Below are positions 1-50,858 of a stretch of 50,858 nucleotides of DNA, piece after piece. The notes below the pieces were generated by a model. The model saw nothing but the letters and a program-made list of their open reading frames with translations. It ran no database searches and had not been told where the DNA came from. The number at the start of each line of letters is the position of its first letter. The first letter of the stretch is position 1. The DNA lies in the IMG/VR virus record IMGVR_UViG_3300028392_001917, positions 1-50,858 of that record, one strand, 5' to 3'. Source of the stretch: a virus. Made by a program: the position numbers and the translations under genes.

Positions 1-451
1 CACCAACTGCAAAAGGAGAAAAGTATTTTAATGTGTGATTTATAGTGTTAAAAACAACAAACCCAACTTTTGCTCTTATGTCATTGTCATAGCATTTAAT
101 GTTCAATCCAACTAGGTCAAGGTTCTTAGATTCCATTTCGGCAACTGCATCACGGATCACAGTGTCGTTGAAGAAACGAACATCAGCATCAATGAATAAT
201 ATATATGGAGTAGTGACTAATCTAGCACCATTGTTTTTAGCAATACTAACAGGACCGCCGTCTATGATTTCTACATTCAATTTACCCTTCATCAATTGAA
301 TAACTTCTCGAGTATTATCTGTGGAACAGTCAGCAATAATGATTCTAGTACTACCTATCATTTGATTGCGTAAGTGTGTTAACAGATAAGGAATATAGTT
401 TTCTTCATTTTTACAAGGAATTACAATAGTAATTTTATCACTGAATATCAT
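1..451 (-). CDS. Family 2 glycosyltransferase, C-terminus cut by window edge
   Basis: The reading frame starts at an ATG at 451 and runs off the left edge, giving about 150 residues. The N-terminus reads ITIVIPCKNEENYIPYLL, then IIIADCSTDNT and LFIDADVRFF. These are the nucleotide-binding start, the DxSTDxT loop and the DxD metal-binding motif of GT-A fold family 2 glycosyltransferases. It would transfer a sugar from a nucleotide-sugar donor; acceptor unknown. A second, much larger glycosyltransferase lies at the other end of the window, so glycosylation may be a theme of this phage. The fold is well supported, the substrate is not. Confidence 0.82.
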   Translation of the reverse strand, partial: MIFSDKITIVIPCKNEENYIPYLLTHLRNQMIGSTRIIIADCSTDNTREVIQLMKGKLNVEIIDGGPVSIAKNNGARLVTTPYILFIDADVRFFNDTVIRDAVAEMESKNLDLVGLNIKCYDNDIRAKVGFVVFNTINHTLKYFSPFAVG

Positions 452-475
452 TGGTTTTCTCCTTGGCCCACACCA

Positions 476-1252
476 TTACACTCCATTCCACATAGCGTAT
501 AATCCAGTTCTTGATCCATGCTCATCGTATATTTTACTCAGTTCTGTTCGTACTGCTGGAGCAAGTTCTCCCGATCCTGGTACAACATCAAAGGCAAAAT
601 AATGTATACCGGGCGGTTTACTTGGCCCAATATATTGACCGCCCAGTCGTCCCATGATAATATCAATGTCTTTTTCGGCCCATTCTGGATTATCAAATCG
701 AGCCTCGTTTATCATAACATACCCTTTGATGTCAACACCGGGAATGGAGGCCAGACTCAGCCAGTTTTGGCGGCCACCGGGTGTTTGACTACGACCAGCA
801 AGCAAAGGTCTTTTAAGTATGCTCAACGCAACACCATACATGGATTTGGCCACGCCTTGTCCACGATAATCTTCATCTACAGTTATGGTATCAACTTGTA
901 GGGCACCCTTTAATGGAAAATTTGGAACATCTTCCAACACCAGTTTTCCGATCAAAAACCCTGGACCATCTTCACTTTGATTGCGTTCCCAATCTCGCAG
1001 TCTCCAGGCAAATTCTTCGTCATCTTCATCACGCATTTTGACTGGTTTTGGTGTGGTATTAGCACTATCCCATAGTTTGATAATAATACCATCTTCCATA
1101 TGATTGGCTTCTGTGCTGTACATAAACGCATTTGTGCCAGGAAGTTTTTTGATATTTTTGTCACCGGCACCTATTCGCAATGATTTTTTACCACCAGTAT
1201 ATTCATTGCCGGGCATTCGATCAATTTCGCTTAGGAATTCTTGTGCTCTCAT
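476..1252 (-). CDS. GNAT-like acetyltransferase with T4-internal-protein-like N-terminal tag
   Basis: 258 residues. Residues around 120-145 read VDTITVDEDYRGQGVAKSMY, the acetyl-CoA-binding motif A of GNAT N-acetyltransferases (R-G-Q-G-V-A). The first nine residues, MRAQEFLSE, resemble the capsid-targeting propeptide of T4 internal proteins, cleaved after (L/I)xE by the prohead protease. The same kind of start occurs at 4914, 41445 and 45879. The late-promoter-like box AATAAATA ends only four bases before the ATG, with no ribosome binding site between. Inference: an acetyltransferase packaged in the capsid and delivered into the host. The GNAT call is good; packaging is a prediction. Confidence 0.68.
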   Translation of the reverse strand: MRAQEFLSEIDRMPGNEYTGGKKSLRIGAGDKNIKKLPGTNAFMYSTEANHMEDGIIIKLWDSANTTPKPVKMRDEDDEEFAWRLRDWERNQSEDGPGFLIGKLVLEDVPNFPLKGALQVDTITVDEDYRGQGVAKSMYGVALSILKRPLLAGRSQTPGGRQNWLSLASIPGVDIKGYVMINEARFDNPEWAEKDIDIIMGRLGGQYIGPSKPPGIHYFAFDVVPGSGELAPAVRTELSKIYDEHGSRTGLYAMWNGV

Positions 1253-1259
1253 CTTGTAT

Positions 1260-2087
1260 TTATTCGGTTATTTTTGTATTCAAGTTGTTAAATCTTTCAT
1301 ACAATTCTTCTTTGGTCAGTGAACAAGCAGTCTTTTTTCTTGAATTTTGTATGTTGGGTATATACTCAAGATTTACTATGTTTCCTATTATTTCAGCGGG
1401 AATTTTATTCTTAAACCCTTCGTGACACGAAAATTTATGATCCAATGAGTAGGAAGTTTTATTTCTACTATGACCTCGTAAATTATAGTTAGGCAAGGTT
1501 TCAATTAGTTGTTGATTAGTATAGTGCCATACCTTTCGTCTATACAGATAAAATTCTTCCATTTGTTTTTCGGGTGTCCATCTACCAGCATCTTCATTTT
1601 TCTTTCTTACGCTGTCTATAATCTCTTTTGATTTCAACGGATGGTTAACCCCATAGTTGTTAGTGTAAGTTTGTTGTCTTTTAGTAAGACTCTCTTCGGT
1701 CTTCATATTATGGTCTACGCCATATTTTTTTATCATCCCATCTTTTCTACGCTGTATGCCTAATAGTCCACTAAAAGGATTAGGCAAGACTGACAACTGA
1801 TATTTTGAATTACAACTATATGAGCAGAACATACCCCGATACTCACCTTTGAATCTTAGCGGTTTATCACATTCGGGGTGTTTACATTTAGCAGGATAGT
1901 CCTGCAGGCCATTTAGTATCCAATAAATTCGTTCGGATAACTTTTCAGACTGACATTTGTTAGTAAAATGTAAGATATTATTTTTAACTTCTGCGGATAG
2001 GCTTTTGAATTTTCCTGTGGATATCTTTCCATCTGATCCATATATAGTATTTGTTAGATAATTTTTAAGTTCTAGTAAGTTCATCAT
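1260..2087 (-). CDS. Free-standing HNH-type homing endonuclease-like protein
   Basis: 275 residues. A zinc-ribbon-like Cys cluster (CKHPECDKP followed by FCSYSC) sits near residues 70-95. Two copies of a K-Y-G-V-x-H/N-x-(M/P)K(T/S) segment follow, and near the C-terminus SLDHKFSCHEGF and NLEYIPNIQNSRKK fit the His-Asn-Lys pattern of an HNH nuclease. This layout is typical of mobile phage endonucleases. The start is one of two adjacent ATGs (2087 or 2084). A CATAAATA late box lies at 2093-2100, and the stop codon lies inside the next gene's late box. It probably spreads by cutting related phages lacking the gene. Confidence 0.7.
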   Translation of the reverse strand: MMNLLELKNYLTNTIYGSDGKISTGKFKSLSAEVKNNILHFTNKCQSEKLSERIYWILNGLQDYPAKCKHPECDKPLRFKGEYRGMFCSYSCNSKYQLSVLPNPFSGLLGIQRRKDGMIKKYGVDHNMKTEESLTKRQQTYTNNYGVNHPLKSKEIIDSVRKKNEDAGRWTPEKQMEEFYLYRRKVWHYTNQQLIETLPNYNLRGHSRNKTSYSLDHKFSCHEGFKNKIPAEIIGNIVNLEYIPNIQNSRKKTACSLTKEELYERFNNLNTKITE

Positions 2088-2132
2088 ATTATATTTATGC
2101 CTACGATGTAATATGTGAACATATATCGTGTT

Positions 2133-2882
2133 TTAGTCGTTTTCTTTAGTCCAGGTGATTATTTCCCAGCGACCATCGTGATGTTCAACTAAGGCTGTGC
2201 AGGATTCTACCCAGTCGCCATCGTTCATGTAGATGATACCGTCTATTTCTTTTATTTCAGCCAAGTGAATGTGACCTACAATCACACCATCAAAGCCACG
2301 TTTCTTACAGTATGCGGCTAGATTACGTTCAAAGTGGAATATAAAGTCCACTGCTTTCTTTACTCTTGTTTTGAGATATTGACTAAGACTAAAGTACCCA
2401 AAACCAAAGCGATGGCGTACCCAATTGAATTTGCTATTAAGCGATAAAATGACATCATATGCTTTGTCTCCTAAAAAACTTATCCACGGTGCCAGTCTTG
2501 TTATACCATCAAACAAGTCTCCATGTACTACAAGATAATGTTTACCGTCTGCACCTATATGTTCAGTCTGATTACATATCTCAACCAGTCCAAAACTGAA
2601 CCCATATGGAATCATGGGTCTTAAAAATTCGTCATGATTACCAGCCACATATACCACACGAGTGCCCCGTTTAGCATGACCGAGAACACGACGGACCACA
2701 TTAGTGTGGCTCTGTTTCCATCGCCATTTGTTTTGTTGGATTCTCCAGGCATCAATTATATCTCCTACAAGGTATAGTGTGTCACAAGAGTTATGTTTAA
2801 GAAAATTGTTAAGCTGCTCTGCTTTACAATCTCTTGTACCGAGATGAACGTCGCTAACGAAGATGGATCGGTATGTCTTCAT
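2133..2882 (-). CDS. UDP-2,3-diacylglucosamine diphosphatase-like metallophosphoesterase
   Basis: 249 residues with the full calcineurin-like motif series in order: SDVHLGTRD, VGDIIDAW, AGNHDE, VVHGDLFD and VGHIHLAE. The closest known architecture is the LpxH/LpxH2 family, which hydrolyses UDP-2,3-diacylglucosamine to lipid X in lipid A synthesis on the inner membrane. All metal ligands appear present. A box AGTAAATA ends five bases before the ATG, so a late, nearly leaderless transcript is possible. In a phage it may alter lipopolysaccharide or act on another phosphodiester. The fold is certain; LpxH substrate specificity is an inference. Confidence 0.8.
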   Translation of the reverse strand: MKTYRSIFVSDVHLGTRDCKAEQLNNFLKHNSCDTLYLVGDIIDAWRIQQNKWRWKQSHTNVVRRVLGHAKRGTRVVYVAGNHDEFLRPMIPYGFSFGLVEICNQTEHIGADGKHYLVVHGDLFDGITRLAPWISFLGDKAYDVILSLNSKFNWVRHRFGFGYFSLSQYLKTRVKKAVDFIFHFERNLAAYCKKRGFDGVIVGHIHLAEIKEIDGIIYMNDGDWVESCTALVEHHDGRWEIITWTKEND

Positions 2883-2926
2883 ACCAATATTTACTAGTGT
2901 AATTAATTTTTAATATTACAATAGTA

Positions 2927-3241
2927 TTACAAATTTAGTTTTTTCTTATCAAGATTCAATACTTTAGATTCGTCACCTACACCTAATACACAACCAACAC
3001 CTGGAGTAAATTGTATGAGTGTCCAAGTACCTGATTCTTTATTAATCAATAACATAAACTTAGTCTTTTCTTCGGAGCCACCCCATACAGGTACTTCTTT
3101 ATAGTCGCCGTTCATTAACTCGTTGACTATTTTTTTAGTATCGTCGCAGACCAAAGTTTTTTCTATTTTAAATGATGTAGACTGTGCTGTTGCCACTGTT
3201 GTTAATAATGTGGCAACCAGTATGGTTATCAATTTTTTCAT
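2927..3241 (-). CDS. Small secreted protein of unknown function
   Basis: 104 residues with a Sec signal peptide: MKKLITILVATLLTTVATAQ, cleavage probably after TAQ. The mature part has two well-separated Cys residues that could form a disulfide. No family recognised. The ATG shares one base with the stop of the upstream gene (TAATG), so it is translationally coupled to the 557-aa protein gene. Confidence 0.65.
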   Translation of the reverse strand: MKKLITILVATLLTTVATAQSTSFKIEKTLVCDDTKKIVNELMNGDYKEVPVWGGSEEKTKFMLLINKESGTWTLIQFTPGVGCVLGVGDESKVLNLDKKKLNL

Positions 3242-4914
3242 TATACGCCTTCTGGTGGAATTTCTTGACCCATTGGTATTTTAGCACCAATTTGTTTTGT
3301 TTGATTTTGTATGCCAGCAGGAACCGGTGCTTTAGTTTTAGTAGGTGCTACTGGTTGGGTAGGTGATACTTCTGGTTGAGCAGGTGTGGGAGGTTGTTGT
3401 TCTACTTTTTCAATATAATTTGCAATGTCAGAAATATCTTTTAGTAAGCCGCCCATTGCGGTCATATTTCTAACTGTGCCGTCTTTAAATTGAGATTTTA
3501 ATTCTACTAACTTATTACCAGCATCTTTTCTACCTGCTGGAACAAATCTTTTACCAATAGTTCCTACAGGATATCCATAAATTGAAATAATATGTGCCTT
3601 ACCATCCATATTTTCAACAACAACTAATTGTAATTGTCTCATTGCTTTTTCAAATTCTGGACCAAAACTTAATTCTCTAAATGCTTTCTTGTCATCAGGA
3701 TCAAGAATAACCATTTCAACACCCTCTTCTTTTCTTGTAAGGTGTTGTAATAATCCCTGATATATATCTTCAACCAACCCCGGTTGATCAGATCTTGCTT
3801 TTGCTTTTAGAGTTTTGGCTGCATCTTGGTAAGCAGCAAACATTCCGCTATTAAAATTGTGTTGTTTTTCCTCGTCTGATCCACGAGCTCCTTTTGCAAT
3901 TTCATAAAAGTATTTTTTAATTGTCGGAGATAGTGCAACATTAAATGAACCAAAGAACTCAGTAACATGTTCAAAATTAGCACCAACCACTTGTCCAAAC
4001 TGTGCCACATCGCCTGCCTTAATACTTAATAGGCGTTTAGCAAGAGGTTGCCCATCAACTAAAATTTTTAAATCAACTTTAGTTGTACTTTGATTTGCTT
4101 TTTCTCCACCGTCACTGATAACATCTACCCTGTTGTTTCTTGGATCATCCTGGGCTACTTTTATTGCATCCGCAACACGTTTAGAAGTATTAGCATATTC
4201 TACAGCAATTCTTGCTCTTCTTTCTATTAAGTCTATAGATTCCTGGGGCACTTTATAATCTTGTAGAGTTTTACGACCTTCGCCTAACCAAGCATAAAAG
4301 ATTTTTTTATCTAAAAAAGGAATAGACACTTTAAATTCAAGTGTATCTTTGCCTGCCGCAACACTAATAACTCCACCATTTTGAGCTAGTTGTTTGCCCA
4401 TATCTGCTAAGTTTTTTTCAGTAATGTTACCACCATTACTAACAAATTTAGCCGCTACAGCACATCCTATTAAGGCTTCTGATACATTGCCCATATTGGG
4501 TTTTATTTCGCCTTTAATTTTTTCATCTTTATAGATGTTGTTTAATCTTACATTATCAACTACTTCTCCCGTTGGTTCGTTGGTGTCGTCATCTACAACA
4601 TTAACTGAAAATAAAACATTGGACCAATTATCAGTTTTTAATGCACGTTTAATACTTGCTTTTAATGTGTTTGGGTCAGCAATTGTTCCTAAAAAGTTTG
4701 TTCCCGGGTTAGGAGCAATTCCTTTCTGTTTATTTGCAGGTCTAAACCCAGTATTAAAAGCATATACTTGTCCGGGTGACATACCGTCTCCTATATTGTC
4801 AAGGAACGGATTTAAATATTTTTCTATGGTTCTCGGAGCCGTCCAGTCTTTGCCTTGCATAAGACCTTCAAGTACGGATGACTTTGATTCGGTGATAAAC
4901 TCTCTTGCTCTCAT
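3241..4914 (-). CDS. Probable PD-(D/E)XK nuclease with capsid-targeting-like N-terminus
   Basis: 557 residues. The start MRAREFITES matches the T4 internal-protein pattern ending in (L/I)xE. A helix with Glu about residue 146 (VSEALIGCAVAAKF), then TTKVDLKI (Asp about 281) and LLSIKAGD (Lys about 299), fit the E...D...(x)xK layout of restriction-endonuclease-fold nucleases such as HpaII-like enzymes. The last 70 residues are Pro/Gln/Thr-rich. A perfect late box, TATAAATA, ends seven bases before the ATG. Inference: a DNA nuclease packaged with the genome and released on infection. No family name is certain, and a structural role is the main alternative. Confidence 0.55.
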   Translation of the reverse strand: MRAREFITESKSSVLEGLMQGKDWTAPRTIEKYLNPFLDNIGDGMSPGQVYAFNTGFRPANKQKGIAPNPGTNFLGTIADPNTLKASIKRALKTDNWSNVLFSVNVVDDDTNEPTGEVVDNVRLNNIYKDEKIKGEIKPNMGNVSEALIGCAVAAKFVSNGGNITEKNLADMGKQLAQNGGVISVAAGKDTLEFKVSIPFLDKKIFYAWLGEGRKTLQDYKVPQESIDLIERRARIAVEYANTSKRVADAIKVAQDDPRNNRVDVISDGGEKANQSTTKVDLKILVDGQPLAKRLLSIKAGDVAQFGQVVGANFEHVTEFFGSFNVALSPTIKKYFYEIAKGARGSDEEKQHNFNSGMFAAYQDAAKTLKAKARSDQPGLVEDIYQGLLQHLTRKEEGVEMVILDPDDKKAFRELSFGPEFEKAMRQLQLVVVENMDGKAHIISIYGYPVGTIGKRFVPAGRKDAGNKLVELKSQFKDGTVRNMTAMGGLLKDISDIANYIEKVEQQPPTPAQPEVSPTQPVAPTKTKAPVPAGIQNQTKQIGAKIPMGQEIPPEGV

Positions 4915-4921
4915 AATAGTA

Positions 4922-4929
4922 TATTTATA
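4922..4929 (-). promoter_or_regulatory. T4-type late promoter box TATAAATA
   Basis: Exact match to the T4 late promoter consensus read by the gp55-type sigma factor. It ends seven bases before the ATG at 4914 and contains the TAA stop codon of the upstream bilin reductase gene. In T4, transcription starts about six bases after the box, which would leave almost no 5' leader. Confidence 0.75.
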
Positions 4930-5596
4930 CTACTTCTGGAAACAATACTTCACGTACAAATCTCTTGATAACAGGTTCTGCCACACCCATGCTAACCATA
5001 CTGCGTATAACATGTGGATTCTGCTTTTGATAGTGACAATAACGATTCTGCGCCATATGATAATCCGCTGCATCTTGCTGCGTATTTCCTACGTTTTTTA
5101 CATAATAATCTAAACTATCCAGGGCTAATTGACATAAATCGTCGAGTTCTTTGCCTTCTTGTACATTACCCGCAGCAACCATGTTATCGCTAAAGATGTT
5201 ACGTGCCCATTCCGGAAGTTCTCTAGACTTTTGCCATCCGTATTTTTTAGTCTCAATACCAAACCAACGCATCATGTCATGGTTAGAATCACCTGCTGAA
5301 CTGAAATCACAGAAAGCACCTGTGATCTTATTAGGTCCACATACAGCATCAAATCCCCAAATTGGACTTGGATCGTTGAAATGTGGGAATATGGTACAAT
5401 GTAATATATAGATTTTGTGAGTTTCTCTATTATCTACAATTTCTATATGTGCTCTACGATAACGTGGACTTGACCAAAGTTGATTATGCCAGTTATAGTC
5501 TGTGCCCACGGTGCTATCTATAGGTTCACCTGTAGTATTGAATCGATCTTCAATCTGTTTGGCTAATTGCTCAATTTTGTTCCAAACTACTGTCAT
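4925..5596 (-). CDS. pcyX: Ferredoxin-dependent bilin reductase (PcyX/PebS-like)
   Basis: 223 residues. The segment HCTIFPHFND, PIWGFDAVCGPNKITGAF and CDFSS is the signature of ferredoxin-dependent bilin reductases (PcyA/PebA/PebB/PebS/PcyX), with the conserved catalytic-region Asp at GFD (about residue 83). These reduce biliverdin IXalpha to phycobilins. PcyX is the variant described from oceanic phages outside cyanobacteria, paired with a heme oxygenase as here. The ATG lies inside the end of the heme oxygenase gene (26-base overlap), so the two are co-translated and act in sequence: heme to biliverdin to bilin. The subfamily label rests on context, not alignment. Confidence 0.85.
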   Translation of the reverse strand: MTVVWNKIEQLAKQIEDRFNTTGEPIDSTVGTDYNWHNQLWSSPRYRRAHIEIVDNRETHKIYILHCTIFPHFNDPSPIWGFDAVCGPNKITGAFCDFSSAGDSNHDMMRWFGIETKKYGWQKSRELPEWARNIFSDNMVAAGNVQEGKELDDLCQLALDSLDYYVKNVGNTQQDAADYHMAQNRYCHYQKQNPHVIRSMVSMGVAEPVIKRFVREVLFPEVV

Positions 5597-6116
5597 ATGA
5601 TTCCATTATTTTAATTGCCCATTCAAAGGCTATATTGGCTTCAACAGCCATATCGTCTGACAACATGGTACGTACAGTTTTAATTAACTCGGCACGATCT
5701 TCAAACTCTAAATGTGTATGTGGTGCTTCAACAATCTTCTTGATCATTTGTCCACCATGCAAGTCGCCCATGTGCCATGTATAAAGATGTGCCATAACAC
5801 GAGTAGGATCACCTAATGTTCGTATATAACTAACATACTCTTTGGTCACTTCTTTATAGGTATTGAAACTGCCTACAGGTTTATCCATGGCTTCGTAATC
5901 ATCCATGATTAATCCTGCACGTTCAAAGCCCGGCGGCAATGCATTTAACAATCCTGCTTTACGAGCAGCATGTTCAATTTCTTTATACCAAAGTTGTTTT
6001 TGATATGTAAAGTCTACCCATACATCATAGGGTAGAGTTTTGGCAAATACCGCTTTCATAAAAAGGGTATCTTCCGCTTTTTGATGTTTATCAGCGGTTA
6101 AATCTTTTAGGCTCAT
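5571..6116 (-). CDS. Heme oxygenase
   Basis: 181 residues. The proximal heme-ligand region is visible as TADKHQKAED (His11), and the distal helix motif as HMGDLHGGQMI (about residues 116-125; usual form GDLSGGQ). The enzyme opens heme to biliverdin IXalpha, CO and Fe2+ using ferredoxin-type electrons in the cytoplasm. Product and neighbour agree: the bilin reductase gene overlaps its 3' end. It follows clpS after nine bases. Released iron could also feed the diiron ribonucleotide reductase and rubrerythrin encoded in this window (inference). Confidence 0.92.
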   Translation of the reverse strand: MSLKDLTADKHQKAEDTLFMKAVFAKTLPYDVWVDFTYQKQLWYKEIEHAARKAGLLNALPPGFERAGLIMDDYEAMDKPVGSFNTYKEVTKEYVSYIRTLGDPTRVMAHLYTWHMGDLHGGQMIKKIVEAPHTHLEFEDRAELIKTVRTMLSDDMAVEANIAFEWAIKIMESYDSSLEQN

Positions 6117-6125
6117 AGTAGTTCC

Positions 6126-6431
6126 TTATTCGGGTTCTACTTTAATTATCAAAGGATACCCCTGTGCTCTGGCTAAATTGGTTCCGTCAACAGCTTTTTG
6201 TTCTGCTACTTCAAAACTATAAATTCCTGCCACAGCACTACCTTTATTATGTATTGCCAGAGTTAATGCAATAGCAGACTTTTCATTATGCTTGAATATT
6301 GACACAAGCATGGCAATTACAAATTCCACAGAAGTTTGATCATCATTACACACAATGACTTTATACTTGCTGGGTTCTTTAAGTTTGGCAGTAGTCTTAG
6401 ACTTTTTGTCTACAATGATATCAGTGGTCAT
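6126..6431 (-). CDS. clpS: ClpS adaptor of the ClpA/ClpAP protease
   Basis: 101 residues. A short charged leader is followed by the ClpS core: YKVIVCNDDQTSVEFVI, with the N-D-D-x-T motif that recognises N-terminal destabilising residues, then IHNKGSAVAGIYS and AEQKA. ClpS hands N-degron substrates to ClpA. No ClpA is seen in this window, so the phage protein probably redirects the host protease. It lies between hsp20 and the heme oxygenase gene in one transcription unit. Confidence 0.9.
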   Translation of the reverse strand: MTTDIIVDKKSKTTAKLKEPSKYKVIVCNDDQTSVEFVIAMLVSIFKHNEKSAIALTLAIHNKGSAVAGIYSFEVAEQKAVDGTNLARAQGYPLIIKVEPE

Positions 6432-6468
6432 AATCTTATTTTATAGAGGGGGCCGAAGCCCCCAAACT

Positions 6469-6903
6469 TTATTCGCCCTTGAGTTTAAGGACACGTGGTT
6501 TCAAAGCATCAGGAACGATACGCTTTAATTTAATGGTAAGCACACCATTCTTGATAGTTCCATCTCCAACTTCCATATGTTCAGCTAATGTCCAGCTACG
6601 TGTAAAGTCTCGGAATGCAAGTCCACGATGTAAAAATTCAGCAGTTACATCATTGCTTTTATCTCGAATGCCTTTGACAATGAGTTGATTTTGATCAATC
6701 TCAACTGTAACTTCGTCCTTAGCAAACCCTGTAACAGCAATTTCAATCTCGTAAGAGGTGTCGTCGTGTTTAATAATGTTGTAAGGGGGATAGTTGTCTT
6801 TAAGTTGATTTGCAAAACGATGTTCAAAATCTTCAAACATTGTATCAAATCCCAGAAGTGCTCTGTTGAGAGCGTTGGTGTCGAAACGTACTAATTGTGT
6901 CAT
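6469..6903 (-). CDS. Small heat shock protein, Hsp20/IbpA family
   Basis: 144 residues with the alpha-crystallin domain of IbpA-type chaperones: YEIEIAVTGFAKDEVTVE, LIVKGIRD, FLHRGLAFRDFTRSWTLAE and NGVLTIKLKR. It binds unfolding proteins and holds them for DnaK. It has its own sigma70-like promoter (6987-7016), a GGGCATAGTGCCC inverted repeat shared with dnaK exactly 31 bases before the ATG, and an AAAGGAG ribosome binding site. T4-like phages often carry such a protein. ClpS follows directly. Confidence 0.93.
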   Translation of the reverse strand: MTQLVRFDTNALNRALLGFDTMFEDFEHRFANQLKDNYPPYNIIKHDDTSYEIEIAVTGFAKDEVTVEIDQNQLIVKGIRDKSNDVTAEFLHRGLAFRDFTRSWTLAEHMEVGDGTIKNGVLTIKLKRIVPDALKPRVLKLKGE

Positions 6904-6934
6904 AATTTTTCTCCTTTAAAAGTAAGACAATTTT

Positions 6935-6947
6935 GGGCACTATGCCC
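6935..6947 (-). promoter_or_regulatory. Inverted repeat GGGCATAGTGCCC in the hsp20 leader
   Basis: A perfect 5-bp stem with a 3-base loop (GGGCA TAG TGCCC), separated by 31 bases from the hsp20 ATG. The identical 13-mer occurs 31 bases before the dnaK ATG (8921-8933), and both leaders share AAGTAAGA and CTCCTTT (as + strand) between repeat and start. It may be a repressor operator or an RNA element controlling both chaperones. Confidence 0.6.
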
Positions 6948-6951
6948 TAAA

Positions 6952-6976
6952 GTGGGACCCTTAATAGGTGTCCCAC
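6952..6976 (-). other. Hairpin between dnaK stop and hsp20 leader
   Basis: GTGGGAC and GTCCCAC form a 7-bp stem around an 11-base loop, in the transcript between dnaK and hsp20. It lacks a U-tract, so it is not a standard terminator. It may stabilise the dnaK 3' end or form part of the hsp20 leader structure. Confidence 0.4.
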
Positions 6977-6986
6977 AATATTATTT

Positions 6987-7016
6987 ATTATACAGTCTCT
7001 TGAACGTCGGCTGCAA
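6987..7016 (-). promoter_or_regulatory. Sigma70-like promoter for hsp20
   Basis: TTGCAG, an 18-base spacer and TATAAT on the minus strand, overlapping the last codons of dnaK. The -10 box is perfect; the -35 box matches four of six positions. It lies upstream of the hsp20 leader repeat. Confidence 0.5.
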
Positions 7017-8889
7017 CCACGCCATCTTCCGCATCTTTTTTAGCCTGTTCTTCAGCTTTTTTAGCTGCTTCTTCGGCTTCGTGCTTCTTGGCTGTAATTG
7101 GACCCATTGCTTGATAAAGTTTTGGAACGCTGTCTTGAATGATTTTAGGATCATCACCTTTGATAGCATCACGAATTGCCTGTGCTGCATCGTCGGCATT
7201 GGCCTTTTCTTCTTCAGTAACTTGATCACCAAACTTATCAATATCTGCTTGGAATTCATTTAGGGTAGATTCTGCGCTATTACGTGCTTCAATAAGCTCA
7301 CGTAGTTTCTTATCTGATTCGGCATTAGCTTCGGCGTCTTGAACCATACGTTCAATTTCGTCTTTGCTAAGTCCGCTATCGGATTTGATAGTGATCTTAT
7401 TTTCTTGGCCGGTGCCTTGATCCTTGGCACTAATATTCATAATACCATTGGCGTCAATATCCAAAGTAACTTCAATTTGCGGAGTACCTTTACGTGCTGG
7501 AGGAATTCCACTTAATTTAAATTCACCAAGCAATTTATTGTATTGAACAAAATCACGCTCTCCCTGGAATACTTTAATATCCACAGCAGGTTGATTGTCT
7601 TCGGCTGTACTAAACACTTGACTATGTTTGGTAGGAATGGTTGTATTCTTTTGAATCAACTTAGCCATTACACCGCCCTGTGTTTCAATACCAAGACTTA
7701 GTGGAGTAACGTCCAGCAATAGAACGTCTGTACGTCCACCACCTAATACGTCACCCTGGATAGCAGCACCAGCGGCAACTGCTTCGTCTGGGTTAACATC
7801 CTTACGTGGTGCCTTGCCGAATAGTTTCTCAACTGTTTCGATAACCTTAGGCATACGTGTCATACCACCGACTAAGATAACTTCGTCGATGTCGCTGGCA
7901 GTAACACCTGCATCTGCCATAGCAGTTTTGCAAGGCTCAATACTACGTTGGATCAACTCGTCAACAAGCTGTTCCAACTTCGCACGAGTGATCTTAACAT
8001 TCATATGTTTAGGACCACTTGCGTCTGCTGTGATGTAAGGCAAGTTAACATCTGTTTGTGCTGAACTTGACAATTCAATCTTAGCTTTCTCAGCAGCTTC
8101 TTTCAAACGCTGGAGTGCCAACATATCCTTCTTAAGATCAACGCCGTTGTCTTTCTTGAATTCATCGACCAAGAAATCCATAATACGTTGGTCAAAGTCT
8201 TCACCACCTAAGAATGTATCACCGTTAGTAGATAGAACTTCAATTTGTTTGTCGCCATCAACGTTGGCAATTTCAATAATAGATACGTCAAATGTACCAC
8301 CACCTAGGTCATAGACAGCAATCTTACGATCACGCTTGTCTGCTTTATCCATACCATAGGCAAGAGCAGCGGCAGTTGGTTCGTTGATAATACGTAGAAC
8401 TTCAAGTCCTGCGATTTTACCAGCATCTTTAGTTGCTTGACGTTGCTGGTCATTGAAGTAAGCAGGTACGGTAATAACTGCCTGTGTAACTTCATGTCCA
8501 AGATAGTCTTCAGCTGTGAGTTTCATCTTACGAAGAACTTCGGCTGAAATTTGTGGAGGGGCAAGTTCTTGATCATTTGCACTAACCCAAGCATCACCAT
8601 TGCTGGCTTCGATGATTTTGTAGGGCATTAGATCAATGTCCTTCTGCACAGCTTGTTCTTTAAACTTACGTCCAATTAGACGCTTGGCTGCATAGATTGT
8701 ATTTTTTGGATTAGTAACTGCCTGGCGTTTTGCACTGGCACCTACAAGGATTTCATCGTTAGCATAGGCAATAATACTAGGAGTAGTTCTTGCACCTTCG
8801 CTGTTTTCGATTACTTTGGGGATACCGTTTTCAATAACGGCTACACATGAATTGGTTGTACCGAGATCGATACCGATTACTTTACTCAT
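6988..8889 (-). CDS. dnaK: Hsp70 chaperone DnaK
   Basis: 633 residues, full bacterial length. The N-terminus [20 protein letters not shown], the phosphate motif [14 protein letters not shown], the adenosine motif [11 protein letters not shown], the interdomain linker [13 protein letters not shown] and an acidic C-terminal tail are all present. It is an ATP-driven folding chaperone. No DnaJ or GrpE is seen in the window, so it presumably uses host co-chaperones. Expression is from its own consensus sigma70 promoter at 8972-9000, with an inverted repeat in the leader and an AAAGGAG site. A phage-encoded, apparently intact DnaK is uncommon. Confidence 0.97.
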
Positions 8890-8920
8890 TATTTCTCCTT
8901 TGATTAAGTAAGATTTTTTT

Positions 8921-8933
8921 GGGCACTATGCCC
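8921..8933 (-). promoter_or_regulatory. Inverted repeat GGGCATAGTGCCC in the dnaK leader
   Basis: Same 13-mer as before hsp20, at the same 31-base separation from the ATG, followed by a run of seven A on the minus strand. It lies downstream of the dnaK promoter, so it is within the transcript. Confidence 0.6.
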
Positions 8934-8971
8934 GATAAGATATCCAATATAGGTATATCGTGCATTTATTT

Positions 8972-9000
8972 ATTATAGATAGATCATGTATCTGTGTCAA
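8972..9000 (-). promoter_or_regulatory. Consensus sigma70 promoter for dnaK
   Basis: TTGACA, 17-base spacer, TATAAT: a perfect match to the bacterial housekeeping consensus on the minus strand. The -35 box overlaps the end of the upstream small gene, so dnaK is uncoupled from the operon above it. Confidence 0.85.
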
Positions 9001-9262
9001 CATGATCGGCAGCTTTTGCTACATTTTTCATTATTTCTATATATTTTTTACTACTCTGCTCCGAATCAAAATTGGATATCCTTTGTTCACCTAATGTTTT
9101 TAACATTGGATGAATTAACTTTTCTGTGATCCTACGACTCATATTTTCTAAAACCGTGTCTATGTCTTCGCCCTGGGCAATTTTTTGCATAGCACGACCT
9201 GTTTCAAACATTTGAACACGACCGGCCCATGACTTCATAGACTCACCGGGTTTAATTTTCAT
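8984..9262 (-). CDS. Conserved small protein, unknown function
   Basis: 92 residues, charged and predicted helical. No family recognised. It begins with an ATG that shares its first base with the peptidase gene's stop codon (TAATG), so it is the last gene of the coupled operon running from 13.1 kb. Its end carries the dnaK -35 box. Confidence 0.6.
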   Translation of the reverse strand: MKIKPGESMKSWAGRVQMFETGRAMQKIAQGEDIDTVLENMSRRITEKLIHPMLKTLGEQRISNFDSEQSSKKYIEIMKNVAKAADHVDTDT

Positions 9263-10068
9263 TACAAATCAAATACCAATGTACTATTAATTTTAGGAGT
9301 AGGTGTAGGTTCCACATCCATACTTAGTAGATCGCCTACTACACGGCTGCGATTTCTGACATTAGTTTGCCCGAGTACAACTACTCCGAATAGCTCTTTA
9401 TTTTTTTCCACTAACATAAGCACACAGCGTCCCGCTGGATTGGTAAATCCAGTTTTGCTGATTAGAATATTATCGTAGACAAACATATCAGGATTAGTGT
9501 TTCTTATATTAATACGAATTGTCTTTTTACCCTTAGGTACATTTAATACCGCATTACGCTCCTTGGCTATTTTTCTAATCATCGGTTCATCTTTAATCTT
9601 ATACAGGAATTCAATGAGTTCTCGAGCAGTACTTTTATTGCCTTCTTTAAGTCCGGTACTGTCTACAATAATGGTATTTTCTAATGTTAAATCTTTTACA
9701 TAGTTGTTAACATCAAATAAGAATTTATCAAACCCGCCTGGATGATGATAGGCCAATGTTTCTGCTGCTCTATTATCACTACTGATTATCATGGATCGCA
9801 TTAGATCCACACGAGTCATATATACACCTCTGGGTACATGTCCGCCACTACGGCCATCAACTAATATTTTCTCATTAAGATCAACACCACTACGTATAAC
9901 GGTCATAGCAGTAAATAATTTTGTAATGCTGGCTATGCTACGTACCTCCATATGATTATATCTCATAACATACATGGCCGCGTTATAATCATATAAAGCA
10001 TAGGATCCAGTTTGCCCATATGCTGCCAAGGACATTAGCATCGAAAGTATAATAAAGAGTTTTTTCAT
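9262..10068 (-). CDS. D-alanyl-D-alanine carboxypeptidase/endopeptidase (PBP7-like)
   Basis: 268 residues. A signal peptide (MKKLFIILSMLMSLAAYGQT) is followed by the serine peptidase S11 motifs: SITK (S-x-x-K nucleophile), SDNRAAET (S-x-N) and SKTGFTNPAG (K-T-G). These enzymes trim or cut peptidoglycan cross-links in the periplasm; PBP7/PbpG is the closest type. In a phage it may loosen the wall for lysis or remodel it during infection. It overlaps the preceding small gene by four bases. All catalytic motifs are intact. Confidence 0.88.
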   Translation of the reverse strand: MKKLFIILSMLMSLAAYGQTGSYALYDYNAAMYVMRYNHMEVRSIASITKLFTAMTVIRSGVDLNEKILVDGRSGGHVPRGVYMTRVDLMRSMIISSDNRAAETLAYHHPGGFDKFLFDVNNYVKDLTLENTIIVDSTGLKEGNKSTARELIEFLYKIKDEPMIRKIAKERNAVLNVPKGKKTIRINIRNTNPDMFVYDNILISKTGFTNPAGRCVLMLVEKNKELFGVVVLGQTNVRNRSRVVGDLLSMDVEPTPTPKINSTLVFDL

Positions 10069-10265
10069 ATGGAGTATTTAAGTGCAAAGAAGGTAGCGTA
10101 TTTGTCTTTATGGAAAGCAAATATTGCATGTTTTGGCATATTGTATTCAGTAGATCTCACATAAGTAAACTCAAAGTCAGTACCTTGTATCATTCCTTGT
10201 TGTCTTAACTCGCGAACTATTTCTATAGTTCTTGAGGCATCTATATATAAGGTAACTGTTTTCAA
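10065..10265 (-). CDS. Small protein, divergent member of FxLRWS-type family, TTG start
   Basis: 66 residues. The start is a TTG at 10265: it overlaps the upstream stop (TTGA) and is preceded by GAGGT at proper spacing. The C-terminus HAIFAFHKDKYATFFALKYSI matches the pattern of its neighbours (aromatic strand, charged turn, then TMFILRWS). Function unknown; it is the most divergent array member before the peptidase gene. Confidence 0.6.
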   Translation of the reverse strand: MKTVTLYIDASRTIEIVRELRQQGMIQGTDFEFTYVRSTEYNMPKHAIFAFHKDKYATFFALKYSI

Positions 10266-10549
10266 GAATACCTCAATATGAACATGGTCACATCTTTTTC
10301 GTCCTTGAAATAAAACTTCTTATCTTTCTCAAACCAACGTGCTCCGCTCTTGCCAAAGTGTTCTCTACACCAATCCATAGCAGGAGTGACTATATCGTCG
10401 TATTTGTTTTTATCAGTAACAGGTAGTGATACCCAATGATATTCACCAAGCCAACTTTTGGCCTTGCCTTTTTTCATTGGAGAAAGTTCAGGCTCCAATG
10501 TGACACCATTAAATGGGCTTGTATTAAAAACAGGAATTGTTGTTGCCAT
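10262..10549 (-). CDS. Small FxLRWS-family protein
   Basis: About 95 residues from the ATG at 10549, which shares a base with the upstream stop (TAATG). The C-terminus KKFYFKDEKDVTMFILRYS matches two other family members nearly residue for residue. The middle contains WCREHFGKSGARWF, like the AWAIEHFG and WCWQQWG segments of related genes. No known domain. The codons of the final LRYS supply the GAGGT ribosome site of the next gene. Confidence 0.7.
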   Translation of the reverse strand: MATTIPVFNTSPFNGVTLEPELSPMKKGKAKSWLGEYHWVSLPVTDKNKYDDIVTPAMDWCREHFGKSGARWFEKDKKFYFKDEKDVTMFILRYS

Positions 10550-10770
10550 TATGACCACCTTAATATAAACATAGTGTAATCTTTATCTTCGTTCCAAATA
10601 CACCATTCAAAATCATCATCAACTAAAATATTAAATTTACCTAACAATTCTCTTGATACCGCCCTAGTTCTTTTTTCTTGCGGCAATTCCATCATATCAG
10701 ACACTAATGGGTCCAATTGCCTTAGTAGCCTTGAAAAATTATTTAGTTCATGATATGGAGTTTTAATCAT
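10549..10770 (-). CDS. Small FxLRWS-family protein
   Basis: 73 residues from the ATG at 10770, which overlaps the upstream stop as ATGA. The C-terminus is DFEWCIWNEDKDYTMFILRWS. The final codons (AGG TGG TCA TAA TG) contain the Shine-Dalgarno-like AGGTGG and the overlapping start of the next gene. Function unknown. Confidence 0.7.
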   Translation of the reverse strand: MIKTPYHELNNFSRLLRQLDPLVSDMMELPQEKRTRAVSRELLGKFNILVDDDFEWCIWNEDKDYTMFILRWS

Positions 10771-11069
10771 GACCACCTCAATATAAACATAGTACGATCA
10801 CGTTCATCACGGAACCAATACTTACGATCACTGCCAACCCATCGAGCATTTTCTTTGAGCCAATCAGATTCTCCCATAGTATCCGCCATCCACTCACCCA
10901 TCTCATACCACTCTCCGGTATCATAGTTGTATGGTCGAACCCAATAGGGCCATTTGGGTTGATTGTCAGCATGGCCAGTTTCAAGGCGTTTCATGTTGAT
11001 TTCGTTTATCCATTCGTCGGCTAATTCGGATAACCATCTATCTTCAGCCATAGCACGTTTCTTAAGCAT
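10767..11069 (-). CDS. Small FxLRWS-family protein
   Basis: 100 residues, or 94 if translation begins at the second Met (11051). Trp-rich, with WLKENARWVGSDRKYWF followed by the shared end DRTMFILRWS. It overlaps the upstream gene by eight bases. The terminal codons again form GAGGTG four bases before the next ATG. Function unknown; a paralogue of the two genes downstream. Confidence 0.7.
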   Translation of the reverse strand: MLKKRAMAEDRWLSELADEWINEINMKRLETGHADNQPKWPYWVRPYNYDTGEWYEMGEWMADTMGESDWLKENARWVGSDRKYWFRDERDRTMFILRWS

Positions 11070-11316
11070 TAATCATTGTTCCAGAGTGTTCTACGGTGAG
11101 ATCATTGTCGGGTACAATAGGAGCATTCCACATCAGGGCCATCATTAATGCGTCTTTGTTGCTGTTGAAAACAAAGTCCATATAGTTGACATTGGCATGA
11201 CTTTGGAATCTATCACCGGGCAGGCCAAAATGTTCAATGGCCCAGGCACATACATCGGTCCATCGTTGCTCATTATCAAACTCACGACTCCATGATATGC
11301 GTACAGTACTTGACAT
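11062..11316 (-). CDS. Small protein, probable distant FxLRWS-family member
   Basis: 84 residues. It shares the middle motif CAWAIEHFGLPGDRF (compare CREHFGKSGARWF) and an aromatic strand plus FNSNKDALMMALMWN where relatives have FKDEKDVTMFILRYS, then a C-terminal extension. The ATG shares a base with the upstream stop (TAATG) and GGAG precedes it. Function unknown. Confidence 0.6.
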   Translation of the reverse strand: MSSTVRISWSREFDNEQRWTDVCAWAIEHFGLPGDRFQSHANVNYMDFVFNSNKDALMMALMWNAPIVPDNDLTVEHSGTMINA

Positions 11317-11522
11317 TATTCAACTCCGAAATGTTGTTTAATCTTTTTTCTATTACGATAGTATTCTTCGTAGGCCAAATCACTGACATTACATGCCTCA
11401 CTCCAGAATGCTTCTCCAGCCTCTTGTATAATCAACTTGGCAAACTTTTCGTAATTAAAATTAAGACCAAATTCATTGTGTTCCCAACATTGGGGCTCAA
11501 GTTCTTTGATTAGATTGTTCAT
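11316..11522 (-). CDS. Conserved small phage protein
   Basis: 68 residues. The segment NYEKFAKLIIQEAGEAFW plus the ending KKIKQHFGVE belongs to a small protein type common in tailed phages; its role is unknown to me. It overlaps the preceding 33-residue ORF as ATGA and the following gene as TAATG. Confidence 0.62.
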   Translation of the reverse strand: MNNLIKELEPQCWEHNEFGLNFNYEKFAKLIIQEAGEAFWSEACNVSDLAYEEYYRNRKKIKQHFGVE

Positions 11523-11620
11523 TCTATATATCTCCTAGAATCTTCATTAGAGCGATAACACATATATAGTACTCCTACAATATATCCAATTAAAAATCCA
11601 AAAAATAAATCCCAGGTCAT
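11519..11620 (-). CDS. 33-residue single-span membrane peptide
   Basis: A short frame from the ATG at 11620: MTWDLFFGFLIGYIVGVLYM, then a charged tail CYRSNEDSRRYIE. One clear membrane helix with a basic/acidic cytoplasmic end. Both ends overlap neighbours as ATGA, which argues that it is a real gene. Function unknown; small phage membrane peptides often alter the host envelope. Confidence 0.6.
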   Translation of the reverse strand: MTWDLFFGFLIGYIVGVLYMCYRSNEDSRRYIE

Positions 11621-11964
11621 TTCTTTTTCCTACGTTTAAGCATTTTCTGATATTGCTCATCAGTTAATGAATGGCTAGTATCACAATCTCCATTTGGATC
11701 TAAAGTACGACCACAATGGCAAGACCCACTCATATCTACTAAACGTGTCATACCTTTAATGGGCACTGACACAATGTTCCTTACCTGTCCGTCTAGGCTG
11801 AGAGGCAGGTCTGAATGTACAAGTACATTGCCCTCAACTTCTCTTATAACCATACCAACTAAAGGGACTTTGTTTAGTTTGCCAAATACTCTATCCCCGT
11901 AGTTGTACTTAGGTTTAGGTAGGTCTTTATCTCTTTGTAGAAACTGATCAGTTTGTGTTACCAT
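11617..11964 (-). CDS. Small protein with C-terminal Cys/His cluster
   Basis: 115 residues from the ATG at 11964, which follows the phosphoesterase stop by one base; a longer upstream start would overlap that gene and is less likely. The N-terminal part looks like a beta-rich domain (YNYGDRVFGKLNKVPLVG). The C-terminus has CHCGRTLDPNGDCDTSH, which may bind zinc, then a basic tail RRKKK. Function unknown. Confidence 0.6.
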   Translation of the reverse strand: MVTQTDQFLQRDKDLPKPKYNYGDRVFGKLNKVPLVGMVIREVEGNVLVHSDLPLSLDGQVRNIVSVPIKGMTRLVDMSGSCHCGRTLDPNGDCDTSHSLTDEQYQKMLKRRKKK

Positions 11965-11965
11965 A

Positions 11966-12784
11966 TCACACTTCAAAGTGGAAATCAGGTTTAAAACCAC
12001 TGGTATCCTCATGACCAACATATCCACGAGGATTGGCTACTACACGAGTATCGCCAATCATATAATCAACTGGATCATGCATATGCCCATGTACCCAAGT
12101 TTTGATGTTAGGAAAATCTAAAATCAATTCACTTAGGTCACTAGTGTATCCACCGTTCATGGTAAAATCATTCTTATATTTGTCATTGATACTTGCATAA
12201 CTAGGACCGTGGTGAGTAATGACAACAAAGGGTTTGTCACGATTCATTTCCAATACGGTTTTAAAATATTGTTTAGTTTTGAAATGCACTTGGGCAGTAT
12301 GCTCTGGTGTTAGTTTATGATACACATCTTTAGCAGGATAATGATTAGTTATAAGTTTGTAATCATTCATGAACTGCTTGAGAGTAAATGCTGTAATGCT
12401 GTCACCTTTGTTAAGGTCAGTCCATAGCGTAGCACCCATAAACATAACACCCTTGTAATTAACAACTTCGTTTTCTAACAAGGCAACATTCTTAGGTAGG
12501 ATGCTTTTTAGTTCATCATAGGTTTTATCAAACCGATTGTGATAATGCTCATGATTGCCAAGCACCATAAACACTTGATCATACTTTTCACATTCCCATT
12601 TGAAGAACTCTGAACAACGATAAAAAGTGTCGGGTGTATCTTGGATGAGTTTGGTGCTGTGGTGATGCTTGCGGATGCTACGTGCTTCGGCGATATCTCC
12701 GGCCAAGATGAGTACTTCGCCACCGGGAAGTTCTTGGTAGCCGAATTCTAAATGTAAATCTGAACAAACCGAAACTTTAATCAT
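11966..12784 (-). CDS. Calcineurin-like metallophosphoesterase
   Basis: 272 residues from the ATG at 12784, chosen because GGAG lies eight bases upstream and the protein then begins directly with the first motif (MIKVSVCSDLHLEF). Further motifs: LAGDIAEA, VLGNHEHYHN, VITHHGPS and VHGHMHDP. All metal ligands are present. Related phage enzymes hydrolyse phosphodiesters or phosphoproteins; the substrate cannot be read from sequence. Distinct from the LpxH-like gene at 2.1 kb. Confidence 0.85.
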   Translation of the reverse strand: MIKVSVCSDLHLEFGYQELPGGEVLILAGDIAEARSIRKHHHSTKLIQDTPDTFYRCSEFFKWECEKYDQVFMVLGNHEHYHNRFDKTYDELKSILPKNVALLENEVVNYKGVMFMGATLWTDLNKGDSITAFTLKQFMNDYKLITNHYPAKDVYHKLTPEHTAQVHFKTKQYFKTVLEMNRDKPFVVITHHGPSYASINDKYKNDFTMNGGYTSDLSELILDFPNIKTWVHGHMHDPVDYMIGDTRVVANPRGYVGHEDTSGFKPDFHFEV

Positions 12785-12801
12785 TCCAAACTCCAAATAT
12801 G

Positions 12802-13080
12802 TTATGTCCATTTAAGCAGGAACCATTGATATTCTTTATCAGTGGCAAAATAAATTCTTACCGTTTTTTGATTGTTAATCCAACACCACTGAGTGTTTGG
12901 ATCAGTAATTTTGTAAATAAATTCGTAGTCATCACTGGCACCCCATTGCTGCCAGCACCATTTTCTAATATCACAGAACAGTTGATGCTCTTTATAAAAG
13001 AAATCAGCACAGTACTTATACTTAGAATGACCATTCATTCGCCGATCAACTTTTTTGTGCTTCATTTTATTATTATACAC
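12802..13080 (-). CDS. Small FxLRWS-family protein, first gene of the operon
   Basis: 92 residues (or 87 from the second Met). It has KWCWQQWGASDDYEFIY, a Trp/Tyr strand and the C-terminal DKEYQWFLLKWT, aligning with the DxTMFILRWS ends of the 10-11 kb genes. The promoter -10 box ends only a few bases upstream, so the leader is very short for the first ATG. Function unknown. Confidence 0.65.
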   Translation of the reverse strand: MYNNKMKHKKVDRRMNGHSKYKYCADFFYKEHQLFCDIRKWCWQQWGASDDYEFIYKITDPNTQWCWINNQKTVRIYFATDKEYQWFLLKWT

Positions 13081-13100
13081 TAAACCGGTAAATTTGTCAA
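13072..13100 (-). promoter_or_regulatory. Consensus sigma70 promoter for the 13.1-9.0 kb operon
   Basis: TTGACA, 17-base spacer, TATAAT on the minus strand, in the divergent gap before the + strand YbaN-like gene. It should drive about a dozen overlapping genes down to 8984. Because the -10 box nearly abuts the ATG at 13080, the ATG at 13065 may be the true start of the first gene. Confidence 0.82.
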
Positions 13101-13132
13101 GTGGTTTCCAAACCGTTAAATAGTCAAAAGGA

Positions 13133-13558
13133 TTGAATATGGAAAAGATTAAAAAAGCACTTTGGTTCTCAGCAGGTATATTATTTTTGGGTATAGCCTA
13201 TTTGGGCACATTCATTCCAGGGCTACCATGGTCAACTCCTGCACTGCTAGCCACATGGTGCTTTAGTAAGAGCAGTAAAAAGTTTCACGACTATATGCTT
13301 AACCATAAACTGTTTGGTCCATTTATTAAAAATTGGGGAGAAGGGCGAGTATTCCCCACTTTAGCCAAATGGGCTATGTTCTTAAGTATGGATTTTAGTT
13401 TGATCCTAATCTATTGGCGCACAGGCAATTGGAAACTATGTTTAGGGCTAGGTATATTTTTTGCCTTAATCATACTATGGGCAAGTAGATTACCAGGTAG
13501 TAAAGAAGAAAGTGATAGAAGACGAGCCGCTGGAGAAAAACTAGGATGGTTCGGCTAA
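13133..13558 (+). CDS. YbaN-like (DUF454) inner membrane protein
   Basis: 141 residues, two or three hydrophobic helices. The motif GTFIPGLPWSTPALLATWCF followed by FSKSSKKFHDYMLNH is characteristic of the YbaN/DUF454 family. Role unknown; bacterial homologues sit in the inner membrane. It is one of the few + strand genes and converges on the 13555 gene with a 4-base stop overlap. Confidence 0.8.
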   Translation: MNMEKIKKALWFSAGILFLGIAYLGTFIPGLPWSTPALLATWCFSKSSKKFHDYMLNHKLFGPFIKNWGEGRVFPTLAKWAMFLSMDFSLILIYWRTGNWKLCLGLGIFFALIILWASRLPGSKEESDRRRAAGEKLGWFG

Positions 13559-14307
13559 CGTCGATGCTCGTAATGTACCTCAGCCCATTTAAAATTGTTC
13601 CAAGGCGAGTTCACTGCCATTGAAGTTTTTTCACGTATATCGTGGAAATACAATTTAGCATCAGTTTGAATACTATCAACTAAACAATGGAAACTACTAG
13701 GTACGCAATGTATTTCTTCAGCACATTGAATTAATTTAGTAAACCGCATCATATCATCGGTTATACCTTCTTTAATTTCAATAACTTTTATATCTTCTCG
13801 TAGACCTTGATGTTTTCTAAATTCCTGTACATTGATAGGAATACCATCAGGATCATCTCCTGTATATCTATGAATCAATATATAAGGTTCACCGTTGCTG
13901 AGAATTTGATAAAGTTCATCTGACCCTTCAATATGTTTAGGCAATCTAAAGTTTGAATATCTTAATCCAAATGACAATTCGTAATTTGAATAATGCTGTA
14001 CATCCCACATAGGGATAATTTGATAATTTTTAATACTGCTTTGTACAAGAGGAATTGATAATAATCTAGAAAGTCCATGTGCCTTTGCATATTGTGCATG
14101 ATGTTCTTCTATAGGCTCTAGTGCAACTACTTTTATATTAGGATGGTCTTGATACAATGTTTTTGTAGTTTTGTAGAAACTTGGTCGTGCAGGAAGATGT
14201 AATTCCTGGCATCTATCAGCATAATGATTTACCATGCCGCTTTGTACAAAGCTATCACCTAATCCAACGGAACCTAGAAAAAACAATCTATCAAATATTT
14301 TTATCAT
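13555..14307 (-). CDS. GT9-like glycosyltransferase-fold protein
   Basis: 250 residues. The beginning IFDRLFFLGSVGLGDSFVQSG and the late segment IQCAEEIHCVPSSFHCLVDSI resemble the two Rossmann halves of heptosyltransferase-type (GT9) proteins, where the second contains the donor site. No strict family motif was confirmed. The ATG at 14307 touches the stop of the exonuclease gene. Confidence 0.45.
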   Translation of the reverse strand: MIKIFDRLFFLGSVGLGDSFVQSGMVNHYADRCQELHLPARPSFYKTTKTLYQDHPNIKVVALEPIEEHHAQYAKAHGLSRLLSIPLVQSSIKNYQIIPMWDVQHYSNYELSFGLRYSNFRLPKHIEGSDELYQILSNGEPYILIHRYTGDDPDGIPINVQEFRKHQGLREDIKVIEIKEGITDDMMRFTKLIQCAEEIHCVPSSFHCLVDSIQTDAKLYFHDIREKTSMAVNSPWNNFKWAEVHYEHRR

Positions 14308-14837
14308 TATCGTTCTCTGATATTCAACTTACGATACATATTCTGTACCCCCACCGCTTGGCGTATAGCATCTTCCAATGCATCGTGTTTTCCACCTGTG
14401 GGCATATCTGGATCAAACCCAAGATCAAACAATGTTCGTGTATCACGCAATTGCCAAAAGTTCCAGGGCAACGGTTTGTTTAAAGAACGATAAATGTTCT
14501 CAAGTATGACCAAGTCGAAGGTAGCACCATGACTCCAAAAGGCACTACAGCCCCAAGCAAACTTATGGAACTGATCAATAGCATCTGCAAGAGGAATACG
14601 ATTGTCTGAACTAAATGCTTCTTCCATAATAGCAGGATCTTGTTTGGACCACCACTCAATGGTAAGAGGATCTACCTCTCTATTTAGAGCATCTTGGTCA
14701 TCAATATTGATACGGAAATAAATCTTATCTGAATATCCGGTTCCGTAGGGATTGAAGTGTACCGCTCCTAATGTCAGTACTACTGCATTAGGGGAGACTG
14801 CCATTGTTTCTAGGTCGACCATAAGGTGCTTTGCCAT
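14307..14837 (-). CDS. DexA-like 3'-5' exonuclease (DEDD/RNase T superfamily)
   Basis: 176 residues. Exo I: MVDLETMAVSPNAVVLTLGA (D-x-E). Exo II: WSHGATFDLVILENIY. Exo III: GKHDALEDAIRQA (H-D-A-x-x-D). This matches the Rv2179c/T4 DexA class that removes nucleotides from 3' ends. It probably recycles host nucleic acid or processes RNA. It lies directly downstream of the methyltransferase gene. Confidence 0.85.
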   Translation of the reverse strand: MAKHLMVDLETMAVSPNAVVLTLGAVHFNPYGTGYSDKIYFRINIDDQDALNREVDPLTIEWWSKQDPAIMEEAFSSDNRIPLADAIDQFHKFAWGCSAFWSHGATFDLVILENIYRSLNKPLPWNFWQLRDTRTLFDLGFDPDMPTGGKHDALEDAIRQAVGVQNMYRKLNIRER

Positions 14838-14839
14838 AA

Positions 14840-15883
14840 TTATCTTTCTTCAACTATTTCAAACATTGGGTTTAATGGTTTTTCTTTTTTAACTTTTGTA
14901 GGTTCGACTACAGGATTTATTACATTTTCAATTCGTTGTTGAGAAAATATCAAATAATCCTTATCAATATCTGTTCCAATTCCATACATACCATTTTTTA
15001 TTGCAGAAAGAATAGTTGTACCTGTTCCACTAAATGGATCGTATACTCGACTACCTTCTAGAATGCCGCTGTATTTGATACACATATCAGGGAGTTGTTC
15101 TGGAAATGTAGCAGGGTGTCCTCCCCGGCTACCTTCTCGAGTTCCTGTATCATTTTTTGTACCAACCTCTTTAGCCAATTTTGATGTAGGAGTATAAGGA
15201 ATAAACCAAGCATTACCTATACATTTCTTTTTATCTGGATCATATGGATTTTTTATCAACAGCTCGGCTAATATAATTTCGTATTTTTCTAATTGTTCCG
15301 TAGTACCATTTTCTTTTAAGTCTGTCCAGTTATCAAATTTTAATTGACGAGCAGCTTTTCGACGTTGTGTAGCAATATGTCTGCCTTCACTATATAATTC
15401 TGGATATTTGTATCCTTCTGCTTTATTTCTTTGTCCAATGGATAATCTATCAACTTTTACAGCACCATCTTTAGTAAAGTGAAAAATTGATTCAGTTGTA
15501 GCACTAGAAAATCTATCACTACTAATAGGCTTATATTGTCCATATCCTTGATCATTTACCGCAATATGCTTAACCCAAGTTAGATTATTTTGTAATTCAA
15601 ATACACGACGGAATACCTGTGCCACATCCATGGCGACCCAAGGATCGATATTTGAATAACCTACATTAAGAAACAAATGGCCATCATCTGTTAACACTCG
15701 TTTCATTGCCACTGCTACATCATAGAGCCATTTAAGATAACTTTCTCGCGGCAAATCATCAGAGTATTTGCCATATTTAATATCAAGGTTATAAGGAGGA
15801 GAAGTGATGATACAGTGTATAGATTTCTCTGCTTGAGAGTTCATCCAATCTATACAATCGTGTTGATGTATTTCGTAATTCAT
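14840..15883 (-). CDS. DNA N4-cytosine/N6-adenine methyltransferase
   Basis: 347 residues. The catalytic motif TSPPYNLDIKYG is near residue 28 and the AdoMet-binding FxGxG motif (DPFSGTGTTILSA) near the C-terminus, the beta-class order. The middle part carries a target-recognition region with the basic patch QRRKAARQ. It transfers a methyl group to an exocyclic amino group in a specific DNA sequence. The gene lies 58 bases below a probable restriction endonuclease gene, so the two form a candidate restriction-modification pair. Confidence 0.88.
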   Translation of the reverse strand: MNYEIHQHDCIDWMNSQAEKSIHCIITSPPYNLDIKYGKYSDDLPRESYLKWLYDVAVAMKRVLTDDGHLFLNVGYSNIDPWVAMDVAQVFRRVFELQNNLTWVKHIAVNDQGYGQYKPISSDRFSSATTESIFHFTKDGAVKVDRLSIGQRNKAEGYKYPELYSEGRHIATQRRKAARQLKFDNWTDLKENGTTEQLEKYEIILAELLIKNPYDPDKKKCIGNAWFIPYTPTSKLAKEVGTKNDTGTREGSRGGHPATFPEQLPDMCIKYSGILEGSRVYDPFSGTGTTILSAIKNGMYGIGTDIDKDYLIFSQQRIENVINPVVEPTKVKKEKPLNPMFEIVEER

Positions 15884-15941
15884 TTTAGTACCTTTTTCAG
15901 TTATAATCTATCGAGGCATTTTCGGCAAATCGATAGTATGT

Positions 15942-16679
15942 TTATTTATCAAGTGAATTAAGCCAATCAATAATTTGTTCGCTGTTTCCAACAAAAATGT
16001 TTTCAAATTTACTAACTACTTTTTGAAGTTCAGGGATATGACTCTCAGCCTCGCCGCCATCAAGTTGAGCTACAAATATAATTGATTTATCTCGAATTTT
16101 AGAACATTCTTCTAGCCAATTTTGTGTTTCAAGTGTTTGATGTGATTGTCCACTACCCGAAACCTTAGAATACTTTTGAAAGATTTTTACCTTGCGGTCA
16201 TTAACTTTACCAATAGCATCTACGCTGCGGGCCTTGATCTGTTTTCCGTTAAATCCTACTGCTTCTTTCTTTGAAACAATTTTTCCATTGAATATAACTT
16301 CTTTACCGTTGGTAATATTCTCAAAAGAATCATTGATATATTTCTTAAGAGTAGCTGTCTGGACAAGTTCGTCAATACTTTGACGAGTACTATCTCGGCA
16401 ATAATTAATTTGCAGACACTCATCAGCTTCGATGTATGCTTTAGCTAACCGTTGTATTGCGGTAAAGTCAATGTCGTCTTTGCTGTTGAATCCGTAATAC
16501 TCGTAATTTTTTTCCAAACGATTTCTAATGGTTGGAATAATTTTATTCTTTTGATCTCCATTGACAATCTTTTGCCAACCTTTACGGTCTTCATTTAAGT
16601 TAGACAAATTAGTTGCCTGACGGCTTTTGTCAATATTGCTAGCACCGTTCTTGGTTGGAGTAAGAATTACTTTAGACAT
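15942..16679 (-). CDS. Probable type II restriction endonuclease
   Basis: 245 residues. RSVDAIGKVNDRKVKIFQKY followed by SKVSGSGQSHQ looks like the D...(E/Q)xK core of PD-(D/E)XK restriction enzymes (Asp about 154, Lys about 169), where a strand ending in Q-K-Y-S and a Gly/Ser/Gln segment is common. A later hydrophobic strand, IIFVAQLDGGEAE, supports an alpha/beta fold. It has its own consensus promoter and is the first gene before the methyltransferase. Endonuclease identity is inferred from this motif and the partner gene. Confidence 0.6.
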   Translation of the reverse strand: MSKVILTPTKNGASNIDKSRQATNLSNLNEDRKGWQKIVNGDQKNKIIPTIRNRLEKNYEYYGFNSKDDIDFTAIQRLAKAYIEADECLQINYCRDSTRQSIDELVQTATLKKYINDSFENITNGKEVIFNGKIVSKKEAVGFNGKQIKARSVDAIGKVNDRKVKIFQKYSKVSGSGQSHQTLETQNWLEECSKIRDKSIIFVAQLDGGEAESHIPELQKVVSKFENIFVGNSEQIIDWLNSLDK

Positions 16680-16730
16680 TTTTAATTTACAATCAAAATA
16701 AACAGATCTAATTGTTGTCTGTATATGTAT

Positions 16731-16759
16731 ATTATACTGTAAAATTAATATATTGTCAA
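16731..16759 (-). promoter_or_regulatory. Consensus sigma70 promoter for the restriction-modification pair
   Basis: TTGACA, 17-base spacer, TATAAT on the minus strand, in the gap between rpsU and the endonuclease gene. Confidence 0.82.
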
Positions 16760-16765
16760 CCTATT

Positions 16766-16999
16766 TTAATACATCTTTTTGGGTAATTGCTGGTCACGTA
16801 GCTTTTTACGCCAGCGGGCTTTGGCTGCACCTTTGGCTCTTTTTCGGACAGTTGTAGGTTTTTCGTAGAATTCTTTGGCTCGATAGTCGTCCAAAAGTCC
16901 AGAATCTTCCACCTTTTGTTTTAGTTTTCTTAATGCTACGGCTATGGGTAGATCGCCAACAATAACTTTATTTCCGAATACTCTATTTGGTTTGCTCAT
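16766..16999 (-). CDS. rpsU: Ribosomal protein bS21
   Basis: 77 residues from the ATG at 16999; an in-frame TTG at 17014 would extend it by five residues. The core [17 protein letters not shown], then [28 protein letters not shown], is the S21 helix-linker-basic helix layout. S21 binds near the 30S platform and helps mRNA start selection. Phage copies are thought to replace the host protein and bias translation. It overlaps the end of clpX by 17 bases. Confidence 0.92.
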
Positions 17000-18215
17000 T
17001 TTTATTCTTATCAAAAATCATAATGGCCGACTCGCCATTCACAGTATTCTTACTTATCCGAATTAATGATAAACCGCGTTCTACAAGTTCAACAGCGTCA
17101 AATTGATAAGGCAACAATATCTTTTCAATGATATTTTTCAATCCACGAGCGTTAGTTTTAAGTTCTTTTGCTTTGCCAGCGATTTCCTTTAGTGCATCTT
17201 TCTCAAATTCTAGTTTAATACTATCCAATTTAAACATATATTGATATTGTTTAACTGGACTGTTCTTTGTTTCAACTAAAATTTGTACAAGTTGTTCTTC
17301 TGTAAGTTCTTCTACATTAATAATAAGTCCAAAGCGCCCAACAAATTCTGGAATCAAACCATACTTAATCAAGTCTTTGGTATTCAAATCCTTATATACA
17401 GCATTGCTATCTTCATTGGTGTTTACATTAGCATGAAATCCTACAGATCTAGCATCAGTACGTTGTTTAATGATCTTATCAATTCCAACAAATGCTCCGC
17501 CACATATAAACAATATACCACGGGTATCAATTTCCTGCATCTCACTGCCTGGATGTTTACGTTTACTGGTAGCAGGTATACGCATAATACTACCTTCAAT
17601 CATTTTCAATAATGCTTGCTGTACACCTTCGCCACTGACATCTCTGGTAATACTAGTGCTTTCACCTTTCTTGGCAATTTTATCAATTTCATCAATGTAA
17701 ACAATACCTTGACTTGCTTTCTCAAGATCACCGTCTGCTTCACTGATTAATCGTGTAAGAATACTTTCCACATCATCCCCTACATAACCTGCTTCAGTGA
17801 TACCTGTGGCATCGCAAATGGCAAAGGGAAGATCCAAGTAATCAGCAATCTTACGTGCCATCATGGTCTTACCGCAGCCAGTGGGCCCTAACATTAGCAC
17901 ATTGGTCTTTTCAATTTCTATATCAGGGCTAGGATTGTTGATACGTTTAAAGTGTTGACTAACTGCTACACTAAGAGCAATTTTAGCATCGTCCTGACCG
18001 ATTACATAGTCATCGAGATAGTCTTTTATCTTAACAGGATTTAATAGTTTAGCCTGTTCGGTTGGCGCTTTGATTTTTTCATCAACTAAAATGTCATTGC
18101 ATAGATTAATGCAGTCATTACATATAGCTGCCTGTTCACCAACAATTAATTTTTCAACATCTTCTTTACTTTTTCCGCAAAAGTCGCAGGAGTGATGATC
18201 TTTAAGTTTTGTCAT
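16983..18215 (-). CDS. clpX: ClpX unfoldase ATPase
   Basis: 410 residues, full length. The zinc-binding domain ([13 protein letters not shown] and CNDCINLC) is followed by Walker A GPTGCGKT, the GYVG pore loop, Walker [11 protein letters not shown], the RKH loop (KRKHPG) and a VGF tripeptide where ClpX normally has the IGF loop that docks on ClpP. It unfolds tagged proteins, including tmRNA-tagged ones, and feeds them to ClpP. No ClpP is seen here, so host ClpP or a stand-alone remodelling role is likely. Together with the window's tmRNA it suggests control of protein turnover. Confidence 0.96.
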
Positions 18216-18597
18216 TAAATGCTTTCTCTAAGAATGTTTCTATGTCAGAGATTCTATTTTGATTAATGTAATGGCATATTGCTGATACATTTTCATCTGT
18301 GGTTTTGTAGTAAGTATTTTTCTTACCTAATATATAACCGTTCAAAATAGAGCTAACATTATTTAACTCGTCTAGGTTAATATACTTATACTCGGCAACG
18401 GCCATGGCATGAAAAAACCATGTAAGTTCTGTCTCTCCAGAATAGAAATATATATTAATATTTTCTTTTATGTCGGTCTTGGCTAGCCAACGACTAACTG
18501 TTTCTTGATCTTCCTCACTTAGATGTATGAATAGAATGCTATAAGATTCATTTTCAAAAACATCAGGAGGCGTGATAAGTGTAATCTTACCTTCCAT
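18202..18597 (-). CDS. Hypothetical protein coupled to clpX
   Basis: 131 residues, acidic, alpha/beta pattern (YSILFIHLSEEDQETVSRWL). No family recognised. It overlaps clpX by 14 bases and shares one base with the membrane-protein gene upstream, so all three are co-translated. Confidence 0.6.
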   Translation of the reverse strand: MEGKITLITPPDVFENESYSILFIHLSEEDQETVSRWLAKTDIKENINIYFYSGETELTWFFHAMAVAEYKYINLDELNNVSSILNGYILGKKNTYYKTTDENVSAICHYINQNRISDIETFLEKAFNDKT

Positions 18598-19844
18598 TAT
18601 ACTCGTGCTCTAACTTCTTCAACAATATCAACTGGTACGTGATACATACTAACTTCATTATTACGTACACGATTCACCCATTGATTTACAATTACTTCAC
18701 GTTTACGATCTTCACTAACTTCAGCATATTCAGTTTGTGTAATTGTATTAGACCAAACACTACTTTCTTTCTGTTCTTCATTTTGAACATATCCGTCTGT
18801 TACTGTTTCAGTTAATGATACATCGTTAGGCTCAATTACCTGTGTTATACCACATTCTGTATTAGGACAATGTAATCCAATGTTAGGAGCATCTACTAAT
18901 TCAGTACCACACTTGCTACAATTAATAGGTTCAAATTCTGTACCTTCAGTAACCTTTACAGCTGGCATAGGAACATAAGGCACTGGTTCTTCTTTAACTT
19001 CTGTCTTGGGCATTCTAAGCCCAACAATGGTGCCATTGCTATCTTTAAGTACACCCGGTTTGCCTTCGCGTTCTCTGAACTCTTGAAAACTCATTTGGCT
19101 GGCCAACAATAGAATAACTGCTAACGGATCAAATACAACAATCAATGTAATGATAACCCAGGTAACTGCTTTCTCTAAAATAGTTTCATCAGTGCTGCCA
19201 TAAAAGAAAGCTGCTATATATTTTATCGGTCCAACCTCTGCCTCCACTTTTCTAACCTCGGCGGCAATAGGCGCACGTTCATTGTTAAGTTCCGCGATAG
19301 ACTTCTGCGACTGTAGTATTTCATTTTGAAGGCGAGTACGTTCTTTCTGCTGGGACTTTCGCATAGCCACAGCTTTTTCGGCACCCGTTTCTGTTGTTGA
19401 GCGGCCCAATACTTGGTCCACTCCCTCATCCATTTGTTTAAGTGCCTTGCGGTTTGCTTCAATATTCTCTTTTTCGGTTTTAATTTTTTCATCATATATT
19501 GCAATTTTACTTGTAACATCCCCACTGACTAGATTTTGATCACTATGTGCTTTACTAAGGAATCCAAAGATACCCATACTAGTGATAATCATTAATACTA
19601 CAATAGCTGTAAAGAGATATGTTTTGATCAGTAGTGGAGCAGTCTTCCAATTTTGTTTAAGCCATACTGTGGCCACCAACTTACTAACCTCTAAGGTAGT
19701 TCCCATAATAATAATAGGAACAACGGCGGCGGCGAAAATAGCTGTAAGTCCTACCACGCTATAGTAGACTGCCACTGCTGAAATACTTAGACCACTTAGT
19801 AGTGCGAGATATGCTATAAATTTTTCGTTAAGTGTTGGTTTCAT
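18597..19844 (-). CDS. Membrane protein with coiled coil and C-terminal zinc ribbon
   Basis: 415 residues. Two or three hydrophobic helices lie in the first 95 residues, then a long charged coiled coil (about 105-210), another helix (WVIITLIVVFDPLAVILLLA, about 230), and a cytoplasmic tail with a zinc ribbon CSKCGTEL...CPNTECG. Layout resembles membrane-anchored proteins of T4-like marine phages with unknown role. A GGTAAATA box, which includes the upstream stop codon, ends five bases before the ATG. Confidence 0.65.
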   Translation of the reverse strand: MKPTLNEKFIAYLALLSGLSISAVAVYYSVVGLTAIFAAAVVPIIIMGTTLEVSKLVATVWLKQNWKTAPLLIKTYLFTAIVVLMIITSMGIFGFLSKAHSDQNLVSGDVTSKIAIYDEKIKTEKENIEANRKALKQMDEGVDQVLGRSTTETGAEKAVAMRKSQQKERTRLQNEILQSQKSIAELNNERAPIAAEVRKVEAEVGPIKYIAAFFYGSTDETILEKAVTWVIITLIVVFDPLAVILLLASQMSFQEFREREGKPGVLKDSNGTIVGLRMPKTEVKEEPVPYVPMPAVKVTEGTEFEPINCSKCGTELVDAPNIGLHCPNTECGITQVIEPNDVSLTETVTDGYVQNEEQKESSVWSNTITQTEYAEVSEDRKREVIVNQWVNRVRNNEVSMYHVPVDIVEEVRARV

Positions 19845-19852
19845 AAGAATAT

Positions 19853-20245
19853 TTACCGTCGCATCCTTGAAATGTCAATGGCCTCTTCGTCACTAAACAC
19901 CGGAACAGCATTGCTCTTATGCATAGTAGCAATACCTTTAACCTTGGTACCAGTATATACCTTAGCTGGTGCCAATGTAGCAACACCTAGTCCACTATTA
20001 AGACTAGGGATATGTTTGGTGTTAGTACGACCCACTGGTGTCTCAAGTTTATATACGAGAGGTTCAGCCGCCATGGCACGCCGACGTTTGCGTTCCTCTT
20101 GTTCTACACCTTGACGTTTGAGAAGGTCTTTCCATCCAGCATCTAACTCACGTGCTCGTTGAGCTTCAGCAGCATTACGGAATTTAAACTTGCCCTTCTT
20201 CTTTCCAGTCGTGGTCAAGGCAGGGCCACATAGGTGCATAGACAT
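19853..20245 (-). CDS. Conserved hypothetical basic protein
   Basis: 130 residues. Basic N-terminal half with a helix rich in Arg/Glu (NAAEAQRARELDAGWKDLL), then a Pro/Gly/Thr-rich region and the end ISRMRR. No family recognised. The first codons overlap the upstream stop as TAATG. Confidence 0.6.
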   Translation of the reverse strand: MSMHLCGPALTTTGKKKGKFKFRNAAEAQRARELDAGWKDLLKRQGVEQEERKRRRAMAAEPLVYKLETPVGRTNTKHIPSLNSGLGVATLAPAKVYTGTKVKGIATMHKSNAVPVFSDEEAIDISRMRR

Positions 20246-20559
20246 TATGCTACTTCTTTAGTAGTTAACGTTTGTAATGATCGTTGTTCAACAGCACGCC
20301 AGTTTTCTTTAGTAAGACCAGTGAATCGAAGAATAGTACCATTGGTTGCAATCTTGAAACTACCAGCGACAACCCAGATCTGAAAACCAGTAGAATCAAC
20401 TCCTGCAAGTTTTCGAACCACGCCGTTGACTTCACCAGACGCTGTATCACGTCCACGATTCCAATGATAGGTACTTTTATTACCTTTCCATTTTTGGGAA
20501 TCACCAGAGGATTCTGTACAAAATTGGGTCAGTGATTGCATAGTAAGTTCTGCGGACAT
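20245..20559 (-). CDS. Conserved hypothetical protein
   Basis: 104 residues (or 98 from the second Met). Mixed alpha/beta, with WNRGRDTASGEVNGVVRKLAG. No family recognised. First gene of the transcript from the promoter at 20586-20614; an AAGGAG site precedes the ATG at 20559. Confidence 0.6.
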   Translation of the reverse strand: MSAELTMQSLTQFCTESSGDSQKWKGNKSTYHWNRGRDTASGEVNGVVRKLAGVDSTGFQIWVVAGSFKIATNGTILRFTGLTKENWRAVEQRSLQTLTTKEVA

Positions 20560-20585
20560 AATAACTCCTTAGTTGATAAGTTATT

Positions 20586-20614
20586 ATTATACGGTAATTC
20601 CAACAAGAAGTCAA
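20586..20614 (-). promoter_or_regulatory. Sigma70 promoter for the 20.5-16.8 kb operon
   Basis: TTGACT, 17-base spacer, TATAAT on the minus strand, just below the porin terminator. It probably drives the two hypothetical genes, the membrane protein, clpX and rpsU. Confidence 0.78.
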
Positions 20615-20621
20615 GCAAGAT

Positions 20622-20652
20622 TTTACCAAAAGAAAAGGCCCCGAAGGGCCTT
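20622..20652 (-). terminator. Intrinsic terminator after the porin gene, UUCG tetraloop
   Basis: On the minus strand AAGGCCC-TTCG-GGGCCTT is followed by TTCTTTT. The 7-bp stem closed by a C(UUCG)G loop is the extra-stable type favoured by T4-like phages. Confidence 0.85.
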
Positions 20653-20673
20653 GTTTACAGATCTAATTTTGGA

Positions 20674-21561
20674 TTAGAAACTGTATTCGAAACCAGCACC
20701 ATAACGTGTGGTATCAGTGGCAGCACTCTCTTTCAAATAACGTGCAAGTACTTTGGTGTTTTTACCCAAAGCATAATTTGCACCTAAGTTATAAGACTTA
20801 AGAGCACCATTCTCACCATAACTAGCCATTGCGGTTAGTGTAGGAGTTACTGTTTGGTTTACACCAACGCTCTTACCTTGGTTTGCTACAGTGGCTACTT
20901 TGCTATCGGAATATAATCCAAAAACAGTTGTACCAGTTTTGGCAAGACTAAACTTAGCACCATAAACATCAGTTGTGCTGGTTAAGCCGTTGTCATAACG
21001 AGCCCAGGTAGCAGCAACAGGTCCAGTGGAATAAACCAAACTAGCAGTGTATGGATTTGGAGTACCAGCAACTTCACTGTTAGACAATTCATACTTACCT
21101 ACAAGTCCTTGAACAAGTGTAGCAGATACAAATACTGTATTGCTCATACGTGTTCCTTGATAGGAGTGAATAGTGGCAGCACTGGAACCATACAAATCAC
21201 CACCCATGGCATCGAATGCATCAAGTGATTTAGTTAGGGCAGTCTTATCGCGGCCAAGTCCAATGGATCCAACTTTGTTTGATAAGCCAACGAGAGATAC
21301 ACGATCTCCGAGTGTAGTAGCTGCTGGAGCATCAACACCTACGTTGGCTTCGACTGTGACAAATGCAGTCAAACCATTGCCAATGTTGTCGCTGGCTTTG
21401 ATACCGATACGGCTTTTGTCATTGGTTAAAGATGTTACAGATGCTGCTGTGCCGACAGTAGATGATTCTTCATAGACACGAGCCATTCCGTAAACGGAGA
21501 CATCGGCTTGGGCGAATCCCATTAGGCCGATTGATAATGCAAATATTGCAAGTTTTTTCAT
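20674..21561 (-). CDS. Outer membrane porin
   Basis: 295 residues from the ATG at 21561, chosen because AAAGGAAA precedes it and a clean signal peptide follows (MKKLAIFALSIGLMGFAQAD). The mature start VSVYGMARVY, the segment SRIGIKASDNIGNGLTAFVTVEANV, VGLSNKVGSIGLGRDKTAL and the final aromatic YSF are classic for Gram-negative trimeric porins (16-stranded type). A complete host-type porin in a phage is unusual; it may change nutrient uptake or block receptor use by other phages (inference). Own promoter and terminator. Confidence 0.9.
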   Translation of the reverse strand: MKKLAIFALSIGLMGFAQADVSVYGMARVYEESSTVGTAASVTSLTNDKSRIGIKASDNIGNGLTAFVTVEANVGVDAPAATTLGDRVSLVGLSNKVGSIGLGRDKTALTKSLDAFDAMGGDLYGSSAATIHSYQGTRMSNTVFVSATLVQGLVGKYELSNSEVAGTPNPYTASLVYSTGPVAATWARYDNGLTSTTDVYGAKFSLAKTGTTVFGLYSDSKVATVANQGKSVGVNQTVTPTLTAMASYGENGALKSYNLGANYALGKNTKVLARYLKESAATDTTRYGAGFEYSF

Positions 21562-21605
21562 ATTAAAATTTCCTTTAGTTTTGTATAGTCTAGAAGACAT
21601 ACTAT

Positions 21606-21634
21606 ATTATGTATCTCTTTGAGATAAAGGTCAA
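21606..21634 (-). promoter_or_regulatory. Sigma70 promoter for the porin
   Basis: TTGACC, 17-base spacer, CATAAT on the minus strand; ten of twelve positions match the consensus. It lies between the upstream terminator and the porin ribosome binding site. Confidence 0.75.
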
Positions 21635-21636
21635 GA

Positions 21637-21662
21637 AAAAAGGCTATCAAATTAGCCTTTTT
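21637..21662. terminator. Bidirectional intrinsic terminator
   Basis: AAAAAGGCTA-TCAAAT-TAGCCTTTTT is a perfect 10-bp stem with A-tract and T-tract flanks, so it can stop transcription on either strand. It separates the porin promoter from the secreted-protein gene and overlaps the end of the open frame at 21652. Confidence 0.85.
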
Positions 21663-21879
21663 CCTCGGTTTGCACCTCACGATACCGATGTATGGCCTTT
21701 AAACGAGCTAATGCCAAACGTACAGTAATGTAGTCTGATAACTCATCTTCATCACGGTGATGACATTTATCATCACATGATATTAGAATTGGACGACGAT
21801 AAGCGACCTGGATGTCTGGAAAGTCATCTGCGTTGTCATCGTCGTCGTCATCTATTTCAAATGAATTACTTCTTTGCAG
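21652..21879 (-). other. Open reading frame without a canonical start codon
   Basis: The frame shown begins at a CTG and reads about 75 codons to a TAA inside the terminator; it stays open upstream to about 21950. It looks protein-like: an acidic run EIDDDDDNADDFPDIQVAYR, a Cys/His segment CDDKCHHRDEDEL and a helical end VRLALARLKAIHRYREV. There is no ATG, GTG or TTG in the useful part. It is +1 relative to the gene just upstream, whose stop lies 5' of the acidic run. Options: non-canonical start, +1 frameshift fusion, a sequencing error, or chance. Confidence 0.35.
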
Positions 21880-22099
21880 GCTCAGTTGTTTTTGCTGCGT
21901 CCTTGGTAGCAGGTGCTTGACTTTTGACAGGCGTAGCCACGGCTTTCTTTTCTACTTTCTTCTCATCCTTCTTTGCAGGTGCTGCTGGAGTAGCAGTTAC
22001 AGCAGCAGTTGCAGCCGGAGCAACTGGAGTCTTAGCAGGCTCAGTGGCAAAAGCAGATACGGCAACAAGGCCAGCAATTAGAGTTACGATTGATTTCAT
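21866..22099 (-). CDS. Secreted Lys/Ala/Pro-rich protein
   Basis: 77 residues from the ATG at 22099, preceded by AAGGAA. The signal peptide MKSIVTLIAGLVAVSAFATE is followed by a low-complexity Ala/Pro/Lys/Thr tail. Such tails suggest a periplasmic, extended and possibly wall- or DNA-binding protein. No family recognised. A 7-base inverted repeat lies 22 bases upstream of the start. Confidence 0.7.
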   Translation of the reverse strand: MKSIVTLIAGLVAVSAFATEPAKTPVAPAATAAVTATPAAPAKKDEKKVEKKAVATPVKSQAPATKDAAKTTEPAKK

Positions 22100-22120
22100 G
22101 ATAAGTTTCCTTTTGGTTAA

Positions 22121-22144
22121 TGTACAGAAATTATTTGCTGTACA
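22121..22144. promoter_or_regulatory. Inverted repeat TGTACAG-N10-CTGTACA, candidate operator
   Basis: A perfect 7-bp dyad in the leader region of the secreted Lys/Ala-rich protein gene. The CTGT/ACAG halves are reminiscent of a regulator site (LexA boxes have CTGT-N8-ACAG), but the spacing differs. Confidence 0.35.
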
Positions 22145-22190
22145 TATATATAACGCGGTAGCCAAAAGAAAAGTTTACATAATTAGAAAA

Positions 22191-22325
22191 TTATGTTGTT
22201 AATTCTTCGTAATCAGCTTTACCTACGCCGCATTCTGGGCAGCAGAAGTTATCATCAAGATCTTCCCAAAGACCTTCAGTTTCTTCATCGTGGATGTGAC
22301 CACATACTATGCAAACGTGTTCCAT
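22191..22325 (-). CDS. Rubredoxin-like protein, separate from rubrerythrin
   Basis: 44 residues from the ATG at 22325, which shares its first base with the rubrerythrin stop codon (TAATG). CIVCGHIHDEE and NFCCPECGVGKADYEEL are the two Cys knuckles (C-x-x-C-G and C-P-x-C-G) that bind one iron, with a shorter loop than typical rubredoxins. It transfers electrons, most simply to the diiron rubrerythrin encoded directly upstream, which lacks the C-terminal rubredoxin domain usual in that family. Confidence 0.88.
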   Translation of the reverse strand: MEHVCIVCGHIHDEETEGLWEDLDDNFCCPECGVGKADYEELTT

Positions 22326-22774
22326 TATAGTTTCTCCAATACTGCTTGATATGCTTGAGCATGACGCTGCTCTACCTTTTGTAGTGCGGAGAAACGTTTC
22401 TCCGCTCGGGCCAATACTGCTTTAAATTGTTCAGCATGTTCTTTGCTTTCTTCAATTTGCTCATCAATTGTTTCTAATACATTTAATGTTCCTTCAATAA
22501 TGGCATCATTTCTAAAAGTTGGATACATTGTAGTGAACTCATATGTTTCACCTTCAATGGCTTTTTCCAAACATTCTTTAGTTGATGGCTTACCGATCAA
22601 CAATTCCAAATGACCCCATGCGTGAAGCAATTCTTGGTCTGCTGTATGTTCAAAATGTTTAGCAACTTCTTCAAACCCCTCAGCGCGAGCAATACGTGCA
22701 AAGTATCTATATTTGACATGTGCTTGGCTTTCTCCGGCCAATGCATCTTCTAAATTTTTAATAGTAATCGACAT
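22325..22774 (-). CDS. Rubrerythrin, diiron domain only
   Basis: 149 residues, all helical. Iron ligands are visible in four helices: ALAGESQAHVKY, HTADQELLHAW, AIEGETYEFTTMYPTF and DEQIEESKEHAEQF. Rubrerythrins reduce hydrogen peroxide. The C-terminal rubredoxin domain is absent and instead encoded by the next gene, so the enzyme is split in two. Own promoter at 22798-22826 and an AAGGAG site. Confidence 0.92.
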   Translation of the reverse strand: MSITIKNLEDALAGESQAHVKYRYFARIARAEGFEEVAKHFEHTADQELLHAWGHLELLIGKPSTKECLEKAIEGETYEFTTMYPTFRNDAIIEGTLNVLETIDEQIEESKEHAEQFKAVLARAEKRFSALQKVEQRHAQAYQAVLEKL

Positions 22775-22797
22775 TGTGTGTCTCCTTATGAAATAAT

Positions 22798-22826
22798 ATT
22801 ATATATATATTTAATACAGAAATCAA
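22798..22826 (-). promoter_or_regulatory. Sigma70 promoter for rubrerythrin/rubredoxin
   Basis: TTGATT, 17-base spacer, TATAAT on the minus strand, in the gap below the tmRNA terminator. Confidence 0.75.
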
Positions 22827-22873
22827 CCATAAAATGATATTTTTCAATTGTAATTTCCTATTATGATAATAGC

Positions 22874-22899
22874 AAAAGAAAAGCACCCGAAGGTGCTTT
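22874..22899 (-). terminator. Intrinsic terminator of the tmRNA gene, UUCG tetraloop
   Basis: Minus strand AAAGCACC-TTCG-GGTGCTTT followed by TCTTTT. Third UUCG-capped terminator in the window. Confidence 0.85.
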
Positions 22900-22904
22900 C
22901 TGCT

Positions 22905-23150
22905 ATTTTGGATGACAAGGTATAACTACCTCGGAGATCAAGCGGCTAGCGCCCAAACCTCATCGTTAGATGCGTTTGCATTTAAAGTTTTTTGTGTCTT
23001 CGACCGGGAATCCCCAATCCTACGGCTTCTACATTGCCGAGTAGATCTTTTTAATACTTGTTACCACGTCGAAACTGTGTCATCCCCACCTAAATATACA
23101 ATATACACTTAGGTGGAGATGCCGGGCTCTGCCCCCGGGTCCGCGATACT
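22905..23150 (-). ncRNA. ssrA: Circularly permuted (two-piece) tmRNA
   Basis: Order on the minus strand: acceptor piece, spacer, coding piece. The acceptor piece has a 5-bp T-arm-like stem CCGGG/CCCGG, then CATCTCC and ACC (+ 23112-23121). A 24-base spacer follows, and the coding piece starts GGGGATG at 23087 with GTTTCGACG after it. GGGGATG pairs with CATCTCC as a 7-bp acceptor stem; CGTGGTA pairs with TATCGCG as helix P2. The tag frame at 22979-22938 encodes ANASNDEVWALAA plus stop, close to the usual AND...ALAA. It rescues stalled ribosomes and marks products for ClpXP. Exact ends are approximate. Confidence 0.9.
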
Positions 23151-23274
23151 TTTCTCTCCAAGCGTTAAACTACCATTCTTTTTCGTGACATACTTGATTT
23201 AAGTCTGCCACTACTAAAACCTTTAAGGACATATTCTTGCTGTTTTTCAAAAGGGATTACAACTATTCTTTTAT

Positions 23275-23589
23275 TTAACGCTGATAGCAATTACGCTCGC
23301 GATAAATTTGTCCATCGGGTGTTTGAATCTCTTTCCAATCAGTACACATAACACGGGGTTGTTGTACAATAACGGGCTGTTGCTGTACAATAACCGGTTG
23401 TTGTTGCACTACAGTCTGCGACTGATTAGCATTGGCAATAACGGCTCCTGCAATTCCACCAAGGATCAAAGGACCCACCCAATCATTGCGTTCAACAACG
23501 ACAGTACGTTCTGGATAACGATGATGCCATTGGGCGTTTGCTGCCGTGGCTGCTACCAACATAGTAATTACAAATACGAGTTTTTTCAT
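23275..23589 (-). CDS. Small secreted protein with VVQQQPVIVQQQP repeats
   Basis: 104 residues. Signal peptide MKKLVFVITMLVAATAANAQ, a glycine-zipper-like stretch ILGGIAGAVIANA, three V/Q/P repeats and a Cys-containing end (CTDWKEIQTPDGQIYRERNC) that may form a disulfide. An AGGAG site precedes the ATG. It resembles small surface proteins of Gram-negative bacteria; function unknown. Confidence 0.68.
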   Translation of the reverse strand: MKKLVFVITMLVAATAANAQWHHRYPERTVVVERNDWVGPLILGGIAGAVIANANQSQTVVQQQPVIVQQQPVIVQQPRVMCTDWKEIQTPDGQIYRERNCYQR

Positions 23590-23644
23590 TTCTATCTCCT
23601 GTTAGTTAAATAACGCCTTAGAACACTGTTGTGTTGACATTATT

Positions 23645-24265
23645 TTACTTGTTTGCTAGAGGATTGTCAATAGCTTTCTGTATCTTTTGGTCAAGTTCCT
23701 TTTTCAATACTTCCACTTCTTTGGTAACTTCTTTCTTCAAAGTTTGAGTTTCGGCATTGATCTCTCTACGGGCTTGAGCCATTTCTGTACGAACTGCTGC
23801 TGCTTCACTACGGGCTTTGTCCAAATCTTCTCTAACACCTTTACGCATATCACGCATTTCATTTTCAGATTCACGCTGTGCTTGTTTAACACTACGCTCA
23901 ACTTGTTCAGTCACGCTTTCATTACGACGAATATCATTCTTTAAGTCATTCTTAATATCACGAGTGTAATCACTGGTCTTACCACTATTCTCTTCGATGA
24001 CTGCCAAACGCTTGTCAAACCCGCTAAGGTCTGGAGCAGAATAATCAGCAATCTTTTTCTTCATACTTTGGTAGTCTTTGTAAACTTCAAAGGCACCATA
24101 TAGACCACCTAGGCCAGATGATACAATAGTAAATGCCACCATTAGTTTTGCTGGTGTAAATTCATAACCACCAATACTAATAACAGTATCTTTACTAGCA
24201 TACTTTTTTGCTGCTGCTTCAAGTTCGTCAACTTTGGCATCTACACTTTTAATTTCTTCTGTCAT
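23645..24265 (-). CDS. Single-span membrane protein with long coiled coil
   Basis: 206 residues from the ATG at 24265, preceded by AAGGAG; an earlier start would overlap the upstream stop. One membrane helix lies near residues 40-60 (LMVAFTIVSSGLGGLYGAF), followed by about 130 residues of charged heptad-like coiled coil. Probably inner membrane with a long soluble arm. It directly follows the two large secreted proteins and may work with them. Confidence 0.68.
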   Translation of the reverse strand: MTEEIKSVDAKVDELEAAAKKYASKDTVISIGGYEFTPAKLMVAFTIVSSGLGGLYGAFEVYKDYQSMKKKIADYSAPDLSGFDKRLAVIEENSGKTSDYTRDIKNDLKNDIRRNESVTEQVERSVKQAQRESENEMRDMRKGVREDLDKARSEAAAVRTEMAQARREINAETQTLKKEVTKEVEVLKKELDQKIQKAIDNPLANK

Positions 24266-24275
24266 TTTTATCTCC

Positions 24276-26804
24276 TTATTTGTATTGCATATCAATCATT
24301 TGTTTATGCAAACTATCACTACTCATTTGTCTTAATGCTCGAGCATTATCAACCACTGTTTGTCCCTTATAAACTTCTTTGGGTTCATAAAAGGCTGCAT
24401 CCCTTAATGCAACACTATATACTTCAAACCCTTTTGGTTGTAGGGCCATTGATGCAATATCAACGCTGCCTGCTAGATCATTTGGTTGTACATTTCTATT
24501 AACTGTACTGGTTTGTTGTTGTATATTTTCTTGCATCATTTCAAAACGTTGTTGCATTAAATCCGATAATGGACTACCTGCACGAGCATTTCCAAAACTG
24601 GCTATTTGTATTGCAGGTACTTCTACTTCATTTACTTTTGTTTCATTGCGTAGTTGATATGTAGAGGCAGATTGTACAGTTGGTTGTGTATTGGCAGAAC
24701 TTGCTACATTGAATAAGTTAAGTCCAATTGGATTATTTTTCCCAATAACTAACCCAGCACCACTATTGGATTGGGCAGTACTTTCTGGTATTGGCGGTGC
24801 TGGCGGTTTTAACATACTTGAACTGCTGACTGATGTATCTTGTTGCTGAACATTGATATTAGATGACATCATTGATAATGTGATTACTCCAGATGCTGCT
24901 TGTTGTACTTGTTGAGTTTCCTGTGCTTGTTGTGTGGCACGATAAGAATTATTTGATTGTCCTTGTTGACCAGACGACTGATTAAACTGTTGAGTTTGTT
25001 GCATTGTTGTCTGTGATGTTCCTATAGATGCTTGAGTTGATTGGCTAGAAAACTGTGCTGCGGCTGCTGCACTATTAGCACTCATATCATTTAATGATGC
25101 AATGGCTGCGGCTGCCGTAGCCTGTGATTGCTGTGTAGATCCTTCTACTATTCTAGCAGCATTTTGTACCGCCATCTGTTGTGTGGCTTTATCTCTCTCT
25201 TGCGCGGCTCTTGCTACACTTAATGCGGCACTTGGAGTCATTCTAGGACCGTCGGCTTTACTTGGACCTGCTTGCTGTGGCCCAGAACTTGTAGGCGGTG
25301 CAGACTGTGCTGTCTGTGGAGGACCACCTGCTGGTTGCGGAGTTGTAGGTGCTGGTCCTGCTTGTTGTGGATTAGGCTGTGCTGGATTATCTTGTGCTAC
25401 CACTGGATTCTGATTTGGATCTTGTCCAGTACTTGCCGACTGTTGTTGCGGTGATTGCTGGGCGGGTTGCTGTTGTGCTTGTTGTTGTGGTTGTGCAGGA
25501 TCAGGACTTGCTAATGCTGGTGCAGACTGTGCTACTTCTGGAGATGCCGCTGCTGGTGCAGGCGCTGCTGGGGCGCTGGCACTTGCTACAGTTGAACCTA
25601 AGATCATATTTTTAGCATAGGCAACGGCATAACCAGGGCAAGTGGTACTTGACAAAGGATTAGTCACACACGGGTCTGGTTTATAAAGAGCATTAACATA
25701 CATATTTTGAATTGCCGCATTACCCGATGTACTAGCACCTAGTGTAAAATTACCTAATGATAATGAATTTGTTGTACTGGCAAGTAAGAACTGATATGAA
25801 ACATTTTCAGCAGTATTAGGAGTATTTCTACTTTGTGTGGCAGTATAAATTACATCATTGCTACTGTTGGTTAATCGTACTCTCATAGTAGCATTTGGAT
25901 TGTTAGTTAAGTAGGCGCCGCAGGTAAAAGCATTATCCCAACTTACACATTCGTTGGTCCTTGTACCATTGCCTAAACTATAATTATAACCATAGTTGAA
26001 ACCGTATACTTCAACACCTGCTCCAGAACTTTTAAGTGCTGTATTGATAGCAAATGAATTGTAAACTATATCACCGTTGGACATTAAATTTGAATTTACT
26101 AAATTACCACTAGTGACTACGCTACTAAATCCTGAGCAATTAGGACTGTATGCAGGATTAAGACTACAAGGATCAACTCGATATTTCAAACTAAAACTAA
26201 CGTTGGTAATTTCTGGACCATAATTACCAGCCCAAAAGTTATTGTCCTTACCAACAAAGCCAACTCGTGCATTGCTATAGTTTGTAGCCGCTATAGGATT
26301 GGCAAATGTTTCACTAAAGTTGAAATCAGTCCAGTTGTATTTGGCGTTAGTATGACTTAGGTAATCATATGCGGCAACCTGGGTACCGGCGGTATTATAA
26401 AACTTAACATAAGCATCTAAGTAATCTTGCCTACCGTCATCCCAGCCGTTGCCGTTTTTAGCACGAAATCCAAAATTAAAACCACTTAGTTGTACTCCTG
26501 TACCACCTGCGGCCAATGCTCGATTTATATTAACAACTTGATTTAAGTCTATTTGACCATAACTGAAATTGATACTGCCGTCGGGTCTAACACTGGGCTT
26601 AGGGCCGCAATTGCCAGGTTGGCCAGCCTGGAAACATATTTGACTAACGTACACACCATTGTTCCAAATGCTGGTTGTATCTGTAGGTGTAGTACCGGTA
26701 TTGATTAAATTACCGGTAGTAGGATCAACAGTTTGGGCTTTAGAATGACTTATAAACGATAGCGCCAAGCAAAGCACCAAGGCCCATTTTAGTATACGTG
26801 TCAT
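24276..26804 (-). CDS. Large secreted protein with duplicated domain and Gln/Pro/Ala-rich region
   Basis: 842 residues. A signal peptide (ALVLCLALSFISHSKAQ) is followed by two related domains (about 30-220 and 235-375). Both contain GAG/GTGV-x-(L/V)-x-GFN-(F/Y)-G-(F/Y) and end in a DPC-x-x-NP-x5-C-x-G(Y/F) motif. Residues about 400-640 are low-complexity Pro/Gln/Ala/Ser; the C-terminal 200 are more ordered. The start overlaps the upstream gene by 65 bases and is preceded by GAGG. Probably extracellular or periplasmic. No known function. Confidence 0.72.
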   Translation of the reverse strand: MTRILKWALVLCLALSFISHSKAQTVDPTTGNLINTGTTPTDTTSIWNNGVYVSQICFQAGQPGNCGPKPSVRPDGSINFSYGQIDLNQVVNINRALAAGGTGVQLSGFNFGFRAKNGNGWDDGRQDYLDAYVKFYNTAGTQVAAYDYLSHTNAKYNWTDFNFSETFANPIAATNYSNARVGFVGKDNNFWAGNYGPEITNVSFSLKYRVDPCSLNPAYSPNCSGFSSVVTSGNLVNSNLMSNGDIVYNSFAINTALKSSGAGVEVYGFNYGYNYSLGNGTRTNECVSWDNAFTCGAYLTNNPNATMRVRLTNSSNDVIYTATQSRNTPNTAENVSYQFLLASTTNSLSLGNFTLGASTSGNAAIQNMYVNALYKPDPCVTNPLSSTTCPGYAVAYAKNMILGSTVASASAPAAPAPAAASPEVAQSAPALASPDPAQPQQQAQQQPAQQSPQQQSASTGQDPNQNPVVAQDNPAQPNPQQAGPAPTTPQPAGGPPQTAQSAPPTSSGPQQAGPSKADGPRMTPSAALSVARAAQERDKATQQMAVQNAARIVEGSTQQSQATAAAAIASLNDMSANSAAAAAQFSSQSTQASIGTSQTTMQQTQQFNQSSGQQGQSNNSYRATQQAQETQQVQQAASGVITLSMMSSNINVQQQDTSVSSSSMLKPPAPPIPESTAQSNSGAGLVIGKNNPIGLNLFNVASSANTQPTVQSASTYQLRNETKVNEVEVPAIQIASFGNARAGSPLSDLMQQRFEMMQENIQQQTSTVNRNVQPNDLAGSVDIASMALQPKGFEVYSVALRDAAFYEPKEVYKGQTVVDNARALRQMSSDSLHKQMIDMQYK

Positions 26805-28083
26805 CTATTTTTTCCTCTTCCACTGCTGGAACTTTTTCTTTGTTTTCTTCCCAGGCTAGTTTGGCTTGTTCGCCAATCTTACCTTCGTATGGGCAAGGTG
26901 TTCCTGCTGCCATCATAGCATCAAATATACGACGGTCTTGACACATAGTAGCCACCGCTGCTACCTTCATACCCATATCATATAATGTTTTGGCCAACTT
27001 CAATCTTTCGCAATTTAGATCACGTATGGTACCACCACCACTTACGCCGAAGATCTGTGTCTGTACACTGCCACTGGATCCTGTGGTACATAGATCACCA
27101 TTGCCGCCACTCATCATTGATGGTGCAACTGCTGTAGGTGGAGGTTGAATAACACGCTGTGTGATATCGCTGGTATTAACATTGTTATTAGTCATTGTAC
27201 CACTGTTGATATTTTGATTAACATTATTGTTAGAATTGGTGCTAGCACTGGTAGATGAGTTAACATTGTTATTATTGTTGGTCATACTACCACTTTGAAC
27301 GTTGTTGTTAGTCATCGTACCACTGTTGATATTGGTATTAACATTATTACTAGTTGATGAATTTTGATTAACATTGTTATTATTGTTGGTCATCGTACCA
27401 GAATTAATGTTAGTGTTGGTACTAACATTGGTGTTGACATTGTTATTATTATTGGTCATTGTACCTGTGTTAACATTGTTATTTGTATTAACGCTGGTGC
27501 TAGAGTTAACATTATTATTGTTATTGGTTGCGGTACTTGTACTAGCATTATTATTGTTGTAGGTCATTGTACCAGTATTAACATTATTATTTGTATTAAC
27601 GCTGGTGCTAGCGTTGACATTATTATTGTTGTAGGTCATTGTACCTGTGTTAACATTGTTATTTGTATTAACGCTGGTACTAGTACTGGTGTTGACATTA
27701 TTGTTATTGTTGGTCATTGTACCTGTATTAACGTTATTGTTGTTAAATGTTTGAGTTCCACTATTAACGTTATTGTTATTGTTGGTATACGTAACTGACC
27801 CTGACATAACATTATTGTTATTATTGTTGTTGGTCATTGTACCCGTATTAACATTATTATTGTTATTGGTATTAACACTAGTACTACCAACTGTAGTTTG
27901 ATTAATATTGGTTATGGTACCACTATTAACGTTATTGGTATTAATAGTACTTGTGCTGTTAGATGTACTATTGGTATCTACTAAACTTTTAGAATCATAA
28001 CCACCTTGGTTAATTACAGTTTGCGCCCAAACTGTAGATATAAAGAACATGGCCGCTAACCATAAAAGAATTTTTTTAAACAT
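26740..28083 (-). CDS. Secreted asparagine-repeat protein, likely beta-solenoid or fibre
   Basis: 447 residues. Signal peptide MFKKILLWLAAMFFISTVWA, then about 290 residues built from roughly a dozen units of the form N-N-N-N-V-N-(T/S)-G-T-M-T, almost only Asn, Val, Ser, Thr, Gly and Met. A Cys-containing globular part follows (CERLKLAKTLYDMGMKVAAV and MCQDRRIFDAMMAAGTPCPY), and a short hydrophobic end GLGALLGAIVYKSF. Regular Asn/Thr repeats suggest a stacked beta structure or amyloid-like fibre on the surface. A hairpin with the ribosome site in its loop precedes the ATG. Confidence 0.75.
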   Translation of the reverse strand: MFKKILLWLAAMFFISTVWAQTVINQGGYDSKSLVDTNSTSNSTSTINTNNVNSGTITNINQTTVGSTSVNTNNNNNVNTGTMTNNNNNNNVMSGSVTYTNNNNNVNSGTQTFNNNNVNTGTMTNNNNNVNTSTSTSVNTNNNVNTGTMTYNNNNVNASTSVNTNNNVNTGTMTYNNNNASTSTATNNNNNVNSSTSVNTNNNVNTGTMTNNNNNVNTNVSTNTNINSGTMTNNNNNVNQNSSTSNNVNTNINSGTMTNNNVQSGSMTNNNNNVNSSTSASTNSNNNVNQNINSGTMTNNNVNTSDITQRVIQPPPTAVAPSMMSGGNGDLCTTGSSGSVQTQIFGVSGGGTIRDLNCERLKLAKTLYDMGMKVAAVATMCQDRRIFDAMMAAGTPCPYEGKIGEQAKLAWEENKEKVPAVEEEKIDDTYTKMGLGALLGAIVYKSF

Positions 28084-28084
28084 T

Positions 28085-28106
28085 GTATATAACCCCCGTT
28101 ATATAC
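28085..28106 (-). promoter_or_regulatory. Translation-start hairpin with GGGG loop
   Basis: GTATATAAC-GGGG-GTTATATAC is a perfect 9-bp hairpin ending one base before the ATG of the Asn-repeat protein. The only Shine-Dalgarno-like bases are the four loop G residues and the flanking G, so the ribosome site is presented in, or masked by, the hairpin. Confidence 0.6.
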
Positions 28107-28107
28107 G

Positions 28108-28115
28108 TATTTACT
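28108..28115 (-). promoter_or_regulatory. Late-promoter-like box AGTAAATA
   Basis: NNTAAATA match on the minus strand immediately above the start hairpin of the Asn-repeat protein. It would make this gene and the next ones late. Confidence 0.5.
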
Positions 28116-28149
28116 AACTAACCTTGATAACTTATCTGTGTACATTACT

Positions 28150-28175
28150 CATAAGAAAACCCGCCGAAGCGGGTT
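28150..28175 (-). terminator. Intrinsic terminator, UUCG tetraloop
   Basis: Minus strand AACCCGC-TTCG-GCGGGTT followed by TTCTTAT, below the small membrane-protein gene at 28194. Confidence 0.85.
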
Positions 28176-28193
28176 GTTATTAACTTTGATTTT

Positions 28194-28385
28194 TTAGTTA
28201 ATAGTTAGATGTCCCGTAGCATATAATATGGCCATTACCGGGCCTGCTATATGCTCACCAATTTCATACAATGCCCAAACTGTTAATGCCACTGCCCACC
28301 AAGGATTAGTTTCAGCCTTACGACCTAACCACATAAAAAATCGTGCATGGGTTTGACCAATTTTATTGGCAAATTTAACTATCAT
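28194..28385 (-). CDS. Small membrane protein
   Basis: 63 residues with one or two hydrophobic segments (WWAVALTVWALYEIGEHIAG and VMAILYATGHLTI) after a basic N-terminus. No family recognised. The ATG overlaps the stop of the preceding 49-residue gene as ATGA. Confidence 0.62.
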   Translation of the reverse strand: MIVKFANKIGQTHARFFMWLGRKAETNPWWAVALTVWALYEIGEHIAGPVMAILYATGHLTIN

Positions 28386-28531
28386 TCACTAATTCGAGAA
28401 TAGTTCAAAACCATTCCTTGTCCATATTGTGCTTCAGCAATCAATTTGGCCTGCCAATCGTTGTCAGCACTAACAACTACATTAGCAGTTTGATATTGAT
28501 TAAGACGAACCCAAACAGTATAACGGTACAT
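28382..28531 (-). CDS. 49-residue conserved-looking small phage protein
   Basis: Starts at the ATG at 28531 with AAGGAG upstream. MYRYTVWVRLNQYQTANVVV begins a beta-strand pair, then DNDWQAKLIAEAQYG and the end VLNYSRISE. Small proteins of this pattern recur in T4-like phages; role unknown. It is the first gene after a consensus promoter. Confidence 0.65.
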   Translation of the reverse strand: MYRYTVWVRLNQYQTANVVVSADNDWQAKLIAEAQYGQGMVLNYSRISE

Positions 28532-28560
28532 AGCAGACTCCTTTGTGTTGTTAAGTAATA

Positions 28561-28589
28561 ATTATAACAAGGTTTTACCAGTTTGTCAA
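28561..28589 (-). promoter_or_regulatory. Consensus sigma70 promoter
   Basis: TTGACA, 17-base spacer, TATAAT on the minus strand, driving the 49- and 63-residue genes up to the UUCG terminator. Confidence 0.83.
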
Positions 28590-28611
28590 CGGAAATTTAC
28601 CCAAAAAGTGG

Positions 28612-28688
28612 AGAAATCTGCAAGTATTGGCTTCTCCTGCCTCCCGGACTTGCACCTTCCAAAATGCTATGCATTATGCCCTTGCAGA
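28612..28688 (-). other. Structured intergenic element with alternative pairings
   Basis: Between the M15 peptidase stop and the promoter at 28561-28589. TCTGCAAG and CTTGCAGA can form an 8-bp outer helix enclosing AATGC-TAT-GCATT. Alternatively GCAAGT pairs with an inner ACTTGC, and GGAGAA pairs with TTCTCC. It is not a tRNA (T-arm does not pair). It could be a 3' end structure or a small RNA. Confidence 0.4.
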
Positions 28689-28697
28689 CAATAATAC

Positions 28698-29609
28698 TTA
28701 TGCATTACCTAAATCGTATAATCCAGTAACACCCGGACCTTTGGCATTCTTATCATTCATGAATGTAAGTACCTGTCCACGATTTCCAGTCTTGTTAAAA
28801 CTAATATGATGCCATGGTAATCCAGTTCCTGTGGTTTTATACTCTAATATAAATTGGTCATATTTGGCATTATCTTTAACCCATAATGCTCGTGTATAGT
28901 AATCAGCTTTACTTGCCTTAGCATATTGTATATCACAGGCCATTCCTTTAGGATGTTGGCTAGTAGGACTACCAACTCCTGCTCGTCTAAAAGAACAGGT
29001 CATAAATGCATCGGGGTATTGATGCTTAATTATATCAAAACAATTAATAATTAATAATCGAAGATTATCACACACTTCTTGTACTGTATATCCATTTTCA
29101 ATTGCCACAGTAGCAACATCGTAGGGGAAAACAACACCAGATTGTTTAGTAACTGTTTTTACATAATAAGTAGTGCCGGTTAACGGACCAACACATAATA
29201 CGGTATCATCAACTACACCACCAACTGATACTGAGCCAGCTGTTTCGCCTTGTGTTACCCCTGCAGGCGGTGGGCTTGTATTTGACTGAGCAGGGTTAGT
29301 TGCCGCCGCTGTTCCTTTATCTATGTCTGCCTGTGTAATTGTACCAGCAGCAATTAATGCCTTTTGTTGAGCATCAACTGCGGCTGGACTATCAGCATCA
29401 CCTTCTAATGCTTCAACAACAGATTGCTCTTGTGAAAAATTAGGTGCATTGATTGCCACTTCTATAGCTGCTGCTGCCCCAGTACCTGCAGGGTTATCCC
29501 ATAATGCCATTGGAATATAATTAGCAAATACATTTGAGCTATGATAAACATCAGTTACTTCTTTTAATGTACTGTCTTTTTGATTAACGGATCCTGGTTT
29601 ATATGGCAT
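28698..29609 (-). CDS. Virion-type protein with C-terminal M15 peptidase domain
   Basis: 303 residues. The first 170 residues are low in charge and Ala/Thr/Gly-rich, with a Pro-rich linker near 110. The C-terminal domain has SQHPKGMACDIQYA (H and D metal ligands in S-x-H-x-x-G-x-A-x-D) and LPWHHISF (third His), the motif set of M15-type D,D-peptidases that cut peptidoglycan. Its position and late-type upstream box (GTTAAATA) suggest a baseplate or tail-associated wall-degrading protein. Confidence 0.78.
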   Translation of the reverse strand: MPYKPGSVNQKDSTLKEVTDVYHSSNVFANYIPMALWDNPAGTGAAAAIEVAINAPNFSQEQSVVEALEGDADSPAAVDAQQKALIAAGTITQADIDKGTAAATNPAQSNTSPPPAGVTQGETAGSVSVGGVVDDTVLCVGPLTGTTYYVKTVTKQSGVVFPYDVATVAIENGYTVQEVCDNLRLLIINCFDIIKHQYPDAFMTCSFRRAGVGSPTSQHPKGMACDIQYAKASKADYYTRALWVKDNAKYDQFILEYKTTGTGLPWHHISFNKTGNRGQVLTFMNDKNAKGPGVTGLYDLGNA

Positions 29610-29631
29610 AAATTATTTCCTGGTCTAATAT

Positions 29632-29919
29632 TTAACGTAGGGCAATATCAGTGGTACTATCTCTATATTGATCAGCAGCATCGTGTTTGCTGGTCATTAT
29701 GGCAAATATATGTGACTTGCTTAATGTTACTTCTTTGCCATTGCCTAGAAACATCCACGGCATCAATCCAACACCTTGGCCATTTAGTGTAACACACATT
29801 GGTTTAACAATTTTAATTGTGTCAGCATTTTCACTTTCAAAACGTGCAATTAATTCCTCGCCGTTGATTAGTTTTAAACTAACAACATCTGCACTGGTAA
29901 ATCCTCTTTCTATTAACAT
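29632..29919 (-). CDS. Sm/Lsm-like small protein
   Basis: 95 residues. VVSLKLINGEELIARFESEN, then TIKIVKPMCVTLN, follows the strand pattern of the Sm fold (as in Hfq-like proteins of T4-like phages). RNA binding is possible but unproven. The ATG follows the upstream gene's stop by one base. Confidence 0.55.
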   Translation of the reverse strand: MLIERGFTSADVVSLKLINGEELIARFESENADTIKIVKPMCVTLNGQGVGLMPWMFLGNGKEVTLSKSHIFAIMTSKHDAADQYRDSTTDIALR

Positions 29920-29920
29920 T

Positions 29921-30376
29921 TTATTCCTTTTCTTCTTTGGGTAATTCGCATAATTTCTCTAGCATCTTATAATGATCGTAGGCTTTTTTCAACGCTTCGA
30001 AGTGTTCTAATTTGTCCGGGTCTGGTACTAGTATGGCCAGCCGCTTAGATATTGTGTCCATAAACTCGCCAAGATCCTGACCGTTGATTTTAACATTGCC
30101 TTCGAACTCTGCATCACCTTTTACATTCAATGATGATTGGCTGCTATTAGTATTGATAGTTGCCCAGTTTGCGCTGCCGGTGCCGTTGGAGGTATAAATT
30201 GTTCCAGCACTGCCCGAACCATATGTTCCGCCACTGCCTGATCCTCCAGTACTAACATTGTATTGGGGATACGGACCTATCATACTCGATGTTAGGTAAG
30301 GTATATGCGTACTATCTAATGTAATGGTATCAGAACTCATACTGGACATAAGTACATCTATATCGTTTGAGCTCAT
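29921..30376 (-). CDS. Tail/baseplate-type conserved phage protein
   Basis: 151 residues. A Gly/Ser/Thr-rich repeat region (about 45-85) is followed by SLNVKGDAEFEGNVKINGQ and FMDTISKRLAILVPDPDKLE, a pairing of segments seen repeatedly in T4-like marine phage structural genes. The C-terminal 40 residues are a charged helix. The gene overlaps the glutaredoxin gene by four bases. Confidence 0.6.
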   Translation of the reverse strand: MSSNDIDVLMSSMSSDTITLDSTHIPYLTSSMIGPYPQYNVSTGGSGSGGTYGSGSAGTIYTSNGTGSANWATINTNSSQSSLNVKGDAEFEGNVKINGQDLGEFMDTISKRLAILVPDPDKLEHFEALKKAYDHYKMLEKLCELPKEEKE

Positions 30377-30594
30377 TTTAAATATTCCTTAAGTTCATTA
30401 AGTCCGCCAACATGTGCATCTTCAATAAAGATTTGCGGAACGCTACGAGCAGTAGGAACTTCTTCTAACAATTCTTCTCGAGTATATCCATCACCAATTT
30501 TACGTTCTTCAATTTGATAACCTTTGGACTTTAGTAATGTGTGTGCTTGATCACAGTTAGGGCAGTGATACTTACTCCATAAAATAGCTTTCAT
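30373..30594 (-). CDS. Glutaredoxin
   Basis: 73 residues with the CPNC active site (YHCPNCDQAH), the cis-Pro motif SVPQIFI and a C-terminal GG-x-x-(E/D)L. It reduces disulfides and probably serves as electron donor to the ribonucleotide reductase encoded just upstream on the same strand, like T4 NrdC. Confidence 0.88.
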   Translation of the reverse strand: MKAILWSKYHCPNCDQAHTLLKSKGYQIEERKIGDGYTREELLEEVPTARSVPQIFIEDAHVGGLNELKEYLK

Positions 30595-30599
30595 TTTTA

Positions 30600-30764
30600 T
30601 TATCCTCTTCTATTAATTGCTGAGGCTATCTGATTAACCTCTCCGCGTCTGCGGCTATTTTCTCTTTCTAATAAACTAATACGTTGAGTTAACTCTTGAT
30701 TCTGTTTAATCAATTGTTCAACGAATTGTTCAAGTTTTTTAATTTTATCAGCGTCGGTAGACAT
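30600..30764 (-). CDS. 54-residue coiled-coil protein
   Basis: ATG at 30764. The sequence is one amphipathic helix with heptads (KIKKLEQFVEQLIKQNQEL then ISLLERENSRRR). Function unknown. It lies between a sigma70 promoter and the glutaredoxin gene. Confidence 0.6.
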   Translation of the reverse strand: MSTDADKIKKLEQFVEQLIKQNQELTQRISLLERENSRRRGEVNQIASAINRRG

Positions 30765-30783
30765 ATTTTATCTTCATAGTATT

Positions 30784-30812
30784 AGTATATATGTTGATAA
30801 TGATAAAGTCAA
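30784..30812 (-). promoter_or_regulatory. Sigma70 promoter for coiled-coil protein and glutaredoxin
   Basis: TTGACT, 17-base spacer, TATACT on the minus strand. Confidence 0.72.
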
Positions 30813-30820
30813 CATAAATA
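30813..30820 (+). promoter_or_regulatory. Late-promoter-like box CATAAATA for the GIY-YIG gene
   Basis: Seven of eight bases of TATAAATA on the + strand, 62 bases before the GIY-YIG ATG. An AGGA site precedes the start. Confidence 0.5.
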
Positions 30821-30882
30821 AAAGTGTAGTTCGCGATACTGGACATATCCAACTACTCTAACAGTTTATAGGACTATCAGCA

Positions 30883-31581
30883 ATGTATTTACACTTTTAT
30901 GTTTACGCCTACTTAAGAAAAGATGGCACACCTTATTATATAGGTAAGGGCTCTAGAGACAGAGCATTTGTGCAACATAGATCAAACGGTAAAGGAGTAC
31001 ATACTCCAAAAGATAAATTACGCATTGTCTTTTTAGAACAAAATCTTACAGAAGTTGGCGCATTTGCGCTCGAGCGTCGATATATAAAATGGTATGGTCG
31101 ACAGGACATTGGTAAGGGAATTTTAAAAAACAGAACAGATGGTGGCGAGGGTGCAAGCGGAGTTATACAATCATTTCTACAGAAACAGCAATCTATAATT
31201 TTTGGTGCCAAAGCAAAGCAACGGAATATCAATTTAGCAGCAAATGGAGAACACCCTTTTCAAAATCCGTGTTGGATTCCAAAAAAAGAACGATCGGATA
31301 GGTCTAAAAATACTGCTAAGAAACAAAAAGAAAATAATAGACTAGGATTTCAACTTGGCCACGCTTCAACTGCTGGATCAATTGGAGGGAAGATTGGAGG
31401 AGCGATTTCGGGTAAACTTAACAAAGGATCAACTGGGGTAGTTTACAAAGATGGAAATACTAAAAGAATTTCTGCAGACGCATATAATCAATATAAATCA
31501 CTAATGATAAAAAACAAAATTCCCATGTCAGAATGGGAATTTGTTACTGTTAGATCCAAAGAAAGTAAAAATCGATTATAA
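30883..31581 (+). CDS. GIY-YIG homing endonuclease
   Basis: 232 residues. The nuclease core begins [20 protein letters not shown] (GIY-YIG motif as VYAY...YYIGKG), with a catalytic Arg region and [12 protein letters not shown]. The C-terminal part has NUMOD-like DNA-binding segments ([10 protein letters not shown] and [14 protein letters not shown]). Free-standing, inserted between the glutaredoxin and nrdB genes on the opposite strand; its end overlaps nrdB by six bases. T4-like phages often carry such elements next to nrd genes. Confidence 0.85.
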
Positions 31582-32676
31582 TTCTGGAAGCGTATCTAGG
31601 TCTACTTCCGATGACATAGCCCCAATTATGTAATTCGTCGATTCGGTTTCCTGTAGAGCGCTTTGCTTCTTACCAATCGCAGTATGTTTATTAAACCATG
31701 GAATAGGACTGCTACGTGGATGTTCTTCAGCATACTTAATGCCGATATCTTTTAAACGTGTAAATGCTGTATGATCAACAAAGTCTTTTAGAATAGTAGC
31801 ATTAAGTCCAATGACAGGACCTTTCTTAAACAAGTAATCTGCCCAGGCTTTTTCTTCTGCAATTACTTCAAGATACATAGCATATACTTCTTCTTGACAT
31901 TCTTCTTCAAGGGCAACAAAGTCTTCGTCATCTTTGGTAACATTGTTAATTAACCAAGCGGTCCATTCTGTATGTAGGAGTTCGTCTTGGAGGATGAGAC
32001 TGATGATGTTTCCGTTGCCGATGTAGATTTTGTTTTCGACCATTGCCAACGATGTGGCGAATGAGACCATAAAGCGGAGCGCCTCAAGTGCATAGCTTGC
32101 ATGTAATGCCAACCAAATTGCTCGCTTGTGAGTGTGGAGATCAATTTCCTCGCCCAGTTCTTTACGGCAGTTAAGTAAGTGTAGATTTTCATAATGGCGT
32201 CCTATGTTAGCAGCCATTTCAACAATTTCTTTAGTATCGTGGATCTTGTTGAATTCATCCTTGGGCACACTATAGATGTTTCTAATAATGTGACTATATG
32301 ATTTACTGTGTAAGTTTGATTCAAACATCGACCAGATCATTAACAATGCTTCTAGTTCAGGAAGAGAGCATACTGGACTGAACACCTGAAACGGTGCCCT
32401 ACCTTGAATACTGTCTAATGCGGTTTGACGCAATAAATTGCTAGTGAAAATATGTTTAACAGCATCGCTGGCATCTTTGTGATCCATTTTATCTTTAGTA
32501 AGACTAATTTCTTCCGGAACCCAAAAAAATCCTCGCTGAAGTTCTTCATATTTTTGTAATTTATTATATTTAACTTCTTCGTATCTTTGTATGGTCACTG
32601 GACCTGCTGGATCTAAAAACATTTTTCGTTTTAGATAATTTGTTGGGACGTTAAAGTCGTATTGAAATTTACTCAT
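31576..32676 (-). CDS. nrdB: Class I ribonucleotide reductase beta subunit
   Basis: 366 residues. Diiron ligands and context: LDSIQGR (Asp), [17 protein letters not shown] (Glu, His and radical Tyr), ALEALRF (Glu) and [10 protein letters not shown] (Glu, His). The C-terminus [10 protein letters not shown] matches the tail that docks on the alpha subunit. It makes the radical used to reduce ribonucleotides. The first Glu-His pair is spaced E-x-x-x-H rather than the usual E-x-x-H. It follows nrdA closely. Confidence 0.95.
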
Positions 32677-32708
32677 TATTTTTCCTTAATTTACAATTAT
32701 TAAACAGG

Positions 32709-35033
32709 CTACAACTTGCAGGCCTCACAGTCCTCATCGTCACTATATATAGTAACAGGTTCTAATGCCACTAATCTATCACTTTGGGTCATTAATACAT
32801 TCTTACTACCCACCTTGTCGATGAGGCTGTAGTAAAGAGTCTTCAGGCCCCATTTGTAGGCCAACATTAAATTTTTAGCAATCAATGTACCAGGCACTTT
32901 TCCATCTTTAAAATGTCTTGGTGAATAGAAAGTATTAGTACTTAGACTTTGGTCAATGTATGCTGCTAATACTGCTGACGTCTTTAAGTAGTCAACACAA
33001 TCAGTTTGTTCCCACATTAGTTGATAACGATTCTTTAGACGTTTGTATTCTGGAACAACTTGTGTAAACGAGCCTGCTTTGCTTTCTTTAACACTGATTA
33101 GTTCCATAGGCATTTCAATACCATTCGTAGAGTTTAGTACAACACTACTTGATTCAACGGGAGCAACTGCCATAAGTGTGGCATTACGTATCCCATACTT
33201 CTTCATACGTTCACGCAATGGTTCCCAATCTATGCTTGGTGTAAAGTCTGTTAATTCATTAACACCATTGGCTCTACGTTCCCAGGGAAATATTCCCTTA
33301 CCATAGTAAGTGTATTGACTACGTCCACATGGGCCGCGATCTTGGGCCAGTTCTACACTTGCTTCGGTAAGGTAATATGCTTGATGTTCCATCCAACGTT
33401 TAACTTCCGCCAATGCTTCGGGTGTTCCATATTTAAAACTCTTACGAGCATGCCAGTAGGCTAAGTTTGTAATGCCAACGCCAAGAGGCTCAAAATCTGT
33501 ATTGGCCAATTTGCTCTGTATACTTAGGAAGTCTTGATAGTTTAATAAGTTACTTAGACTGCGAACTAATACACGGCAAGCCTTTCGCATCTCTTGCGGG
33601 TTCCTGAACGCACCCCAGTTGATTGACCCAAGAGTGCAAAGAGCAATGCGTCCCTCTGGATCTTCAATTCTTTGGAATGGCTTTGTGGGTAAAAGTATTT
33701 CCTGGCATAGATTCGATTGATATATTGGGTCAAGTTGTGTGTCAAACGGACCCTGGTTAATGACGTTGTCGATGTTGACAAGATAGATGCGCCCAGTATC
33801 AGTGCGTTCTTTAAGGATACCATTTTTGAAGATCTCATCAGCAGATACGACCTTCTTTTTAATTGTCGGATGCTTTTCATAGTTTAAGTATAGTTGTTCG
33901 AATTCTTCACTATTACGATAGTAAGCTTCGTAGAGGTCTGGAACTTCTGCAGGATCAAACAATGTCATAGTTTGTCCATTTTTATATCTACGCCAAAACA
34001 TAGCATTAACAACCACGCTATAATCCATTTGACGTACACGGTTTTCTTCTGTGCCTTGATTGTTCTTTAATACAATAAGGTCTTCAAATTGATAATGCCA
34101 AACAGGAAATGTTACTGTACAACTAGCATTACGGATACCACCTTGACTGCAACTGCGTAGATCAGCAAACCATTTCTTTAAGAATGGGATCATACCTGTA
34201 TGTTTGATCTCACCATTGCGAATAGGGGCGCCAAGAGGGCGTATACGTCCAATCTCTAAACCGATGCCAGCACGTTTACTAGCATATTTGGCCATCATCT
34301 CTCCGCTGGCAAATATAGAGTCAAGCGTGTCATCACTGCTAATAAGTACACAGCTAGAAAACTGTTTAGTTGTAGTGCCAAGTCCGGCAAGAACAGGAGT
34401 AGCAAGAGTAAAATGCCCAGCACACGCACATTCATAATATTCTTTAACATATTTTAATCTTGTTTCTTTTGTCTCATTGTGGAATGCTGTGGCTGCTGCT
34501 ATAGCATAGCGTACCTGAGGAGTTTCAAATATTTGTCCTGTAGCACGATTTTGTACTAGATACTTTTCGCATAGCTGTGCAATTGCTGCGTATGTATAGC
34601 TTTCATCTTTGTCGTGGTCAATGAATAGATTAATAATATCCCATTCTTCTTTTGTATACCATTCTAGGAGTTCTCGAGTATACATACCTGCTTCGACATT
34701 CTTCTTTACAATATCGTAGAGTGGTGGTGGGTCGTATTGTCCATATACTTCTTTACGTAGCATACTGACACGTTGTCTGCCTGCTACATATTGATAGTTA
34801 ACATTGTTTATTTCTGGATTTTCAGTTTCGTCAACTAAATCCACCATGGCTTTCAACAGTAGTTCATCTATGGTCTTAGTCGTCATTCCGTCGTGCAATT
34901 CTATCTGAGCTTTAATTTCAATCATACTAGGACTAACGCCATCGATACCTCTACAAGAATATGCTACTTGTCTTTGTATCTTTTCAATGTCCATGTTTAC
35001 ACGATTACCATTACGCTTTACTACTGTTATCAT
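32709..35033 (-). CDS. nrdA: Class I ribonucleotide reductase alpha subunit
   Basis: 774 residues. An N-terminal partial ATP-cone (VVKRNGNRVNMDIEKIQRQV) is followed by the catalytic parts: FSSCVLI (first active-site Cys), QSNLCQEI (thiyl radical Cys and Glu), LCTLGSIN (second Cys) and the C-terminal CEACKL redox pair. It reduces all four ribonucleoside diphosphates for phage DNA synthesis. The leader contains a TAAATATCACCTAA element shared with the methyltransferase gene at 35643. Confidence 0.96.
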   Translation of the reverse strand: MITVVKRNGNRVNMDIEKIQRQVAYSCRGIDGVSPSMIEIKAQIELHDGMTTKTIDELLLKAMVDLVDETENPEINNVNYQYVAGRQRVSMLRKEVYGQYDPPPLYDIVKKNVEAGMYTRELLEWYTKEEWDIINLFIDHDKDESYTYAAIAQLCEKYLVQNRATGQIFETPQVRYAIAAATAFHNETKETRLKYVKEYYECACAGHFTLATPVLAGLGTTTKQFSSCVLISSDDTLDSIFASGEMMAKYASKRAGIGLEIGRIRPLGAPIRNGEIKHTGMIPFLKKWFADLRSCSQGGIRNASCTVTFPVWHYQFEDLIVLKNNQGTEENRVRQMDYSVVVNAMFWRRYKNGQTMTLFDPAEVPDLYEAYYRNSEEFEQLYLNYEKHPTIKKKVVSADEIFKNGILKERTDTGRIYLVNIDNVINQGPFDTQLDPIYQSNLCQEILLPTKPFQRIEDPEGRIALCTLGSINWGAFRNPQEMRKACRVLVRSLSNLLNYQDFLSIQSKLANTDFEPLGVGITNLAYWHARKSFKYGTPEALAEVKRWMEHQAYYLTEASVELAQDRGPCGRSQYTYYGKGIFPWERRANGVNELTDFTPSIDWEPLRERMKKYGIRNATLMAVAPVESSSVVLNSTNGIEMPMELISVKESKAGSFTQVVPEYKRLKNRYQLMWEQTDCVDYLKTSAVLAAYIDQSLSTNTFYSPRHFKDGKVPGTLIAKNLMLAYKWGLKTLYYSLIDKVGSKNVLMTQSDRLVALEPVTIYSDDEDCEACKL

Positions 35034-35094
35034 TCTTTTACCTTTTTATGTTTTAGGTGATATTTAGTCCACAATTTAAAATTCTAGTTTCAAA

Positions 35095-35643
35095 TTAAGG
35101 TTTAGACCACCACCAAGCAATTTCGCAAATAGCGCCCGGGCATAATTCTTTAACAGATCGTGCAACACCTTCGTAGGGAAAGTCGTCACCGGCCAATACT
35201 CCACCTGATCTTACTTTTGGCATCCATGCTAGAATATCTGCTTTAATATCTTCGTAATGATGAGAGCCATCTATACATACAAAATCTAAACTATTATCTT
35301 CGTAGAGTTTTGCCGCTTCGATGCTAGGTAATTGAATAGCATTAAATGCTCCAGATACTGGCTCAAGATTTTTCATAAATTCTTTGTAGAGTGCATTATC
35401 TGGATAATGATCAGGGCTGTTATCTGGAGCATATTCAGGCCATAAATCTACGCAATCAAATTTAATATTTTTTCCGCTATTGATAATTTCTACACACATA
35501 GCTGCTGAACTAGCGCCTTTCCAAGATCCAATTTCAACAAAGTGAGAATTATTATCAGCAGCCAATACTGCCTGTTGATATAACCACGGTAATTGATTGG
35601 GCCATCCTTGGATAGTATGATAGAAATGATTGATTTTTTGCAT
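35095..35643 (-). CDS. Class I SAM-dependent methyltransferase
   Basis: 182 residues. FVEIGSWKGASSAAMCVEI is the AdoMet-binding glycine loop, followed by FDCVDLWPEY, DFVCIDGSHHYEDI and RSGGVLAGDDF, the pattern of the small Methyltransf_24 class. Substrate unknown, possibly a sugar or glycan given the glycosyltransferases nearby in the phage. Confidence 0.8.
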   Translation of the reverse strand: MQKINHFYHTIQGWPNQLPWLYQQAVLAADNNSHFVEIGSWKGASSAAMCVEIINSGKNIKFDCVDLWPEYAPDNSPDHYPDNALYKEFMKNLEPVSGAFNAIQLPSIEAAKLYEDNSLDFVCIDGSHHYEDIKADILAWMPKVRSGGVLAGDDFPYEGVARSVKELCPGAICEIAWWWSKP

Positions 35644-35690
35644 ATTGTTTATTCCTTATTAATATAATGCTATTATGTCTTAGGTGATAT

Positions 35691-36125
35691 TTACCTAGGG
35701 CTTGTAACCTCAATTAAATTTTCAAGTTTAAACTTATTTTCTAATTTATTAACAGAAACAGGGCCGGTGTCGTCGTAATTAAGCACCCACGCATCATCGA
35801 TGCATAGTACATTATACTCTTTTGTGCGGTTAGAGTCAACGAGAGTTCTAAGTTCTATCTTGGTATTTTTATATTTTTTTGTCAATTTCAAAGTCCACCC
35901 CATCATTAATGTTTTGGTAAAATCATCGTACTTGTTTGTTTCGATAATTTCCCAAGGTGTGGGCCAGCTTTTTTGGTGATAGGGATCAATATTCCTATTA
36001 TGTGGAATGAACGGAGCGGATTGCCAGAAATCACAAACTGCTTGTAAAGGGTCAGGAGTCTGATCTAATTCTTTCCTATGTTCAATCCACTCTGTTAGTC
36101 TTGCATCAACAGGTTGGTTAAACAT
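35691..36125 (-). CDS. Conserved T4-like phage protein
   Basis: 144 residues. The block SWPTPWEIIETNKYDDFTKT, then LMMGWTLKLT, is a conserved pattern I associate with marine T4-like phages; function unknown to me. It lies directly below the tail-spike gene and may be a tail assembly factor. A GGTAAATA box covers its stop region and may serve the next gene. Confidence 0.6.
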   Translation of the reverse strand: MFNQPVDARLTEWIEHRKELDQTPDPLQAVCDFWQSAPFIPHNRNIDPYHQKSWPTPWEIIETNKYDDFTKTLMMGWTLKLTKKYKNTKIELRTLVDSNRTKEYNVLCIDDAWVLNYDDTGPVSVNKLENKFKLENLIEVTSPR

Positions 36126-36127
36126 AA

Positions 36128-37852
36128 TTAGACCATTAGGTTAGTTTGGTATTCTAGGGTTATCGGATCAGTTGAATAATCATTTAATGTAAACACATTA
36201 ATTTCAAAATAAGCATAAGCGGCATCAACTGTCATTGTCCAATTTATATCTGCATCACCGTTGTTATATGTATACGCATCACCGATAGTTTCAATATTGG
36301 TAGGATTCTGACCAGGCTGTACGTATACATCAAGTTTTCCTATTCTATCAATTGTATAATTTCCAGGAACACCTTGTGTCATATTATATTCAATGGATAA
36401 ATGTTGAGCAAGACCGGTTATAGGTAAACGTAATACAGGAATGTTGCCACTAACTGTATTAATTAAAACGGTATTAACACCAGGGTTATTAATTGTTGCT
36501 CTGCCTTGAACAAGTGGATGATAATAAATGGCAGCACCAAAGTTTTGATTTTGATATTCTTGTCTATCAAACCAATCATTGACAGTTAAATTACCATCAG
36601 TTAGATATGTAATCACAGCGGTACCGGTTGTACTGTCTCTATTCCATTGTGTATTTCCAACATGATAGAAACGGTTGTTCATACTGACATGATCAGTTTC
36701 TAATCCAACAACTCCGCTAACTCCAACATAGATTGCCTGCTCTTCAATTTTCATAAATCTATTATTTAAAATTCGAGCACCACGTGGCCCTGTATTTGCT
36801 GCTGGATCTACAGGGTCATTAAATGTAATACCTCTTATAGAATTATAAAACTGACAATTTTGAATTACAGGATTAACAATATCGTAATTTGATCTAATAC
36901 AATAATATAATCCGTCAAATTCACAATTGTCAACTAATAAATTATTCGATGATACTGTTAAATTTTCCGAACTTGGATATCCTCTAAGTTGTATTCCAGA
37001 ATGTCCACCGTTAACATTATCTATGGTATCACCGATGACATGATTACCTGCAAATCTAACATCTCTAAAAATAGCATTTTCGGCGCAATCTAAACTCACT
37101 AAAGGGCGACATCCTGATACACCACTTAATAATGGATCATATTGTATGGTAAGACCTTCTATGTGAATGTAGTTAGGTTGAGCACGGCCTGATGATATAG
37201 TTCCTGTGTCAAATATTACATTACTTCCATTTATATCATTGATGTCAGCATCTCTGGTTAATATAGCATGGCTATCATTTAATGCAATTAAATTAATAAT
37301 AGTTTTTCCAATTCCTTCTCCAACAATAGTTGTATATGCTGGTAAAAGTAAAGGTTGATCTATATTGTAAACACCTGCTGGAAAATATAAAACTTTGGCA
37401 CTATGCTTTCCATAAACAGAGCCATCCTTTAAAGGATCAAGAAACAATTTGTCAATGGCATTTTGTATTGTTAATACTTCATTAGCATTGCCTCCCTCAC
37501 CTACAACACCAAAATCTTTGATATTAACAAAATCATCGAGCTTTTTATTGATATCTCTTATAACCGCAAGACCTGTATCAATATTAGCAGTGATGGGTGG
37601 ATCTGTATCTGCACGATAGGTGTAGTCAGCAACTGCTGGAGAATTGAATATATTTTCTGTGGGTAGAAGATCGTTCTCTGTTAGAATTCTAACATTGGCA
37701 TCTCTTGCACCACCGTCATCTCTGCGTAGACCAATGTATAGATGTTCAGTGTCAGCTGCCCAACCAAATTCTCCACCTGCAAGTGTAGGTATACCTGTTT
37801 GATTTTCTTGTCCTCTTCGGACTTGTATTCTGCTGATTTCCACTACGGCCAT
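36128..37852 (-). CDS. Tail spike with right-handed beta-helix (pectate lyase-like)
   Basis: 574 residues. The N-terminal 60 residues (ISRIQVRRGQENQTGIPTLA and FGWAADTEHLYIG) are the attachment domain found on phage tail fibres and spikes. KDFGVVGEGGNANEVLTIQN and VLYFPAGVYNIDQPLLLPAY begin a pectate-lyase-3-type beta-helix with many Asn-rich turns (about 110-430). The C-terminus is beta-rich. It probably binds or cuts host surface polysaccharide. A GATAAATA late box and GAGGG site precede the ATG. Confidence 0.8.
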   Translation of the reverse strand: MAVVEISRIQVRRGQENQTGIPTLAGGEFGWAADTEHLYIGLRRDDGGARDANVRILTENDLLPTENIFNSPAVADYTYRADTDPPITANIDTGLAVIRDINKKLDDFVNIKDFGVVGEGGNANEVLTIQNAIDKLFLDPLKDGSVYGKHSAKVLYFPAGVYNIDQPLLLPAYTTIVGEGIGKTIINLIALNDSHAILTRDADINDINGSNVIFDTGTISSGRAQPNYIHIEGLTIQYDPLLSGVSGCRPLVSLDCAENAIFRDVRFAGNHVIGDTIDNVNGGHSGIQLRGYPSSENLTVSSNNLLVDNCEFDGLYYCIRSNYDIVNPVIQNCQFYNSIRGITFNDPVDPAANTGPRGARILNNRFMKIEEQAIYVGVSGVVGLETDHVSMNNRFYHVGNTQWNRDSTTGTAVITYLTDGNLTVNDWFDRQEYQNQNFGAAIYYHPLVQGRATINNPGVNTVLINTVSGNIPVLRLPITGLAQHLSIEYNMTQGVPGNYTIDRIGKLDVYVQPGQNPTNIETIGDAYTYNNGDADINWTMTVDAAYAYFEINVFTLNDYSTDPITLEYQTNLMV

Positions 37853-37891
37853 AATAATATCCCTCGCTATGAGATATTTATCCTGATCAGG

Positions 37892-38593
37892 CTACTTAGT
37901 TAGGGCGTAGTATTCTTCTACTTTGTTTAACCAAGCATCTTGCCACTTGTTAAAGTCTTTAGGTTCTAATGTGAATTGCTGATATTGCAGATCTCTGCTA
38001 CACATAAAGATAACGCCCTTGCGAATAGTGGTGCCATACACTTCATTATGTGCCATTATATACGCCATTAACTGCAAATAATAATCATCAACCCATTCTG
38101 CCTTCTTTGGTTTATTAGTTTGTTTATGATCGCAAACTGCTGGCTCACCTTCGTGTACGCCAATTAAGTCAGTGGTGCCACTGTATAGTCCTGGAAAGTA
38201 AAGACTTTGTTCCATTGCCCAAACTTCACTCATTTTGCTTAGACCATTTTCAATAATGATATCAGCCATTTTGTTAGCTTGTACATGAACTGGATTGCTG
38301 CCCGGTTGACGTTGTTCGCCAATTAAGAAACGTTCCAAATTGGCATGCATGGCTGTACCTACTCCAGCAGCCTCTGTGGTAATTTGCTGTGCCTTGGCAT
38401 GCCCGATACGATCCCTCCATTGATTCAAATGGGTCATATCTTTAGTAGCACCGAGAATAGTAGTTACACTGGGCAACTTCTCACCATCTGGAGTTTGATA
38501 AACTCTTTTACGAGTTAATGGATCATTGATTTGAACACAGTTTTTATATTGGAAACGCTCGATAAATGCAGGAGGAGTATAGGTTGTTGTCAT
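37892..38593 (-). CDS. RecB/Cas4-like PD-(D/E)XK exonuclease
   Basis: 233 residues. GVGTAMHANLERFL (conserved G-x-x-x-H), then YSGTTDLIG (Asp), AVCDHKQTNK (D-x-K) and LQLMAYIMAHN (Q-x-x-x-Y) give the full motif order of the PDDEXK_1 nuclease group. It probably degrades or resects DNA during phage recombination or host DNA breakdown. It reads from its own promoter at 38603-38631 and runs directly into no overlapping gene. Confidence 0.82.
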   Translation of the reverse strand: MTTTYTPPAFIERFQYKNCVQINDPLTRKRVYQTPDGEKLPSVTTILGATKDMTHLNQWRDRIGHAKAQQITTEAAGVGTAMHANLERFLIGEQRQPGSNPVHVQANKMADIIIENGLSKMSEVWAMEQSLYFPGLYSGTTDLIGVHEGEPAVCDHKQTNKPKKAEWVDDYYLQLMAYIMAHNEVYGTTIRKGVIFMCSRDLQYQQFTLEPKDFNKWQDAWLNKVEEYYALTK

Positions 38594-38602
38594 ATAGTGT
38601 TA

Positions 38603-38631
38603 ATTATAACACTACAAGACCTATATAGCAA
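38603..38631 (-). promoter_or_regulatory. Sigma70-like promoter for the exonuclease
   Basis: TTGCTA, 17-base spacer, TATAAT on the minus strand. Its position after the late virion gene cluster suggests that the exonuclease is expressed early. Confidence 0.68.
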
Positions 38632-38988
38632 CTATTTGGTTATAGTTTTGGCATTCTTGGATGCCATAGCGTCAATAGCAGGACTTGCGCCGCCTGCTTG
38701 TTGAGCTTGGTCTTTATTAGGATTTTGTGCTGTGGTTTTAACTATTACAGATCCATCATCTAATACACTGTCAATAACTGCTTTAGCGCCGGGAACTGTT
38801 TCGACCCATTTACGTATTCCGTCTATGGTGCTAATACCTAAATCGAATCGATCTAACAGATTAATCATTGCAGAAAAAGGCACAGTCAAAGACTGGCCTC
38901 TTCCTGCTGATCCTAGTTGATTAGCATTACTTTGTAGAATCCTCAGAACGTCGCTTGCGGATCCAAGATCTACTTCAAATAATTTCAT
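38632..38988 (-). CDS. Hypothetical protein after the core-like protein
   Basis: 118 residues. Mostly alpha/beta (SASDVLRILQSNANQLG) with a low-complexity Gln/Ala/Lys tail. No family recognised. It starts immediately after the stop of the 471-residue gene and is probably co-expressed with it. Confidence 0.58.
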   Translation of the reverse strand: MKLFEVDLGSASDVLRILQSNANQLGSAGRGQSLTVPFSAMINLLDRFDLGISTIDGIRKWVETVPGAKAVIDSVLDDGSVIVKTTAQNPNKDQAQQAGGASPAIDAMASKNAKTITK

Positions 38989-40404
38989 TTACTTTGCCAA
39001 TGAGGACATGATGTTATGTGATTCAGCTAGTTTGCGAGCAAACTTGCTTTCACGCATTTCACGTCCGGTTGTTCCCATACCTGCTGCTGCATCTGCTGCA
39101 CCAAATTCATCACCAGCTGGTTCTGGATTCATCTCGTCAGGTGCGCTCATATCCATACCTGGCTCTGCTGGCATTTCTGGTTCCATACCCATTGCTGCAT
39201 CTGGAGTGGCTTCACCTGCTAGTGTTGCAACTGCTCCACTTACTGCTTCACGTTGTTGAGTTAGTGTCTCAAGTGTGGCGGATAGTGCTGGTCCAACTGC
39301 GGCCTTGAATGCTTCTGCTTCTTGTGCTCCAAAGTCTGCTTTAATTGCATCAGCTAATTCAATCATTGTTTTAGTTTGATATTGACCAACACGTTGCATC
39401 CAACTTGTAAAATCATTAACCATATCACCGGCTGCGGTAATAGCCTTGGCTTTACCTTCTTCATCTTCTTGTAGTAAGAATGCCAGACTTTCATTAACAA
39501 AACGTACATTGTGTTTGAAGTTGCTTTCTTCTAATGTACCAGCCTTGGCCTTGTCAGCACGGATCTTACCTGCTACACGTTCACCAGCTTCTTTACTACC
39601 ATAACGCTTGCCTGCATCTTTGGCAATCTTTTTAAACATCTTACCTGGTTTGCCTTCATCCTTGCCTTCATACATGCCCATGCACTCTTTGCAATCACAA
39701 TCCTTAGGATGCTTACCGCCTTCCTTAACTGGAGTACCTTTTTTATCTTTCAATTTCATTGTATTTGCTGGGCGACGTTCGTCTTCTGGCGGCTTCTTAT
39801 AATCAGATTGATTGCCATAAGATTTGCCTTGAACTCGGGTACTTGGCAAATCAGCCATTTTAACTTCTGCAACTTTCTTTTCTTTTGAAGATTTTGTCAA
39901 ATCGTTTTTACCTTTGCCATCTGCTGCAAAAGCTGGGACACTTTTACCATTGACTTTTTTCATTGGCATTGAGCCTTCTTTAAAATTATCACTAGTTGCT
40001 TTAGCAATGGCTTTCTTTTTAGGAACACCACCAGCTGTCATGCGAGCAACTTGAACATCGTCAAAGTCTTTCTTACCATCACCAGTTAGGTCTTTTTTCT
40101 TACCTTCGCTTAGTTCCATCATTTTGTCACGTAGTTGTTTGATATTTTCGCCTAGCATTTCTTTAATCCTTGTATTAAGCAAGTCCAACATGGCCTTGTC
40201 TTTTTGGTATGTTTCGTTGGTTAGCAAGTCATTGATACCTGCTGAGCCTTCCTGTTGGAAAACACGGGTACGTAATTTATTACGCATGTCTTCTAGTTGT
40301 TCTCTTGAATAGTTTTCCAACTTAACTCGTACACCGAACATTTTGTTCATGTTTTCGTTGAGTTTGGCACTTGTTAGCGGAGAGTTAAAATCACTTGTTT
40401 TCAT
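38989..40404 (-). CDS. Virion core-like T4-family protein with EF-hand-like motif
   Basis: 471 residues. The N-terminus MKTSDFNSPLTSAKLNENMN includes an LxE site (KLNE) and is followed by helical NYSREQLEDMRNKLRTRVFQ. A calcium-binding-like loop, DLTGDGKKDFDDV, lies about residue 107; then Lys/Gly-rich regions with C-D-C-K-E-C and an acidic Met/Pro/Ala-rich tail. This charged, low-complexity composition suits an internal core or scaffold protein. A CTAAATA late box precedes it. Confidence 0.55.
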   Translation of the reverse strand: MKTSDFNSPLTSAKLNENMNKMFGVRVKLENYSREQLEDMRNKLRTRVFQQEGSAGINDLLTNETYQKDKAMLDLLNTRIKEMLGENIKQLRDKMMELSEGKKKDLTGDGKKDFDDVQVARMTAGGVPKKKAIAKATSDNFKEGSMPMKKVNGKSVPAFAADGKGKNDLTKSSKEKKVAEVKMADLPSTRVQGKSYGNQSDYKKPPEDERRPANTMKLKDKKGTPVKEGGKHPKDCDCKECMGMYEGKDEGKPGKMFKKIAKDAGKRYGSKEAGERVAGKIRADKAKAGTLEESNFKHNVRFVNESLAFLLQEDEEGKAKAITAAGDMVNDFTSWMQRVGQYQTKTMIELADAIKADFGAQEAEAFKAAVGPALSATLETLTQQREAVSGAVATLAGEATPDAAMGMEPEMPAEPGMDMSAPDEMNPEPAGDEFGAADAAAGMGTTGREMRESKFARKLAESHNIMSSLAK

Positions 40405-40434
40405 AGTTAATCCCGGAAAGATTGATAATATTAT

Positions 40435-40908
40435 TTAGTTAAATTGCATAAGTTTATTAAAACTTCTCATCACGGTTTTGAGATGTTGTTCCTTCTTATA
40501 CCTATCTATTTTAGCCTTGGTATACATAACATCAGCACGATCTATCATTTTAGTTTTTATATTCTTGTCAGCCAACTTAGTATGTAGTTCTTCATTAAAC
40601 AATGAATATCCATAATTTGTATCAGCATCTACAACTTCATCATCGATGTATTTGCCTAATGCTAGTCTATTAGCTATTACTGCTGCTGTTTGTGGGAGAT
40701 TAATTTTGTCTAGGATTACTTCTTTTTCGAAGTCTAAAATGCAATAAAACCCATCTTTTTTTCGTTTAATTGCATAGTTTCCTACGTTAATGGTGCCATC
40801 TTTGCTTCTAATAGGCATGACTACACCTTGTTGTAATAATTTTGATTTAGCGTCTTTGCTGAGTTTTTCTATTGTTGAATAGACATCATTAGGCAGTTGT
40901 TGTTTCAT
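40435..40908 (-). CDS. Conserved hypothetical protein
   Basis: 157 residues, charged alpha/beta: KDGTINVGNYAIKRKKDGFY then DFEKEVILDKINLPQTAAVI and a basic C-terminal helix (YKKEQHLKTVMRSF). No family recognised. It overlaps the 70-residue gene by 20 bases, in a run of virion-type genes. Confidence 0.6.
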   Translation of the reverse strand: MKQQLPNDVYSTIEKLSKDAKSKLLQQGVVMPIRSKDGTINVGNYAIKRKKDGFYCILDFEKEVILDKINLPQTAAVIANRLALGKYIDDEVVDADTNYGYSLFNEELHTKLADKNIKTKMIDRADVMYTKAKIDRYKKEQHLKTVMRSFNKLMQFN

Positions 40909-41101
40909 CTAGTTTCTTTACCATTGTTCGGTTATCATTACTTATCGAGTAAATTCCCTTGCGGACAAGGTTTTGAGCCAACCAAAGGTCGTGCTCATCC
41001 AAACTGGTAATAGATACATTATCCTTATGTCTATTGACAAAAGATTGTTCTTCATTGGTAAGAACAATATGCATCCCTGATAATAACTGCCCTATTTTCA
41101 T
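40889..41101 (-). CDS. Small hypothetical protein
   Basis: 70 residues. MKIGQLLSGMHIVLTNEEQS starts like the tagged proteins but has no Glu at the cleavage position. The middle EEQSFVNRHKDNVSITSLDE and LVRKGIYSI resemble a winged-helix fragment. The ATG overlaps the upstream stop as ATGA. Confidence 0.55.
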   Translation of the reverse strand: MKIGQLLSGMHIVLTNEEQSFVNRHKDNVSITSLDEHDLWLAQNLVRKGIYSISNDNRTMVKKLDETTTA

Positions 41102-41445
41102 ACTCTAGGTGGTTGCTGCATTTGCTGCTGCATCTGTTGTTGTTTTTGTTTTAGACCTACGATCTGTGCTGCAATCTTATCAAGGTCTGTCATTGTGGTT
41201 TGCATACCTTGTTGTAGTGCAGGATTAGGTGCTGGTGCTGTAGTAGGTGCTCCAGTAGCAGGAGCAGGTGTTGTACCAGTAGCAGGAGCAGGTTGTTGTC
41301 CAGGAGTAGCAGGAGTTTGTCCCGGAGTCACTGGTGGAGTTGTTCCTGGTTGATCAGATGGTTGATTTGGTGGGATGTTGGGTTTAGCAATAGGTTGTGT
41401 GCTTGAACCAAAAGGCACTGCTTCTAGTAATTCTTGTATTTTCAT
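41098..41445 (-). CDS. Pro/Gln/Thr-rich protein with capsid-targeting-like N-terminus
   Basis: 115 residues. The start MKIQELLEAVPFGSS fits the T4 internal-protein tag ending in LxE. The body is low-complexity Pro/Thr/Ala/Gly, with a Gln/Met-rich helical end. Possibly a packaged or core protein. Overlaps the 70-residue gene by four bases. Confidence 0.5.
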   Translation of the reverse strand: MKIQELLEAVPFGSSTQPIAKPNIPPNQPSDQPGTTPPVTPGQTPATPGQQPAPATGTTPAPATGAPTTAPAPNPALQQGMQTTMTDLDKIAAQIVGLKQKQQQMQQQMQQPPRV

Positions 41446-41446
41446 T

Positions 41447-41767
41447 TTATTTTAGGATACTTAATAATGTATCGCCATGTGCTGTAATCCATCCTAATGC
41501 TGCTATTGCGCCTGCACTAAGATAAACCCATTTTGTTTTGAACTGCTCAAGGTCTTTGATCTTACCTGCTAATTCACTGTGCTGATCAATATTGGCCTTA
41601 TGCATTACTTCCAGTTGATCCATAATGCTATCACGAGTTTTATCTAGACAGTTATGCATTTCTTTGACATCTACTTTAAGATCATCGATCTTTTCTTCAA
41701 TGTTATCAACTTTTGTTTCTAATACGCTAACACGTTCTGGAACGGTTGCTAATGCCGATGTGGCCAT
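41447..41767 (-). CDS. Coiled-coil protein with C-terminal membrane helix (holin/XhlA-like)
   Basis: 106 residues. About 70 residues of heptads (VSVLETKVDNIEEKIDDLKV) are followed by a hydrophobic segment WVYLSAGAIAALGWITAHG at the C-terminus. This layout is shared with XhlA-type phage membrane proteins. A lysis role is possible; a virion protein is an alternative. Start preceded by AGGAG. Confidence 0.58.
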   Translation of the reverse strand: MATSALATVPERVSVLETKVDNIEEKIDDLKVDVKEMHNCLDKTRDSIMDQLEVMHKANIDQHSELAGKIKDLEQFKTKWVYLSAGAIAALGWITAHGDTLLSILK

Positions 41768-41814
41768 CTCAAGTTTCTCCTTTAGGGTGTACGAATTTCC
41801 AACTATTATGTTGC

Positions 41815-42240
41815 CTAAATTGTGCCTTTGATTGCCTTGATGATGGTATTCTTGGAAGCGCTATCTATTAGTTCGAAAATAGCCTTCTCGATATTTATCG
41901 TTTCAGTTAACTTTTCAACAACAGGTACACCATGTACATCTTCAAGTAAGCAGCCTATATCGTTATCACCTTTAGCATATGCTCCTGATCTATCAGGGCT
42001 AAATCTAAATGTCCATACAGCTTGTTTGCCTTTGTACTTAGAACCAAATCCTAGATCCTTAACATCTATGACTTGTTTCTCAGGTGAGAAATCATAGGAA
42101 ATAATTGATCTAAGTTCTGCACATTGTTTTAATGTTGTAAAGTTTCTATTTTGATCTATTTCAAGTTGTGTACCTTGATTGGGTCTTGATACTCTTGTGT
42201 TAGTAATATCTACCAGTGTTTTTATTTCAATTAGTTGCAT
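41815..42240 (-). CDS. Conserved T4-like hypothetical protein
   Basis: 141 residues. NFTTLKQCAELRSIISYDFS and FRFSPDRSGAYAKGDNDIGC are conserved-looking blocks of a soluble alpha/beta protein. No function known. A CATAAATA late box precedes it with a short leader. Confidence 0.58.
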   Translation of the reverse strand: MQLIEIKTLVDITNTRVSRPNQGTQLEIDQNRNFTTLKQCAELRSIISYDFSPEKQVIDVKDLGFGSKYKGKQAVWTFRFSPDRSGAYAKGDNDIGCLLEDVHGVPVVEKLTETINIEKAIFELIDSASKNTIIKAIKGTI

Positions 42241-42274
42241 AATATACCTATATAATATATTTATGTCGTAAAAA

Positions 42275-42296
42275 AAGGAAGTTAAAAAACTTCCTT
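42275..42296. terminator. Intrinsic terminator, T-rich on both strands
   Basis: AAGGAAGTT-AAAA-AACTTCCTT, perfect 9-bp stem. On the minus strand it follows the 42316 gene and is followed by TTTTTT. Confidence 0.82.
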
Positions 42297-42315
42297 CTTT
42301 ATTCTTTAATTTATA

Positions 42316-42732
42316 TTAAAGAGCAACTCCACGGATCTCTGCTGCTACAGTAGTATTAGCATTGTCATATCCTTGCAATGCACCTGTAACAGTGGCCATA
42401 GCAACAATAGCTTGTTGGCAAGCAAGAGCAAAAGTTTCAGTATCATCATCACCGTCATAGTCTTGTGTACCAAATGCACCACCTAATGCTGCTACAGCAA
42501 TAGATAATGTTGTGTTACTAGATGAATATCTAGGAGTACCAATGATTTCAATACTGGCTATCTTAGCAATAGCATCTAATGCTTGTACCACTGGACTTTG
42601 AACGCCTGCAACTCTTCCTAGGTTATCAGTTAAATCTGCACTAGGAAATGTAATTGTTACAAACTGTAGTGTAACACCATTTTTATATGCTGGTGCAATT
42701 AACGTTTCATGTGTTTTTGTAATTCCTGTCAT
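42316..42732 (-). CDS. Small Ala-rich virion-type protein, paralogue of 42821 gene
   Basis: 138 residues from the ATG at 42732 (CGGAG upstream; an earlier Met would lack a ribosome site). APAYKNGVTLQFVTITFPSA, SPVVQALDAIAKIASIEIIGT and GGAFGTQDYDGDDDTETFAL align with the next gene. Small, Ala-rich and separately terminated, like an abundant head or tail decoration protein. Function unknown. Confidence 0.65.
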   Translation of the reverse strand: MTGITKTHETLIAPAYKNGVTLQFVTITFPSADLTDNLGRVAGVQSPVVQALDAIAKIASIEIIGTPRYSSSNTTLSIAVAALGGAFGTQDYDGDDDTETFALACQQAIVAMATVTGALQGYDNANTTVAAEIRGVAL

Positions 42733-42778
42733 AATAAATATCTCCGATTGTTTATATTTAGCAAGTTTACTCAAAGGA

Positions 42779-42801
42779 AAAGGGAGTTAAAAACTCCCTT
42801 T
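42779..42801 (-). terminator. Intrinsic terminator after the 42821 gene
   Basis: AAAGGGAGTT-TTT-AACTCCCTTT on the minus strand, a 10-bp stem with a T-rich flank. Confidence 0.8.
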
Positions 42802-42820
42802 AATATCACTAATTTTTAAA

Positions 42821-43231
42821 TTATAGTGTAATTGCTGCTACTGCACAGCTAGCCAAGTTCACACCTTGATGTGTACCGGCAGCCTGTACTAAACGTGTCA
42901 AGTAAGCAGCAAAATCTTCGCTGTCTGTACCATCCCACTTAGCTGTACCAAAGTCGCCACCAGCTGCGGCTACTGCGAAACGCATATCACGTCCAACACC
43001 ACCAATGCTTAGATTTTGTACTGTACCAAAAATCTCAATGCTAGCAGCTTGAGCAATTGCGTCAAACGCAACTACAACAGGGCTACGTGGAGTACTTGGA
43101 TAGTTTGTATAGTCTGTGTCTAATTTAGCAGCCACTGTGCTTGGAAATGTTAGTGTGAACCACTGTAGACTTACACCATTCTTATAAAACGGTGCTACGA
43201 TCGTTTCATTCTTTTTTGTTAATGTTGCCAT
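42821..43231 (-). CDS. Small Ala-rich virion-type protein
   Basis: 136 residues. APFYKNGVSLQWFTLTFPST, SPVVVAFDAIAQAASIEIFG and GGDFGTAKWDGTDSEDFA match the gene at 42316 across the whole length. An AGGAG site precedes it. It reads from its own late promoter within a 50-base repeat and ends at its own terminator. Function unknown. Confidence 0.68.
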   Translation of the reverse strand: MATLTKKNETIVAPFYKNGVSLQWFTLTFPSTVAAKLDTDYTNYPSTPRSPVVVAFDAIAQAASIEIFGTVQNLSIGGVGRDMRFAVAAAGGDFGTAKWDGTDSEDFAAYLTRLVQAAGTHQGVNLASCAVAAITL

Positions 43232-43251
43232 TATATTTTCTCCTGATCTTG

Positions 43252-43301
43252 TTTTTTAAGTTTCCCTATGAAACTTTGTATGCTTTTATTTATCAGTTTT
43301 G
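43252..43301 (-). repeat. 50-bp direct repeat, copy A: late promoter and 5' stem-loop
   Basis: Identical to 43769-43818. On the minus strand it contains a GATAAATA late box, then a hairpin AAGTTTC-ATAGG-GAAACTT and an A-rich run before the ribosome site. It serves the 42821-43231 gene. Confidence 0.85.
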
Positions 43302-43309
43302 GTCAAAAA

Positions 43310-43333
43310 GAAAGGGGATAATAATCCCCTTTC
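43310..43333 (-). terminator. Intrinsic terminator after the 43351 gene
   Basis: GAAAGGGGAT-TATT-ATCCCCTTTC, 10-bp stem on the minus strand followed by TTTTTGACC. Confidence 0.8.
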
Positions 43334-43350
43334 AATATGTCTACTTAGTA

Positions 43351-43746
43351 TTAAGCAGAGAATGTGCCTGCGTTTGTAAGTGTTGTATAAGTATTTACAG
43401 TTAATTTGTCAACTGTAGTAATACCTGCTAGAACAACCGCATCCTTCAATGCACCATATGCACCGGAAGTAGTTGCACCAGCACCAGCATTGAAGCTAGG
43501 GCCATCAACGATACATGTGAAGTAATGAGCATCTGTACGAGCGCCAAGCCATACAATGCTGCCCAATGATTCTACAGCCTCAACAGCTTTAGTATAACCA
43601 CCTTTAGTGATTGCACCAGTAGTGCCGCTAACTGTATCTGCTGTGAAAGCAGCAGAATCGGAATCAGTAATCTTAATTACTAGTGGGGAATAACCGTAAA
43701 ATGCACCGGCTGCTACAGCGCCGTGTTTTCTATCTAATGAAGCCAT
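43351..43746 (-). CDS. Small Ala/Gly/Thr-rich virion-type protein
   Basis: 131 residues. Faint resemblance to the two genes below: AVEAVESLGSIVWLGA against AFDAIAQAASIEIFG, and a Gly/Ala loop followed by ALKDAVV. It has the same 50-bp promoter/leader repeat and its own terminator. Probably an abundant virion protein; function unknown. Confidence 0.62.
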   Translation of the reverse strand: MASLDRKHGAVAAGAFYGYSPLVIKITDSDSAAFTADTVSGTTGAITKGGYTKAVEAVESLGSIVWLGARTDAHYFTCIVDGPSFNAGAGATTSGAYGALKDAVVLAGITTVDKLTVNTYTTLTNAGTFSA

Positions 43747-43768
43747 TTTTAAATCTCCTAATCTTATT

Positions 43769-43818
43769 TTTTTTAAGTTTCCCTATGAAACTTTGTATGC
43801 TTTTATTTATCAGTTTTG
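43769..43818 (-). repeat. 50-bp direct repeat, copy B: late promoter and 5' stem-loop
   Basis: Identical copy of 43252-43301, including the GATAAATA box and the hairpin, upstream of the 43351-43746 gene. Identity over a non-coding stretch suggests recent duplication or strong selection on this leader. Confidence 0.85.
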
Positions 43819-43842
43819 AAAAAAACTTATATAACCAGACGC

Positions 43843-44142
43843 TTAATCGTCGTTTTTAACATCACCGTCGATGACTTTTAGATGTTTGGCAACTTCTTTG
43901 TTATCTCTAAGTCTACGTATACTGCGTGTAAACTTGCTAGGATCGCTGCCTTTGATGCTGTTAATTAGTCTACGTTCTAACTCATAGGCATCTTCGGTAG
44001 AGAAATTTTCTCTGATTAGAGTTAATAGGTTAATAGCGCTATCAATTACATGAGTAGCCCTGGCTTCTATGATGGCCTCACTGTTCTTCTTTTCCGTTAT
44101 GGAATTGAGTTCTTCTAATAGGCTACGTGTTGTTCGTTTCAA
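43843..44142 (-). CDS. Conserved T4-like small protein
   Basis: 99 residues, charged and helical: MKRTTRSLLEELNSITEKKN and VIDSAINLLTLIRENFSTED, then LERRLINSIKGSDPSKF. This pattern recurs in marine T4-like phages; role unknown. An ACTAAATA box and an AAGG site precede it. Confidence 0.62.
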   Translation of the reverse strand: MKRTTRSLLEELNSITEKKNSEAIIEARATHVIDSAINLLTLIRENFSTEDAYELERRLINSIKGSDPSKFTRSIRRLRDNKEVAKHLKVIDGDVKNDD

Positions 44143-44205
44143 GATGTCATCCTTGTTATATGATATTTAGTAGATTGTAGCACATATGTTTGGAAAAATA
44201 AAGTC

Positions 44206-44235
44206 TTGCGAAATTGTGCAGTTGCAGCATAAAAT
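44206..44235 (+). promoter_or_regulatory. Sigma70-like promoter for the + strand small-protein cluster
   Basis: TTGCGA, an 18-base spacer and TAAAAT on the + strand, 61 bases before the first ATG at 44296. Confidence 0.5.
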
Positions 44236-44295
44236 AGATAAGTATATTAGTAGAACTACTGAGTCTCTACAATATTTTAACAACAAGGAGAAAAT

Positions 44296-44472
44296 ATGTT
44301 AAACCGATTAGCTGAATACTTCCACAAGATGTTTCAGAATTTTGATAAGCCACAAACTTATGGAACAGCATTAGAAGCATACATTATGCGTAATTCACCA
44401 CAGAGCGTAGGTGATGTTGATAGATTAACTCGTCAGTTTGATCTAAGTCAAGTAAATCATAGAGGATGGTAA
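44296..44472 (+). CDS. 58-residue small protein
   Basis: ATG at 44296 with AAGGAG seven bases upstream. MLNRLAEYFHKMFQNFDK begins an amphipathic helix, and the end has DVDRLTRQFDLSQVNH. No family recognised. First of three closely packed small genes. Confidence 0.66.
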   Translation: MLNRLAEYFHKMFQNFDKPQTYGTALEAYIMRNSPQSVGDVDRLTRQFDLSQVNHRGW

Positions 44473-44474
44473 TC

Positions 44475-44612
44475 ATGAGAGTACTAAAAGCAATCTACAA
44501 TTTTTTAGGTGAAGTAGGCCGTGTACGTGCTGCTACACATCTAGCACACAAGGGCGATCATGCAGGTGCTCAACGAATCATGTCAATGAAAGAATTTAAG
44601 GGGTGGATATGA
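44475..44612 (+). CDS. 45-residue small basic protein
   Basis: ATG at 44475, two bases after the previous stop. FLGEVGRVRAATHLAHKGDH then AGAQRIMSMKEFKGWI: a short basic helical protein of a type often found in phages. The stop overlaps the next ATG (ATGA). Confidence 0.65.
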   Translation: MRVLKAIYNFLGEVGRVRAATHLAHKGDHAGAQRIMSMKEFKGWI

Positions 44613-44767
44613 ACATCGAAGAAATTTTTACCCTACACTTTTTGTTTATGATATCACTTATGGTCATACACTTTGTCAAAGAAACATTGACCAACTGGTG
44701 GCCTGTTTCTAATGAAGAGTGGGAGAGATTAAATTATCCTGAACGTTTTAAGAAAAAATGTTCATAA
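44609..44767 (+). CDS. 52-residue membrane protein
   Basis: ATG at 44609 overlapping the previous stop. One hydrophobic segment (FTLHFLFMISLMVIHFV) near the N-terminus, then a charged tail. Likely an inner membrane peptide; function unknown. Confidence 0.62.
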   Translation: MNIEEIFTLHFLFMISLMVIHFVKETLTNWWPVSNEEWERLNYPERFKKKCS

Positions 44768-44776
44768 CAGTTGCAA

Positions 44777-44784
44777 TATAAATA
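44777..44784 (+). promoter_or_regulatory. T4-type late promoter box TATAAATA (+ strand)
   Basis: Exact consensus, 47 bases before the ATG at 44832, with AAGGA before the start. It makes the two genes downstream late. Confidence 0.72.
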
Positions 44785-44831
44785 ACAATGCAGTACAATT
44801 ACTGCTTACACACATACACAAGGAAATAAAA

Positions 44832-45113
44832 ATGTTTAATAAACTATTCGCACCGTATCTAACACTTGAAGCACATATTGATGCTTTCCAACAAACCAAG
44901 CGAGGCCTAACAGATAAGATCATTACAGATCCTACGCTGAACAAGGCCGCACACGAATACATCGATGCTCAGACTGAATTTGCTAAAATGTTAGCACACA
45001 ACTTCACTGACATCGCCAAGTATTCTGTAGACTCTATTACTAATAAATGGTTTCCTAAGAATGAAGAAGTAGCCCAGGCTAAGGCTACACGTAGCAAACG
45101 TGCTACTGCCTAA
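44832..45113 (+). CDS. Phasin-like helical protein
   Basis: 93 residues, all helical: LEAHIDAFQQTKRGLTDKII, then YIDAQTEFAKMLAHNFTDIA and a basic tail. The pattern (aromatic-charged helices near 90 residues) resembles small phasins, which coat polyhydroxyalkanoate granules, but this is weak. A virion or DNA-associated role is an alternative. Confidence 0.5.
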   Translation: MFNKLFAPYLTLEAHIDAFQQTKRGLTDKIITDPTLNKAAHEYIDAQTEFAKMLAHNFTDIAKYSVDSITNKWFPKNEEVAQAKATRSKRATA

Positions 45114-45138
45114 GACATACACACACAAGGAGAAAATT

Positions 45139-45408
45139 ATGTCAACAATTAAAGCACCTGAAGTTAAATTCAACAAGAATGGTTATGAAATCCGTACAGA
45201 CATTTTAGATATGGCCAAAGGTCTTGTCAGTGAAGAATATCACAGCAAGTTTCGTGGCTGGGAAATGTCAGTTCAGCGTGATGAAAAGACTGGTCAAGTA
45301 GTTACTCGAGTAGATATGCCAGAGTTTCCAGGACTTGATAAAGTTCTTGAGACAGCAGAAAAAATGTATTCATTTGTCAATGCTGGTAGTACTACATCTA
45401 AAAAATAA
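45139..45408 (+). CDS. Conserved T4-like small protein
   Basis: 89 residues from the ATG at 45139 (AAGGAG upstream). MSTIKAPEVKFNKNGYEIRT, GWEMSVQRDEKTGQVVT and PGLDKVLETAEKMYSFVN form a conserved-looking alpha/beta protein. I associate this pattern with marine T4-like phages; function unknown. It ends at the intrinsic terminator. Confidence 0.65.
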   Translation: MSTIKAPEVKFNKNGYEIRTDILDMAKGLVSEEYHSKFRGWEMSVQRDEKTGQVVTRVDMPEFPGLDKVLETAEKMYSFVNAGSTTSKK

Positions 45409-45438
45409 TACTAAAAAATATATAGGACGTAGTCCAGG

Positions 45439-45466
45439 AGCCCCGGCATTAGATCGGGGCTTTTTT
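45439..45466 (+). terminator. Intrinsic terminator of the + strand cluster
   Basis: AGCCCCG-GCATTAGAT-CGGGGCT followed by TTTTT on the + strand. Confidence 0.8.
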
Positions 45467-45474
45467 ACAACTGA

Positions 45475-45879
45475 TTAGATTGGGCGGCTTTTTAAGAACT
45501 CAGGATATTGCTTGTTGAAGTTTCTCATTATAACACCGGCAATTTCATGTGCTTGATTTTCTTCAGGACTACCAGTGGCACCACTTTCATCATTGAGTTC
45601 ATTTCTGATATCTTGTCTATAATGTACAAGTTCGTGTGCTACAGTTCTAAGTATATCCACGGGATGACGATTCAGTATAGCAACGTGTAAAATTTTATCT
45701 TCGTTGTTATACATACCAAAACTTGGTTGACTACCTGATTTTACTTCAGGTTCAAAGTCCATCTTAGGTAGTCTATCAATCTCTAAGATCTCCATGGCCA
45801 AGGGAAGAAACTTTTTAAACATATCAACGAATGTTGCTCGAGATTCCTTGCCCTCAAATAATAGATCTTGTATCTTCAT
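45475..45879 (-). CDS. Zinc metallopeptidase-like protein with capsid-targeting-like N-terminus
   Basis: 134 residues. The HExxH motif lies in TVAHELVHYRQD (about residue 86), followed by EENQAHEIAG, which supplies a candidate third zinc ligand. The start MKIQDLLFEG matches the LxE-ending tag of T4 internal proteins. An ACTAAATA late box ends six bases before the ATG with no ribosome site. Inference: a packaged protease delivered into the host. Substrate unknown. Confidence 0.66.
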   Translation of the reverse strand: MKIQDLLFEGKESRATFVDMFKKFLPLAMEILEIDRLPKMDFEPEVKSGSQPSFGMYNNEDKILHVAILNRHPVDILRTVAHELVHYRQDIRNELNDESGATGSPEENQAHEIAGVIMRNFNKQYPEFLKSRPI

Positions 45880-45882
45880 AAT

Positions 45883-46068
45883 ATGTATTTAGTGCCGGTG
45901 ACTTTATCCGGCTCCTACTACGCGAGGAAGTTCAATTGCGCGGACGCCCGGGCAAGCAAGCCTGCCCCCGTGACGACAACGGTCCCTAAGGTGAGATCTA
46001 TACTGGACTATATGGATTACGGGGTCTATCCGTGCCATCGTCCTCCGGGTATACCGGATAATCATTAG
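45883..46068 (+). other. GC-rich island with ambiguous open frames
   Basis: From about 45900 to 46060 the sequence is visibly GC-rich, unlike its surroundings. A + strand frame of 61 codons starts at the ATG at 45883 (no ribosome site), and minus strand frames also run through. Hairpins such as GGGCA...TGCCC and GCCGG...CCGGC are present. It may be a degenerate insert or a structured RNA. Confidence 0.4.
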
Positions 46069-46084
46069 GGTTATTCTGTGGCAT
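45998..46084 (-). CDS. Possible 28-residue Pro/Asp-rich peptide
   Basis: A frame from the ATG at 46084 overlaps the nuclease end by 14 bases and stops at a TAG in the GC-rich island. It begins MPQNNPNDYPVYPEDDGTD and ends NPYSPV. Coupling by overlap is the only positive evidence; no ribosome site is obvious. Confidence 0.35.
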   Translation of the reverse strand: MPQNNPNDYPVYPEDDGTDRPRNPYSPV

Positions 46085-46889
46085 TTGCACCGCATTTAGC
46101 ACGTTTGGCTTTGGTCAACGATCCAAAATCTACAGGCCATTCAGCACCCGGTGCTAGTTCAATTGCACCTGCTGGGAAAGCATACTTAACGCCGGCTTCT
46201 TGCATAATGTTAGCAATTGGTTGACGGAACTTAGTTAAGTCGTTGCCTAGGTTAACATATGGCTTTGTATGTGGGAATCTCCAGCCTGCTACTTCTTTAG
46301 TGGCATTATTAATTACAATCTTATAATATCCGTGCGGTACAATAACACCATTACCGATAAACTCATCACCTTGTCCGTAGAAAGCACCTACATAGATAGT
46401 GTATGGTTGATTGCGTTGTACTGCCCAACCACGTACACTAGTTTCTAATAGTTTCCAAATTCCTCTGTTTAATGATCCATGCTGTGGATACATATTAGTC
46501 ATTAAGAAACTTTCGTATTCTACCTGTTGGCTCCAACTTAGATCACCGTCTGGACTTGCATGTCCTTTGTCGTAGCCTGTACCAGCATAGTCATCTGGGC
46601 GAGCACCACCTGGTACACTTTGATCTGCCACAAATGCATTGGTACGTGGAAAGCATCCTAGAGCATTTTGCGGTAATAATGTGTATGCTACATACACAGG
46701 AATCTTTACAGGAGCGTCATAGGCAACCAAATATGCTTCACGGCAGATAGGCTGTGCTGTACGCTGTGTAGAAGCAAATCCGTATGGGCTGTGTACAGCA
46801 CAGGTTTGTACTGGATTTAGGGCACGTTGGTCCCAGGCTTGGGCTAACCCTGCTACGAATAGCAGAGCAATAGTTAGTAGTTTTTTCAT
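46071..46889 (-). CDS. Secreted DNA/RNA non-specific endonuclease (NUC1 type)
   Basis: 272 residues. Signal peptide MKKLLTIALLFVAGLAQAWD. The catalytic motif of the beta-beta-alpha-metal nucleases appears as YDKGHASPDGD (usual D-R-G-H) with TNMYPQHGSLNRGIW carrying the metal-binding Asn. It cleaves DNA and RNA, probably in the periplasm. A perfect TATAAATA late box lies 24 bases upstream, with AAGGA near the ATG. It may destroy incoming DNA of other phages, or degrade released DNA at lysis. Confidence 0.85.
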   Translation of the reverse strand: MKKLLTIALLFVAGLAQAWDQRALNPVQTCAVHSPYGFASTQRTAQPICREAYLVAYDAPVKIPVYVAYTLLPQNALGCFPRTNAFVADQSVPGGARPDDYAGTGYDKGHASPDGDLSWSQQVEYESFLMTNMYPQHGSLNRGIWKLLETSVRGWAVQRNQPYTIYVGAFYGQGDEFIGNGVIVPHGYYKIVINNATKEVAGWRFPHTKPYVNLGNDLTKFRQPIANIMQEAGVKYAFPAGAIELAPGAEWPVDFGSLTKAKRAKCGANATE

Positions 46890-46912
46890 AATAGTCCTTG
46901 GTTAACTACTAA

Positions 46913-46920
46913 TATTTATA
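46913..46920 (-). promoter_or_regulatory. T4-type late promoter box TATAAATA
   Basis: Exact consensus on the minus strand between the glycosyltransferase stop and the secreted nuclease ATG; the leader contains a normal AAGGA site. Confidence 0.75.
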
Positions 46921-49900
46921 TTATCTACGCACGAAATGATAATCGCCATCTGGGCCATTATTGCTAAACAGTCCTAGACAATCATAGCCCAATGAATCCA
47001 TATAAGCGATTACAGTATCTTTTAGTGGAGCACCTTTATTGTACTCTACTATCTGTAATTCTAATATAATGTGTTTGGCAGTTTTAATAGTTTCCTGTGC
47101 GCCTTTAAGTACATCCATTTCTGCGCCTTGCACATCCATTTTAATTAGATCAGGTGGTGGATATTTATTAAGGCTAACCACTGCATCGAGTGTAATAGTT
47201 TTAAGTTTTCTTACATATTTGTCACTGTACAGAGTTGCTGCTGCTGGTTGAATATCAGGATTTTCTCTGTAATAGCTATTGCCGCCAGGTGCTTCATTGT
47301 TTTGATAGAAGTCTACTTCTTTGCCGCTTTCATTGCTGAGTACACCAATGAAGTATTTTACACCAGCTTCCTGATATAAGAACTCGTGTACATCTGCTGC
47401 TTCAAATGCTACAACTTCTGCTTCAGGCCATATATTTCTAACTCTATCTGTCCAATGCAATACACATGCACCAATGTCATAGATGACCTTAGGTTGTACG
47501 CCACCTTCTTTTAGTTTATCAAGGTATTCGATGTGTGCTGGAGGGAATGGATATGGATCACGTAGCTCTCTTAGAAATTGTTTAATATCAACAATAGTAC
47601 CATTTGTTTCTATCACAGGTGTATTCTGATCAACGTTGAATGTAAAACTTCCAATATGTCTACATAATATTCCAGGATCTGCCCAAATAGTAAATCCGTT
47701 TTCTCCTGCCTTTCTACAGAAATCTACATCTTCGGATACAGTATCATTGATGCTTATAGCACTATGGTATTTAAATTGAGGATATCCTATTTTTCTAAAT
47801 ACTTCTCCCTTGATCAACGCACAGCCAAATCCACATCCTGCAACTTGTGTTAAGGGCCTACCTTTTAATTTTCCATAAGGCATATTAATCATACCACCTG
47901 TGGGAGTATGTTCGTATATTTCTATAATATGTTCTCCAGGTTTACGTTGTATGTATATACCGCTAACAACATCTTTATCATGTGATAACATTCTTGCCAA
48001 TGTATCAGGTGCAAATGCAATATCACTATCTACCGCAAGTAGATAATCAAATCCATGTACCACCCAATCTGCAATTAAATTGCGTACTTGATCTATGTTA
48101 TATCCATAGAAAAATTGAAACATTGTTTCATAACCGTCTGGTATGATAAGATCGTAGATACTTTTAAAAGTATCTGGCTCAATATTTTTAGCTGTGGGTA
48201 TTGCTATAAGTATCTTTTTTTTAGGTTGAATCATTTTCTGTACTATCTCATGTGCATTTTTATTTTGTTCTACTGCATTAACCTTATAATCATTTAAAGG
48301 ACTTGCATCATTATAATTATATACAATATCTTGTAAGCATTTTACCTGGTTAGGATCTGCTTGTTCTATTAATGCGTAAAATACGCTACCATCGCCACCG
48401 GCTTTGTACCAATTACCATTACTATCTTTAAATGAACTATCATTGATATTGTTTAACAATGACTTTTTAAATGTTCTTAAATGTGTATAAGGTAATATCC
48501 AGTTAAAATGATGATCTCTATAGGATTTATTTTGTTTAACTGCTTCAGGATAAGGTTGACTGATCAGTGGAATGTTATCAACCATGCTCCAGCAACTACC
48601 ATAGGTAAATTCAGTGGTACCGTCATAGATAGAATTGTAATAAGAGAATACTGTATTATCATTAATAAGACTGTCATCTCCGTCTAACAACATAACAATG
48701 GTATCATCTGCGACCATTGATCTAATGTTTTGTATTTGATTTCTAACTGCGCCTAAGTTTTCTTTATTAGAGATAACAGTGAACTTACTTCTAATATCTT
48801 CTGGTAATGTTTTCAATGTTTCTATAATAACCTGTACAGTATTATCTGTACTAGCATCATCAATTAAGATATGTTCATAGTTATCGTAGTCCTGTACAGC
48901 CACACTGGTTATACAACGAGAAATATACTCAGCACAATTATAAAAAGGACTAACAACTACTATCTTTTGTTCATTGCCTGATTTATAATGTTCTAATTCG
49001 ATAGTGTTAGTAAACCTGCGATTCCATATCTTATGTACTTTGTGATTAATCTTTGATACGCGACGGTATCCATCTTTAGATAGATATTTGCCCAGCCGCT
49101 GCGCCATTAATTGTTTCCACTGTAGAGCAACACTATCCCATCCTGCTACATCTTTAACAATATTACAGTAGTATTGTTTTTGTTGATGTAGATATCTATT
49201 ATGATAGGCTTGTATAGTCATCTTTACAAATTTATTAATTTGTTCTTCACTATTGATATCAGGGAACAAGCCGTTAGGTTCTATAGCATAGTCAATATGA
49301 TAACAAGCACCTTCTAGAGCAATTTCTTCCAATGCGCCAAATCTACAAGTAAGTATAGGAGTATTGTAGAGTAAACTTTCCAGTGATGATATACCAAATG
49401 TTTCAGGAAACGCAGCAGGGTAGATCATAAAACTTGCTGATGTAAGTATATCAGCAATTTCTCGTTGAGGAATAACTCCTGTGTATTCTATACCTAATTC
49501 TAAGTTACGTGGATCGGCCGCCATAATGCGCCAATCTTTTTCCTGTTGATCAGGTTCCGATGCTTGACTAAATCTATAATATCCGCCTATGATTTTTAAT
49601 CTAGCACTGGGTATCATTGCTTTAACCTTGGGCCAAATATGATTCACTAATGGGATCATACCTTTAGTCACACTGGCGTTATAGACAAACAAGTTATGAT
49701 CTTTAGCACCAATGTCAACTTCTTTTCTATAATTACGAGCACCATTACGTGTAATAAACATCTTACGTTTAAGTACTTCAAAATTACGTCTACGTCCGTG
49801 ATGGCAGTTAGCCACGTAGGTTAAGTGAAAATCGCTGAGTGTGAATATATCAGTGATGCGATCTGCTACCACAAGTTCTTCAATGATATTATCACCGAGA

Positions 49901-50292
49901 CAAAATGTATCATGCATCCAAAGTATACGCATGGTAGCCTTGGATAGTATTCTATCATACAAGTTCATACTGTGGAATGGATATGCTCTACCATCGCCTA
50001 ACTTTTCGTAGTCTTTAGGATCAGTAAATGGTATTACAGTTCTTGAGCTTATAACAATATCAAAAATATAATCGTTGGCTAATTCATCAAGTGTACGATA
50101 TTCAACACCTTGATAATTTCCAGGATGAGCATGATCTGTATTGCAGTTATTAAACACTGTCACATCAAATCCAATTTGGGCCAATTCATAGGCCATGAGT
50201 GTTACAGCACTTTCGCTGCCTCCCAATCCTTGATTGTCTATGGTATTACCATCATAGGGTATGCCAATAATATCTATAATAGCAAGTTTCAT
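46921..50292 (-). CDS. 1123-residue fused glycosyltransferase/methyltransferase
   Basis: Four domains in order. 1: GT4-like (about 1-420), with LGGSESAVTLMAYEL, YNASVTKGMIPLV and AFPETFGISSLESLL. 2: GT2 (about 430-690), with VVVSPFYNCAEYISRCITSV, LIDDASTDNT and MLLDGDDS. 3: a second GT-A-type domain (about 700-910), with ILIAIPTAKNIEPDTFKSIY and LLAVDSDIAF. 4: FkbM-type methyltransferase (about 930-1123), with VIYDIGACVLHW and LIKMDVQGAEMDVLKGA. It probably builds and O-methylates a short glycan on a virion protein, DNA or host surface. The acceptor is unknown. Own sigma70 promoter. Confidence 0.8.
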   Translation of the reverse strand: MKLAIIDIIGIPYDGNTIDNQGLGGSESAVTLMAYELAQIGFDVTVFNNCNTDHAHPGNYQGVEYRTLDELANDYIFDIVISSRTVIPFTDPKDYEKLGDGRAYPFHSMNLYDRILSKATMRILWMHDTFCLGDNIIEELVVADRITDIFTLSDFHLTYVANCHHGRRRNFEVLKRKMFITRNGARNYRKEVDIGAKDHNLFVYNASVTKGMIPLVNHIWPKVKAMIPSARLKIIGGYYRFSQASEPDQQEKDWRIMAADPRNLELGIEYTGVIPQREIADILTSASFMIYPAAFPETFGISSLESLLYNTPILTCRFGALEEIALEGACYHIDYAIEPNGLFPDINSEEQINKFVKMTIQAYHNRYLHQQKQYYCNIVKDVAGWDSVALQWKQLMAQRLGKYLSKDGYRRVSKINHKVHKIWNRRFTNTIELEHYKSGNEQKIVVVSPFYNCAEYISRCITSVAVQDYDNYEHILIDDASTDNTVQVIIETLKTLPEDIRSKFTVISNKENLGAVRNQIQNIRSMVADDTIVMLLDGDDSLINDNTVFSYYNSIYDGTTEFTYGSCWSMVDNIPLISQPYPEAVKQNKSYRDHHFNWILPYTHLRTFKKSLLNNINDSSFKDSNGNWYKAGGDGSVFYALIEQADPNQVKCLQDIVYNYNDASPLNDYKVNAVEQNKNAHEIVQKMIQPKKKILIAIPTAKNIEPDTFKSIYDLIIPDGYETMFQFFYGYNIDQVRNLIADWVVHGFDYLLAVDSDIAFAPDTLARMLSHDKDVVSGIYIQRKPGEHIIEIYEHTPTGGMINMPYGKLKGRPLTQVAGCGFGCALIKGEVFRKIGYPQFKYHSAISINDTVSEDVDFCRKAGENGFTIWADPGILCRHIGSFTFNVDQNTPVIETNGTIVDIKQFLRELRDPYPFPPAHIEYLDKLKEGGVQPKVIYDIGACVLHWTDRVRNIWPEAEVVAFEAADVHEFLYQEAGVKYFIGVLSNESGKEVDFYQNNEAPGGNSYYRENPDIQPAAATLYSDKYVRKLKTITLDAVVSLNKYPPPDLIKMDVQGAEMDVLKGAQETIKTAKHIILELQIVEYNKGAPLKDTVIAYMDSLGYDCLGLFSNNGPDGDYHFVRR

Positions 50293-50303
50293 ATATGCTA
50301 TTA

Positions 50304-50331
50304 ATTATACACTAAATGATAACAATGTCAA
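50304..50331 (-). promoter_or_regulatory. Sigma70 promoter for the fused glycosyltransferase
   Basis: TTGACA, 16-base spacer, TATAAT on the minus strand; an early-type promoter. Confidence 0.75.
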
Positions 50332-50342
50332 AGATCTTGATA

Positions 50343-50858
50343 CTAAAAAAACATTGAGGCGCTACCAACAGCAGCAAAGTTTGGGGTAAACTTATATATT
50401 CTGTATCCGTTTTCTATACTAGTTGTGTAATTGCCTGTGATAGTAAATGGATGATTATATATTGCTGGCCACCAGAATATAGCAACACCGTCAGCGCTCC
50501 AAGTACCTTCACCGCCATAATATGTACCCCAACCTCCACCTGCACCGTTGCCCGTATTACTACCGTAGGTTGATACAGCACTACCTCCAACGCCTCCTGC
50601 AGCAAAAGTTCCTGAATATGATGAACCGTCAGCTATATTAACATAAAGCCCAGGACCAGGGGTGTTACCCACTGCGGCCCCACCGGCTCCGCCGCCTGCG
50701 CCCTGGGAGCTGCTGGATCCACCTCCACCATACCCTCCATAACCGCCAAAAATAGAACCGGGTCCATTATAATTTCCACCAGCACCGATACCATTACCTG
50801 AACCTGAGTTATCACTGCCAGCACCCCCGCCACTACCGCCACTACCACCACCACGGTT
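50343..50858 (-). CDS. Glycine-rich tail adhesin, 5' end beyond window
   Basis: The frame is open to the right edge, at least 171 residues. It starts with long Gly/Ser/Ala runs (GGYGGYGGGGSSSSQGAGGG), then GLYVNIADGSSYSGTFAAGG and the end YTTSIENGYRIYKFTPNFAA. Gly-rich segments as exposed loops are typical of tail-fibre tip adhesins such as gp38 of T2/T6-type phages. It probably decides receptor binding. N-terminus missing from the window. Confidence 0.72.
   Translation of the reverse strand, partial: NRGGGSGGSGGGAGSDNSGSGNGIGAGGNYNGPGSIFGGYGGYGGGGSSSSQGAGGGAGGAAVGNTPGPGLYVNIADGSSYSGTFAAGGVGGSAVSTYGSNTGNGAGGGWGTYYGGEGTWSADGVAIFWWPAIYNHPFTITGNYTTSIENGYRIYKFTPNFAAVGSASMFF

What the first reader, a model, noticed from the sequence alone, without database searches (positions are those of the whole stretch)
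476..45879. Four proteins share a T4-internal-protein-like N-terminal tag: a candidate injected effector set
Proteins starting at 1252 (MRAQEFLSE), 4914 (MRAREFITE), 41445 (MKIQELLE) and 45879 (MKIQDLLFE) begin with the same pattern: Met, basic residue, two more, then an acidic-hydrophobic stretch ending in (L/I)xE. In T4, internal proteins such as IPIII carry a short N-terminal capsid-targeting sequence cut after (L/I)xE by the gp21 prohead protease, and are injected with the DNA. The four bodies are unrelated: acetyltransferase-like, probable nuclease, Pro-rich protein and zinc-peptidase-like. The known part is the T4 mechanism; the inference is that this phage uses one tag to load diverse effectors.
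Basis: partly seen in the sequence, partly recalled or inferred. Interest (0 to 1): 0.85.

Follow-up and report, generated by a model that had tools for sequence, protein, structure and literature searches.

The report
Phage cargo proteins sharing capsid tag
Several unrelated proteins of a freshwater-type phage start with the same short tag, which resembles the signals phage T4 uses to load proteins into its head and then cuts off, so the phage probably carries a swappable set of proteins into the infected cell.

Summary
Three of the four N-termini fit M(K/R)xx(E/D)(F/L)(L/I)xE: 3 of 75 called genes, 0.0028 expected. The fourth (41445) is an 8-residue variant with its own conserved family. In 15 related contigs 15 of 1,688 genes fit (0.063 expected). 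Across the environmental loci taken, such starts head 73 body groups; a scrambled pattern matches only 9 stretches of IMG/VR.

The tag is best read as a capsid-targeting propeptide cut by a gp21-type protease after (L/I)xE. T4 IPII/IPIII (MKTYQEFIAE) and gp24 (MAKINELLRE) open very similarly. gp21 occurs in all 10 contigs of 151 kb or more that hold a tag-pattern match. In small tagged proteins, and in T4's unexplained gp61.1, the tag's Glu falls on the capsid-protein cleavage Glu and the sequence after it copies the capsid protein's mature N-terminus.

The 557-aa gene sits in a cargo slot behind a bilin-reductase gene: same place, promoter box and tag, but seven or eight body groups.

One tag with diverse bodies is known for T-even internal proteins; the scale, enzyme repertoire, slot and capsid-arm mimics look new. 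Packaging, cleavage and injection are inferred. The nuclease label is unsupported.

The parts
476..1252 (-). Tagged GNAT-like protein, 258 aa; tag MRAQEFLSE|I (1226-1252)
   Evidence: Pfam Acetyltransf_1 E 0.0039, 17.9 bits with cut-off 20.7; family of 6 with E5 and E9 invariant and tag flavour differing between orthologues; AF2 model pLDDT 69, top PDB matches nearly all acetyltransferases, best E 3.4e-3
1257..1262 (-). late-promoter-like TAAATA box ending 4 nt before the ATG at 1252
3241..4914 (-). Tagged 557-aa cargo protein in the slot behind the bilin reductase; tag MRAREFITE|S (4888-4914)
   Evidence: phrog_3560 E 2.9e-18, unknown function; no Pfam; AF2 model pLDDT 71, no PDB match; slot; E146, D281, S297, K299 invariant in 10 aligned sequences
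4922..4929 (-). late-promoter-like TATAAATA box ending 7 nt before the ATG at 4914
4925..5596 (-). bilin reductase, the fixed upstream neighbour of the cargo slot
   Evidence: Pfam Fe_bilin_red E 2.4e-19; anchor of the slot survey
41098..41445 (-). Pro-rich 115-aa protein with the 8-residue tag MKIQELLE|A (41422-41445)
   Evidence: 9 distinct family members, one identical (L004); no TAAATA box within 28 nt
45475..45879 (-). Tagged HExxH metallopeptidase-like protein, 134 aa; tag MKIQDLLFE|G (45853-45879)
   Evidence: phrog_87 metallo-protease E 1.4e-5; HELVHYRQ in the sequence; 34 of 51 family members tagged by a relaxed expression
45886..45891 (-). late-promoter-like TAAATA box ending 6 nt before the ATG at 45879

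Best explanation
The shared 8-9 residue N-terminus is a capsid-targeting propeptide of the T4 internal-protein/gp24 type. Mechanism: the tag binds the scaffolding core of the prohead and carries the attached body inside; the gp21-type prohead protease cuts after (L/I)xE; the tag leaves and the body stays in the head. Enzyme-like bodies (GNAT-like and metallopeptidase-like here; in other tagged phage contigs ADP-ribosyltransferase, kinase-like, ParB-like, GH19 and SLT muramidase-like) are then most likely ejected with the DNA and act in the host at once. One cargo position, behind the bilin-reductase gene, swaps bodies while promoter box and tag stay. Shown by sequence: the tag, its enrichment, its modular use, the slot, co-occurrence with gp21, and the register of the tag's Glu with the capsid-protein cleavage Glu. 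Inferred: packaging, cleavage, ejection, activity in the host.
For: Enrichment at gene starts: 3 of 75 and 15 of 1,688 against 0.0028 and 0.063. Likeness to T4 head proteins: ipII and ipIII MKTYQEFIAE, gp24 MAKINELLRE; gp21 cuts after L/I-X-E and ten residues of IPIII suffice for incorporation (PMC9026906 passages). The 10-residue pattern finds ipII, ipIII and gp61.1 in T4 and MKTYREFISE, MKTYSQFITE, MKKYLEFIIE in cyanophage B23, bridging T4 and the window. gp21 (PF03420): 10 of 14 contigs of 100 kb or more that hold a pattern match, all 10 of 151 kb or more; in 9 of those 10 a match lies at a gene-start-like place, in L500 it does not. Register: environmental MCPs read LxE|SATAGATSAGNVA and small tagged proteins tag-E|SATAGATSAGNVA; T4 gp61.1 aligns ungapped with gp23 57-93, tag Glu on gp23 Glu65, and its body without the tag scores above all 2,000 shuffles against gp23. 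Late promoters: TAAATA within 28 nt of 14 of 20 nine-residue-tag genes, 14 of 29 with the 8-residue ones, against 220 of 1,734 others, p 4.5e-6 for 14 of 29. Slot: 27 of 31 near loci have a gene there, 27 of 27 with TAAATA close upstream and an MR.. start; 24 distinct proteins in 8 (blastp) or 7 (phmmer) groups.
Against: No virion data. gp21 was not found in the window nor in 13 of 15 RNR-linked relatives, linear contigs of 46-141 kb that are probably incomplete; no set of large contigs without tags was tested for gp21. Strictly tagged genes per large genome are few: 2, 3, 5, 1 and 0 in five genomes chosen for a pattern match. Some bodies occur untagged in cyanophages. In 8 of 27 slot proteins the Glu is displaced. 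IPIII's residue 4, named as important for targeting, has no evident counterpart in the 9-residue form. 41445 and other bodies are Pro-rich or Lys-rich and may be structural. Foldseek gave no match at E 0.001 or less for either model. Three of nine arm mimics do not clearly beat shuffles (14, 29 and 163 of 1,000).
Confidence: 0.82

Rival explanations
1. The tag is a capsid-targeting propeptide, but the bodies are structural or DNA-condensing head components, or enzymes acting inside the prohead, not injected host-directed effectors.
For: Pro-rich 41445 family; capsid-arm mimics and Lys-rich or Gly-rich bodies among tagged proteins; relatives of one tagged protein are annotated 'structural protein' in three listed cyanophage records; PHROGs also give a tail-fibre name for 3 of 100.
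Against: Some tagged bodies are enzyme families with no evident structural role: ADPrib_exo_Tox, GNAT, NT5C, Amidoligase_2, and weaker ParB_N and Kinase-PolyVal. Variable slot bodies fit an arms race better than architecture.
Confidence: 0.3
2. The N-terminal motif serves expression rather than sorting: nearly leaderless late mRNAs need a favoured first-codon stretch.
For: Boxes 4-7 nt before the ATG, and Shine-Dalgarno-like sites in 4 of 29 tagged against 702 of 1,734 other genes.
Against: Codons vary synonymously while amino acids are kept; over 100 untagged genes have a box at 4-7 nt without the motif, and 6 of 20 nine-residue-tag genes (15 of 29 in all) lack the box.
Confidence: 0.05
3. 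The motif targets something else, such as a membrane, the tail or a host protease, and its likeness to gp21 substrates is convergent.
For: It is short and of low confidence in both models (residues 1-23 and 1-28 under pLDDT 50).
Against: Register with the capsid-protein cleavage site and likeness to T4 IP and gp24 starts; co-occurrence with gp21.
Confidence: 0.08
4. Chance, or shared ancestry of N-terminal domains in a few genes.
For: The motif is short and was defined after inspection.
Against: blastp of two tagged proteins finds little alike but the tag.
Confidence: 0.01

Closest known systems
T4 internal proteins IPI/IPII/IPIII with capsid targeting sequence, and their diversity in T-even phages
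   Same: Short N-terminal propeptide ending (L/I)xE and diverse bodies behind it; IPIII positions 7, 8 and 10 (PMC9026906 passages) have counterparts here (6, 7, 9)
   Different: Tag of 8-9 instead of 10 residues, opening M(K/R)(A/I)x(E/D), no counterpart of position 4; genes spread over the genome; bodies include recognisable enzymes; 73 body groups in the loci taken
T4 gp24 and Alt
   Same: gp24's start MAKINELLRE is nearly the M(K/R)IxELLxE flavour; Alt is a head-packaged ADP-ribosyltransferase delivered with DNA (PMC9026906 passages)
   Different: gp24 is a shell protein; Alt's start MELITELFDE does not end in (L/I)xE at residue 10 (an I-T-E lies at 4-6); the exact cut sites of gp24 and Alt were not read, gp24's is placed by the consensus
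Polyvalent proteins of phages and conjugative elements (PMC5512222, passages)
   Same: Overlapping domain repertoire (ART, GNAT, kinase, metallopeptidase, ParB-like, muramidase) predicted to enter with DNA
   Different: Here mostly separate smaller proteins, each with its own short tag
phiKZ/SPN3US ejection proteins
   Same: Head-packaged proteins cut after a Glu by a gp21 relative
   Different: Mostly long propeptides and A-x-E or S/A/G-x-E specificity (PMC5694885 passages)
T4 gp61.1
   Same: CTS-like start (MKTFKEFIKE) followed by a copy of the mature gp23 N-terminus; same architecture as the environmental arm mimics
   Different: Function unknown; the listings and passages showed no discussion of its likeness to gp23

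Membership tests
T4-type capsid targeting sequence (CTS) propeptide | N-terminal, about 10 residues, hydrophobic pair then xE | tested here: met
   8-9 residues here, and IPIII's position 4 has no counterpart
T4-type capsid targeting sequence (CTS) propeptide | cleavage consensus (L/I)xE | tested here: met
   present in all four window proteins at residues 7-9 or 6-8; consensus from PMC9026906; cleavage itself not testable
T4-type capsid targeting sequence (CTS) propeptide | gp21-type protease in the same genome | tested here: inconclusive
   not found in the 50.9-kb fragment; present in relatives G001 and G003, 2 of 15, and in 10 of 14 large contigs with a pattern match
T4-type capsid targeting sequence (CTS) propeptide | same propeptide on unrelated bodies | tested here: met
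T4-type capsid targeting sequence (CTS) propeptide | protein present in the virion without the tag | not testable with these tools
   needs virion mass spectrometry
Injected effector (Alt/IPI-like) | delivered into the host with DNA | not testable with these tools
   no experiment available
Injected effector (Alt/IPI-like) | body with host-directed activity | tested here: inconclusive
   enzyme families in some tagged proteins; at least 71 of 100 scanned have no Pfam match at E 0.001
GNAT acetyltransferase (476-1252) | Pfam GNAT model over cut-off, or GNAT fold | tested here: inconclusive
   17.9 of 20.7 bits; fold matches are GNATs but best E 3.4e-3 and low TM-scores
Zn metallopeptidase (45475-45879) | HExxH motif and family profile | tested here: met
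   HELVHYRQ; phrog_87 E 1.4e-5; Pfam only DUF3920 below cut-off; activity not tested
PD-(D/E)xK nuclease (3241-4914) | nuclease profile or fold | tested here: not met
   no Pfam, no PDB fold match; only an E...D...SxK pattern conserved in 10 sequences
Polyvalent protein | several disparate domains in one polypeptide | tested here: not met
   no window protein of the four showed more than one named domain

The most novel reading that the evidence does not exclude
T4-like phages at large share a modular delivery code: an 8-10 residue capsid tag in front of a cassette-swapped repertoire of enzymes, with dedicated variable cargo slots, and a so far unrecognised class of miniature proteins (T4 gp61.1 included) in which the tag is joined to a copy of the capsid protein's own cleavage site and mature N-terminal arm, perhaps to occupy the arm's binding place or to tune head maturation.
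Probability: 0.5. Interest if true: 0.85.

Novelty: new variant of a known kind. Interest (0 to 1): 0.74.

Why it matters
A readable sorting signal lets one list, from sequence alone, which proteins environmental T4-like phages probably carry into the cell. It makes the open question of what internal head proteins do testable across many phages, points to a locus where bodies are swapped (as expected for an arms race), and gives a new hypothesis for T4 gp61.1 that can be tested in a standard laboratory phage.

Tried and rejected
Tried without result: tblastn of the GNAT-like protein in isolates (no match); the search for related loci with the single 557-aa sequence (no relative); tblastn of a paired 135-aa tagged protein in isolates (no match); PADLOC scan of 100 tagged proteins (no match); nuclease by fold (no match); a promoter-plus-tag pattern (5 stretches); the 9-residue pattern in five isolates (1 match, in X1, with 1 match of the reversed control). 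Paper searches for the tag in environmental phages and for gp61.1: the listings, and the passages I opened, showed none that discusses either. The '61.1' hits opened were a journal issue number in a DOI and a gene-table row. A cyanophage proteomics paper was opened only in passages; its protein table is a supplement I could not read.

Considered and rejected: chance; a DNA-level or translation motif; treating all four as effectors (41445 does not look like one).

Weak points: gene calls are crude (ATG starts, longest ORF first); loci were chosen by the tag, so only G001-G015, the window and the slot survey count as unselected. The five large genomes were chosen for a pattern match. Body groups rest on blastp at E 1e-4 or 1e-5, so distant kin may be counted apart.
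Full report
What was checked. With ATG-started, longest-first gene calls, the strict expression fits 3 of 75 window genes and 15 of 1,688 genes in 15 RNR-linked relatives, where 0.0028 and 0.063 are expected from 323,343 internal windows. The cyanophages ACG-2014f and B23 have 0 of 656 in this strict form; see below for the longer form.

The tag is widespread. Of 143 viral matches in frames of 60 aa or more (or running off the locus), 118 have a stop within 20 codons upstream, as at a gene start; in GTDB genomes it is 12 of 93, and three of those loci (L319, L322, L414) show late-promoter-like boxes and look like phage DNA binned with bacteria. A second pattern (MKIxE with leucine/phenylalanine pairs) also hit its limit. 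Over 399 environmental loci including the window (bacterial-genome and cyanophage loci left out), 303 distinct tagged frames were found, 264 with a stop within 25 codons upstream and 39 without, some of the 39 merely having a longer open frame. The 264 fall into 73 body groups by loose and 115 by strict linkage. Codons vary synonymously, so selection acts on the peptide.

What the bodies are. Pfam over 100 tagged proteins (4 of the window and 96 others, mostly one per group) gives 22 families with few members each: Glyco_hydro_19 4, DUF6321 3, DUF6934 2, Acetyltransf_1 2, and one each of ADPrib_exo_Tox, Peptidase_M78, SprT-like, Amidoligase_2, NT5C, ParB_N, Kinase-PolyVal, SLT and others; some lie below Pfam's cut-offs. 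At least 71 of 100 match nothing at E 0.001. PHROGs add endolysin, metallo-protease, kinase, ParB-like and, for 3 members, tail-fibre names (25 of 56 families shown). The repertoire overlaps that of polyvalent proteins (PMC5512222, passages). For a tagged GH19 protein, the 25 listed isolate matches (of 1,600 records) all begin at query residue 38 or later, that is, behind the tag.

The window's own proteins. 476-1252: GNAT-like, weak (Pfam E 0.0039; Foldseek's best matches are acetyltransferases, best E 3.4e-3). Six relatives show E5 and E9 invariant while the tag flavour differs (MRAQEFLSE, MRIKELLAE, MRITELLAE, MRASEFLTE, MKYSEIISE, MKISEFLSE). 45475-45879: HExxH protein, phrog_87; 34 of 51 family members in the fetched loci are tagged by a relaxed expression, and it occurs fused or next to other tagged genes; many of these loci were chosen by the tag. 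B23's homologue opens MNYKQFLRE; S-SRM01's has no tag. 3241-4914: phrog_3560, unknown; no Pfam, no PDB fold match; its ACG-2014f relative has no tag. 41098-41445: Pro-rich, conserved in relatives with 8-residue tags.

The cargo slot. The 557-aa gene begins 10 bp after the bilin-reductase stop. A survey with the bilin reductase gave 72 loci. In 31 of them (L570-L600, 49-79% identity) 27 have a gene in that place, 6-10 bp after the stop; the other four are L574, L583 and L594, where no such ORF was found, and L593, which ends there. All 27 open MR.. and all 27 have TAAATA just upstream; 19 fit the relaxed expression, 8 have the Glu displaced (MRAREFLPLLVE, MRARDFILTE, MRSREFLTLLE three times, MRFSEFSTPLEE and MRFSEFSTPIEE, MRATEFLLTPFKSTIVE). 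In the other 41 loci (mostly 48% identity or less; L609 has 51% over part of the protein, L641 58% over 38 residues) 16 had an ORF in range, none tagged. With the window, G006 and G014 there are 24 distinct slot proteins in 8 blastp groups (100 aa or more aligned) or 7 phmmer groups; the largest blastp group, with the window, has 11 members whose reported pairs run from 23% to 87% identity. Several share a C-terminal stretch (NQ.K.IGAKIPMGQE) with otherwise unrelated middles.

Why a capsid propeptide. T4 gp21 cuts after L/I-X-E, and the first ten residues of IPIII suffice for incorporation (PMC9026906, passages). From the T4 record: ipII and ipIII MKTYQEFIAE, gp24 MAKINELLRE, gp23 ..SFLTE|AE; Alt opens MELITELFDE, which fits less well. 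The two environmental flavours resemble the IP and gp24 starts; gp24's cut site is placed here by the consensus, the paper passages say only that its propeptide is of the 10-20 residue kind (PMC5694885). A 10-residue pattern run on six isolate genomes matched T4 three times (ipII, ipIII, gp61.1), S-SRM01 three times, B23 three times, Xanthomonas phage X1 twice (one inside its scaffolding gene), Mendera and ACG-2014f not at all; the reversed control pattern matched once in X1 and three times in B23. The S-SRM01 and B23 proteins include a cytidylyltransferase each. PF03420 is present in 10 of 14 contigs of 100 kb or more that hold a pattern match: in all 10 of 151 kb or more and in none of the 4 of 101-137 kb. 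In 9 of those 10 a match lies at a gene-start-like place; in L500 it lies deep in an open frame. Among RNR relatives PF03420 was found in 2 of 15, and in 3 of 3 cyanophages. Untagged large contigs were not tested.

The register argument. Environmental capsid proteins read ..LENTRKYLAE|SATAGATSAGNVATLNRV.. and the like. Small proteins of about 60-110 aa read tag then the same stretch: MKISELLGE|TATAGATSAANIG, MRANEFIKE|TASAGATTSGNIA, MKIREIVE|SATAGATSAGNVA; others have it after a longer leader. Nine were scored against G001's capsid protein: 0-3 of 1,000 shuffles reach the score for six, and 14, 29 and 163 for the other three. In T4, gp61.1 (54 aa, MKTFKEFIKE|DMVAGDSGGNPENISIGTTSGAVVNKGP..) aligns without gaps with gp23 57-93, its tag Glu on gp23 Glu65; its body without the tag scores 69 against gp23, above all 2,000 shuffles (best 52). 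Against gp22, gp20, gp18 and gp21, 5, 15, 264 and 75 of 300 shuffles reach the score. That gp23 has a 65-residue propeptide is stated in PMC5694885 (passages). This ties the tag's Glu to a known gp21 site.

Expression. TAAATA lies within 28 nt of 14 of 20 nine-residue-tag genes (14 of 29 with 8-residue ones) against 220 of 1,734 others; 4 of 29 against 702 of 1,734 have a Shine-Dalgarno-like site. With a T4-like late promoter these mRNAs would be nearly leaderless (inference; late-promoter consensus recalled).

Known and new. A review already says that T-even internal proteins are diverse with only the CTS conserved, another that the CTS may be a way to load various proteins (PMC3012670, PMC9026906, passages); T4 ipIII is needed on one E. 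coli strain and works without its CTS when made in the cell (PMC9391042, passages). New as far as my searches go: the 8-9 residue form across environmental phages, its enzyme repertoire, the swapping slot, and the capsid-arm mimics with gp61.1. The library lacks most subscription papers, so this is a weak negative.

Verdict. Observation confirmed; mechanism inferred with good support up to capsid entry and cleavage (0.82); injected, host-directed function plausible for the enzyme-like bodies only.

Noticed in passing
NC_000866 18966-19130 (L728:367-531, minus): T4 gp61.1 has a CTS-like start and copies gp23's cleavage site and mature N-terminus in register; looks like an internal head protein.
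   Followed up: partly
L194:2992-3612: A tagged GH19 muramidase-like protein has a Tat-like signal directly behind the tag (Pfam TAT_signal E 0.0096, below cut-off), so cutting the tag would expose a second sorting signal.
   Followed up: no
L189, L191, L233, L261: Pairs of adjacent tagged genes of 124-135 aa whose two C-termini are alike, ending in FKGYKR/K or a similar stretch; one of them has no relative in isolates.
   Followed up: partly
window 3241-4914 and L151:8474-10126: Unrelated bodies in the same slot share about 30 C-terminal residues (IQNQTKQIGAKIPMGQE), a second constant end.
   Followed up: partly
window 4925-6903: Heme oxygenase and bilin reductase, behind Hsp20-like and ClpS-like genes (named by eye), upstream of the slot; the same order recurs in relatives. 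Such cassettes are known in aquatic phages (PMC11480375 passages).
   Followed up: partly
window 43843-44142: TTG-started ORF (LKRTTRSLLEELNSITE) matches phrog_11854, virion structural protein, and has LLEE near its start.
   Followed up: no
window 38989-40404: 471-aa protein matching phrog_14154, virion structural, with several internal LxE sites; candidate core protein.
   Followed up: no
L123:4353-6014, L155:367-1353: A HAD-like stretch (by eye) fused to the metallopeptidase family, opening MRA(R/K)EFS without the Glu: a decayed or partial tag.
   Followed up: no
L270, L273, L223, L435: Groups of three or four tagged genes close together, some overlapping by 4 nt.
   Followed up: no

Follow-up and report, generated by a model that had tools for sequence, protein, structure and literature searches.

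Why would a phage carry a heme oxygenase (HO) and a ferredoxin-dependent bilin reductase (FDBR), and what would it do with the product? We addressed this in a 50,858-base virus record, hereafter the window, which denotes the whole stretch of DNA analysed. The initial annotation had described overlapping HO and FDBR genes carrying the motifs HxxAE, GDLHGGQ and GFDAVCGP. Both open reading frames are present on the minus strand (Table 1) with an overlap of 26 bp, both match their Pfam families above the cut-off, and their translations contain HQKAE and GDLHGGQ (HO) and GFDAVCGP (FDBR).

Table 1. Features of the bilin gene row in the window, with the basis for each call.
Feature	Position	Strand	Basis
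FDBR (ferredoxin-dependent bilin reductase; PcyX-side lineage, PcyA-type active site E52, I64, H66, D83)	4925-5596	-	PF05996, nearest structure 5owg, residues, trees, fold
HO (heme oxygenase; proximal His11, distal GDLHGGQ with Asp118)	5571-6116	-	PF01126, HmuO alignment, phage alignment, fold
ClpS, adaptor of Clp protease	6126-6431	-	PF02617, E = 8.1e-25
Hairpin GGGGGC-TTCG-GCCCCC, GC-rich, between hsp20 and clpS	6448-6463	-	Stems at same place in relatives, sequences differ
Hsp20 small heat shock protein	6469-6903	-	PF00011, E = 3e-15
DnaK (Hsp70)	6988-8889	-	PF00012, E = 3.3e-255
Candidate promoter TTGACA-17-TATAAT, 12/12 consensus bases	8972-9000	-	Sigma-70 consensus match, ~110 nt before dnaK

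The 223-residue FDBR matches Fe_bilin_red (PF05996) at E = 2.4e-19 (70.4 bits, cut-off 31), and the 181-residue HO matches Heme_oxygenase (PF01126) at E = 2.4e-13 (50.8 bits, cut-off 23). Exo_endo_phos_2 was set aside as an identity for the FDBR, having scored below threshold (22.8 bits vs 27.4). H11 and D118 of HO align with H20 and D136 of HmuO, and H11, D118, G121 and G122 are invariant across 26 phage rows. AlphaFold models, built template-free from phage-only alignments, reached a mean pLDDT of 90.6 for FDBR and 93.8 for HO. Foldseek returned PcyA and PcyX as top matches for the former (best E 2.5e-12) and heme oxygenases in the PDB for the latter (best E 1.9e-7). HmuO has 215 residues against the 181 of HO, whose model is confident along nearly its entire length. 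Compared with five relatives, dN/dS was 0.07-0.16 for FDBR and 0.05-0.31 for HO, which indicates purifying selection on both. An inactive reductase, which the initial annotation had named as one finding that would undo its proposal, is not what the sequence suggests: the catalytic residues of the FDBR are intact. Pfam matches, predicted folds, catalytic residues and low dN/dS together therefore make HO and FDBR look like working genes, not chance open reading frames.

Among solved structures, the nearest to the FDBR is PcyX (5owg, E = 4e-48), followed by PcyA (4e-12); PebS gave no match at E 1e-3 in this sequence search, and its fold match in Foldseek was weaker than those of PcyA and PcyX. 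The FDBR is matched by 21 of 50,697 phage records, the best being Pelagibacter phage Mosig (41%) and the others cyanophages (24-28% identical), and by none of the plasmids in a plasmid collection. A scan of viral contigs returned 72 loci, 71 of them with a usable FDBR. Together with the window, two PDB fragments, Mosig, P-SSM4 and two loci from metagenome-assembled genomes (MAGs), these gave 78 rows, of which 56 remained after removal of 97% copies. In the reductase phylogeny, a check that the initial annotation had proposed, a 100/100 branch separates the window FDBR, on the PcyX side, from PcyA, whose side consists of two rows on long branches and includes no alphaproteobacterial (AX-clade) PcyA. 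The window FDBR belongs to a 22-row clade (100/99) in which the residue at PcyA position 76 is Glu in 21 rows and His in one.

The two MAG loci came from a scan of genome contigs and both have Asp at position 76. These PcyX-like genes (L076, L077) sit on contigs binned to MAGs titled Neomarinimicrobiota and Rickettsiales, and their origin may be phage or bacterial. Among 385 genomes from a single class, three had a PF05996 match, two of them above the cut-off; the Rickettsiales MAG itself is one of these two.

At PcyA positions 76, 86, 88 and 105, by contrast, the window FDBR has Glu, Ile, His and Asp, the residues of PcyA. Glu52 stands in the place of the PcyX catalytic Asp55, a correspondence with PcyA position 76 that we infer from the structure-search alignment, allowing for the chain-numbering offset. 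The initial claim that the pair fits the PcyX group thus holds for overall sequence and tree side but not for the active site, where Glu replaces Asp55 and Ile, not Met, occupies position 86. As stated in the text of PMC10151467, PcyA depends critically on Glu76, His88 and Asp105, the first of which is PcyA-specific and needed for 18-vinyl reduction. The corresponding text of PMC9800206 describes Glu76, Ile86, His88 and Asp105 as highly conserved in PcyA, with Ile86 near Glu76 and Asp105. Synechocystis PcyA (2d1e) has Ile86; the PcyA of cyanophage P-SSM4 has Val86.

Across the 56 dereplicated rows, positions 88 and 105 are always His and Asp, and positions 76 and 86 read Asp-Met in 25 rows, Glu-Ile in 22, Glu-Val in 3, Ser-Leu in 3, and His-Ile, Asn-Met and Lys-Leu in one each. 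Asp always occurs with Met, and Glu with Met was never seen. Of the 27 distinct rows that make up the chaperone-linked group described below, 21 have Glu at 76, with Ile at 86 in all 21; outside that group, all 24 Asp-type rows carry Met. Among the remaining relatives, a bilin reductase 68% identical to that of the window (L027:8001-8669) has His at catalytic position 76, while Ser occurs in L026 and L030-L032, Asn in L072 and Lys in L071. When columns 76 and 86 are left out of the tree building, the resulting tree requires at least six changes at 76 and at least five at 86, counts that do not separate gain from loss, and forcing the 25 Glu rows into one clade is rejected (AU p = 0.0027); the Glu rows therefore do not form a single clade. 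Since there are just two well-supported independent pairs, the coupling of 76 with 86 is not significant by sign test. Val at 222 and Ser at 225 set the window group apart from PcyA rows and PcyX rows alike, and the 76/86 pair may therefore not set the product alone.

Which bilin would this enzyme make? The main text of PMC11480375 reports that the HO of freshwater phage CB_2 yields biliverdin and that its PcyA/X yields phycocyanobilin (PCB), which the authors attribute to the absent Asp55. Given the PcyA-type active site and the CB_2 precedent, we think it likely that the window FDBR makes PCB and not the phycoerythrobilin of PcyX, and that the joint product of HO and FDBR is probably a blue-green pigment. 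Against this stand the overall sequence and the tree, which place the FDBR with PcyX. None of the 21 phage records that match the FDBR is named CB_2, whose enzyme may therefore lie outside the window's group. An enzyme that is PcyX in function, makes phycoerythrobilin and tolerates Glu for Asp55 would fit both its closer similarity to PcyX than to PcyA and its separation from the two PcyA rows by the 100/100 branch, but it sits poorly with the PcyA pair Glu/Ile, given Met86 in 24 of 24 Asp-type rows outside the group, and with the PCB yielded by a phage FDBR lacking Asp55 (PMC11480375, main text); we regard it as unlikely. Somewhat less likely still, the FDBR may halt at a two-electron intermediate or give a mixture, and serve to draw biliverdin away from HO. 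The range of residues at 76 (Glu, Asp, Ser, His, Asn or Lys) beside constant 88 and 105 speaks for such an enzyme, as do other bilins or mixtures reported for pre-PcyA enzymes in the text of PMC10151467 and a possible intermediate left by CB_2 (PMC11480375, Fig. 6 legend). Low dN/dS and the prevalence of Glu in the group (21 of 27 distinct rows, each with Ile86) argue the other way.

If the predicted 76/86 rule behind the PCB reading holds, it offers a simple sequence guide to which bilin each phage makes. A broader proposal is tentative, and we would sooner doubt it than adopt it: phages of non-photosynthetic hosts may have adapted a single bilin reductase to different bilins several times over, through a switch of two residues (Glu-Ile, Asp-Met, Ser-Leu, His-Ile, Asn-Met), one large group having built the pathway into a chaperone/proteolysis operon that would serve phage proteostasis and heme turnover, not light harvesting. 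The products of some variants with Ser, His or Asn may be bilins that no phage is yet known to make.

The bilin genes close a conserved row. The initial annotation's placement of the pair with ClpS, Hsp20 and DnaK was borne out by Pfam, and on the minus strand the window reads dnaK-hsp20-clpS-HO-FDBR from upstream to downstream. In a survey of 71 loci with the window HO, ClpS, Hsp20 and DnaK as phmmer queries (E 1e-3), the order hsp20-clpS-HO-FDBR on one strand recurred in 32 related contigs (L002-L032, L072), representing 26 distinct FDBRs at 97%. DnaK directly precedes hsp20 in 15 of these 32, as it does in the window, and HO overlaps FDBR in 31, the exception being L028, where they lie 568 bp apart. 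The other 39 loci (L033-L071) held no hsp20, clpS or dnaK within the stretches searched, some of which are short or cut by a contig end; the window HO as query found an HO in 14 of them. The text of PMC7674155 describes Hsp20 as widespread in related phages, including those without pmoC, so the adjacency of HO-FDBR and chaperones may be positional.

Sequence signals suggest that a single strong promoter of the host type probably drives dnaK-hsp20-clpS-hemO-fdbr. A perfect sigma-70 consensus lies ahead of dnaK (Table 1), and a consensus-match count found a site of at least 11/12 within 250 nt before the first gene (dnaK or hsp20) in 20 of 32 relatives (16 of 26 distinct), leaving 12 of 32 without one. 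Promoter-like sites showed no overall excess in the gene-row region (19 found vs 21.4 expected). The whole window holds nine sites of at least 11/12, all on the minus strand, which is also the coding strand of most large open reading frames. Five of these are perfect, with a spacer of 16 or 17 (50331, 28589, 16759, 13100 and 9000); the plus strand has none.

Between hsp20 and clpS, 26 of 27 distinct gaps contain a stem of at least six pairs, with folding z-scores of -1.1 to -4.7. Stem length does not stand out, being often equalled by shuffles of the same short gap (61 of 100 in the window). Stability does: among 36-mers tiled on the same strand, a median of 0.2% fold at least as stably (33 sequences), with a worst case of 17% in L028, whose gap is 63 nt and whose tile misses part of the stem. 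The hairpin may act as an attenuator or mRNA-end protector that sets the dosage of the chaperones relative to clpS-HO-FDBR.

We turned to the rest of the window and its relatives for the nature of the phage and host. The phage is probably large and T4-like. A Gp23-type capsid protein scored above the cut-off in 4 of 45 records, the window not among them; within the chaperone-linked set it was found strongly in the 322-kb record G014 and as a weak fragment in G028. AlaS occurred in 14 of 47 records, and in 9 of 33 of the chaperone-linked set counted with the window, itself without AlaS. An AmoC search matched 0 of 45 records, and as no control genome matched either, this does not establish the absence of pmoC. 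The window has no tRNA, and its bases 1-25000 have no near DNA match among phage records. The initial annotation had left host prediction to the rest of the genome, which gave a weak hint. Among plasmids, the one collection searched for both proteins, DnaK shares 67-72% identity with its proteobacterial counterparts in 15 listed rows, including Neisseria, Burkholderiales, Acinetobacter and E. coli, and the porin has three matches, all Cupriavidus, at ~30%; the closest ribonucleotide reductase among the matches listed is from a Xanthomonas phage. These matches weakly point to a proteobacterial, possibly betaproteobacterial, host, probably a heterotroph although the evidence is weak. The porin, a Gram-negative type (Porin_4), is phage-encoded at 20674-21600 (-).

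Other parts of the minus strand hold further genes of note. Mostly overlapping open reading frames of 66-100 residues fill 10065-11316 and 12802-13080, several with similar ends (TMFILRWS, MFILRYS, WFLLKWT), and look like a family of small paralogues. A rubrerythrin-like protein (PF02915) at 22325-22774 is a possible peroxide- or iron-handling gene, and a 447-residue protein at 26740-28083 consists mostly of asparagine-rich repeats such as NNNNNV and NTGTMT.

Is the bilin, then, made for light? The initial annotation had seen no photosynthesis genes alongside the pair, and reaction-centre genes were indeed not found in the window and 32 related records (0/33). Light harvesting of the cyanophage kind, with a cyanobacterial host whose phycobilisomes the bilin would feed, has related genes in cyanophages in its favour. 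The cyanophage FDBRs are just 24-28% identical, however, phycobilisome profiles reached the family cut-off in none of the 33 records, the weaker hits in four of them lying in frames of 756, 756, 1670 and 2199 residues, and in the plasmid collection the best DnaK rows include Neisseria and Burkholderiales and the best porin matches are in Cupriavidus; we consider this reading very improbable. A role as light-sensor ligand, compatible with the chemistry proposed here, is improbable to a lesser degree. PCB would replace biliverdin in a bacteriophytochrome of the host and shift host light signalling during infection, which would account for a reductase beyond HO and has a parallel in the CB_2 enzymes, which fed PCB to phytochrome Cph1 (PMC11480375, main text). 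Yet a phytochrome PHY domain was found in 0 of 33 phage records, and the chaperone context gives no pointer to light.

Taken together, the best explanation is a large phage, probably T4-like, that infects a heterotrophic and probably proteobacterial host and whose chaperone-HO-FDBR row turns heme into a bilin, a reading to which we assign a probability of roughly 0.6. By the standard chemistry of its family, HO would open heme to biliverdin and release iron and CO, and FDBR would reduce biliverdin by four electrons, most likely to PCB. The electrons would come from host ferredoxin, since a Fer2 (2Fe-2S) ferredoxin was found in 0 of 45 records; these records are fragments, and a ferredoxin or photosynthesis gene may lie beyond them. 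The pathway may serve iron release, the clearing of heme and biliverdin while host proteins are broken down, or the supply of a bilin ligand; by sequence, the antioxidant, signal and iron-release roles raised in the initial annotation are all conceivable. The role we favour, though at less than even odds, is the processing of heme that host haemoproteins release as infection breaks them down or remodels them, which would supply iron and clear heme and biliverdin alongside the chaperones and a ClpS-guided protease. The constant association with Hsp20, ClpS and often DnaK speaks for such a protein-turnover setting.

Known bilin reductases of phages differ from this system to varying degrees. PebS of cyanophage P-SSM2 shares the FDBR fold and the presence of a phage HO in its genome, but is not reached by sequence at E 1e-3 and is a weaker fold match than PcyA or PcyX. 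Cyanobacterial and cyanophage PcyA share Glu76, His88 and Asp105 with the window, with Ile86 in Synechocystis and Val in P-SSM4, whereas the cyanophage enzymes are 24-28% identical and occupy a separate side of the tree. The PcyX of marine phages (5owg; Pelagibacter phage Mosig) lies on the same tree side as the window FDBR, and HO adjoins FDBR in Mosig, but the residues at 76/86 are Asp/Met against Glu/Ile. The Mosig pair neighbours a 2OG-Fe(II) oxygenase, ferrochelatase and neck genes, not chaperones as in the window. A putative ferrochelatase is annotated in Mosig (L074:2252-3022) a few genes before HO and the PcyX-like gene, and this phage may therefore both make and open heme. Two records outside the chaperone-linked set (L080, L081) match 5-aminolevulinate synthase, in each case with a single reported in-frame TGA.

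Aquatic phages with an HO+FDBR cassette have already been published, as has a phage FDBR that makes PCB, that of CB_2, placed between PcyX and PcyA (Wegner 2024, main text of PMC11480375). By that published description, CB_2, a large freshwater phage whose host is not a cyanobacterium, resembles the window in carrying HO+FDBR, and its FDBR, like that of the window, stands between PcyX and PcyA and lacks Asp55; PCB was shown for CB_2 alone. CB_2 differs in having alaS and being a pmoC-phage, neither of which was detected in the window fragment, the AmoC search being one without a matching control. The strings 'clp', 'hsp' and 'chaperon' do not occur in the main text of PMC11480375, supplements and figures aside, and we found no description of a phage HO linked with hsp20, clpS or dnaK in the open-licence literature. 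Beyond the published cassettes, then, the window adds PcyA residues in a PcyX-side FDBR and a fixed chaperone gene order, and this order with hsp20, clpS and often dnaK provides a concrete lead on how phages use their bilin genes.

Follow-up and report, generated by a model that had tools for sequence, protein, structure and literature searches.

The window analysed here, a whole virus record of 50,858 bases that is itself a fragment, contains a genuine phage tmRNA gene of the permuted, two-piece kind, intact and under selection. tmRNA releases ribosomes that have become stuck and marks the incomplete protein for degradation, and it is usually regarded as a cellular housekeeping RNA. We consider it likely that the jumbo phage in question encodes a working permuted tmRNA for ribosome rescue and tagging, using the SmpB of its host. 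Permuted tmRNAs of phages are known already; what is new here is a nearly virus-only branch of them and the unusual interval between its acceptor and coding pieces.

Anatomy and selection of the permuted tmRNA gene

The Rfam model tmRNA_permuted (RF04321) matches the minus strand of the window from 23174 to 22938 with 109.8 bits (E 1.2e-20, gathering score 47) over 213 of its 213 positions; these coordinates delimit the model match and not the precursor, whose 5′ and 3′ termini may differ (Table 1). The alpha_tmRNA model (RF01849) also scores above its cut-off (59.7 bits versus 50). A sequence-only reading had proposed a circularly permuted tmRNA at this locus, with a covariance-model search as the check, and the end-to-end match bears this out. 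Its range, 22905-23150, stated with no strand, was right as to the locus, missed about 24 nt of the acceptor piece and took in the terminator. The gene order that it gave (acceptor piece, 24-nt interval, coding piece) agrees with the model match and the coordinates, and its acceptor stem GGGGATG/CATCTCC and P2 CGTGGTA/TATCGCG lie where it had placed them. It did not mention that G3 stands opposite U70 in the acceptor stem, which is the alanine identity pair of tmRNA. The RF04321 score, the gene order, two joining stems with G3.U70 and a tag frame are found together in one gene.

A standard one-piece tmRNA was ruled out, as RF00023 gave no match in the window. ARAGORN detects most of the relatives' permuted tmRNAs and does not call that of the window. 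When the window gene was folded without constraints, P2, the T-arm and the long 19-bp hairpin of acceptor stem and interval all reappeared (z = -3.05). The T-loop GGCAGAG is indeed not the usual TTCRANY, as had been pointed out, but the doubt attached to it is removed, since the loop is ordinary for permuted tmRNAs: it also occurs in four other viral ones, and GGCGGTA or GGCAGTA is found in 27 of 28 alphaproteobacterial ones. The T-loop was therefore dismissed as an argument against a tmRNA, GGCAGAG and GGCRGTR loops being common.

Table 1. Features of the tmRNA locus and of neighbouring genes in the window.
Feature	Position	Strand	Basis or remark
Permuted tmRNA gene	22938..23174	-	RF04321 109.8 bits, E 1.2e-20
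Acceptor piece (P2 5′ strand, T-arm, acceptor 3′ strand, ACC)	23112..23174	-	RF04321, sequence; stems covary in relatives
P2 5′ strand TATCGCG	23142-23148	-	
T-arm CCGGG-GGCAGAG-CCCGG	23122-23138	-	
Acceptor 3′ strand CATCTCC	23115-23121	-	
ACC	23112-23114	-	followed by T (23111)
24-nt interval	23088..23111	-	first base U in place of A of CCA; perfect 19-bp hairpin with acceptor stem
Coding piece up to tag stop	22938..23087	-	RF04321; pattern nearly confined to viruses
Acceptor 5′ strand GGGGATG	23081-23087	-	
P2 3′ strand CGTGGTA	23062-23068	-	
P3 hairpin	23023-23039	-	coding piece
Second hairpin	23002-23019	-	coding piece
Tag frame ANASNDEVWALAA and TGA	22938..22979	-	translation; peptide shared with L273, codons differing synonymously
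Intrinsic terminator	22874..22900	-	3′ of tmRNA
104-aa gene, no assigned function	23275..23589	-	ORF directly upstream of tmRNA
Promoter-like site TTGACA-17-TAAAAT	23642..23670	-	consensus match only; upstream of 104-aa gene
S21	16766-16999		PF01165, E 4.7e-14
Phage ClpX	16983..18215	-	TIGR00382 495.5 bits; zinc finger and AAA domains
Phage ClpS adaptor	6126..6431	-	PF02617, E 8.1e-25

We then examined covariation in viral relatives, for which 102 genes were extracted and 79 non-redundant ones kept among the matches listed for the coding-piece pattern described below; pairing was not demanded beforehand, and 1000 shuffles were made. Among these listed matches, acceptor pairs 4-6 are formed in 92-96% of the 79 genes, with compensatory changes, and the T-stem pairs in 99-100%; none of the 1000 shuffles, which leave shared ancestry in, matched the observed pairing of the acceptor stem and T-stem. 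Six of the seven P2 pairs covary in the same 79 genes as the acceptor stem does. G1-G3 and U70 were search anchors in the relatives, and their constancy there is not evidence. Repeated CG/GC/AT exchanges across intervals of 9-383 nt would be hard to explain without the structure. A chance match was ruled out by the RF04321 score and by covariation beating the shuffles.

The tag, including its stop, is located as previously read, and its frame consists of a GCA resume codon, ANASNDEVWALAA with its hydrophobic terminus in AA, and TGA. The same peptide is encoded in the viral relative L273 despite synonymous changes, and L243 and L316 carry a close variant, which is conserved between them while the synonymous sites differ. 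The tag ends in LAA in 60 of the 79 genes among the matches listed. Judged by these substitutions, the tag frame is shown to be under selection. Unusually long tags of 26-33 residues (e.g. ANANTTGTVKVTMGKNFRFGRQAANDSAVLLAA), versus the usual 10, occur in L159, L161, L163, L168, L229, L251, L252 and L268.

This bears on whether the gene could be a host tmRNA gene acquired by chance, now a passenger or a decaying copy, since tmRNA genes often serve as integration sites and pieces of them are known from prophages (PMC9004378). Against such an origin, the stems, the tag frame and the terminator are all intact, the covariation and the synonymous tag changes show selection, a permuted tmRNA is kept in five of five large relatives, and the coding-piece type is almost missing from cellular genomes; we hold a passenger to be very improbable.

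A nearly virus-only type and its interval

The coding piece of the window carries the pattern CGGCAANGNNGAAGCCGT...GCAAACG, which is present in at least 120 viral contigs, against just 14 contigs in the 84,980 genomes of bacteria and archaea. Being exact, the pattern would miss diverged cellular cousins. Thirteen of these 14 matches have no tmRNA anatomy, and the genes of the remaining genome contig (L189, 3,004 bases) match the viral contig L265 (77% over 252 residues). In the collections searched, this coding-piece type thus appears to be nearly confined to viruses. A cellular origin of the coding piece was rejected on the same counts. L189, which is filed under a gammaproteobacterial genome bin, resembles a piece of one of these phages.

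In trees of permuted tmRNAs, the alphaproteobacterial genes stand apart from the beta and jumbo-phage types, and the window tmRNA falls between the groups in a position that shifts among runs; because of this instability, we claim no origin for it. Within the Rubrivivax family, scanning turned up mainly weak matches. The window gene shares gene order, stems and tag with the families RF04321, RF01849 and RF01850 (beta_tmRNA), its T-loop is like that of alpha genes and its CCN-ended interval like the beta consensus, whereas the coding-piece pattern nearly confined to viruses sets it apart from all three. For close relatives from jumbo phages the beta model gives the highest score, and for the window the alpha model. 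Immediately on both sides of the tmRNA, the window is 86-90% identical to L158 and L090, whereas 22882-23250 cannot be aligned to them apart from 46 bases of the acceptor hairpin, and L158 has a beta-type tmRNA in this position. The tmRNAs most closely related to that of the window are in other contigs (L228, 84%/282; L305, 78%/385; L273, 86%/216). The simplest reading of these alignments is that the tmRNA has been swapped as a cassette between phages with its place kept.

A phage-borne two-piece tmRNA has been published for the Methylophilales phage Melnitz and the Pelagibacter phage Mosig (PMC9004378); the earlier remark that a permuted tmRNA on a phage is notable was therefore right as to the carrier and weaker as to novelty. 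As in the window, theirs is a permuted two-piece tmRNA on a large tailed phage with host SmpB as the presumed partner, but the window's coding piece is of another type and the window, unlike Melnitz and Mosig (PMC9004378), yielded no glutamine riboswitch.

As the sequence-only reading had it, only ACC of the tail is encoded in the window, followed by T, which gives a CCU tail in place of CCA. This is within the known range, because the beta consensus of Rfam, CCACCc, likewise lacks an encoded CCA and, according to the tmRNA database paper (Fig. 1 legend, PMC11915505), genes differ in whether CCA stands at that position. Among the matches listed, CCA is encoded in 66 of the 79 genes and absent from 13, including the window (11 CCU, 2 CCG). 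Twelve of these 13 listed genes have an interval of 24-29 nt that forms a perfect or near-perfect hairpin on the acceptor stem; in L255, likewise CCA-less, an interval of 55 nt and different sequence makes the same pairing with the acceptor stem. A hairpin-sealed acceptor end without CCA is not an obvious RNase P substrate, and maturation of the window's tail presumably must include trimming and CCA addition. The window gene is a natural test of permuted tmRNA maturation with no encoded CCA and the acceptor end sealed by a hairpin.

The sealed CCU form might also be a decoy that stays immature and uncharged, competes for SmpB or the ribosome and damps host trans-translation. The CCU end with its fully paired interval hairpin, kept in the 13 CCA-less genes of the 79 among the matches listed, would suit this, and a precedent is the tag-less tmRNA of mycobacteriophage DS6A, which inhibits endogenous tmRNA in E. 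coli according to work cited in PMC11915505. However, a decoy needs no tag, and while the DS6A gene, as described there, is a phage tmRNA gene without a tag frame, that of the window is permuted and has a full tag, intact and selected. G3.U70 is also retained in the window gene, most relatives (66 of 79 among the matches listed) encode CCA, and the beta-type consensus likewise has no encoded CCA. A decoy is therefore improbable, and a working tmRNA remains our preferred reading.

We next looked at the intervals of the relatives. Small protein genes lie within the tmRNA interval in L203, L222, L223, L232, L248, L260, L282, L288 and L303. In many members with long intervals, the nested frame starts 10-15 nt after CCA, behind AAGGA, a ribosome-binding site that follows the CCA immediately, and in L203, L222, L223, L232, L248, L282 and L288 its TGA lies one base before the coding piece; this TGA belongs to the usual leader, and the stop alone is no independent evidence. 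The dN/dS ratio is 0.10-0.21 in five of six homologue pairs (two with few differences) and 0.43 in the sixth, and the nested protein of L222 matches DUF2061 (3.5e-20), suggesting that the nested small protein genes are under purifying selection. A tRNA-Arg (anticodon CCG) lies inside the interval at L161:1699-1772 and L163:1693-1767, both beta-type jumbo-phage genes, while ARAGORN found no tRNA in the intervals of the virus-only set. A tRNA-Ala in one interval has been described as a unique feature among 97,179 sequences (PMC11915505), and we found no report of nested protein genes in tmRNA intervals in the open-licence literature. The interval of the window itself holds no nested gene. On balance, we lean towards a nearly virus-only permuted tmRNA lineage in large phages in which the interval is a gene slot, taken by small proteins and, in two jumbo relatives, by tRNA-Arg, the window being the minimal form with a sealed CCU hairpin. 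If this is true, a single transcript would yield a two-piece tmRNA together with a small mRNA or a tRNA, and the nested genes of the relatives would be a new way to pack genes into an RNA precursor.

Partner proteins and proposed function

Upstream of the tmRNA, at 24276-26804, lies the gene of an 842-aa protein whose relatives belong to a large group of phages that includes five records of 340-353 kb, picked via this protein and not via the RNA. A permuted tmRNA and ClpP are present in each of the five and ClpX in four, and SmpB was found in none. In records of 320-364 kb, ClpP is found in 9/9 and ClpX above cut-off in 8/9, four of these nine having been chosen via the tmRNA pattern, so that only the first five are unbiased for tmRNA. 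A search for SmpB in the window and 42 other phage records (25, then 18 further records) gave nothing, and the same search was positive in 10 control genomes; the phage tmRNA would therefore depend on a host. A tmRNA branch in large phages with ClpX and ClpP and without SmpB suggests that these phages manage rescue and the disposal of tagged proteins. Among 50,697 phage records, none was related at the DNA level to the window tmRNA, to L165's tmRNA or to the 6.8 kb surrounding the gene, nor did any protein match the 842-aa neighbour. Next to the tmRNA of L164 (L164:1894-1968) is a tRNA with anticodon CTA, labelled tRNA-Pyl by ARAGORN, which is more probably a phage suppressor tRNA that reads amber codons.

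ClpX and S21, which had been named as neighbours of the tmRNA, are both real by profile match. The phage ClpX is a candidate user of the LAA tag, and ClpS is possibly part of the same protein-disposal set. The 104-aa gene, which has no Pfam match, adjoins the tmRNA in L079 and L090 too and is probably co-transcribed with it; the promoter-like site may drive both.

We infer the following steps, from transcription, processing and charging to tagging with the help of host SmpB, as well as their benefit. The precursor would be a minus-strand transcript, probably shared with the 104-aa gene upstream, and would end at the terminator. Nucleases would excise the 24-nt interval, after which the acceptor stem and P2 would keep the acceptor and coding pieces joined. 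Trimming would remove the U that follows ACC, and the host's CCA-adding enzyme would supply the terminal A. Charging via G3.U70 would fall to the alanyl-tRNA synthetase of the host, and host SmpB and EF-Tu would deliver the tmRNA to ribosomes stalled on broken mRNA. The tag would be added and the tagged chain would go to ClpXP, with phage ClpX, together with the ClpP found in relatives, as candidates. The benefit would lie in ribosome recycling and clean-up during mRNA breakage in infection.

A functional tmRNA could also serve mainly to destroy tagged host proteins for amino acids and not for rescue, as proposed for phage Melnitz (PMC9004378), and phage ClpX and ClpS, with ClpP in relatives, would be in keeping with this. 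However, tagging requires a stalled ribosome, and selectivity for host proteins would need host mRNA breakage; we give this purpose very little chance of being the main one.

Other genes of the window

This one phage fragment has a set of protein-quality genes, namely ClpS, Hsp20 (6469-6903), DnaK (6988-8889) and ClpX, the last with S21 beside it. Directly downstream of the tmRNA are a rubrerythrin (22325-22774) and a Gram-negative porin (20674-21600). At 4925-6116 and 8984-9262, the window has a heme oxygenase with a ferredoxin-dependent bilin reductase adjacent to it, and a small protein matching the dimerisation domain of glutamyl-tRNA reductase (cf. PMC11480375). At 46921-50292, a 1,123-aa protein combines two glycosyltransferase domains with an FkbM methyltransferase domain.
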